From Cytauxzoon felis (lineage: Eukaryota > Apicomplexa > Aconoidasida > Piroplasmida > Theileriidae), in NCBI GenBank assembly GCA_020283715.1, contig JAIQCW010000169.1, positions 1 to 53,010 of the forward strand: 53,010 nucleotides of DNA. The letters are read 5' to 3'. A program made the position numbers and the translations under genes. Below the pieces are notes generated by a model. That model was not told the DNA's origin. It worked only from the letters and a program-made list of their open reading frames with translations, and searched no databases. This document shows positions 1 through 53,010 of this stretch, piece by piece. Each line of letters opens with the position of its first letter. Position 1 is the stretch's first letter.

Positions 1-313
1 TTATATCACTTGAATAGCTATCATACTATTAAAACAACTTCACTCCTCAACATCATCCTTCTCTCTCATCCCCCGAATCACTTACTAATATTACAAATAA
101 TTATAATTATTTAAACATTTTAAACACTTTAAAATCCTTTATTATAACATTCAAATATGTACATTGTGAAATCTCCTCTATTCTTGCGACAGCCTCGTTA
201 CCCCTAGACAACTGATGTGATGAATGATGAATCATAATGGAATATTGGAGATAATCTTGAAATGTGTGCAAATACACAAATGTGTATGAAAATAATTTAT
301 TTAACTTGATAAA
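1..313. other. AT-rich spacer upstream of first gene
   Basis: I see no open reading frame, tRNA or foldback-element copy here. It probably holds the promoter and 5' UTR of the gene starting at 314. Confidence 0.5.
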
Positions 314-676
314 ATGGACAAGATTGCGGTAGAATTTCCTGATTCTATAAACTTTTACAAGTGTTTAACTGGTGACGATTCCACACCCAAGATTAGTACA
401 TATAAAGCAGATTACACACCAAAGTTGTTACCAAAGGATGATTGCATGAAAATTGTGGATACCATTAGGGAGAAGGTACCGTTCAATTCAATTTCAACAT
501 ATAAAAGTGATTATACGATTAAGGAATTACCGGAAAGGATTATAAATAAGAGGAAGACATATCATAGATCATATTATCAATCTGATGATGTATCAACTAC
601 ATATAAGGAAGATTATAGAGTACACACTATGAATGGAGGGAGTCAAGTGGAGAATGTGAATTCAGAGATCACTTGA
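314..676 (+). CDS. Small protein with TYKxDY repeats, possibly SAXO/SPM1-like microtubule protein
   Basis: Uninterrupted 120-residue frame starting at ATG. Three spaced copies of a short motif are visible: STYKADYT (about residue 28), STYKSDYT (about 61) and TTYKEDYR (about 95). The spacing of about 30 residues and the T-x-Y-x-x-D-Y pattern recall the Mn modules of MAP6/SAXO proteins and the apicomplexan subpellicular microtubule protein SPM1, which bind along microtubules. That link is inference from motif form only; total length and overall composition do not prove it. There is no signal peptide and no membrane segment. It stands alone, followed by about 340 nt of spacer before the condensin gene. 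Confidence 0.6.
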   Translation: MDKIAVEFPDSINFYKCLTGDDSTPKISTYKADYTPKLLPKDDCMKIVDTIREKVPFNSISTYKSDYTIKELPERIINKRKTYHRSYYQSDDVSTTYKEDYRVHTMNGGSQVENVNSEIT

Positions 677-1014
677 TATAATATTAAAATGTTATTTCAA
701 ATGAAAATTAATATTATAATATAGAAGGATACTTGATGGTGATGAAAATTAGTATTTTACCATCTAGTTCAGGTTCATCGGCTACACACTAGGCATTTAC
801 ATTAATCTTTTAAAAAAACATATTTCACGATAATTTATTATGATTCTACACTAGGACTTTTATATGAAATTGTTTATAAATTCTATACATTACATTATAA
901 TATCATAGACAACCATAGTTGATTTCTTCAAACTCCCCTATAATTACAAGACTGCAATAATAGTAATGTTAAATTATCTAAACTTTTGTTATAAATGGTA
1001 AAATTTAAATTCAA
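677..1014. other. Intergenic spacer
   Basis: AT-rich, with no credible coding or RNA gene. It separates two genes on the same strand and probably contains the 3' end of the first and the promoter of the condensin gene. Confidence 0.5.
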
Positions 1015-4000
1015 ATGGACTGTGATGGCCCATTCTTACGTATATTTGAGATACCTGAGAGTTTAGATTGGCATGGAGTATTACGTACACCGGATCCACA
1101 AGACAATGACAGATTGACTGCATCTGAAGCTGATGATCCGGAAGCATGGACAGATAGTGATGTAGATTTAGCTTTTAAAGTTATAACGGATATAACTTCT
1201 AGGAATGTATCGGATTCTTTGGAAATTTTAACAACAGATGGCTTTATAGCGGCGTTTAATTTGATACGTTATTATCCAAGCTTGGATAAGAAGCAACAAA
1301 TTTCGTTGTGTAAAACTTTGTCGTTATTATGTAGCAAGCTACAACTAATTGTTGATAAAATACCATCAACTCCGTACACATCTATGGATGATGTGGTTGG
1401 AAATATGGAATATTTGGACCTAGAAAAGAAGTTGTCTTCATGTAATAATGACTTTAGCAGATCTAAATCTCAGAATTACTGTGAGGATTCATTGATTAAT
1501 CCTAGGTATATTGGATTAGTATTACGTTCAATGATACATGTATGCGTATTTTTGGTATCATTGTGTTTTAAATTTGCTGCGACTACTCCCAAGGATTCAG
1601 ATGAGAAGAAGCCATTGAGTTTAGATTTATCACAATCCAAGAGACCTAAGAAGGGTAGAGTGAAGAAAAAGGATGATCCAACTGGTATTAATCCAATTGC
1701 TATTGAATTATTAGTTGATTCATTTGTAATTTTGACACATTTGAATATAAATACACCATTTTCTGGTGAATATGGTGGTAATGATCGTCCTTCTTCAAGT
1801 ATATTGAGGTTATCATTACAAACATTATTGAATATACTATCCTTTGAACATATCATCCATACATTCTCCACAAAGGTTGTTACATCAATCTCTAAAGTTA
1901 TGAAAACCAGTTTCTCTATCATGCAATCCAGAAAAATGACAAAGATAACTTCAAGAATGAGCATCATTCATCAAGATAATAATTCCACCGTTCCACATGA
2001 GGTTACCACCACCGTTGGTCTTGCAGACAGCTCTCCACCTGAGGTCCAATCCAACTCTCTTCCACTCGGCGTGGAGCCCTCTTCCAATTACCTATCTCTA
2101 AAGAGTAAAGCCACTCCCGGAGATCGTGGCGATGATGTAGATGTAGAGGATGTAACCTCAAGTGGAAAACCCGAGAGCGATCTACGGGAGCTTGAGGGGG
2201 AGATAAATAGAGAAGCTGACGGCAGGACTGGATCTCAAGTGGAGAGTCATATACAAGACGAAGGAAAGGTGTACAAGACTTCAGATGGTGAATCTATATA
2301 TAATGTAAATGGTGAAATGGATGATGAATGGTTATCAATGGTGATTGATGATATAAAAAAATCTTATTGTATTTATATAGCTGATAGTTTGGAATTGATT
2401 AGAGAAACATCTGTTCCTAATTTATTGATGAATGAGTTATTATTATCAGTGAAGGAGAATTTGATGTTACAATCATCAAATCAATTGAATAGTACTTCTG
2501 TACAATTGGAGTTTTCAAATATTGGTATATTTATAGAGCGTATATCAAGATTGATACCTGGTGTAATATTATCAAATTTGATGGAATTGAAGCAATTATT
2601 TGATATACCATCATATTCATTAAGGAAATCTATTATGGATTGTATAAAAAATTTGATAATATTGGGTAAATCTGATTATATAACTGATATTGATTATATG
2701 AAATTAATGAACAATTTATGTTCAAAGAAGAGGGATGATTTATTGAATATAATATTATCTAGACAATTGGATAGTTATATGTATGCTAGAGCTCATGTAT
2801 TGAAGATATTATATGATTTAATTGAATGTAATGCTTTACCTATTAGGATATATAATACTTGTTGTATTATTTCTTTATCAAGATTAATGGATAAATGTTC
2901 TCAAGTTAGACAAAGATCTTTAAGTTTATTTACTATAATTATTACTGATTTAACTAATGATAAATTATTATTTGAATTAGATTCTGAATCATTGAAGAAA
3001 TCTATAGAAGTTATAAAGACTAAATTATCAAAGATTAAATTCTATCAATCTTATCACAACTATAACATGGAAATTTCTCATGGACACTCCGAACGTAGTG
3101 AGGGAAGTTCCGAACAAAGTGAGGAGGGAAGTTTATCCGAACGTAGTGAGGAAGGAAGATCTAAAGAGCGTAGCGATGCGAAGAATTTTCCTCCCGAGGA
3201 TGGAAGGTTGAAGCATAGTGAGGAAAATAATTTCCCTCCTTCAGATGCGAAGAATTTTCCACCCGAGAATGGAAGTGGGAATGGAAGTAGTACAAGTGGG
3301 GATGGAAGGAATTTTCCTCTTTCAGATGCGAAGAATTTTCCTCTCTCGCAGAATGGAAGGAATTTTCCTCCCTCGGATGCAAGGTTGAAGTATAGTGAGG
3401 AAAATAATTTCCCTCCTTCAGATGCAAATCATCTTCCTCCCTTGGATGCAAATCATCTCCCTCCTTCGGATGCAAATCATCCTCCTCCCTCGGATGAAAA
3501 CAATTTCCATCCTTCGGATGAAAATTGTTCTCTTCCTTACAATATTGATGAGATAACTAGAGAACTTGGTGATGATTTAAAAGATAATATAACGGATGAA
3601 TTATTGGATGAAATGTACAAGAGATTAGAATTGATGTATGAAATGTATAATGATGCATTGGATATATCATTAAAGATTGAATTATCATTAGATTTAGCAT
3701 ATAAAATGTTATGTTCATCATATGAGATGGATTGTAAATCATCTATAAAATATATATCATCATGTTATATAATGGGTATTAAATATAGTAATAAATATTT
3801 GATAAAGATATGGGAATTATCATGGTCTAATAATCAAAGTATAGTAGAATGTGTAATGAATGAATTTAAAAATATATATTTTAATAATACAGATGATAAT
3901 AATATAATAATAAATAGATTAATAAATTTAATAAAAAATAATAATTTAATATGTTTATCATCAATAGAAAAAATATTTGAATTAAATATAATTAAAGATT

Positions 4001-6540
4001 TTATATATTTTAATAATTTAGATTTAATAATAGATATAATATTAAATAAATATATAAATGATGATATAATAATATCATTAATGATAATAAGAATAATATT
4101 ATGGTCATGTAGAAAATATAATACAAAAAAATGTATAAATATAAAAAATTTTGATAAATATAATATAATTATAAAAATTTATTAAATAAATCTATTAAAA
4201 ATTATAATATTTTATTTAGTGATTTATGTTTATTATTAAATTATGTTAATAATAGTAAAATTATAAATGAATTAATTTATTATTCTATTAAATTATTTAT
4301 TGATAATTTTGGTACATTGGATAAATATTATTTTAGAACATGTCAATGTATAATAGATTTATCATTTATACATTTGAATCATAATGAAATTATTTGGACA
4401 CGTATTATATTACAATTATTAGATAAATTATTTGATGATACTACACATTCTCCTACTCACTCTCAACTTCTTCCTCCACATCCTCTACATCTTCCTACAT
4501 TGCGGCAATTATCACAATTTATATTTATATGTGGGCATGTAGCAATTAAAATGGTATCTTCTATATATAAATTACATAATGAATTGAAAAATACTAGAGC
4601 TAATTTAGAAGTATATAATAATAATAATAAACAATCAAACAATACAATAGGTACAGCATCAAAAGATGAAATTGAAGCTGAAATTTTCGATAATCTAATC
4701 GAAAATAATCTTGTATGCAATAATCTATTAGGAGGACCACCACTCGAAATCATAATCACATCATTAAAAAATCCATACCTATTCATCAATCATCATAATC
4801 CACCTGAGGTTACCACCACCTCTTTTCCACTCGGCGTGGAGCCCTCTTCCAATTACCTATCCGTAAACGGTATAGCCACTCCCGGAGATCGTGGTGAAGG
4901 TTGTGATGAAGTTAGTGATGGATCATTGAAGGATAGTGATGGATCATCCATCATGGGAATGATGGAAGATGGTGCTAAGGATGTGTTGAATGTAACCTCA
5001 AGTGGAAAACCCGAGAGCGATCTACGGGAGCTGGAGGGGGAAGTAAATGGAAGAGGCTCCACGCCGAGTGGAAAGACCTCAGGTGGAGAAGCTGTCTGCA
5101 AGACGACATCAAGTGGAATAGTTAATGAAAATTGTGATGTTATTGATTCTTCTATGAATATTGATGAAAATATTAAAAATTCTATGGATGATGAATTATT
5201 GATATTGCGTACTGTATCTGCTATATCATTATGTAAATATGCTTGTGTATCTAAGAAATTTTGTAATCTTATTTTTGATGATTCTTTTACTATTCTTGAG
5301 GTTATTATATCATTATTACTTGATAAAAGTATTGATAAAATATGTACAGAAGAAGATGATATTTATTCTCCTTCATTAATTTCATCTCCTATTAATTATG
5401 GATATTATAATAATAATAAAATTAATTCACCCAATATAAATAATGGATTTAATGATTTATTATATTCTACACCCACTCCTCATCCTCATCCCCCTCTTCC
5501 TCTTCCTCCAACTTCATTATATGAAAATCAATTATTATCATGTTCATCTTCACTTCGTTGTACATTATTAATATGTTATGGTGATTTATTATGTAGACAT
5601 CCTAATATAATGGAACCTTGGAATGATAGAATATTTAATATATTAATGGATGATAAAGATGAATTAAAAGAGATAGGTATAATAGTATTTACACATTTAG
5701 TTATGAATGATATGATTAAACCTAAAGGTAAATTAATATATAATATGATGTATTTATTAATAGATAATAATAATAAAATAATAGAATTATCAAAAATATT
5801 TTTTTAATGAAATTAATAAAAAAAATTCTAATACTATTTATAATTGTTTACCAGAAATAATAACAACATTAGCTAATAATAAAAAAAAATATACTATAAA
5901 TAATAATATAAAAATATTAAATATAATATTAAATTTTATACATAAAGATAAACAATATGAATCAATAATAGAAAAAATATTTATAAGATTACAATCTATA
6001 ACTATAAATAATAAAATGGCTATAGCTATTTATATTAATATATTATTATATATTAATTATGATGATAAATGTATTAATAAATTAATACAATCATTATCAT
6101 TAATTAGACATTTAATTATAGAATCTAAACCTATTTTAGCTACATTATGTATTATTAATAAAAGGATTAAAAATAAATATACACCTTCATCATCTAATAA
6201 TAATACTTCTTTAGATGATAATAATAAATATAATGAATTAAATAATAAATTACAATTATATTTCACACAAAATCAATCTTATCTTAATACAATTTCATCT
6301 AAAGCTGATGATATCATACAAGAATTATTTAATGATAATAATAACATCTTTATTAATACACAAAATGATTATAATCTCAATATCAAACATGAAATACAAC
6401 CAATCAAAATTGAACAAAATAATACATTCAATAATACACCATCATTACATCATTATCAATCAGACTCAGATGATGAAAATTTCATACCAATCAATAAAAT
6501 CAATACCAATATCACAAGATTGTGTGAAAATACGCAATAA
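1015..6540 (+). CDS. Condensin complex subunit 1 (CND1/NCAPD2-like), with two frameshifts
   Basis: HEAT-repeat, non-SMC subunit of condensin, which compacts mitotic chromosomes. The best evidence is the C-terminal Cnd1 region (5540-5807): an LRCTLLICYGDL segment, then EPWNDRIF, then GIIVFTHLVMNDMIKPKG, in the order and spacing of the family. The reading frame breaks twice. Near 4171-4185 (run of five A) one base seems missing, and at 5799-5805 (run of seven T) there is one extra. In both cases the continuing frame encodes matching sequence up to the stop at 6540, so I treat 1015-6540 as one gene, about 1,840 codons. It carries two in-frame foldback-element insertions (1993-2244, 4800-5117) and a low-complexity Ser/Glu/Pro tract (3070-3537). 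Another element array begins 5 nt after the stop. Alternative: a decaying pseudogene, less likely because each frame stays conserved. Confidence 0.8.
1993..2244 (+). repeat. Foldback element copy 1, in-frame inside the condensin exon
   Basis: Starts with a CCAC(A)TGAGGT unit and ends with CTCAAGTGGA. It encodes the full peptide series, including [34 protein letters not shown] and READGRT, in the host frame and sense. The arms of this copy do not match: GGCGTGGAGCC on the left, GCTGACGGCAGG on the right. The hydrophilic insert lies between HEAT-rich regions, so it probably forms a surface loop. Confidence 0.85.
3070..3537 (+). repeat. Low-complexity tandem repeat tract in condensin
   Basis: Degenerate short peptide repeats: first SERSEE-type units, then alternating SDAKNFPP, SEENNFPP and SDANHLPP units. 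At DNA level these are 24-30 nt units of the form CCTTCAGATGCGAAGAATTT. The tract is unrelated to the foldback element and lies in the same open frame as the condensin gene. It looks like replication-slippage expansion of a disordered linker. Confidence 0.8.
4800..5117 (+). repeat. Foldback element copy 2, in-frame inside the condensin exon
   Basis: Sense and in frame with the host. The arms are exact inverted repeats: 4824-4843 against 5055-5074 (20 of 20 bases, core CTCGGCGTGGAGCC). Between the halves lies an extra spacer module encoding SDGSSIMGMMEDGAKDVLNV, shared with copies 3 and 4. The encoded halves are SSNYLSVNGIATPGDRG and [13 protein letters not shown]. Confidence 0.85.
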
Positions 6541-6544
6541 ATAC

Positions 6545-6937
6545 CCCACTTGAAGTACAATCCAACTCTCTTCCACTAGGCGTGGAGCCCTTTTTATTTA
6601 CATATCTCTAAAGAGTAAAGTCACTCCCAGAGATCGTGGTGAAGGTAGTGATGGATCATCCATCATGGGAATGATGGAAGATGGTGCTAAGGATGTGTTG
6701 AATGTAACCTCAAGTGGAAAACCCGTAGCTGATCTCAGGGAAGCGGAGGGGGAAGTAATTAGAGAAGGCACCCACGGCGAGTGGGAAAGAGAGGTAGATG
6801 TGTAGATGGAAGTAGTGTTAAGGATGTAACCTCAAGTGGAAAACCCGTAGCTGATCTCAGGGAAGCGAAGGGGGAAGTAATTAGAGAAGGCATCCACGGC
6901 AAGTGGCGAAGAGAGGTGGATTGGACCTCAGGTGTAG
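6545..6937 (+). repeat. Foldback element copy 3, with duplicated second half, after the condensin stop
   Basis: Begins 5 nt after the condensin stop codon. It has one first half and the SSIMGMMEDGAKDVLN spacer, then two tandem copies of the second half (PVADLREAEGEV and PVADLREAKGEV types), each preceded by AACCTCAAGTGGAAAA. Frames are broken, as expected outside a coding region. It ends with GGATTGGACCTCAGGTG. Confidence 0.85.
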
Positions 6938-7201
6938 AAGATAACGATTGGACATCGAATGCAAGATGATCGTTTATATTGGCATATTTCATTTGGATCA
7001 TTAGTTTCATTGAGAATAGAATTTTAAGAGTGTATGTCTGGGTGTATATTTCGGATGTTAAGTTTGAGATTGTATATTGGTATAATCGAGATAAAATAAA
7101 TTTGTTGTGTATCACTCTACACACAATGTGTAATATAACAGTTGAAATATTTTTTAAAATATAAAATCACTATTAATTTGTTAATTTAATTGTAAATATA
7201 A

Positions 7202-7696
7202 ATGTCTAGAAAAGAGACTAGTGAGGATAAGAGTGATAAAAAAACTCGTAAGAAAGATGATAAGAAAAAGGTTAAAAAAAAAGATGATAAAAAAAAAGTT
7301 AAAGAAAAAAGATGGTAAAAAAAATGTAAAAAAGAAAGATGATAAACAAATTAAAGTAAAATCAGAAGAAAAATGTATTTTCAGTAAAATTGGACAAAAA
7401 TACATGACACCACCCAAAGTAAGTTGAATTTACACCCATTTATAAATTTCATTTATTACAATTAATTTAATATTTAGGGTGATGGCACAAGAGGATTTTA
7501 TGAAAGTTTGTACAATGAAAATCCAAATAGTCTAATCGCAATTAAATACCTAGTCGAATATGGCATATTCGGTGGTACACAACATACAGATGTATATAAT
7601 AAATATATAGCATTACAAAAAAACAATCATTTCAAAGGAGGTGTAGGAGCCATCAAACCAGATGCCATCAAATTTCTACAAAAACTCAAAACTTAA
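7202..7696 (+). CDS. Small Lys-rich protein with a conserved C-terminal domain, unknown function
   Basis: Starts at ATG 7202 with an extremely Lys/Asp-rich N-terminus (repeated KKDDKKK). The frame shifts in an A run near 7305-7310, and one fewer A restores it. An intron at 7419-7477 (GTAAGT ... TTTAG) joins MTPPK to GDGTRGFYESLYNENPNS. The C-terminal domain (about 70 residues) has the form F/YESL-x-ENPNS-x-IA-x-KYLVEYGI and ends in a conserved-looking KFLQKL. I have the impression of a small domain found after a basic tail in other apicomplexan and plant proteins, but I cannot name it with confidence. Expected to be nuclear or RNA-associated because of the charge; that is inference. Confidence 0.65.
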
Positions 7697-7749
7697 TCAT
7701 ATCATCAATCATCTTATATACATTATACATTAGTACACATCGAAGCCAC

Positions 7750-8200
7750 ACCCAAGGTCCAATCCACTCCACCTGAGGTTACCTCTACCAATAGTCCAAC
7801 CTCTCTTCGTCCTGCCGTCAGCTTCTCTATTTACTTCCCCTTCCAGCTCCCGTAGATCGCTTCCAGGTAGTCCACCTGAGGTCCAGTACTATCTCATTTC
7901 CCATTGCATGGAGCTTCTCTATTTACCTCCCCCTCAAGCTCCCGTAGATCGCTCTCGGGTTCACTTCCACCTGAGGTTACAACCAACACATCCTTAGCAC
8001 CATCTTCCATCATTCCCATGATGGATGATCCATCACTACCTTCATCACTACCCTTCTCACTGCCACGATCTCCGGGAGTGGCTCTACTCTTTAGAGATAG
8101 GTAATTGGGAGAAGCCACCACGGCGAGTGGAAAACTGGTTGTAACCTCAGGTGGAGAGCTGACGGCAGGACGAAAGGAGGTGGTTGTAACCTCGAGTGGA
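7750..8200 (-). repeat. Foldback element copy 4 (compound), intergenic
   Basis: Largest copy, with sense on the minus strand. A first half is preserved ([17 protein letters not shown]), then the SSIMGMMEDGAKDVL spacer and a second half ([14 protein letters not shown]). A further partial second half plus CCACCTGAGGT units lie at the left. A 75-codon open frame persists although no host gene is present. It sits between the 3' ends of the gene at 7202 and the convergent PAT1-like gene. Confidence 0.85.
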
Positions 8201-8286
8201 ATGAGATATTTAACTAATCATCTTTTAATGATTATCGTATAAAATTCGTGTATATCATGTATTAATAATATTTATTTAGTGTATGA

Positions 8287-10155
8287 CTAGAACATTTTGA
8301 GTATATTATTAGCGAGTGTATTCCATTCATTTTGATTAGAGTTGATATATTCGGATGTATCGATTGTATAATGTAGTAATAAATCGATTGTATTTTGATC
8401 GATAACATCTTTATTTTGATGTATAATTTCGAGTAATATATTAGTGAAAAGTATACCAGATCTAGTATTAAGTAATAATTTGAATCCATTATTATATTTT
8501 TGTGAATTGATAATAATATTAGTAATTTTTTGTAATGTAGTTATACGATTACCATTATTATCTTTTAATATAAATAAATTTCCTGCTAATATTATACCTT
8601 CAATTATAAATAGATATAATTTACTAAATGTATTTGAATTATATAATAATAAATGTATCCTTATACCATTATTATAAATTATATTATCATCATCATTTAT
8701 ATTATTCTTATATTCATCACCTTCAAATGCTATTAATGATTTAAATTTATTAATATTAGTAGATAATATTAAAAAATCTTTAAGTGTAATTTCATTTATA
8801 AATAATAAATCAATATTATTACAAATATTAATAAATATATTAAAATTTTCTATAATTTTACATAATAATAATAATTTCATTTCTATATTTAATTTTTTAC
8901 CAATTTTTATTATTAATAATCTACCTTTATCTAAATTTAATATACCATTAAATATTTTATTATCATTTAATAATGTATATAATTCATGTAAATAATAATT
9001 ATGATCTTTTTGCATTTTATCTAATGCTGATACATGATTCATTGGACATTTATCTATTTCATATTCTAAATCATTTAATATAAATAATGTTTCATAACAT
9101 ATTTCTATTATTACACGTATTTTATGTTTTATATCTATTTCTTGTTTATTTTTTATTATTTTATCATCATTTAAATTTATTAATCTTCTACCATGTCTAA
9201 TTGATGCTATACTTACTTTACCAAATTTATTTGGATTATTTAATAATTTATTTATTCTTAAATTATTATCATCATTTAAATTATTATTATCATCTATAGA
9301 TGATATATCATCAACATCAGGTGATAAATCTTTATTTTCATCATCATCTTGACGTTTTTTAATACCTAAATGATATAAATTCCATTTACCACTATAATTT
9401 TGTAATTTTGGATCTTTACATACTTGTGCTAAATGTATTCTTAATATTCTATCAAATTCTTGATCATTCATAAAAAATTCACAATCAATAGTATTTTCAT
9501 TACGTACAATACCTTTAATTAATCGTTGAAATGTATTTAAAGACAATTTAAATCTATTACATAATTTATTCTTACCATTTGATAACATATCAATATAATC
9601 ATCTGTTATCTCAAATAAACCAAAATCTCTATAACTCTTTACATCATCTTCCCATTTTTCTAAACGAAGATTTATAGCTTCCTCAGAAGTTAAATCATTA
9701 TTAGATGAATTATTAATAGTAGAAACATCAGCTGATGTAGGTGTGTCATCATTCAATAATGTATCAACAACTTCAGATTTTTTTCCACGATCCACACTAT
9801 TTCTAAGCTCAGAACTAACCCTCCTACCCCTACCTTCATTACGTTTATGTCTACCATGATAATCTGGAGATTTCTTAAGCTTGAAGTCAAAATCATCAAA
9901 TTTCTTCAATTCATTATTACCACGCCGATAATTTACTACTTTATTCTTAAATAATTCAGCCTCCTTAAATGTTTCAGTAGGATCCCATTTAGAGTCCATA
10001 AAATCACCAAATGTATCAGCATTCAATTCATCAGTATTACGAAAATCATCATCATCTATATCTAGACATTCAATATCCTCTAATATCTCACCAACAACAT
10101 TCGATTCATCTATTTTATAACCATAACGTGAATTACCACCCATATATGTACCCAT
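8287..10155 (-). CDS. PAT1-like mRNA decapping activator
   Basis: Single-exon, 622-residue protein. The N-terminus has an acidic segment, then NADTFGDFMDSKWDP, similar in place and form to the N-terminal element of Pat1 that recruits the DDX6 helicase. The middle and C-terminal parts are helical: SIASIRHGRRLINL, then LDKGRLLIIKIGKKL, matching the Pat1 C-terminal fold in order, but Asn/Ile-rich and diverged. Pat1 bridges the decapping enzyme, the Lsm1-7 ring and DDX6 in cytoplasmic mRNA decay. A shared 486-nt spacer separates its start from the divergent nucleoredoxin-like gene. Family assignment is moderate; another disordered RNA-decay scaffold is possible. Confidence 0.6.
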   Translation of the reverse strand: MGTYMGGNSRYGYKIDESNVVGEILEDIECLDIDDDDFRNTDELNADTFGDFMDSKWDPTETFKEAELFKNKVVNYRRGNNELKKFDDFDFKLKKSPDYHGRHKRNEGRGRRVSSELRNSVDRGKKSEVVDTLLNDDTPTSADVSTINNSSNNDLTSEEAINLRLEKWEDDVKSYRDFGLFEITDDYIDMLSNGKNKLCNRFKLSLNTFQRLIKGIVRNENTIDCEFFMNDQEFDRILRIHLAQVCKDPKLQNYSGKWNLYHLGIKKRQDDDENKDLSPDVDDISSIDDNNNLNDDNNLRINKLLNNPNKFGKVSIASIRHGRRLINLNDDKIIKNKQEIDIKHKIRVIIEICYETLFILNDLEYEIDKCPMNHVSALDKMQKDHNYYLHELYTLLNDNKIFNGILNLDKGRLLIIKIGKKLNIEMKLLLLCKIIENFNIFINICNNIDLLFINEITLKDFLILSTNINKFKSLIAFEGDEYKNNINDDDNIIYNNGIRIHLLLYNSNTFSKLYLFIIEGIILAGNLFILKDNNGNRITTLQKITNIIINSQKYNNGFKLLLNTRSGILFTNILLEIIHQNKDVIDQNTIDLLLHYTIDTSEYINSNQNEWNTLANNILKMF

Positions 10156-10641
10156 TTATGGCAACAAATACATCAAATTACAAGATAAAAGCACAAAACA
10201 TTATATTTATAAATTATCAATATTTAACCCCCCACAAATAAAATTGAAATTTAATTTAATAATTTATACAAACACATTAGAATAACATATATATGATGAA
10301 ATTAATTTAAATTAAATATAGTCATCTATTAACCATTAAGTTTTCAATTTCTATACCTCATACCCGCATTACACATCAACCTCATATTATCACTATCTCT
10401 AATTCACTTATTTTATACCAATTATCAACAACTTATGCCATATTCTTCCATTTGTAAATATTAACTTCCATATTATACTTTAAATTACCCAAAAATGAGT
10501 AGTTAGACATTTAAATTCATACCATTATCTTCTGGTATGCCGCTATTTATAGTGTTGTTTACCTTCCACTAGACAGTACATTAAACTACCCAAATTTTTT
10601 TATAATACTGTTGGACGATGTATAGGAAATTATTATAAGAA
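10156..10641. other. Divergent promoter region between PAT1-like and nucleoredoxin-like genes
   Basis: Both flanking genes start here and run outward, so the region must contain two promoters. It is AT-rich; I see no ORF, tRNA or foldback-element copy. Confidence 0.5.
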
Positions 10642-12790
10642 ATGTTAAGAGTTATTTCAGTTGTAATTTGTATTTTATTACAGATTTTTGTTAATAATGT
10701 AGTAGTAGTAGGTAAATTATATAATAAACCAATTAATGCTATCCTATCAAATCCAACGCCTGTATGTATGCATAGAGCATTCTTTAGTCCTAGTGATGGC
10801 GATAAAATTAAAGATCCTCAATTATATAAAAATAATGGCAGTCCAAAGAATAAATTAAATTTACCAAAAGTATTGAATAATGATACAAGGAAATTAATCG
10901 TAATTGCAGGTACTACCGCATTGGCTACAGCTGTATGCTATAAATATGTATCAAAAATGATCAATCATTATCTTTATGATCAATACATAACGAATGATGC
11001 ACCTGGTATATCAGAAATATTAGGACATGTCTTATATACAAATGTCAAAGATGATACACCATTAAAGACAAGTGCTCTAGATAAAATCATAAATATTATC
11101 ACAACTTCGCTCATGAAAATTGGATGGATTCGTGCAATATACAAACCCGGAATTAAAAGAATACCAATCGGTGAGGCCATTGATGATGACACCATCACTG
11201 CAGTCTACTTTCACTCTGCTAAAATAGATAAAATACTCAAGGTTTGTTTACGAACTTAAATAGAGATTGGTTTCTCATTGGTAGATCTCCGTTCATTCAC
11301 TACATTTCATTAATACATCTCATCTTGTATAGGAACAGGGTTTCACTCCATTTACAGATAAGCTAAAGAAGGTGTATGAATCGTTGAAGGGTAATGGTAA
11401 GAAATTCCAGGTAGTGTACATAAGCTTGGATGGTAATGGTATAGATTCTTATGATCATTTTAAAAACATGCCATGGTATTCATTACCATTTAATGATAGT
11501 AAAAGGGTTATGGATTTATGCCGTTTATATGATATTATGAGTATACCTAGTATAATATTATTGGATTCTGATGGTAATATTATAAATGATAGAGCTTTAT
11601 ATTTAATATTAAATAAACCAAATGATTATCCATGGAAGGTTGATAATGTATTGAATTTAATACCAAATAATTTAATGAATATAAATAATGAATTAATAAC
11701 ATTAGATAAATTAAATAATAAAATTATCGGGTTATATTTTAATGGGGGTTGGACAAAAGATAATAATGAATTTTCAAATAAATTATTAAATTATTATAAT
11801 AATTTAAATAAAAAAATTAATAATAAATTTGAAATAATTTATGTATCAAATGATAAAAATAATAATACATTTGATATAGAAATTAATAATAATAATTCTA
11901 ATTGGTTATATATACCATTCAATGATATACAATCTAGAAATCTATTACAACATTATTTCAATGTCACTTCATTACCATCACTTGTACTTATCGATCCTTA
12001 TGGTAATGTCATTACTAAAGATGGTAAATTCTATGTAGAAACTGATGTTAATGCTGATAATCTACCATTTGATGATTATCTACATAATAATAAAACACTT
12101 GTTGAAGATATAACCAATAATATCGATGGATTCGCTCATCATCCATCCATAATCGCCTTCACAGATAATTTTACACCACAAGAACAACAAATCATCGAAA
12201 CACAACTCAATGATGCAGCTAAATTACATCTACAACATCGCAAAGGAAAATTAATCAAATTTTTCATTTCCAAAACACCACATAAAAGAACCACAGCCAT
12301 CAAAACACTCTGTGGAGTCAACAATAACCAACCGAAAATCGTATGTATTTAACCACTTAATGAAATTGTAACATGTTGTTTCTACCCCAGGTCCAACTAC
12401 TGTCTACTCCACCTTCTCTCGTCCTGCCGTCAGCTCTTCTAATTATCTATCTCTAAAGAGTAAAGCCACTCCCGGTGATCGTGGCGGAAGTATAGTCACT
12501 GGACCTCAAGTGGAGAACCTGGAAGCGATCTACGGGAGCTGGAAGGGGAGGTAATTAGAAGAGCTGACGGCAGGACGACCTCGAGTGGGATAGAGAATTG
12601 TATTGGACATTCTCATAAAATATCCTACTTGTTCATTCATACATATATATTATAGGTAATCTTGGATTTATTGAGACAATCTGTTTATTACGATCCAAAG
12701 TTGGAGAATATAACTCAAGATTCTGTGCTCGAGTTTATTAATGATTATTACAAGGGGAAATTGAAACAAAGGAGATTAACTATACCATGA
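10642..12790 (+). CDS. Nucleoredoxin-like protein lacking CxxC, with signal and transit-like leader
   Basis: Three exons: 10642-11241, 11333-12340 and 12656-12790. Residues 1-24 form a hydrophobic signal peptide, followed by a basic Asn/Lys-rich stretch and a second hydrophobic segment (VIAGTTALATAVCYKYV). This suggests routing through the secretory path, perhaps to the apicoplast. Two thioredoxin-like domains follow. The first has FQVVYISLDGNGIDSYDHF, MPWYSLPF and MSIPSIILLDSDGN; the second has IIYVSND, WLYIPFND and TSLPSLVLIDPYGN. These are nucleoredoxin hallmarks. At both sites where WCxPC is expected there is none (YFHSAKIDKIL and YFNGGWTKDNNEF), so redox catalysis by the usual pair is unlikely. 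Intron 2 (12341-12655) is enlarged by a foldback-element copy. Confidence 0.8.
12385..12590 (+). repeat. Foldback element copy 5, inside a nucleoredoxin-like intron
   Basis: Lies wholly within intron 12341-12655. The arms form a 27-bp perfect inverted repeat, 12419-12445 against 12552-12578 (core CCTGCCGTCAGCTCTTC). The first half still reads [21 protein letters not shown], but the second half is out of frame, as expected in an intron. Confidence 0.85.
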
Positions 12791-12993
12791 TTAATTTATA
12801 AATCTATTGTCTTTTCTACATTTATGATTATATTAAATTATATGAATCCAACTATTTATTATTGGTATTACCACTAGTAGTTTAACGATGCACCATACGT
12901 GAATGTAATATAAAATAAAAGTATAATAATTACTATTATAAAAATATTCCAGATCTCTATTACTATGTAAATCATGTATTATAATGAAATTGA

Positions 12994-14379
12994 TCAAGTT
13001 AGGTGACTAGGTGAATTATGAAATGCTGTTTTTAATACAAATCTACAAGTATAATAGGATGAGATAGTGATAGTAAATTTAACATACGCTTTTGAAATAA
13101 TTGAATCTATATCATCATATTTCCAATCATCAGTAGGTAATTGTTGCAAAAATAACAACGACTGCTGATAATCCATAGTTTTCAATTTATCAGACCAACT
13201 ACATAAAAATGACACTGATACATATTCATGAAATGTTACAAGACCATTATTAACCTCTGCTATATATGTATCCCATAATCTAATTGTACATAACACAGGT
13301 AATTCCCTAATTAGCATGCAATTCATCCATCTAAATGGAAATTGCATAAAATCTACATTTATACTCTCCAAATGATTATATAATTCTACATCTATTCTCC
13401 TAGTTAAATCACTCAATCTTTTCAATGATCTATATACTCCCGGTTGATTTTCTATATAATTATCCTAAATAATTATAAAACAAGCAATTATGGAATATAA
13501 ATACCTGCATTTGCGATAAAATCTTAGACAAACAATAGAAAGAATCTGCCTCAACTTCCTGTAGAGCAGAATCACACAACTTTTCAACACTTTCAACATC
13601 CAATTCAAATTCTATATGAAGTAGAATAATCAAACCTATATACTAAACATACTATTCACATAAGGACGTAAAAATGATATTATAAATATCGTCAATAAAT
13701 CATTTATACCCTAAATGTAATAATAATTAATAAAAAATTAAAATACCTGAACATAACCACTTGCAGGATTACGCACACTCCATACAAATAGAACACGTTC
13801 CATAACATTCTGTATACGGACATCTTTAAATATTTTAATTGAAGGACTTGTTCTAGGTAAATCAACTCTAATCTATTTTAAAATGTAAATAGACAACATA
13901 ATCAAAATACCTGTTTTAATAACTTTTGTTCAGATTCCGATAAAGAATCTTTACCATGATGTTGCTATTTGAATGACGTGTATATACAACATATTTTAAC
14001 TTACTTTACAAATTTCCAAATAATGCTTACGCTTCATTTCTAAGACTTCTTTGCGAGTTGATGAATTTACTGGGAGATATCCCTAATTTAATTAATTATT
14101 TTAGATGTAAGCATAAATAACATACCAAAACAAGTCGCCAGGCATCAGCTCTATAATACAAGGGACTATCATCTGGTATACCTAACCATAATAGGCCTTT
14201 TAACCCCTCTAATAACAATATATGAACTATATAAATATGTAATTCTAACCTAAATCTACGATGTTACCAGAAATAGCATTTCCTATTCTTTTAATCCTTT
14301 CAGATGAGCCGGTAGGCGCGACTTTATTATCACATGCCATGGAACTTGATTTTTTAATCTTATACAGATTATTCTTCAT
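12994..14379 (-). CDS. TBC-domain Rab GTPase-activating protein, TBC1D22-like
   Basis: Multi-exon gene (about seven short introns). It starts at ATG 14379, which is preceded by an in-frame stop. The TBC domain is nearly the whole protein: LKGLLWLGIP, then GYLPVNSSTRKEVLEMK, the arginine-finger motif IRVDLPR, LFVWSVRNPASGYVQGIND with the glutamine-finger YxQ, then FPFRWMNCMLIRELP and TIRLWDTY. Both catalytic fingers are intact. The order and wording fit the TBC1D22 subfamily, linked to Golgi-associated Rabs. TBC proteins speed GTP hydrolysis by Rab GTPases in membrane traffic. Exon joints were read by eye; the middle part (13470-13920) is the least certain. Confidence 0.85.
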
Positions 14380-14560
14380 TTAAAATAAAAGACTATGTTT
14401 TAGAACATTTTGATAAAATATCGATATAAAAGTTAGAATAGTTAAATAGAGTCATAAACTAATAATGTATTAACAAATATGTATAATGAAGGGTGAAGGT
14501 TAATGGTTATTTAATATATCCACACATTTTAAAAAATGTATGATATTTGTATAAAGTAAA

Positions 14561-15920
14561 ATGGAGGTGGATATTTTAGGGCCATTTAATTCTTTATCAC
14601 AGAATGATTTGGAATTATTGGAGGATGTAGTAACATCGTTCGGTGAGTCTGTGAATAATGTCTTAAAGACAAATTTTACACCTTCAAAAAAAATCGGAAT
14701 CGCAAATAGAATCAGTTGTAAAAAATGATAAGGATGATGGAGGTATAACAAAGAATCAGAGAATAGCATCCATTTTCTGTAGACAATGGCTGACTGGTGT
14801 ATTAAATTTATTGACACAGAAATTAGGCGAATTTACACCAGAAAATGAACCTGAAAAGCCATTGAATATACCAACTGAATCGGAATTTATAGATAGTAAT
14901 CCAGAATTTGAGAATTTGGATGAAGCTGTGATTGCAGTTGACCATGCAAGGATATGTGGAAATGGACAAATTGAAGTAGATTATGAATCAAATGAGATTG
15001 AAGAGAGTTATAAACCAAAATTGAGGGCAGATGAACTTATGCAGTTGATATTGCAAGGGAAGGAGACTGAGACATCAATACATAAGGATTTGGAGAAATT
15101 TTGGAAAGCCACACCAGCAATGTTGATGAATATTTTAAAACAAGTAAAAATTAATTCTATTAAGGATGATGATGTAGAATCTATAGTTCAGGGTATGGAT
15201 GATAAAACACCTAAAAATTTAGCAAATGGTATCGATAATAAGAATTTAAATAATGTACCAACCTCCGTAAAACCTCTTGTTACAACACTTTTATCTAATC
15301 TCTTACAATTTAGTTCAACCACTTCTCCACTTGAGGTTACAACCACTGTTCCTCTTGCAGAGAGCTCTTCCAATTATCTACCCGTAAACGGTAATGCCAC
15401 TCCCGGAGATCGTGTCGATGATGTAGGTGTAGAGGATAGGACCTCAAGTGGACTACCCGCAGCTGATCTCAGGGAAGCGGAGGGGGAAGTAAATAAAGGA
15501 GCTGACGGCAGGACTGGACCTCAGGTGGAATGCAGTCTGCAAGACAAAGTACCGTCATCTAGATCACAACTAGCTGATCTCAATGAAGTCGATATACAAG
15601 TAAATAGAGATACAACCTTGGGTGATATACAAGAGAGTGATAACGCAGATAATGACGTTATCACATCGATATCTATGGATGAGAATTCATTGGGTATATT
15701 ATCTAGGGTATTGAATGGTGATATTAAGTTATTGGATGATAATATAGAGGAATTATTATTGAATGATCCACAAGGTTTGATTGATTATGCATCTGAGATG
15801 GGTATAGTTGGTATGCCTAGGTTGATTGAATTATATAATAAAATTAAGAATGAGATTATTAATGTAGGGAAGTTATCAAAATTTTATTCTAAACTTGTTA
15901 CTGATTTGAATGATTTCTAA
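14561..15920 (+). CDS. Unrecognised protein with an in-frame foldback-element insertion
   Basis: Starts at ATG 14561. The frame shifts once in an eight-A run (14686-14693), and one A fewer makes a continuous protein of about 450 residues. No family recognised. The N-terminal part has acidic helical stretches and a segment NQRIASIFCRQWLTGVLNLL. The C-terminal 80 residues are helical and Leu-rich (DDNIEELLLNDPQGLIDYASEMG). No signal peptide or membrane span. An in-frame foldback element occupies 15327-15529. The stop codon (15918-15920) overlaps the stop of the convergent WDR7-like gene. Confidence 0.7.
15327..15529 (+). repeat. Foldback element copy 6, in-frame inside an exon
   Basis: Sense and in frame. 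It encodes PLEVTTTVPLAESSSNYLP, NATPGDR, then RTSSGLPAADLREAEGEV and ADGRTGPQVE. The arms differ (GCAGAGAGCTC left, GCTGACGGCAGG right), so the hairpin is imperfect. It ends GGACCTCAGGTGGA. Confidence 0.85.
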
Positions 15921-18900
15921 GCGCTTATCATATAACCTTTACCATCTTCCCTATGTAAAAACCATTTATCATTTGATTTATGTTGAATTTTTATACTTTG
16001 TAACTATATATATTAATATAATAATGTATAGAACTATTCAGTATACTCCATAAATATATGCCCAACTAACCTCTTTAAATGTACATGTTTTATTAATACT
16101 TTTTAATTTTACAATACGATATTCTTTCGAAGATGAATTTAATAATGATCCAATAAGACCTGATGGTGAACACTATATAAAATAAATATAATCCACCCCA
16201 TCATATATCAAATATACCTTCCATACAATAAAACATGGAATATTTATATAATACGCAGCTATCAAAGTACCAGAACTACCAAATGCTATCGATGCTATCT
16301 CACCTATATATTTATACATCACCAAAATAAGAATATCATCACTATACTACCTCCTTGTCCACCCGAGGTCTGATCCTCTTCTTCCACTCGCCGTGGTGGC
16401 CTTCTCTAATTACCTATCTCTAAAGAGTAGAGCCACTCCCTGAGATCGCTTCCAGGTTCCACCTGAGGTCCAATCCTTACCTTCACATCGCTACGATCTC
16501 TGGGAGTGGCTATACTCTTTAGAGATAACTAAATAGAAGAGCTGTCTGCAGGACCAAGAGAGTTGGATTGGACCTCAGGTGGAGGTGAATGGAGATAGTG
16601 TGACGGGATTTGTTATGTGAATTTGGACATACTTTGTTCACTGGTGAGTACTTTCCATCTGGTGGCGCTTCTGAGATCGTAGATTATGATATGTCCGAAT
16701 GTTGTACCGATTGCGAATCTTTGTGTATCTTGGTGGAAATCTACCATTGGCATATTTTTAACGAGATAAAATAATGCGGCTGTGGTGTTTTTAAGTATAT
16801 AAACTCTATTGAAGAAATTGTATATATGGTGATGTAATGATAACAAACCTTAAATTATAATCGGTAGGATCTAATAATTTAATTATTAAATTAACGAGAT
16901 CTGACATGTGATATATTGTAGCTTGTTTAAAATTCTTCATAAAATTCATTATTAATTTCATTGATGCTAATATATATGATTTACCCAACCTTTTCTTCCT
17001 ATATAGATTATAAATTAAATGGGGGAAAATAATTTATTAAACTATTTGAAGACTTGACATACTTTATAATCCATCCGATAATATCTAATACTAATTTAAT
17101 ATTTTCATAAAAGCATAATAATAATATTTTATTCCATGAATTAGAATATGTTAATTGATATTGACTTAATACACTTAAAAAGAAATAGGCATTATCTAAG
17201 CTGTGTCCCTATATAAAATTATAATAATCGGGTATACGATAAAAAATTTACCTCTACATGACAATCTGAACGATATAATACAGATAATTTATTATAACGT
17301 ATATAATCGGGTAATATTAATTGCTTTTCCAATGTAGAAAAATTCCATACTATACCAAATCCATCTTTAAACATATCCAAAAAATATAAGCGACTATTAT
17401 AATAACTATTTTGTACCATCAACTTCTTCTTTTTATCACCTTGAGGTATCATTAGGCTGATTAATTGATGTGCAACATAAGATGATAATGTATATTGCTT
17501 TACACCTATAATAATTAATAGTATAGATAATAATTCATTCATTGTATTCAAACAAACCTATTCTAATATGATTATTTAATGAATAAATATATTTTTGTAT
17601 GGCTATTGATGCGAGTATAATTAAAGCAGCTTCTTCTTCCCAATTCTATATATTATATTTAAATTATATAATTTTCATACCTTTGGTGGATTAGTATTAT
17701 TATGATTGATTGTATTGAGTGGGCATGATTTAAGACATGATCCACATTTAGTACCAAATGTAAATGTTATTGAATTACAATCACATATATAAATTTGTGT
17801 ATAAATGTTATTCTTCATTTTATGCGACTGTGAATTGTAGATATATGACAATGATCTTGACGTATGTAAGTTTAATTCATCTTGACCAAGACTGCTTATT
17901 GCCTTATTCAATACTAAAGAAAGGCAATTGAATGATGTTTTAGATGTACAAATAAGCATTAATCTAGCAATTAACCAGATATCAACATTGGATGATATAT
18001 AATTATTATTAAATGCCAATGTACGGTATAACTCTTGTAATATCATACATGTAGCAAAATATGGATTAATTGTAGTCATATCAAGTGAATTAAATAGAAT
18101 ATATGGATTATTATATGGCGTTAATTTTTTAATATTATAATTACAATCAATAATTGGATATGTATTACATCTCTTTACTTTACATCTATTATCATTTCGC
18201 CCTTCAGCATCAAATATTTTATAATTATACTTCCTACGATCATATATAAATGTATTACAGTCCTTCATTATTAAAGGTATGGATATTGTCCCATGCGGTA
18301 TACCCATATAACAATGTATTGGTGATGATAGACTATTCATTATTTTTTTATCATATTCATTATTATTTGTTAACATCGTTAATATCGGATATATTATCAA
18401 AGGAACAACCTTAGTTATCAATTCTGTCGGCTTTTTTACAATATATTTACTCTTTAATATCAATTTCATATTTTCCTTCTTACCCCACTTTCCCCATTTT
18501 TTATATTTTAATAAATTAATCACAAAATATCTTTTATGATTAATTGATTTAAAATTTTTAAATAAATTATAATTATAACAAAATTTCTTTTTAAATTGGA
18601 AATGTAAAAATGATAAATAAATAGAAGATGATGTAGTTGATTTTTTATAATATTTTTCAGAAAATAATGCCATTGATAAAAGATAATTAGGCATTTTACA
18701 CTTAATTTGTTTCAAATAATTATCAAATAAATCATCAGATCTACTTAAAAATAATGATAAAGTATCAACAAAACTCATTGATGATTTCAATTTCTCATCA
18801 ACATTCAATTTAGTATTAGATAATAATGCCTGTCTATATACATCCAATTGTGGTAAACGCCTAATAAATCTACCCACTGATAATTTCCATATCAATATAT

Positions 18901-21900
18901 CGGAACATGTCAATACAAATAATAAATCTCTCTCCATATTCACCACTGAACGTACTATATCAATACCTATCAAATAACTCGTACCTTCCATACGATTATA
19001 ACCACTACAATCCTTACAATCAAATATATAATCCGATAATGTCACACATAAATCATCCATAAATTTTAAATCACCCAAATTGTCCATATTATAATTACGA
19101 TGTTCACCCAACTCGAAGTTACCTCTACTGTAGGCCTTATTCAATGCACCTTGTCTTCCACTTGCCGTTCCACTCGAGGTCATTCCACTAGGCGTGGCGC
19201 CTTCTCTATTTAGTTGTCCCTCCGCTTCCCTGAGATCAGCTACGGGTTTTCCACTTGAGGTTACATTCAACACATCCTTAGCACCATCTTCGCCACGATC
19301 TCTGGGAGTGGCTATACCCTTCAGGGATAGGTAATTAAAAGAGCTCTCTGCAAGAGGAAGAGAGTTGGATTGGACCTCAGGTGGAAAGGCCTCCACGGCA
19401 GTGGGATCAGAGGTTGTAACCTCAGGTGGAGAGGCAGAACCTCTAATGGAAGACAATACTGGACATTCTGTGGTATGTGTAACTGAATTGGAGGTGATAT
19501 CATTGAAATGTACATTAATATGAGATGTATTACGAGTTGTGTTTTGTCCAGAGGTTGTAGATTCATTATCTGAATAGATAAATCGATCGGTAATTTGAAT
19601 AAAATTTGATGAATGTGTTGTTATACACGATTGTATTAATTGCTGTATATTAATATAAATTAATGAACCGGAATCATCTAATGCTATAAATGAATCCTCT
19701 ATCAATATAAGCTCTAAATCTGTTAATTTATCCCCATTTGAAACAATAGATTTTAATGTATATATAGATTTTATGGGGTAATTGTGTTTATTAATTAATA
19801 GAAGAACTTTGAAAGTATCTAATGAGTAGATAATTAATTCTCCATGTTTTAATGCGATAATAAGATATTTTGTACCAAGCAGGTAAAAAATCAATGAATT
19901 TGTACATGTATACAATGGTTTTATATTCGACAATATATCATCCGATAGTTCATTAAATAATATTATATATTGCCTATACTTCCATTTATAATTTATATTA
20001 TTTATTACCCCATTTATAATATATGGGGATGTCATATATCTTATATCATAATTTATTAAATTTATACATTGTAATATACCATTAGATAATAATTCTATCT
20101 TATATAATACACCATCTCTTTCAAATACACAAGTATTCGATACATTCGATGGATTCCTAAATAATCTACTCAGATCCAATTTATATTTACCCCATTGTTT
20201 ATATCCATCCCTGCTATAGTATACCTTATTCAAATCCATTAATAAATATGTCAACATATAATTATCATCAACATATATCTCAACATCATTAAATATATCC
20301 ATATCAAATATTTTATAAAAACTCTCAAATGAACGATCATTACCACTTAGCCAATGTTCATCAGCAAACCTATCTTTTTCATTACATTCGAGGTTGACTC
20401 CACCTGAGATCAATCCATCTTTCCCATTGCATGGAGCTTCTCCACTTGAGGTCGTCTTGCAGACAGCTTCTCTATTTACTTCCCCCTCCGCTTCCCTGAG
20501 ATCAGCTACGGGTTCCACCTGAGATCTAGTACTACTCTTTATTCCATCTACACCTTCACCTTCGCCACGATCTCCGGGAGTGGCATTACCGTTTACGGGG
20601 AGGTAATTGGAAGAGCTGACGGCAGGATGGACCTCGGGTGGAAAGGCCTCCACAGCGAGTGGAACGGTGGAAGTGATTGGAATTAAATTGGATTGGACTT
20701 CGGCATATGGTCCATTTATGGGACATGTCAATGATGTATATGATGAGAGATATGGACATTTTGTAATATAAGAGGGTGGATCTTGGATAGGTGGATATAC
20801 AAATGATGTTTCTTTAGTTTTATTATACCTTTTTACAAATGGTGGTATTTTATGTGTAGATAACAACTTGAATTGATAATTAGAATTATTATTATTATTA
20901 GTTGGTATATCAAATATTGAAATGTTTCCATCAATGGTCCAAGCTATTAACTTCCCAGTATTACCCAATCTGATACATTTGAATCCTATCCATTGTACAA
21001 ATTTATTATTATATTGAGATATCAATTCAGATACACGTATTAATTCAGAATCTGAATAGATCCAAATGTATATCCTGTAATCAGCTAATAGAAATATGAA
21101 ATTATCATAAACTGATATAGATTTTGATGATACATTTAATAATTCTTCTCTAAATTCTCTTAATTTTACAGTAGATTTAGTTTTAATATTCTCAGAAGAA
21201 ATATATTTATCCCAATCAGTTATAACTTTAATGGAACCATTAAATGATCCATAATTATTTTTATATTTAAATATGCTATCTGTCAAATCCCATAATATCA
21301 TCTCATTATTATTTAATAATAATAAGAATAATAAATTAGGTATATTATTATTTTCATATTTCCATGTCGGATATGGTGATGATGATATTTTTATTATCCT
21401 AGGTCCATTGTAATTAAAATAATCTGCCATATTATTATCATCTACTGTAGTATCATTTGATGTAGATTGTATATTATCATTCAATTTAATAATGTCTAAG
21501 GATTCTACTAATTTTATATTCCATGAATCTATTATATTTACACGATAATCACCTACTAAAGCTATAAATCTACGATCTGGTAAAACATTTATCCTATTTA
21601 TAGGAAATGGTGGACCTTTAACACGATGTAAACATCTATAATTCAATAATGACCATATATATATAGTATTATCTTTATGTAATGATATCAATGTATCTTC
21701 ACCAATCTCTATACCATTAAATATATAAGATTCACCTTTTCCTTTTATACTAGCTGTTGAAGCCATCATATAAACATGTTCCTCTGATCTCTTAGAATCA
21801 TATTCGGGTATTCCACCTGAGGTCGTCCTGCCGTCAGCTCTTCTATTTATTTCCCCCTTCGCTTCCCTGAGATCAGCTACGGGTTCCACCTGAGGTCTAG

Positions 21901-22522
21901 TACTACTCTTCATTCGATCTCCAACCTTATCTTCGCCACGATCTCCGGGAGTGGCATTACCGTTTACGGGTAGATAATTGGAAGAGCTCTCTGCAAGAGG
22001 AATAGACGTGGATTGGACCTCAGGTGGTGGAGAGCTGTCTGAAGGACGAAGAAAATATGAAGTGGAAGATAGTGATTGGACTTCGGGTGTAGGCTGAAGT
22101 GATGTTGGACCTTCTGTGGAAGAGCTCTTAGATGGTGAGTTGAATATGGCATCCCTGAGATCAGTTTCAGTGTAATTTCCATCCTTCAACATATATAATG
22201 GATAGTCTCCTAATGCATATTCTACTTGTAATACTGGAAATGCAATAGTATTATTGTTTGATATCAACATATAAGTAGGTTTCAATTTTATATCATATCT
22301 ACTCTCATATAATCTTTTAAATGATCTCGTTGACATTAGTATATTTTCATTCTTCAATATAACATCTCTACCAGATATTATATTCCATAATATTATTACA
22401 CCTTGTCTAGTACCTGTTGCTAATATACCACGCTCATTGTTTACTGATATACATGTCACATCAAAATGTATATCCGATTCCGGCATTAAACATACAGCCG
22501 TATTTACACAATGATTCTCCAT
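15917..22522 (-). CDS. WD-repeat protein like WDR7 / rabconnectin-3 beta
   Basis: Large gene of about nine exons: one exon of about 4.8 kb (22522 to about 17680), then short exons to the stop at 15917-15919. N-terminal WD-type repeats include VTCISVNNERGILATGTRQGVIILWNI. The C-terminal exons encode MPMVDFHQDTQRFAIGTTFG followed by HIIIYDLRSATRWKVL and then EIASIAFGSSGTLIAAY. This pattern matches the C-terminal blades of WDR7, the partner of DmX in regulating V-ATPase assembly. Three in-frame foldback elements lie in the large exon and one lies in an intron near the 3' end (inside about 16330-16640). If the assignment holds, the window holds both a V-ATPase regulator and the V-ATPase proteolipid. 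Identity is fair; membership of a large WD40 family is firm. Confidence 0.7.
16359..16583. repeat. Foldback element copy 7, inside a WDR7-like intron
   Basis: Starts CCACCCGAGGTC and ends GGATTGGACCTCAGGTGGA. It contains first-half sequence on both strands (CTATCTCTAAAGAGTAGAGCC forward and its reverse form CTATACTCTTTAGAGATA), so two halves face each other and the whole is nearly palindromic. Confidence 0.8.
19105..19430 (-). repeat. Foldback element copy 8, in-frame inside the WDR7-like exon
   Basis: Sense relative to the host gene and in frame. It encodes [53 protein letters not shown] and ATPSGMTSSG. The arms are not complementary in this copy. Confidence 0.85.
20388..20705 (-). repeat. 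Foldback element copy 9, in-frame inside the WDR7-like exon
   Basis: Sense and in frame. The encoded peptide includes AVSSSNYLPVNGNATPGDRG, then STRSQVEPVADLREAEGEV, VCKTTSSGEAPCNGKDG. The arm types are mixed (CCGTCAGCTC and GCAGACAGC, plus a GCATGGAGC type). Confidence 0.85.
21813..22090 (-). repeat. Foldback element copy 10, in-frame inside the WDR7-like exon
   Basis: Sense and in frame. It encodes PPPEVQSTSIPLAESSSNYL, NATPGDRGEDK, RPQVEPVADLREAKGEINRR and ADGRTTSGG. The SSNYL half is highly similar to copy 9, including the NGNATPGDRG variant. Confidence 0.85.
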
Positions 22523-22787
22523 ATTTATTTAATTTATTATAGAACTAACATTTTTAGCTTCAATTTATATACAAAATAATTATAATTATACATTAATATT
22601 ACAAAATTCTACAAATTTAATTTATTTTTAAACAAGACAACATTAACTATACATTATATCAACTACCAACTATATCCATATCTAAACACTCCATATCTAC
22701 TCACCCACTAAATTATCACTAAAAAATATTTTTTTTACCTTCATTCTTATATAATTTAAATAATAATATACACCAATTTAAAAATGG

Positions 22788-22858
22788 TGCATCTGCCGGG
22801 AATCGAACCCGGGTCACCTCGATGGCAACGAGGTATTCTACCACTAGACCACAGATGC
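22788..22858 (-). tRNA. tRNA-Gly(GCC)
   Basis: Complete 71-nt cloverleaf on the minus strand, no intron. The 7-bp acceptor stem is GCATCTG/CAGATGC. The anticodon loop is TTGCCAT on stem CCTCG/CGAGG, giving anticodon GCC. The T arm is CCGGGTTCGATTCCCGG, and the discriminator base is A. It sits between the starts of the WDR7-like gene and the POLE3-like gene. Confidence 0.97.
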
Positions 22859-23050
22859 TACATCCGACAATCGGAATATATATTTATATCTCTAATTGTC
22901 CACATAATGGTCAAATATATTACTAATGAGTACTAATTCAACATAACTTCACATTATACATGAAGATTCTTTAAACAAATAACAACGCTTACCCTACATT
23001 AGTATAATTAATAAAAACTTAATCATATACTTTAATGTTATGATTTGGAC

Positions 23051-23684
23051 ATGGGAGAAGAGGAAGATGATGATTTAACACCCAAAATGCTGGAGATTTT
23101 ACCACTGAAAATGGTACATTTATACTATAGATATAGACACCACATATATACAATGTGTAGGTTTATACAGCTTTACAGCAAGGAATCTCCATGGATACGA
23201 CAACAACTCCCATAAATCCTAAAAATGCCAAAAAATATCAAGTGAAGAATCGTAGATTCAAAAAAGAAGCTGTAGAATCACTCAATAGAGCAGCATCTCT
23301 CTTTGTATTGTACATTACTACCATCGCACATAATATTGCAAAATCTAATAAAAGGTGAGCTACGAGAACATTTTTCCAATTTTAAGACAGTTGATTCATT
23401 TTTCCATATTTTAACACCAATTTCCATTTAGATCCACTGTCTTGGAACGAGATGTAATGGAAGCACTTCGCTCTACAATGTTTTGGGAAATTGGACAGAG
23501 GATAGAGTCCGATCAAATCGATACACCAACCACCAGGGACAAAACGGGTGAAGATAACGATGAAGAAGGTGAAGCTAACTTGGATGAAATTTTCGAAATC
23601 GTAGAAGAAGTAATCGATGTGGATGAGGATGACGAACAAGAAGAAGATGCTGTTAACGAGAATAGCCTTGAAGTAGATGGCTAA
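23051..23684 (+). CDS. Histone-fold protein like DNA polymerase epsilon subunit 3 (POLE3/DPB4)
   Basis: Three exons: 23051-23113, 23161-23354 and 23432-23684 (introns start GTACAT and GTGAGC). After an acidic N-terminus comes a histone fold: RRFKKEAVESLNRAASLFVL, YITTIAHNIAKSNKRSTV and LERDVMEALRSTMFWEIGQR. The (N/S)RAA(S)xFVLYxT pattern is typical of POLE3/Dpb4, which pairs with POLE4/Dpb3 in DNA polymerase epsilon and in CHRAC-type remodellers. The C-terminal tail is strongly acidic (DEDDEQEEDA), as is common in this family. An NF-YB-type partner is the main alternative. An RFC clamp-loader subunit lies next door, also a replication protein. Confidence 0.75.
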
Positions 23685-23752
23685 TAGAAATTAGGGTAGA
23701 ACTACTGGAAGTTTTACATCACTTACTAACACATATGATATTTGGAAATAAA

Positions 23753-24944
23753 TCACTTAATATTAAGGTCATATTTCAATCTTTCGATTTCATATCTAGC
23801 TTCAGCGAATGCACTAACTAGGGCGGCTATTTGTATTGACGATGCCGCTCCAGCGGATAGTCGTTCTTCAATATCAGCTAGACGTATTATCAGCTGTATA
23901 ATTGGTACATTTGGCCAATCGATTTTGAGTATAGATTTGTATAGGCCATTAACTAAATCTTCAATAGAATATCCTTTAACATTATGTAATCTATTAAGTT
24001 CATCCACACAATCTTTAAATTGAGATTGCATTAGCATTTGTAATAAATTTGAAATTTCCTTAGTCTGGGGTAATCCAGAGGTAGTTAATATTAAATTTGA
24101 ATCTATAATAATATCTGGTGACTTTGAACATGACATTGCCGTAACTTGCAGGCAATTTAATACATGACGCATATCTCCCTGACCTATTTCTACTAATGTT
24201 TCTAATCCGCAATCTGATAATTTTATATTCTCCATTTCTGCTATATCTTTGACCCTCTTCTTAACGACCGCAGGTTTCAATGGCTGAAACCTAAAACCAG
24301 TACAACGTGACTGTATAGGTGGAATAATCTTATTCATAAAATTACATATTAAACAAAACCTAACATTACTTGAATATATCTCCATTATCCTTCTCAATGC
24401 ATTCTGGGCAGCATTAGTCATCTGATCTGCCTCATCCAATATGACCAATTTCAAATTAGTACGTGGCATTTCATTACCAGATGCACTTGAAAATGTATTT
24501 GTTGTCTCTGAGAAGGACTTTATCTGCTCACGAACTGTGTCTATACCACGCTCATCCGAAGCATTCAATTCCAATACAAAACAATGACGTTGATTTCCAT
24601 ACAAATAACGAGATATAGCCATTATAGTTGATGTCTTACCAGTTCCTAGAATATTAATTGATGATTAAAGGGATTTATGGTTGATATTCTGACAAATTGC
24701 AGAGTTTCAACAATAACTCTGAATTATAGAAATGTGTAATAAATATCTGATGTCTTCCTCAATTTGTCAGTTATACATATACAAAACAAAAATTACCTGG
24801 TGGACCATGGAAGAGAAGGTGTGGAAGCTGACCCTTTTCAGTGAAAATCATGAGTGTGGACATGATATCTTCATGAGAGATGATATCTTTAAAGGTCTCT
24901 GGACGATATTTCTCCACCCAAGGTACACCTAATGACGAACTCAT
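23753..24944 (-). CDS. Replication factor C small subunit (RFC5 / yeast Rfc3-like)
   Basis: Two exons, split inside the P-loop. Exon 1 (24944-24797) encodes MSSSLGVPWVEKYRPETFKD through HLLFHGPP, and exon 2 (from 24645) continues with GTGKTS. The intron is 24646-24796. AAA+ motifs: Walker A GPPGTGKT, Walker B KLVILDEAD, sensor 1 ICNF, and the SRC arginine-finger motif QSRCT. LELNASDERGIDTVREQIKS and ALRRIMEIYSSNVRFCLICN are RFC hallmarks. It loads PCNA on DNA as part of a pentamer. The length of about 340 residues is normal. RFC2/4 are alternatives within the family; all show SRC motifs. Confidence 0.92.
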
Positions 24945-25106
24945 TTTATTTAAAATCTATAGGAGTAACATTGTATGTTATAACAAATATTGAGATTTAT
25001 ATAATTCTACTGGGTGTGGATTCCACACCATCAAATGTGGTATATATGAAATAAACGAATAAACAAAAATGGGTTTATAAAATTCATTGTAAACAATAAG
25101 ATTTTA

Positions 25107-26366
25107 ATGGGTGAATTATTAAATTTAAGAGTTCCGAATGGTATTTTTGCATTTAGTTCTTATATTTCGGCTTACATGATTCATAGGAAATTCACTGGAT
25201 TTAATTTATGAGCTCATCAAGGAAAAGGCTATAGTAAGCACAATTTTCAACCTTAAATTGTTTAGAAGTGTATATAATACGAGTATGTTTCTTAATTTTG
25301 TTAAAACTTTTCAAATTACAACAATAATAGACAAACCAATAGAATTCGTTTATAATCGAATTGTGGTTAGTATATCGTTTTTAATATCATATTCTTGTTA
25401 ATAGGAACATTTGCATGGTGTCGATTCTTCAGATATTAGCTTCATTATATTTGACAAATTTGATTTGTGGGCTTTTGACAAATCTGATGAGGTATGGTTT
25501 ATATTATACATTGAAATTATATTTAGGAACATGAACCTGGTAGATTTGTCTATGATTGTAATGTAAAATTGGATACTATAGAGAGATTGGATGGAATTGA
25601 TGATGTAGTTTCAAAGTGTGATAATTGGGTATATAAATTATTATTTTGGTTGAAAAATTCTATAATTAAACAATTAGATTCTTGTAATCACAATCTTTAT
25701 ATAATTTGTATTTATGGGAATTCATATTCATCTGGTCCTTTTTTTGGTGATTTATTCAATAAGGTTACTGAATTATCCGAGTTTCTAAATGATTATCTAT
25801 CACTTGAACCAAAAGATTTAGATGAATTAGTTGAGAAAGGGTTGTTGGATAATATATCGTCTACAATATCAAATAACAACTGTAAATCTATTCCTATTGA
25901 TGATATAATTATATCGGATGATTATAATATAACTATAAGTTGTGATGATTTTAGTTTGTCTAATAGAATCTTGATTTATGGTAAATGTGGATTAGATAAA
26001 GGTATATTATTACGTTGTATTGTACGTTTATATTGTAATAAATTTAATAATTTATCTATATTTCGTTTGGATTATTATCAACTTTCTAGTCAATATATAG
26101 GATCGGGTGAGGCTTATATAAGGAATATATTTAATAAAGGTAGGAATAATAAGCCTTGTTTAATATATTGTGATGGTATTGAATACTTATTCCATAATGA
26201 TGAAGTCAATACGAATACAGTACTTAAAACATTAAATGATGAATTATATAATGATGATAATGAAATAATATTTATATGTTGTATAAAATCAAGCGATTTA
26301 GATTATTCTGATTTTAATAATTCATTTGTTAATAGAATAAAGACTAAAATAGAATTAATAGATTAA
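25107..26366 (+). CDS. AAA+-like protein with degenerate nucleotide-binding motifs
   Basis: Four exons: 25107-25140, 25187-25365, 25405-25491 and 25527-26366. The C-terminal part has the outline of an AAA domain: RILIYGKCGLDKGILLRCIV where Walker A (GxxGxGKT) should be, then LDYYQLSSQYIGSGEAYIRN, which matches the xxxL-x-S-x-Y-x-G-x-x-E region after Walker A in Vps4/Cdc48-type ATPases. LIYCDGIEYLF stands in place of Walker B DEID. The catalytic Lys-Thr and Asp-Glu pairs are not conserved, so ATP hydrolysis is doubtful. The N-terminal 160 residues are not recognised. It could be a pseudo-ATPase partner of an active AAA protein. Confidence 0.65.
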
Positions 26367-26611
26367 TATAAAAATTTAATGAATTTTCATCATTTTTAGT
26401 ACAAATTCTATATTTATCATAATTCTTTATTTCGTATATTGGAGTCAAAATAGATAACGACAATATTTATCATTTAAAGGTAAAAGTAAATGAATTTATG
26501 TTGATATTCCATCATATTTGAATGTAAAATTCACTTTTCATTCAATTTCATGTATTAAAATTGTAATTTGACCTAGTCTTCACCAGAAATTTCTGGAATA
26601 ATTATAAAAAA

Positions 26612-28385
26612 ATGCAGTTTTATAAGATTTGTGGAGGTATTTTAACGAATACATTATTCATATCATCTATTGGCAATAGAACTAATGACTCAAACTTTAA
26701 AAATTTTAGTAATTCTGAATATTTAATAGAGCAATCTAGAGAGCTGTCATATAATTTCAACATTATAAAGAGTAAAAATAATTATCCGAAGTTTAGAGGT
26801 ATTAATAATAATAATAGAGACTCTTACGATCAAATTATTGGTGGAGATATGCGTTCAATTTTTGATAAATTTAAGCGTATTAAGATTGATGAAAAATCTA
26901 TGGGTGACAATAGATCACCAAGTGAAGATGCATCAGCATCAGCATCTTCTGTTTTATCTAATCCAATAGATGTTGTATCAGATAAATCTAAATTTACTCC
27001 TTCCGGAGATAAAACTGATAAACTACATGGGAAGTATATAGAAAAATATAATTCATCGTCAGGTACATTAGATGCTATACGCCATAATGATGGGACATCT
27101 CCTTCAGTTTCAGATCCTATCAAAACTATTCATTGTAATAACATCACATATTCAACTACAATACCCGAGTATAGGGGAGGTACCAATCACTATGACTTAT
27201 CAACTAACAGATTTATACAGGATGATACAACTAATCCTCATATTACAAATTTTAACAACAGAGTGGATACCAATACTTTCAATTCACATCATACGGAAAG
27301 TTCTCGTGATACCATGAATTTTGATGGATATTCTACAAGTAATAAGTACAATGTTGGATATCACAAATTATCTCAGGAATCTTTATATGATAAAGAACCT
27401 GGGGATTATTCTTCATTACCATTTAAAATTAAAAAGTTATATAGGAATATAGTAAATAAGACATTTGGTAAGGGTAAAAAGGCTAATCATGAAGAATATA
27501 CTCCTCAACCTGTAAAAAAAAAGAAACAAATCTGGACATCATCAAATTATACACTTAAGTATAGCAATTGCAAACTCCGATGTAAAAACAAAGGCGAAAT
27601 TGGCTAGAAAATTTATAGAGGATGGATATCCCGTAATGTTTCGTATTTATGTAAATCATGAAAATGCGGAAAGTATTATTGATAAATGCAGATCAATATT
27701 TGAAGTTGCTAAAAAAGAATTAGAATCATTCGCCAAATATGGTGGTGCCATACAGATTAATCCATCATTCGTATCGCAAATATTCAATCCTATTAAGAAA
27801 GATAAGCCACCAATAACTAGCAAAAATGTAAATGAAGTTAATGTGGATCAGATTAAGTATAATGTAAATGATAATAAAGGAATACCTTCCTTACCTATGG
27901 ATTCAAAACCGTCTTCTACATTATCATCTCCACCACCTTTACCAAAAACTTCACCAATCGCATCCAAGCCACCACCTCCTGTGCCAGAAACTAAAATTCA
28001 GACATTACCTCCACCTTCCGTCGTTCCATCCAAACCTCCAAAATCTTTAATACAATCACCTACGGCATTAAAACCTACTCAATCTCTCAGCAAGGTACAC
28101 AATCATACTCCTATAACACCATCACCTTTACCATTTGAATCTAAACCACAAATTATTCCTATGGAATCAAAACCCCCACCTATGGTAAATCAACCTTTGT
28201 TGAATTCGAGTTCAAATATGGATGGAAGATGGAAGGTGTTGAATAAACCGGTAACTAGCAATAAAGTTGATCGTTGGATATCATTGAATAAGGAAGCAAC
28301 AAGGATAGAAGCTGGGAGCATTATAAGTAAAGAAAAAACAGTTGACAGGTGGAAAGTACTAAATAAGACCAAGAACAACACATAG
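26612..28385 (+). CDS. Translation initiation factor IF-3-like, organellar, with long extensions
   Basis: The frame shifts in a nine-A run (27514-27522). The frame after it gives IHLSIAIANSDVKTKAKLAR then KFIEDGYPVMFRIYVNHENA, the pattern of the IF-3 C-terminal domain (D-x-x-x-K-x-x-x-A-x-KF-x-x-x-G). IF-3 binds the small ribosomal subunit in bacteria and organelles. The first 20 residues are mildly hydrophobic, followed by a long Asn/Ser-rich stretch, as expected for an apicoplast or mitochondrial leader. No IF-3 N-domain is obvious. The C-terminus (27870-28200) is Pro-rich, then ends in repeated GRWKVLNK, DRWISLNK and DRWKVLNK units, unknown in the family. Alternative: two separate genes, unlikely because the domain crosses the shift. 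Confidence 0.7.
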
Positions 28386-28553
28386 AATCACTACCTCACG
28401 TAATACATTTAATATATTATTTAAATATACCAACATAGAAGTTAACGATTTTAATTTAAAAATATAAGAGTAAAATGTATTAATAAATTATCGTTAATTT
28501 ATGAACAATCATTACATACAACGCATCAAGATGACGTAATGTATATAAAGCGT

Positions 28554-30388
<1,835 letters not shown>

Positions 30389-31649
30389 TTATCTAAGGTG
30401 TTTGATTTTATTGAAATCCATTCTGGATGTGGACAAGTATGACCAAAAGAATCTGTACCATAATGACATTGCAATTGTACCGAGTGTAGCACCGGTTAAT
30501 AATTTAAAGCACATATTTTTTCTTTCATCATGATTGGGATCGGATGCCCATGTAATGAATGATACGACATCTTTGGCCATTTGTGAGACGGTAGCAGGTG
30601 TACCATCCTCATAATCGACCATACCATCTTCTAGTGGTGGTGGCATAGCAATAGAGCCACCATGGAAATAATTATTAAAATATAATCCTTGACGTAGTTC
30701 AATTCCTTTAGGTGGATCGCAATAACCGGTTAATAATGCAAATAGATAATCAGGACCACGTTTCCTTGCTGATGCCATTAATGACAAATCGGGTGGTATG
30801 GCACCATTGTTAGCGTATCTTGCAGCTTCGGCATTGGGATATGGTGATGGAAATGTATCAGTTAATATACCAGGTCTTGTATACATTTCACCCTCATCAT
30901 TTGGACCATCTTCTACATCATATTCTGCAGCAATCTGTTTAACACGTTCTTCAGGGTATACTTCATTAACTAAATGACGAAATTTAGTATATACCATTGA
31001 ATGACACGTAGCACAGACTTGACGATAAACCTCATAACCACGGCGAACACTAGCTATATCGTGGCCATGTAGTGGTGCTTTAAACCAAAATGGATAATTT
31101 GGTGGTTTAGGTGGATCTAAATCAGAACACCATACAACTGGACGACGTTGTAACCAGCCGTGTATTAATGATACACCTAGTGCTACACCTATATATAATT
31201 TTAAATTCTGATAACGATATTTAACACGATTATTAATCTCTTCTTCACTATAAGGCTGGAAGAAATTAATTAAACGATTCTGACACTCTTTTGTAGGTAA
31301 ATAATAATCAACTCCTTCTATTAATGTACCACGGGCACGTTGTTTCTTATAATCAATCATAGTACTCCTATATGCATAATCTGGTCGTAATGGATCAAAT
31401 AAATATTTATTTAAACTCTTTACACCATTGTTCGTCACTACACTCGTATTATAAAATGAAGATATCAACTTTTTATTCCAACGCTTAATCAACAATAATT
31501 TTACCTATAGATAATTTGAAATGAGCATATAAGTGTAGATGATAAAATTATCATCAGCGGTTTGTTCAACATACACTTTTTGGTACTTTATTCCATATTT
31601 TATCCCGGTAACCGGGAATAATTTTATTGAGAGCGTCTCCACCAGCCAT
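30389..31649 (-). CDS. Cytochrome c1, complex III
   Basis: Two exons. A short first exon (31649-31575) encodes MAGGDALNKIIPGYRDKIWN..., the intron is 31505-31574, and the second exon ends at 30389. No in-frame ATG is near the 5' end of exon 2, which supports exon 1. Heme attachment is CATCH; the axial Met lies in GGSIAMPPPLEDG; the C-terminal membrane anchor is MCFKLLTGATLGTIAMSLWY. It carries electrons from the Rieske centre to cytochrome c in the mitochondrial inner membrane. A long N-terminal region with a hydrophobic segment (YIGVALGVSLIHG) precedes the heme domain. Confidence 0.95.
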
Positions 31650-32123
31650 TATTAGGTGGTTGACAAATCTTCAAAGTGTGTCTAACAAAGATAAAACAAT
31701 AAAATAGAATAAATAAGAAAAAATATTTAATTAATAAAATTCATCTTCAATGTAAATTATATAACAATTATTTATTTAATATGTTTATATTGATCCGTAC
31801 GAATATACAGGCCGTAGTCTTTATTTCATACGAATTTATCAATATAAACCACCAGTTGTGATCCAATTAATTTATAATAATCACAAGGATACAATTAAAC
31901 TTCAATTATAAATTAAAATGGGATGAAATTGATTATATGAAACGTCTTTATTAATTCAACCAATAACATAAATTGGGGGTGGGGATTACAAATATAAAGT
32001 CATTAACATTATGATTCGTCATTTAAGTTACACATCAACCACTTTATCATAGCCATTTTGAAATTAGAAATGGTGGATTTTTTGGTTTCTAATAAACATG
32101 TAATATATAATTCGTAAACGAAA
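31650..32123. other. Divergent promoter region between cytochrome c1 and ZMAT2
   Basis: AT-rich spacer between outward-running genes. It contains a short G-rich patch (AATTGGGGGTGGGGAT, 31971-31986). No other gene or element copy seen. Confidence 0.5.
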
Positions 32124-32747
32124 ATGGAGAATAAGGACAAGACTGATGAGTTAGGTAGGAAGGTATGGGATCGTTCCCAATATGTTAACAAGTTATCTAC
32201 TGGGAATGAAGTTGAGGATACAATATCTGCAATATTACCTGACCCTAGTAAGAGGATTGTGGTACCTGTACCAGAGGTTCGTGAAAACTTAAAAAGACGT
32301 ACAGAAACTGTAGATTTAACTAAAGATTTAGGCAAATCATATGCTATAAACTTATTAGCACCTAAATCTGAACAGGGTGGATTCTATTGTAAAGTATGTG
32401 ATTGTCTATTAAAGGATTCACAGAGTTATCTAGATCATTTGAATGGTAGGAAACATAATAGGATGTTAGGTATGACTATGAGAGTAGAGAAAGTTGATGT
32501 TAAGACTGTAGCAAATAAGTTAAGGAAATTAGCAGCACAGGATTCCATACAAAAGATTACCAAAGAAGAATTAGAAATACAAGCAAAAGAGAGAATAAAA
32601 GAATTGGAAATGTCTGAAAGGGATATGAAGGAAAGGAGGAAGATGATGAAGAAGAAACGAATCAAAAAAGAGATTAAATTAGAAGATGAAGTGTATGATG
32701 AATTAGAATCAATGAGGAATTCAGGTCTGCCAATAAGTTTTGGTTGA
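32124..32747 (+). CDS. ZMAT2 / Snu23-like spliceosomal zinc-finger protein
   Basis: Intronless, 207 residues, normal for the family. The N-terminal DELGRKVWDRSQY motif, then the U1-type C2H2 finger YCKVCDCLLKDSQSYLDH followed by LNGRKHN, then the conserved MRVEKVDVKTV stretch and a basic coiled coil (KERRKMMKKKR). It ends in SGLPISFG, like other members. Snu23/ZMAT2 is a component of the U4/U6.U5 tri-snRNP, leaving before catalysis. Divergent from cytochrome c1, convergent with syntaxin-16. Confidence 0.92.
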   Translation: MENKDKTDELGRKVWDRSQYVNKLSTGNEVEDTISAILPDPSKRIVVPVPEVRENLKRRTETVDLTKDLGKSYAINLLAPKSEQGGFYCKVCDCLLKDSQSYLDHLNGRKHNRMLGMTMRVEKVDVKTVANKLRKLAAQDSIQKITKEELEIQAKERIKELEMSERDMKERRKMMKKKRIKKEIKLEDEVYDELESMRNSGLPISFG

Positions 32748-32786
32748 TGTGTATATTACAATTATATCAAGAGAATTTTATAATTA

Positions 32787-35700
32787 TTAGAAATAGCTGT
32801 ATTTAATGTGAATAAAAAATATGAACAAACAAACCTCTATGAATATAAATCCGATTAAATTACGTACAGCTCTTAATGAAGTTGGAGATGTGTCTTTTTT
32901 GTAACGCTTTTGTAATTCAATTTTAAATTTATATGAATTGTTTGTAAATTCTTGTACATTATAATCTATTTGATCCATCATCGAACCCTAATTAAATTAA
33001 AATATATAAATATCGGGCGCATGCTAAATCATAAAATACAAACCTGTTCAACAATCATTGTAGATAATTGTGTATAAAGTCCTTTAAGATCTTCAACAGT
33101 AATTGCAATTTGTTGAAGACGCTAATAATAAATATAAAACACATTTTATTAACTCACATTAGTTCTATCCACGATGTTATCATTTGTTATTTGAATTGTA
33201 TCTTGAATATCATTCTCAATATTATAAATCTATATTTATGTGTATTAATGTAAGAAATATGGAGGCAGTGAGTACATAACCTCAGGTGGATTACCCGTAG
33301 CTGATCTCAGGGAAGCGGAGGGGGAGATAATTAGAAGAGCCTCCACGGTGAGTGGGAAGACAAGATATATTAGAAAGACAGTAGGATTGGACCTCATATG
33401 GAAGGTAATCATAGAGGGGATGACGGGTGAATATAAAATGTTATGGAGACATGCAATTGATGAATAAATTCAAATACAAATCTTCAGTAAACATGAAAAA
33501 TACCATAAATACAAGAAACATAAAACCAAATATCGTTCCGGCATCATCATTAAAAGTATCTCCACATCTACCGCTCACTTGCGCACCCATACCACCACCG
33601 AATCCAACAGCTTCCATAAATTCTTGAACCCAGGCGAATACTACACATAGAACTCCAGTTCTAAATACACTTGCCCTGAAGTATTTACCAATGCGACCAT
33701 TGGGAAAATGCATCATAGAGAAGAAGATGTATATGCATATTATATACGGAATGAAAAATAACCATGTAGCGTGATAGATTGCATACAAATGTTCTTTACC
33801 ATTTTTTTCATATTCATAATTCATCCAAAGTCTACCGGGGCCTTTGTTACAAATTTGAGTTATGGCAAATGCTATGTGGGGTGTAGCAGAAATAGCCTGG
33901 ATCCATAATTCAATCTTTTTACCATCAAATGGATCATCAACTAATTGATAGGGTGATATAGCAGGATAGAAGAAATAGACAGTACCTAATGAGAGGGCTA
34001 CCAAAAAAATCGGGGACCAGTGTATGATGTGATATTTTTGACCATCGGTACCAGCACCGAATAAAAGAGCAAGGCCTGAGTATTTTGAAGTATCACTTAA
34101 ATTTTCAACTGATGCGGTATAACCTGTATCATTTTTAAGTGCACTTTTAATTGGACCGAGTTTTTGTGCAAATGCGGTGGTAATAGTATCTGGGTTTTCA
34201 CTACCAAGACCACTTGCAGCGTTCCATGTATAAGTTACACCACTCTTCTTACGTTCATACCATTTATTATTAGTTGTTCCACCACTTTCAGATAAACATA
34301 TCAACAGAGGCCTTTTAAGGTCAGGGTTATTATTTTTCAGTTCAAAATATACATATACACCTCCACCAGCATTAAATGTAAAACCATTAAGCACACTTTG
34401 GGAAATACCTTTTGTCACTTGATTATGTATCGTTATGCGATTTATACTGAAAGTAGAGCCAGTAGAAGCACGATGTTTAAAACCTTTAAATTTGTTTCCA
34501 CTATCAGGACCTACTGCTGTAACAGTAACTTGTTTATTACCAGTACGATATTTAATTAGATCATTACTCTTTGCAGCATAATCCAATTTCACAACAAGTT
34601 CTGGTTTAGTATAACCTTTATCACCAGTAAGTTGTTGACTAATGCCTTGGAGTTTATTTTTAAGTGCAGCATCAATTTTATTATTAGCCTCAGCCGGTTT
34701 TATAGAAGTATATTGAGTAGATACATCTGTCCATGTTGTTCCACTTGTACGTTGATACCATTTATTATTTTGATTAGCACCACCATCTTGGGATAAACAT
34801 ATTAAGAGAGGTTTCTCGCGTTTATCATCTGAATCAGCCTTATGATAATATACAAATACATATTGTTTACCGGTAAATCCGGTACCATTATTTAACTCTT
34901 GTATACCTTCTATTGCGTGCCCATGTATAGTAATACGATTTATCTTTTTAGTGCTAGAAGCGGGAAGGGTATGTTTAAAACCTTTAAATTTAGCAGGACT
35001 TTCTTGAGTTACTGGTGTAACAGTAATTTCATGATCTTGAGTTCCAGGACGCGCTGTGTATCGACCACTATTTTCCGTATCATCCTTTTCAAGCTTAACT
35101 TCGTATTTATCGATGATTTTACCAAATTCAGTTTCAAGTTCACTAGCAACATTATCTTCCTCAGGACCTAAAGTTATATCTGTTACTCGCGTCCACTCAT
35201 TCCCTCTCTTGTAATATGTCTGATTACCAACACCTTTATAAATACAAACAATAAATGGGAACTCGTGATGTTGATCATCTGCCTTATAATATACATAGAC
35301 TGCTTCAACAGATGTATTGTACTCTGTTATACCATTCAATGAAAAGCCATTATGTTTAACTGAACCTAATGTGAATTGAGTAGTACGTGTATCCTTAGGT
35401 GAATGCTTATATCTAATATAACCGGTTGGTACTTTGGTAGAGGCAGCGTTCCCCTCCTCTTTAGTAACATTAATTTGAGGTCCATCAGCACTTGCTTTAT
35501 AATCTTTAGTATTTTCGCCTTGTGATGGAATCTCTTTAATATTAATTTCATATTTATCTTTGAGTTCATTAAGTTTATTTGCAAGAGGCTTACCAACTGT
35601 GCCAGCATCCTGAGATTCTGGATCTACAGTTATACTAGAATCATATGTCCATGTCTGACCTCTCGTATAATATGTCTGACCGCTATTTGTCTTAACACAA

Positions 35701-37491
35701 ACTATGAGAGGAAATTTATGATCACTATTATCACTAGTATGGTAATATACATAAACTGCCGTAACATTAGGAGTTCCAGAGGGTATTCCGGAGAGTAATT
35801 GATCATTATATTTAACGGAACATAATGTGAAGTCACCATTACCAACTTTATGTTCGTATCTAACATAATCTTGTGGTACTCCATTGCTGGTACCCTCCTT
35901 CTTTTCAACTGTAATTTGATTAGCCCCAGATCCATAATTAGCCCCATTCGCTTCACCAGTATTAGTAGGTGTACACTTGCATCAATGACGACATCAGATG
36001 ATGAGGTAGAATCCATCACTCTAGCTACTGTCCACACAACAGATGTTACAAATGACAGAATAATCATAATCGATATTTGGTAGAGAACAAGGACATAATC
36101 ATATTCATCCCAGAAATAAATGTAATATAACCATTTATATAATTTATGGAACACAAAAGTGAATAATCCAAATAATGGAAGGCCAACAATATAAAACGGA
36201 GCGTTCAATCCCTCAATACCCATTGCCGAATTTGAATACACACCATATATAAAAACAAGCATAACAATATTCCAGAAGAATTCACCAAAATATCCATATT
36301 CACCACCAGCCATGAATGAAATATATGTTATTATGGACCAAAGAAACATTAGCCAGATAGATATACCTGATACACAATTCTTTAACATCGTTTTATTATC
36401 CTCACTCAAAGCGATCGTTGATAATTTTATTGCCGTATTAATAACAGTGCCGGCAAAGCTACCTAACTCCATTAAATTATGTATTCGATACACAAACATA
36501 GCAACAGTACCCAAGGGTAAATGATACCTCTTAACAACGTGATTAGCACATGTAATTGCGATACGATGAGGTGTGAAGAATATAAAGCCAGCTAGGAACA
36601 TTGATATCTGACATAGAGCTCCATCATGATTACCCATCTTACAATATCATCATCTTCATCCTCAGTGATTCCACCGCCGGCTTTAGAATCTTCGACTACG
36701 TGTTTATTATATACTTCGGGTGTGCTCTCTATTATGCATTCAGAATGAGCAGATCCACAATCTAGACTACTCATTTCTGATATGCACTCTATTTTCCATC
36801 TCTACTCCAAATTATCCCTCTCCCATTATTTAATGATTAATGAAATTGCAATCTGATAACCCCTAGACTGGAAACTTATTGGTAACACGGATAAACTCAT
36901 AAGAGGAACCCCAATTAAATATACTCACCTCTGGTATATGTGTAGTTGATGTCGCTTCAGATTGTATAGTATCATAAAATTTCTTTTGTAAATTCCGGAA
37001 CGATTGCGAGAGAGGAAATAATTCATTGGCGATTTTATGTTTTGTATTCTTACGGAGATTATATTCGATATAATTCGTAGAGTCCGTTGTAATAAGCTCC
37101 ATATTTCTCTCGATTTTTTTGAGTGAAATTGAGATGTCGCGTGATAAATTGGTGATTTTTTCATACTCATCTTTACTTTTGCGCCCAAAGACATCAAGCA
37201 AATTCATACTCTGAGCCTTTTCAAGTTCCTTAACTTTATTTTTATACCTTTAATGGTAAAATTACAATCCTCGGCCAGTTCAATCCATTCGGGTGGCAAA
37301 TCAATGACAACACCCGGTGATTTTTTATCGTCTACTATGAAGACATTAAAAAATTATAAATGCATATAAATTATACCTTCATTATCTAACAATGGTAAAT
37401 CTAAATTGCCAATATCGAACCTATGTGCCTTAAGTTTTTCATTTTTACGCAGGTTGTAATATGTGTGTGTTATATTGCGATATATTATCAT
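32787..37491 (-). CDS. Qa-SNARE syntaxin-16 / Tlg2-like, with a 3.7-kb intron holding another gene
   Basis: Minus-strand exons: 37491-37377 (MIIYRNITHTYYNLRKN, like the VPS45-binding N-peptide region of syntaxin-16), 37334-36929 (PPEWIELAEDCNFTIK, then the Habc part with NLRKNTKHKIANELFPLSQS), 33229 to about 33160 (IYNIENDIQDTIQITND), about 33123-33050 (RLQQIAITVEDLKGLYTQL STMIVEQ), and about 32990-32787 (GSMMDQIDYNVQEFTNNSYK, then a C-terminal membrane anchor). The Qa zero-layer glutamine region is present. It acts in endosome-to-Golgi fusion. Intron 33230-36928 is 3,699 nt against 35-60 nt for its siblings and encloses the membrane-protein gene at 33441-36774. One base seems missing near 37250-37252. 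Confidence 0.85.
33279..33402 (+). repeat. Foldback element copy 12, inside the syntaxin-16 intron
   Basis: Only the second half: ACCTCAGGTGGATTACCCG, then the GTAGCTGATCTCAGGGAAGC unit, a CCACGGTGAGTGG arm, and GGATTGGACCTCATATGGA. Antisense to both the syntaxin gene and the nested gene. It lies 39 nt past the stop of the nested gene. Confidence 0.8.
33441..36774 (-). CDS. Multi-pass membrane protein, family member A, with tandem ectodomain repeats; nested in the syntaxin-16 intron
   Basis: Start chosen at ATG 36774, because the conserved upstream motif lies 30-60 nt before it as in its paralogues. A 35-nt intron (36608-36642) then joins DDDI to ISMFLAGFIFFTPHRIA. Several membrane segments follow. 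Near 35975-36020 the frame changes, by a second small intron ending GATGCAAG or by an indel. Then come four tandem units of about 150 residues, each with VYVYY...PLLICL, KWYxR and TWT motifs (centres near 35730, 35280, 34830, 34330). After this, HWSPIFLVALSLGTVYFFYP resumes the membrane part common to the family. The repeats should form a large outside or lumenal domain. Function unknown; architecture recalls the Theileria Tpr/Tar families, an inference. Confidence 0.75.
36807..36836 (-). promoter_or_regulatory. Conserved upstream motif of member A
   Basis: Plus-strand CAAATTATCCCTCTCCCATT followed by ATTTAAT; read on the coding strand it is an AAATAAT-GGGAGAGGG-ATAATTTG block. It lies 33-62 nt before ATG 36774. 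The same block precedes the three paralogues. Confidence 0.6.
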
Positions 37492-37745
37492 CGTTAATCT
37501 ATATACAATCTTTAAAACATAATGAAAATTAAAAATACACTCTATATAATAAAATACAATATTAATACTTTAAAATTAACATCATTTAATACACCAAGTC
37601 CATGTCTCATTTATACTTTATATGGAACATCTCTACATATCTAAGGGTATAAACAGAGTTAAGAAGAGCTAGCAAAAGTATAAAAATAAATGAATGTATG
37701 ATAGCCATTGTTTATCCGTTGAGTCATTAGTAAATCATTTCCTTT

Positions 37746-37880
37746 TCTTGCAGACAGCTCTCCATCTGAGGTCCAATCCACCTCTCCTTCCACTCGCCGT
37801 GGTGGCTCTTCCAATTACCTATCTCTAAAGAGTATAGCCACTCCCAGAGATCGTGGACGAAGTATAGGTCGGAACTTTAG
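37746..37880 (+). repeat. Foldback element copy 13, intergenic
   Basis: First half only: TTGCAGACAGCTCTCCATCT, a CTCGCCGTGGTGGCTCTTCC arm, CTATCTCTAAAGAGTATAGC and CTCCCAGAGATCGTGG. Lies between the start of syntaxin-16 and the 3' end of the uL13 gene. The rest of this 474-nt spacer has no feature I can name. Confidence 0.8.
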
Positions 37881-37965
37881 AAGATCAATACAAGAGGAAA
37901 ATCTTAGATGCTTGGTATATGGATATTAAATGTATTGAGTATTTTACTAGTACATTGATGTATTA

Positions 37966-38738
37966 TTAGCATAATTCGGTGATGATTTGTTTATGATCTG
38001 GATTGAGATTTACTAGAGCGGATGCTTTAGCTTTATTATATTTTAATTTGAATTGTACCTTCTTTTTATAAAACTCTTGTGATCTTTCTTTTCTACGATC
38101 TTCCAATTTCTTTATCAAACCGTCATAATTCCATCCGACCTAAATTGTAATGCAAATGTTGAGTTAAGTATATTAAAATATACCTTTGTCATAACATCAC
38201 CTAAACGGCAGTATCTACGTCCTGGTTTTAATCTTAGAAATCTCAATGCAGATGGCACAACTTGTTTTTTCACAGTGTCATATGGTGATGGTACACCTTC
38301 AAATACTCTTAATCTACCCAAAGCTGCACCACCTCTCTTTGTCTTGTGAGGTAGCATACCCCTTACCACTCTTCTGAACATTTTTGACGGACTTCTTACA
38401 TGGAATGGACCACGTTGTGGATTTGTATTAGTTTTCAACCTCAAAAATCTTTGATATTTCACTGAAGGAGAAAAAATTTTAAAATAACGAAAATTAATAG
38501 AATTATTAACATATGTTAGAAAAACTTACATTTATTTCTATATAATGATCCACTTATATTAATCTCTTCACAACGTACGCAAACTACCTTTTGCCCACAT
38601 AATAACTCTTTAGCTACAATAGATGCAAGGCGACCCATCAAATGGCCTTTACAATCAATAACTACAGTCTATATATATATATATATATTAGAATTATATA
38701 ATATAATAATGCAGTTTAATACTAACCTCCTTAAACAT
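37966..38738 (-). CDS. Cytosolic large-subunit ribosomal protein uL13 (L13a)
   Basis: Four exons starting at ATG 38738 with MFKE; the first intron is 38669-38726. Then [59 protein letters not shown] and [11 protein letters not shown], all classic for L13a. The last exon carries [20 protein letters not shown] and a basic tail. Length of about 200 residues fits the eukaryotic cytosolic form. The short first exon with early intron is common for ribosomal proteins. Confidence 0.96.
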
Positions 38739-39206
38739 TTTCTAAAGAATTAAATGTAATTAAATTAATTGGAAATTTAATCCCACTATTATTATTATAT
38801 CTTTTTTAAAAAAATTATAATACTATCTAAATCCCCAGTATAGTCCATACCATATCAACGGCTCCTCAACCCCATTGATAGATGAAGGATTGGAAAGGTA
38901 GATGAATATACCATTAAATTACAAATATTTGTGTATAATTATAGATTATTATTAAGTTGATATCAATGTAACATTTAATTTTGAGATTATTTGTTAAATG
39001 TGTCAATGTCCACAAATTGGTACATTTACTCCATGGATTCCACAGATCTCAACGATTAACTAGCGTTAATTTAGATTATTAAACATATAAATATATATGA
39101 TTATACAATTAATCTGTCAATTACCTAATTCACTACGAGATTTTCATTATTGAATATACACATGTCCTCCACCGATATATTACTATCTTTACAATAAACT
39201 TTATCG
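38739..39206. other. Spacer between uL13 promoter and element copy 14
   Basis: AT-rich, no gene or RNA recognised. It probably contains the uL13 promoter. Confidence 0.5.
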
Positions 39207-39510
39207 TCCACTCGCCGTTCCACCTGAGGTCACAACCTTACTTTCCTCTTGCAGAGAGCTTCTTCTATTTACTTCCCCCTCAAACTCCCGGTGATCGTTC
39301 TCGGGTTCTCCACTTGAGGTCCAGTACTATTAATCATTCCACTTCCGTCTCCACCACTACCTTCTCCACGATCTCTGGGAGTGGCTATACTCTTTAGAGA
39401 TAGGTAATTAGAAGAGGCACCACGCCTAGTGGCATGACCTCGAGTGGAGAGCTGTCTGCAAGACAAATAGAGGTGGTGTAGAGAAGAGTAAGATTGGACC
39501 CCAAGTGGAG
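39207..39510 (-). repeat. Foldback element copy 14, just past the arginyl-tRNA synthetase stop
   Basis: Both halves are present, sense on the minus strand, within an open frame of 94 codons ([26 protein letters not shown]). The left arm is a GCAGAGAGC type, the right a CACCACGCCTAGTGG type, so the arms do not match. It begins 65 nt past the synthetase stop codon. Confidence 0.8.
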
Positions 39511-39574
39511 TGCTATCTGTAGTACTAACTGACGGCGAAGTTGTTATATACATATATATATATTATAGATGAGA

Positions 39575-46187
<6,613 letters not shown>

Positions 46188-46420
46188 GATTTAATTGAAA
46201 ATTGATCTTGAAAACATGCACCGATATATTTTTAAATATAAATCCCAATGATATCGTATATATCATCGGTATTTACAATTATTACTCCTATTATATGGAG
46301 GCCATCATACTATATATAGGTTTACATTCAATATTATTAGCTGTTGTGGGGAGTTAGACATTATAAGTGATAGATAATACAATATAAATCGACCATAAAA
46401 CTAGTTCCATTCATCATTTT

Positions 46421-47099
46421 TTAGTTGAAAATTTTACCATCTTTATTTTTTCTCAACATTCTTCTTCTATATATCATATTATCTTCATACATCAAACATA
46501 CCTCATCAACTTTGGATTTAAACTTCTTGTCCAGACGTTTCATAGCCATTGCAAGCGTTTTATCATACTTTGGTAATTTAGAAATATTAGATTCTATATG
46601 AATTTTTATATTTTATATAAATGTGTATAAATTATATCATACCATGAAATGGCATATACACAGGAGCTTTGTTTAGTGCCCAAGTTGATAAATGCCTCTC
46701 GTTATCCCTACGGATCTCATATAGTTCTTCTATAATAGAGATTATGGAAATTATTGAAATTTATCGTTACCTTCCAATTTATTTACCTGAAGGGAAATAT
46801 GTATGAAAAGATGTTTCATTTCAACATACTTTATCGCGTATTTCCTGCTTTATAGCAAATAATAATGAATTCATCTCACTCGGTGTCAATTTTATACGTT
46901 TAGATGGCATAATCTTCAATGATATATGCGGTTGGTCTTGTTGAAGTTGACCATTGCCAAAGAGTGCCGATGATAGACCGTTCATAGCCAATGGTGCTAT
47001 GATGTTACCAATGTTACCGGAATTTGATACCACACATTTCACCAAATTCAACTTTAATATAAATATAAAGATCAATATTTTATGATTAAATAGCATCAT
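46421..47099 (-). CDS. Unrecognised leader-bearing protein
   Basis: Exons: 47099 to about 46833; a tiny 16-nt exon (VNKLE) near 46780; then two exons ending in an open frame with the stop at 46421. Residues 1-25 are a clear signal peptide (FNHKILIFIFILKLNLVKCVVS). The mature part begins with hydrophobic/small residues, then MPSKRIKLTPSEMNSLLFAI, an acidic-basic helix (KLEEELYEIRRDNERHLS), and WALNKAPVYMPFH, ending in a basic tail. The leader suggests secretion or the apicoplast. The next gene on this strand, arginyl-tRNA synthetase, could in principle be a continuation, but it has its own ATG at 46187 and a complete N-terminal domain. Function unknown. Confidence 0.6.
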
Positions 47100-47452
47100 A
47101 AAGCGTAAATTTAATTCTGGATGAAAATTTTAATCTAGACACTATAACCGACGTTTCGAGCTCCAATATTAATTTTAACATCACATAAACCCCGATTTAC
47201 TGGTTAAACTTAATTTCCTTCAATTTCATTACATAATCCATCAAATGTGTAGATAATTTCACACATAAGACGACACTGATGTCGTGCGACGGCGACCGCC
47301 ACCATATAGTACCACACAATACCATGGAGATGATCGAATTCCTGTTATGATGAGTTTGTTCATATTTAATAACTGAATTATAGCATTCATAAAACTACCT
47401 TCAATTTACATTGTTTCATTCACTAATATTCTACTATCACTGCCTTCAGTGA
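47100..47452. other. Divergent promoter region
   Basis: Between the leader-bearing protein (minus) and the histone stem-loop-binding protein (plus). Less AT-rich patches near 47260-47330. No gene recognised. Confidence 0.5.
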
Positions 47453-48022
47453 ATGTTAGACAGAGGTAGGGAATCTAGTAGGATAAAAAGTATAAATCTG
47501 ACTAAACTACAATCATGTTACAAAAAGTATATAAAAACTGTGGATAAAAGTCTGCGTGATAGGAGATTATCTGATAAATATCTTATAAATACTCCAGACT
47601 ATAAATTAGACGTTAGTAACTCGGTATGGAATAAAAAATTGTCAAACTGGAGAAGACTTATACATTTGTGGGATAAAATTGACGACAAAGACTGTGAATT
47701 GTTGTCAAATTTACTAAAAAATGGTAATTTAAATGAGTTTACATTGAGATTTGAGAGTTTAACACATAAAAATGACGAAGATTCATCGAATTTAGAGTTT
47801 AATGCGTATAATAATTTATTAAGTGTTAAAGAGGATAGTAATAATAGTATATTAGCACCTGTTATATATAAACCCAAATGGTTCAATGGCAATATAAACC
47901 ATAAAGGGTTTATTACTATTAATGAAGACAACTTCTTAAAATACTCTAACAACATCAAAGAATCTCATGATTTAAACTTTAATAAATTTTATGACAATTT
48001 ATTGACAAAATATATAAACTGA
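47453..48022 (+). CDS. Histone stem-loop-binding protein (SLBP)
   Basis: Intronless, 189 residues. The RNA-binding domain is near the N-terminus: YKKYIKTVDKSLRDRRLSDK, then NTPDYKLDVSNSVWNKKLSN and WRRLIHLWDK. This matches the family order YxxYIxxVPxxxR - TPxxxxxxSxRxWxxxxxxWRxxLHxWD. The usual VPRHLR is altered to VDKSLR, and SRR-W to SNSVW. It would bind the 3' stem-loop of replication-dependent histone mRNAs. The rest is Asn-rich and not conserved. The uL14 gene starts only 37 nt downstream on the same strand. Confidence 0.82.
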   Translation: MLDRGRESSRIKSINLTKLQSCYKKYIKTVDKSLRDRRLSDKYLINTPDYKLDVSNSVWNKKLSNWRRLIHLWDKIDDKDCELLSNLLKNGNLNEFTLRFESLTHKNDEDSSNLEFNAYNNLLSVKEDSNNSILAPVIYKPKWFNGNINHKGFITINEDNFLKYSNNIKESHDLNFNKFYDNLLTKYIN

Positions 48023-48059
48023 ATTTTTTAAAATTGTGGGGTCTATTTATAGGAGAAAA

Positions 48060-48434
48060 ATGGTGAATTTGTCGGGTATTATATGTGGATTACAAAAAAT
48101 GTCTATATTGAAATGTGGGGATACATCGGGTATTATTAAAGGCTGTATTATCGGATTAGGTAAGAATAAGCATGGCACAGGGAAAATTGGTGATCGTATT
48201 AAAGTCTCAATAAGAGATAAACTACCCCATTGCAATTTACAAAATAAAAAACCAAGAGGTATTATCATCAGAAGAAAAAAAGAAACCTCAAGAAAAGATG
48301 GAATGGTGTTTAAATTCGATGAAAATTCATTTGTTGTCATCGCCAATAATAAACTCGCCGCACAAAAAATCAAAGGACCCGTATTGCTGGAAACCAGACA
48401 TTCGTGCAAAAATTTAGCACCACACATCTTCTAA
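48060..48434 (+). CDS. Organellar (bacterial-type) ribosomal protein uL14
   Basis: Chosen start ATG 48060 (MVNLSGIICGLQKM); the open frame extends upstream only by a GTG, not an accepted start here. Motifs SILKCGDTSGIIKGCIIGL, KIGDRIKVSIRD, KPRGIIIRRKKETSRKDG, FDENSFVVIAN and IKGPVLLETR follow the bacterial L14 pattern. No obvious long leader, more consistent with a mitochondrial than an apicoplast-imported protein, though not decisive. The close spacing to the SLBP gene suggests a very short 5' UTR or co-transcription. Confidence 0.9.
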   Translation: MVNLSGIICGLQKMSILKCGDTSGIIKGCIIGLGKNKHGTGKIGDRIKVSIRDKLPHCNLQNKKPRGIIIRRKKETSRKDGMVFKFDENSFVVIANNKLAAQKIKGPVLLETRHSCKNLAPHIF

Positions 48435-48500
48435 TGACATACACAAATCTACATTTCATGCGATGTATAGGCAAGTCTTCATTTACAGATAGGTCTTCCA

Positions 48501-48757
48501 ACCTTGGTACAATCCTACTCTCCTTCCAATCCCACTCTCTTCATCCTGCCGTCAGCTCTTCTATTTATCTCCCCTTCCAGCTCCCGTGGATCGCTTCCAG
48601 GTATTCCACTTCCACTTGAGGTTACATCCTTTACACCCTCACTTCTGCCACGATCTCCGGGAGTGGCTCTACTCTTTAGAGATAGGTAATTAGAAGAGCT
48701 GACGGCAGGATGAAGAGAGTGGGATTGGACCTCAAGTGGAGAGCTGTCTGCAAGACC
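48501..48757 (-). repeat. Foldback element copy 19, 3' of member D
   Basis: Best-preserved foldback: 48531-48563 and 48691-48723 are a perfect 33-bp inverted repeat (core CATCCTGCCGTCAGCTCTTC). Minus-strand sense: [52 protein letters not shown] in an 82-codon open frame. It lies 95 nt beyond the stop of member D, between that gene and uL14. Confidence 0.9.
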
Positions 48758-48851
48758 AACCATGGAGTCAAGTTGGATGGAGGGTGTAACCTAGGATAGA
48801 GCTTCATAGAGAAGATAGTTACGGATTTATCTTAATGGGGTCCATTTTAAA

Positions 48852-50702
48852 TTATGTGGTAGATTTGTCGAATGTACTTAATAATCCCCTTATAACATCA
48901 TACATACGTATCTCAAATTTTTCATAATAATATAATAAACAATTTTCAATATTTATACCCAGTGATATGGATATGTTCATTATTGAATAAAAGAACACTC
49001 CATTAAACTGTCCGACAGCACCGTTGTAATACATATTCGCCTTAGTACTCTGTTTTCCAGCTCCGGAAAATGAGACAATCTCCATTAACTCTTCTACTGT
49101 ATTAAATGTTATGGGGATAATCCATAATAATTTCGGTCTGCTGTAAATAAATTTTGAAATTCGTCCATCTGGGAAATGGAGGATTGAAATGAAAATGTAC
49201 ATGCAAATCATGTATGGAACACCAGAAATCCAACCAATTAAATGCCACCACCATCTTTTACCGGCTTTATTATTCCAATTCTGAGCTTTAGGAACAGCTT
49301 TATCAGGATCCATGTGTTTACCTATTCCTTCATACTTTGATATCAATGCGTTAATCCATTCAATGGCCTTATCATGAGTACCAGCTGTAAGCTGCCCTTT
49401 AGCGTCGTTAAGTTTTTCAACAGCTCCTTCCGCTGCAGATTTAGCTGCAGTAGCCTGAGTAGCAGTAGATAATGTTGCAAGTTGAGTGTGAGCCTCTTTA
49501 AGCCTTTGTTTAGCAGCCGTATTAGTAAGTTGAGTATTAATATCATTAGCAGTTTTCTGAGTAGTAGCATCATGATGACCTTTAGCTATGGCTTGGTTGG
49601 TAAGAAATTCCACAACTTTACCACTCGGATTAGCATGAGCTTGATCTTGATTGCTACCAACCAATTGCATTTCAGTATTCGCATCATTAAGAGTTATTTC
49701 AGCTCCTTTATCATTAATTTCCTTATTTCCATAATTCCCTGGGCCTGTTCCTCCAGGTCCTAAAGTCCATTCATGATCTTTGAAATTATCAATCTCATCG
49801 AATACGGCTATTAATAATGTGGGTATAGATGAAACGACAACAATCCATAAATCAATTTGCTCTGCAGTATTCCAATCTACAAACTGGTACGGAGATATTG
49901 ACGGATAGAAAAAGTATACTGTTCCGAGACTGAAGCCTAACATCAAGACTGGAGACCACTGATCTCCTGCATCACCGCCAGAAAATAGTTCCTTTATATC
50001 AGATTTTCCAGCTATAGTCTTATCAAACTGACAATATTGATCGAAGGTCCACCAACCAGCTGTAAACAGCAGTGAAATATTAATCCAAAAAATTTGTTTC
50101 TCAACTATAGAATAATCAAAATCATCCCACATCCTAACTTTAGAAACCCATACACATATTTTATGGAATACGAAGGTAAAGAAGCCAGAGAGAGGTAGAC
50201 CAGCTCCATATAGAGCTGAATTGAAATTTGTACCAAAGGCATAATTGGCGAACAACCCATTTGAAAATGTAATTAATATAATACACCAATAGAATTGATC
50301 AAAATGACCGTAATCGTCACCTGTAACAAAGAATATATATGCCAATACACAGCTGAAGAACATGGCCCATATGAATATACAGGATAAAACTCTTTTACTC
50401 TGAGATTGAGGAAGATCTTGACCAGTTCTATCTATTATTAATGTCATTGTGGTTGATAATAATTGTCCTATGAAACTTGATAATTCCATTGGATTATGAA
50501 CCTTGTAGATGAAAAGAGGGACAACGGATGGCGGTAGATGAAACCTCGCGACTACATGATTAGCGCATAATATAGCTATACGATGAGGTGTAAGCATAAT
50601 TAGACCAGCTAAAAACATGGATAACTTATGACGGAATACAGGGGCAGTTTTTTCATTCCATTTATTTAGTTCCCAAACTTCCAATGCATCGGTGAATCCC
50701 AT
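48852..50702 (-). CDS. Multi-pass membrane protein, family member D
   Basis: Intronless, 616 residues, ATG 50702. Shares VFRHKLSMFLAGLIMLTPHR, HVVARFHLPPSVVPLFIYK, FSNGLFANYAFGTNFNSALY, and QWSPVLMLGFSLGTVYFFYP with A-C. The variable loop after TLGPGGTGPG is about 180 residues, Ala/Thr-rich and helical (TLSTATQATAAKSAAEGAVE). It sits at the same position as the insert of member C but is unrelated in detail. Unlike A-C it is not nested: it lies between the convergent uL14 gene and the upstream V-ATPase c gene on its own strand. Function unknown. Confidence 0.85.
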   Translation of the reverse strand: MGFTDALEVWELNKWNEKTAPVFRHKLSMFLAGLIMLTPHRIAILCANHVVARFHLPPSVVPLFIYKVHNPMELSSFIGQLLSTTMTLIIDRTGQDLPQSQSKRVLSCIFIWAMFFSCVLAYIFFVTGDDYGHFDQFYWCIILITFSNGLFANYAFGTNFNSALYGAGLPLSGFFTFVFHKICVWVSKVRMWDDFDYSIVEKQIFWINISLLFTAGWWTFDQYCQFDKTIAGKSDIKELFSGGDAGDQWSPVLMLGFSLGTVYFFYPSISPYQFVDWNTAEQIDLWIVVVSSIPTLLIAVFDEIDNFKDHEWTLGPGGTGPGNYGNKEINDKGAEITLNDANTEMQLVGSNQDQAHANPSGKVVEFLTNQAIAKGHHDATTQKTANDINTQLTNTAAKQRLKEAHTQLATLSTATQATAAKSAAEGAVEKLNDAKGQLTAGTHDKAIEWINALISKYEGIGKHMDPDKAVPKAQNWNNKAGKRWWWHLIGWISGVPYMICMYIFISILHFPDGRISKFIYSRPKLLWIIPITFNTVEELMEIVSFSGAGKQSTKANMYYNGAVGQFNGVFFYSIMNISISLGINIENCLLYYYEKFEIRMYDVIRGLLSTFDKSTT

Positions 50703-50744
50703 CTTCCTTTATCCTATTTGTAATGACTCCATCTCTCCTTCCCT

Positions 50745-50773
50745 TCAAATTATCCCCCTCCCGTTATTTAAAG
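50745..50773 (-). promoter_or_regulatory. Conserved upstream motif of member D
   Basis: Plus-strand TCAAATTATCCCCCTCCCGT then TATTTAAAG, 43-71 nt before ATG 50702. Closest match to the motif of member A. Confidence 0.6.
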
Positions 50774-50896
50774 AAATAATAGAGGAGTGTAAAAATAAGA
50801 TCACAAGTTTCAAGTTCTTCAATGGTAGACAAGACATATATGGAACTCTAAAACAAAACAACTAACTATAAATCAATAAAATTGCAAATGATATTA

Positions 50897-51806
50897 CTAG
50901 GAAGATCCTCCATTATAAGGTGTACAAAGGCCAGCTGGTGTTTTCATTGTAACAACAAGACCAATGATAAGACCATAAAGTGCTAATGTTTCAGCAAAAA
51001 CAAGTGTAAGAATCATACCAACAAATAATCTGGTCTGTTGAGCATTAGCCCTAACACCAGCATCACCAATTATACCAATTGCCAAACCAGCTGCCTATAA
51101 TATATATATATATATAACGAACGAAGTATGAGCAAGTCGTTGTCTACCTCCACCTGAGGCCCAATCCAACTCTCGTTGTCTTGCAGACGGCTCTTCCAAT
51201 TACCTATCTCTAAAGAGTAGAGCCACTCCCAGAGATCGTGGCGAAACTATAGTCACTGGACCTCAAGTGGAACCTGTAAGCGACCTACGGGAGCTGGAAG
51301 GGGAGCTAAATAGAAGAGCCGTCTGCAAGACGATATCAGGTGGAATGGCGAATGGAAGAGTAGGATTGGACCTCAGGTGGAACTGTCATCGGTAGTAATT
51401 TGCGGGGTATAAACTTACAAGACAGCTTAATCCTACGATAAGACCACCGGCAAGGTGTGAATATCCAGCGAAAGCTGAATACTTTGAAGGTTCACCAACT
51501 ATAGATGTTGAATGACAAATGTAATGATGAAACATACATGATGATGTAATAACAATTGATATAATAAGACCATAGATACCTAAAATACCGGCCATAATGA
51601 CGGGTACAATAGATCTCATTACTAAATCTGGGCGCATAACACCCATTGAAGAAATACCGACACCACTACGAGCTGTACCATATGCGGCTCCGAGATCTGA
51701 AATGATTATTGTAAGTGTATATGTAAGTTAACGTACTGGAGAAGACCATAGCGCAAACAACGCCCATTAGGCCAAAAAACGCCGAATGTGGATCACATAC
51801 AACCAT
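50897..51806 (-). CDS. V-ATPase proteolipid subunit c
   Basis: Three exons: 51806-51737, 51696-51419 and 51094-50897. Four membrane helices in two hairpins: [55 protein letters not shown] joined to [20 protein letters not shown], and [20 protein letters not shown] with the proton-carrying Glu. The length of about 178 residues is normal for subunit c. It forms the proton-conducting rotor of V-ATPase in acidic organelles. Intron 2 (51095-51418, 324 nt) is enlarged by a foldback-element copy; intron 1 is only 40 nt. Confidence 0.95.
51150..51381 (+). repeat. Foldback element copy 20, complete unit inside a V-ATPase c intron
   Basis: Probably a complete single unit. Ends CCACCTGAGGCCCAATCC and GGATTGGACCTCAGGTGG (18-bp terminal inverted repeat, one mismatch). 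The inner arms are an exact 19-bp inverted repeat, 51178-51196 against 51313-51331 (GTCTTGCAGACGGCTCTTC). Antisense to the host gene. This copy is the best guide to the element's borders. Confidence 0.88.
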
Positions 51807-53010
51807 TTTTAGTATAAAAAAATTGTAAATTAATAATGTATTTCCTTTATATATTTATAATGAACAGTGTCTAAAGGATTAAATTGTACTACTAAATTTG
51901 AAATATAAAGGACGTAATTGTATAACAAATTTATTTTAAATGTGTAAAGGCTATATTTCCTTTAATATAAATTAAACAATTTTATACAATACTTTAAATT
52001 TATACGATAATATACAATTTAATCAATCAGAGTTAATTTATGGTTGAAACGATAGTCCATAGCACGTCACTTGTGTATCTCATATATTGGGCATTAGATA
52101 TATATTAAAATTAGAGATCAAATATCATAAGATATACAAAGCTAGTCTTGAAATACACTAAAGACACCGATCGTATTAAAGTATACTGACGGTATATTAC
52201 GTCCAGGTATACACAACGACACATTCATACACACTTTAAACCACGTTCTAACTACTTGATATATAATAACTAGTATAATAAGCTGTAATTATTAGTACAT
52301 ACCCGTATATAAAGGGTGGTATAAAATAAATAGTCCAGGGTACCGTCAACGAAAGTTGATCAGAGCCACCCTCGACAATATTAAGCTAAACTCATGGAAA
52401 TCGATGGAATATAAATATAGAGAGATCCACGGAGAGCGAAAAAACATGTATAATTTGCACAAATTGACCCAATTCCCCTCTGACATCTGGAGAATCCAAT
52501 GGACAGATATAACGCGCAGATCATCAATAACTAACTACACATTGCAATATACGTGATCCAACGCTATAAAAATTCTATAGAATCATAAAATTCAATGATC
52601 AAAAAATCAAAACGAATGCTGATTCCATAGAATGCATTGTCAAGATAGCATGCAGAGCGGCTGCAGATAGATCTAATGCAAGACAGAGTAATAAAGTATT
52701 AATTATAGATGATCTTGATATGGACTTGTGAAATAATATGGTCAGACAGGAATGGTTTGATTAGATGGATATAATGGTTGATAGACATGAGTGACATAAA
52801 TTTTTTGGGTGGATTAAGTGTGAATAAAATAAATAACGATATGAAATGGTATATAGCTTAAAAAATAATGATTGAAATATATAAATAAATGTTATATAGG
52901 ATGGGGATAAAGCTATAGTAATGCATGTGTTGTACGTTGTGTGGTAGTAGTAGTGTATGTTGATATGGGTATCACAGGTTGTAGGTATGAGATGGGGATA
53001 ACACTAATGG
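51807..53010. other. Region without recognisable genes
   Basis: 1.2 kb of AT-rich sequence at the window end. No tRNA, rRNA or foldback element. A 66-codon frame at 52356-52556 shows no family features and is not called. A hairpin-rich stretch near 52313-52373 is listed separately. It contains the V-ATPase c promoter at its left end. Confidence 0.5.
52313..52373 (+). ncRNA. Possible structured RNA segment (weak)
   Basis: AGGGTGGT (52313-52320) can pair with GCCACCCT (52365-52372) over 8 bp with one U-G pair. Inside lies TCAAC-GAAA-GTTGA, a 5-bp stem closed by a GAAA tetraloop. TATATAAA lies just upstream (52306-52313). I could not match it to RNase P, SRP, telomerase or a spliceosomal RNA. 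Chance pairing cannot be excluded. Confidence 0.2.

Follow-up and report, generated by a model that had tools for sequence, protein, structure and literature searches.

How a repeat that folds back on itself can come to lie within the exons of unrelated genes is the question raised by this stretch of Cytauxzoon felis DNA (contig JAIQCW010000169.1), whose 53,010 nucleotides we refer to as the window. An earlier note, made from the sequence alone, had counted twenty copies of one element here, six of them in exons and all six in the sense orientation and the same reading frame. When the element was delimited by k-mer masking, the count in the window became 19 intervals of at least 40 bp, among them all six exonic copies, which by their anchor motifs are indeed all sense and all in one frame, with masked lengths corresponding to 79–108 residues. 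The intervals are as follows:

2009..2246, + strand: exonic copy 1, in ORF 1009-4185, the first part of a condensin-like gene; sense, element frame 0
4798..5120, + strand: exonic copy 2, in ORF 4164-5807, with the Cnd1 domain downstream; sense, frame 0
6558..6936, + strand: non-exonic copy with two right arms in tandem, directly 3' of the condensin stop codon
7755..8204, − strand: compound copy, non-exonic
12419..12588, + strand: non-exonic copy
15322..15582, + strand: exonic copy in ORF 14667-15920, a gene of unknown family; sense, frame 0
16358..16585, no strand assigned: non-exonic copy, apparently two left-type arms face to face (families D3/D5 versus D4)
19151..19433, − strand: exonic copy in the WDR7-like ORF 17675-22528(−), residues ~1031-1126; sense, frame 0; a gap in Theileria equi
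20397..20643, − strand: exonic copy in the same WDR7-like ORF, residues ~628-711; sense, frame 0; a gap in T. equi
21805..22085, − strand: exonic copy in the same WDR7-like ORF, residues ~147-242; sense, frame 0; a gap in T. equi
33277..33396, + strand: right-arm fragment
37746..37856, + strand: left-arm fragment
39207..39467, − strand: non-exonic copy
40441..40495, − strand: right-arm fragment
42193..42341, + strand: copy antisense to, and overlapping, the 3' end of ORF 42185-42916(−)
43423..43508, − strand: right-arm fragment
45655..45723, + strand: right-arm fragment
48510..48760, − strand: non-exonic copy
51147..51383, + strand: non-exonic copy

Across the whole 8.62-Mb genome, a 19-base core of the element has 2,849 matches with up to two mismatches (1,412 forward and 1,437 reverse), compared to none for the reversed pattern under the same conditions, so the dispersed repeat is more than a product of chance; we put the copy number at roughly 3,000 per genome. 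Frames and orientations were counted in a sample of 303 kb (3.5% of the genome, the window included), where the element has a GC content of about 50% against 24–31% for the rest. Masking of this sample gave 179 element intervals, or 178 after dropping one near the end of a piece, and 138 of these are anchored copies (at least 100 bp and carrying an anchor motif). Gene models consisted of ORFs combined with a hexamer score, on which the coding status of the hosts rests.

The foldback structure was borne out. Both arm ends, TCCACNNGAGGT and ACCTCNNGTGGA, were located in 83 copies, demonstrating terminal inverted repeats, and copies with both ends found have a median span of 257 bp. Among 113 block-1 hits, 93 have a block-2 partner no more than 150 nt away, and in 87 of these 93 copies the left arm aligns better to the reverse-complemented right arm than it does to either control (median arm-to-arm identity 69% over 62 nt). 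Each copy is built of two diverged inverted arms, each carrying a short module drawn from a set of about six that are interchangeable. Module choice is independent between the arms (chi-square p 0.93; 21 of 71 pairs matching, 17.6 expected), on which ground we rejected compensatory pairing of left and right modules; the modules instead seem to be exchanged between copies. RNA structure as the selected feature was likewise rejected, given that the single-strand folding energies of two copies are not unusual against shuffles (z −0.25 and −1.03) and that an Rfam scan, run over the window with gathering thresholds, matched no part of the element and only a tRNA lying elsewhere (22788-22858). The same scan gave no known RNA-derived body such as would mark a SINE or structured-RNA family.

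In exons, orientation, frame and length all follow one rule. Defining a read-through copy as one whose open frame continues for 150 nt beyond both element ends, we found 32 among the 178 intervals, 29 of which belong to the 138 anchored copies; all 29 are sense in a single frame, with none antisense and none in the other sense frames. Since this definition picks open copies by construction, what counts is that no copy was seen in another frame or orientation, together with the intergenic control. Inside coding ORFs of the sample, 28 copies share the orientation of the gene and none oppose it (two read-through copies lie outside this coding set, from which the GTPase ORF is absent), whereas copies between tandem genes are divided 35 to 31. 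Spacer length from arm to arm is divisible by three in 25 of 25 exonic copies compared to 30 of 68 others. The tabulation of frames and orientations that the earlier note had proposed thus came out, in this sample, as the note expected. With flanks shortened to 45 nt, four antisense frames are open versus 31 sense; one 90-nt flank has a hexamer score below zero in seven of the 29 read-through copies, and two of the 29 also carry one short anchor motif on the opposite strand. Inserts occur in 22 of the 118 long coding ORFs of the sample, including those of glutamate-cysteine ligase and a Snf2 ATPase. Among the 150 matches listed in a whole-genome search with the peptide, 93 fall within frames free of stops for 250 aa or more, and 40 within frames of 1,000 aa or more (counted as matches, not genes).

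We consider it highly likely that this is a dispersed, non-autonomous foldback element that exons tolerate when it is read in its single open frame, which is hydrophilic. Intergenic copies occur in both orientations, and in exons only the sense copies in the open frame remain, other exonic insertions presumably having been removed by purifying selection. Judging from the reading frames, the exonic copies are very probably translated and present in the mature protein, as hydrophilic and apparently disorder-prone inserts of about 60–110 residues in otherwise ordinary proteins; hydrophobic content is 20% for the insert, 36–37% for its antisense frames and 37% for the host proteins. Selection would then maintain an open frame with little or no regard to the amino acids encoded.

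Stop codons account for part of this rule directly. Sense frames 1 and 2 are open in none of the 109 non-exonic copies, while frame 0 is wholly open in 22, so that stops account for the choice of frame within the sense strand. Another reading, that stop avoidance also suffices for orientation, without additional selection upon it, we think rather doubtful. In its favor, an antisense frame is itself open in only two of the 29 exonic copies, and such frames may thus be rare in copies that are well preserved. Against it, antisense frames are open in the non-exonic copies about as often as sense (26 versus 22 overall, and three versus ten among the 65 of at least 200 bp), with 20 of the 26 falling at 100–150 bp, a length class having no exonic member; length-matched, about eight antisense survivors would be expected among 29 and none were seen (P ~5e-5, and P 0.002 for copies of at least 200 bp, both based on small bins with pseudocounts). 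The frame rule appears largely due to the single open sense frame of the element, but stops alone may not explain the absent antisense copies. The selection for frame and sense that the earlier note had suspected is supported, in that it appears to act on orientation, on frame and on stops, while the amino acids show little or no trace of it.

The host genes agree with an insertion. Of the names given previously, condensin is supported by a Cnd1 match (PF12717, E=4.2e-11), while the WDR7-like name is less secure, its beta-propeller matches being weak and below the cut-off and the T. equi orthologue being annotated as hypothetical; the gene at 14561 has no Pfam match at E≤0.001. All three WDR7-like inserts correspond to gaps in the T. 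equi orthologue. In glutamate-cysteine ligase, residues 230-384 of the query, 155 in number, take the place of 29 in the yeast enzyme, and the insert peptide is absent from all ten aligned orthologues, of which eight come from named piroplasms. In a GTPase ORF, 305 residues separate the P-loop from switch I compared to four in PH1320, and a Snf2 ATPase ORF carries two inserts, one on either side of its second helicase lobe. The peptide does not appear to be a known ancestral domain, as one insert compared with public proteins had no match at E≤10 among 128 word-sharing candidates of comparable length.

Could the copies instead be introner-like, creating introns that are spliced out and leave no peptide in the protein? 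Both ends of the element carry AG/GT-like sequence (GAG/GTTACA and CTCAG/GTGG), passages of a published study describe hairpin-type introners in the alveolate Amoebophrya (PMC7789003), and this genome probably has introns, the condensin-like gene spanning overlapping ORFs in different frames. However, an intron can do without an open frame, a length divisible by three or an orientation-specific frame, and the stop-free single frame of every read-through copy, together with the spacer lengths, makes this very unlikely. When directly adjacent 150-nt flanks were scored, any of the 178 intervals that had coding flanks on the same strand at both sides was also read through. Looser scanning of the flanks put 50 of the 178 between coding-like stretches of the same strand; four or more of the 50 belong to the 29, and some others may be intronic. 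We rejected this offset scan as too noisy, the remaining intervals being indistinguishable as intronic, disrupting or intergenic.

Two further readings put the peptide first. Inserts might be retained for a function such as binding, antigenic decoy or localisation, seeing that one peptide family of distinctive hydrophilic make-up recurs across many proteins and that third-position changes in block 1 are enriched in exonic copies (55/115 versus 116/331, p 0.019), which hints at constraint on the amino acids. This enrichment is not repeated in block 2 (p 0.72), nonsynonymous changes in exonic copies are as numerous as the mutation spectrum of the non-exonic ones would predict (69 versus 72.4 expected and 76 versus 64.4 expected), and synonymous and nonsynonymous changes pooled do not separate exonic from other copies (p 0.56). 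Amino-acid constraint on the exonic copies is thus little or none, the hosts that could be named have no evident common theme, and a selected peptide module is highly improbable. Even less probable, in our judgment, is an ancient coding repeat whose intergenic copies are decayed exon fragments. The 22 non-exonic copies still open in frame 0 alone among sense frames would suit such an origin, but non-exonic copies are no more diverged from the block consensus than exonic ones (0.076 versus 0.081; 0.062 versus 0.072), occur in both orientations, and have a peptide found in none of the relatives examined.

As for how the foldback element spreads, we infer that it is mobile, most likely in trans, through some enzyme not recognised here, or by copying that depends on the hairpin and often exchanges arms between copies. 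Searches for direct traces were negative. Flanks matching over at least four bases, as a target-site duplication would leave them, occur in five of 83 copies compared to ~8.8 in shuffles, so that no duplication was detected, the ends being ragged such that duplications of 2–3 bases would escape; self-comparison of the sample yielded no empty sites. A candidate disrupted paralogue (C4, 48.7 kb) was rejected as a duplicate broken off at the start of a half element, not a clean insertion. Transposase profiles PF13358, PF00665, PF10551 and PF13359 had no match while their positive controls did; PF13843 and PF05699 matched neither the genome nor a control. The search for a reverse transcriptase source gave a single RVT_1 ORF (on C56), which is probably telomerase. 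We rejected a viral origin on finding no exact match to one element pattern in viral contigs, and a collection of prokaryotic genomes had no exact match to one 34-mer of the element, a pattern that would miss distant relatives. Since all interchangeable modules hold one common stop-free frame, exons may be a normal habitat, and it is a real, if tentative, possibility that a nuclear mobile element has itself evolved to be harmless if translated, its modules all sharing that hydrophilic frame.

Palindromic repeats inside translated genes are known from bacteria, and our search of the open-access literature found no nuclear eukaryotic case of comparable scale. If the reading is correct, hundreds of proteins (about 1 in 5 long ORFs, extrapolated from the sample) carry an element peptide, in a phylum reported to be without class II transposons. 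Element density in exons is 0.21–0.27 of that in non-coding DNA, exceeding the 1/6 expected if all insertions survived in one of six orientation-frames and the others were lost; the ratio could also be raised if intergenic copies are lost or if insertion is uneven. At this density, the genome represents a natural experiment on how proteins, enzymes included, tolerate insertions of 60–110 residues. Gene models and work on antigens or drug targets may also encounter these common repeat peptides in unrelated proteins of the parasite. The result makes one ask by what means an element of 3,000 copies can spread when no transposase is recognised, and it is at odds with a published account that reports no transposable elements in Cytauxzoon felis (PMC9141347).

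Among known systems, eukaryotic MITEs and foldback elements are likewise small, enzyme-less and numerous with inverted terminal arms, but the element described here has no detected target-site duplication and no transposase among the searched families, and exons are an ordinary habitat for it; in the same account, Apicomplexa are reported to lack class II elements and MITE candidates there were discarded (PMC9141347). Introners of Amoebophrya, Micromonas and Aureococcus (PMC7789003) are also dispersed hairpin elements in protist genes, but they are spliced out, whereas this element keeps frame and stop-free reading. Coding palindromes of nematomorph mitochondria are inverted repeats within translated genes, with both arms encoding conserved parts of a native protein (PMC6649704), in contrast to a dispersed insert absent from the examined orthologues. 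Enterobacterial RU/ERIC repeats and Coxiella MITEs with intragenic ORFs are small mobile repeats in ORFs as well (PMC2759123, PMC5896051, PMC10969869), but are bacterial, and are not known to follow a genome-wide frame rule. The closest likeness, by description rather than by comparison of sequences, is with the Rickettsia palindromic elements (RPEs), which a review presents as short palindromic repeats, genic and intergenic, inserted in-frame in many unrelated ORFs with a conserved encoded peptide, numbering 44 insertions in R. conorii (PMC10969869). The element of C. felis similarly lies in-frame in unrelated ORFs; compared with the RPEs it is of greater length, its two arms have diverged and its modules are interchangeable, and it occupies a nuclear eukaryotic genome in some 3,000 copies.

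The genome assembly holds 8.62 Mb in 181 contigs and the window has 31.7% GC; the published C. felis genome is described as 9.1 Mb in 361 contigs with 31.8% GC (PMC3748084). Our sample of 303 kb (3.5% of the genome) consisted of the window and parts of contigs C4, C8, C1 and C37, with C8 and C37 named in one element search and C4 and C1 listed first in another. When frequent 12-mers were masked, 179 element intervals emerged in the sample, 19 of them in the window; they make up 11.7% of the sampled sequence at 50-51% GC versus 24-31% in the remainder; 40 of the 178 usable intervals lack anchors or are shorter than 100 bp, and may be other repeats. The element core has 2,849 matches genome-wide at up to two mismatches, and the 114 found in the sample at up to three mismatches give a similar density.

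In the sense orientation, a full copy reads TCCACNNGAGGT, a spacer, a module, an SSNYL block and CCACTCCC(G/A)GAGATCGTGG, followed by a linker of variable length, a second peptide-coding block, a module and ACCTCNNGTGGA. In 87 of 93 copies, the left and right arms form inverted repeats that have diverged from each other. The end modules of both arms belong to a shared set of about six, employed in reverse-complement form, and left-end and right-end modules combine independently, which suggests that exchange between copies is frequent. At window positions 16358-16585, a copy appears to be built of two left-type arms, arranged in inverted order.

The earlier note had described a dispersed element inserted in-frame into exons, and the sample bears this out. 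When an open frame across the copy and 150 nt on each side was the only requirement, 29 of 138 anchored copies were read through, all in sense frame 0 (the element's one open sense frame), with none in the other sense frames or in antisense; flanks of 45 nt gave 31 in sense frame 0 and 4 in antisense. Scoring the adjacent 150-nt flanks for coding potential instead gave 26 of 178 intervals read through, and the sense anchors of the 25 that carry anchors all lie in one frame, two of these intervals having in addition a 15-base anchor on the opposite strand. By this score-based rule, every one of the 178 intervals with coding flanks on the same strand at both ends was read through. The two conserved blocks are separated by a multiple of three nucleotides in 25/25 exonic copies versus 30/68 others. 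Coding frames that run into a copy and end there number three in sense and three in antisense. In five weak instances, all sense, a coding-like frame exits a copy downstream and no ATG was found. Of the 157 matches to one insert in a genome-wide peptide-level search, 150 were listed, and stop-free frames of 250 residues or more hold 93 of these (70 in frames of 500 or more, 40 in frames of 1,000 or more), on many contigs; these counts are of rows, some ORFs contributing several, and are biased to open copies because the query is itself open. In the window, ORF 42185-42916 (minus strand) reads its final residues from an antisense element, which thus supplies its C-terminus.

The proposed selection for frame and sense is also supported in the sample. 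Copies inside coding ORFs share the orientation of the gene in 28 cases and oppose it in none, whereas between tandem genes 35 have the same and 31 the opposite orientation, which argues that insertion itself occurs without regard to the direction of transcription. On the sense strand, stops account for the frame rule, since each of the 109 non-exonic copies has both other sense frames (1 and 2) closed. Closure is less strict in antisense, with 26 open antisense and 22 open sense frames among these copies (3 and 10, respectively, among the 65 copies of at least 200 bp). The length-matched expectation is about 8 antisense among 29 exonic copies and none was observed (P about 5e-5; P 0.002 for copies of at least 200 bp), a test that rests on small numbers, with an open antisense frame in only 2 of the 29.

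Amino-acid constraint on exonic copies is weak or absent, and the open frame is kept. Divergence from the consensus in the two fixed-length blocks is 0.081 and 0.072 in exonic copies versus 0.076 and 0.062 in others. Nonsynonymous changes in exonic copies are near those expected from the mutation spectrum of non-exonic copies (69 and 76 observed, 72.4 and 64.4 expected for blocks 1 and 2). Synonymous changes number 44 and 31, with 33.6 and 26.1 expected, and the pooled ratio does not differ between exonic and other copies (p 0.56). Third-position changes are enriched in block 1 of exonic copies (55/115 versus 116/331, p 0.019), a hint unmatched in block 2 (p 0.72). Hydrophobic residues make up 20% of the sense peptide versus 36-37% of antisense frames and host proteins, and the sense peptide rates as disorder-prone. 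Taken together, the kept openness, the antisense deficit and this hydrophilic peptide suggest that exons tolerate the element because the peptide read in its sense frame is a soluble linker. Separately, in the sample, the inner hairpin (block 1) is more often of the CCCGTAAACGG type in exonic copies (11/28) than in others (9/85, Fisher p 0.0013), and the linker between blocks is longer in exonic copies (median 57 versus 39 nt, p 9e-5), several exonic linkers containing a SDGSSIMGMMEDGAKDV stretch.

Read-through inserts occur in 22 of 118 long coding ORFs of the sample, two of them parts of the condensin-like gene; the GTPase ORF is an extra host outside the 118. By our own arithmetic, element density in exons is 0.21-0.27 of that in non-coding sequence, and random insertion with one orientation-frame in six surviving would give at most 0.17. 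Because the observed value exceeds this, it seems that compatible insertions are nearly always tolerated, that intergenic copies are lost faster, or that insertion is uneven. Scaled from 29 in 303 kb, the genome would by extrapolation hold about 800 exonic copies.

The orthologues examined, a comparison that the earlier note had proposed, lack the inserts of two hosts. The WDR7-like ORF has its sole listed match in Theileria equi, where all three inserts are gaps and some adjoining non-element sequence is also absent. The insert of glutamate-cysteine ligase (residues 264-355) separates two parts of a single enzyme fold, at a site where the query has 155 residues versus 29 in yeast, and its peptide is absent from all 10 aligned orthologues. 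By E-value, this enzyme is closest to that of T. equi, with T. orientalis second and Babesia further down. The loop holds a long insertion of unrelated sequence in T. orientalis, and its length differs among other piroplasms; therefore the site is a length-variable loop, not the catalytic core. The NOG1-like GTPase ORF has 305 residues, only partly masked as element, from P-loop to switch I versus 4 in archaeal PH1320; the only match to the NOG1 domain (PF06858) is a separate gene on contig C75. A Snf2-type ORF carries one insert before its second helicase lobe and another after, and further hosts have Nop52, G-patch, LCCL and metallophosphatase domains. Eight of 19 listed host ORFs had no Pfam match at the thresholds used, with 4 of the 19, which cross a tile border, scanned in part. 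Of 128 candidates that shared words with one insert in a search of 5.8 billion public proteins, within the 0.55-1.75x query length considered, none had E<=10. Also in the window are tandem repeats at 24-base spacing within the condensin-like ORF (3220-3533), apparently unrelated to the element, and a tRNA gene immediately upstream of the WDR7-like ORF (22788-22858, minus strand).

No target-site duplication was detected among element copies, and no empty site within the 303-kb sample. A genome search for transposases found none of four families with working controls (PF13358, PF00665, PF10551 and PF13359) or of two without (PF13843 and PF05699). The only ORF found with a reverse-transcriptase domain (C56:73693-74436, in a 1,010-aa open frame, L035/L036) is possibly telomerase. 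The window also carries multi-copy paralogues resembling the Theileria Tpr multigene family, as named in PMC10730637:

33441-36646, minus strand, Tpr-like paralogue
40573-42120, minus strand, Tpr-like paralogue
43618-45588, minus strand, Tpr-like paralogue
48852-50708, minus strand, Tpr-like paralogue

On contig C4, a Tpr-like pair (C4:48689-48794, L013, and C4:22099-22433, L011) is 99.1% identical over 335 bp (3 differences), and one copy breaks off where an antisense half element starts while the other runs on. This near-identical duplicate ending at a half element shows a recent rearrangement at the element. A second repeated family on C4 and C8 (e.g. C4:35337-35505 and C4:69483-69815) shows 73-82% identity between its copies across about 450 bp.

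According to a survey of 64 apicomplexan genomes, C. felis, T. parva, T. annulata and T. orientalis have no transposable elements and class II elements are missing from the whole phylum; the survey set aside candidate MITEs as probable false positives and removed models matching multi-copy exons by a filter (PMC9141347). By word search, the C. felis genome paper uses 'repeat' a single time, to describe a tandem repeat within an antigen gene, and palindrome, mobile element and transposon are absent from it. In the open-access literature searched, we recognised no report of this element. The Rickettsia palindromic element (RPE), put forward earlier as the nearest analogue, remains so: the element here works like an RPE and can be called RPE-like. 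It differs from RPEs in its scale, its nuclear eukaryotic setting and its modular arms, and these are new, as is the quantitative evidence for selection on frame and orientation with hardly any on the amino acids.
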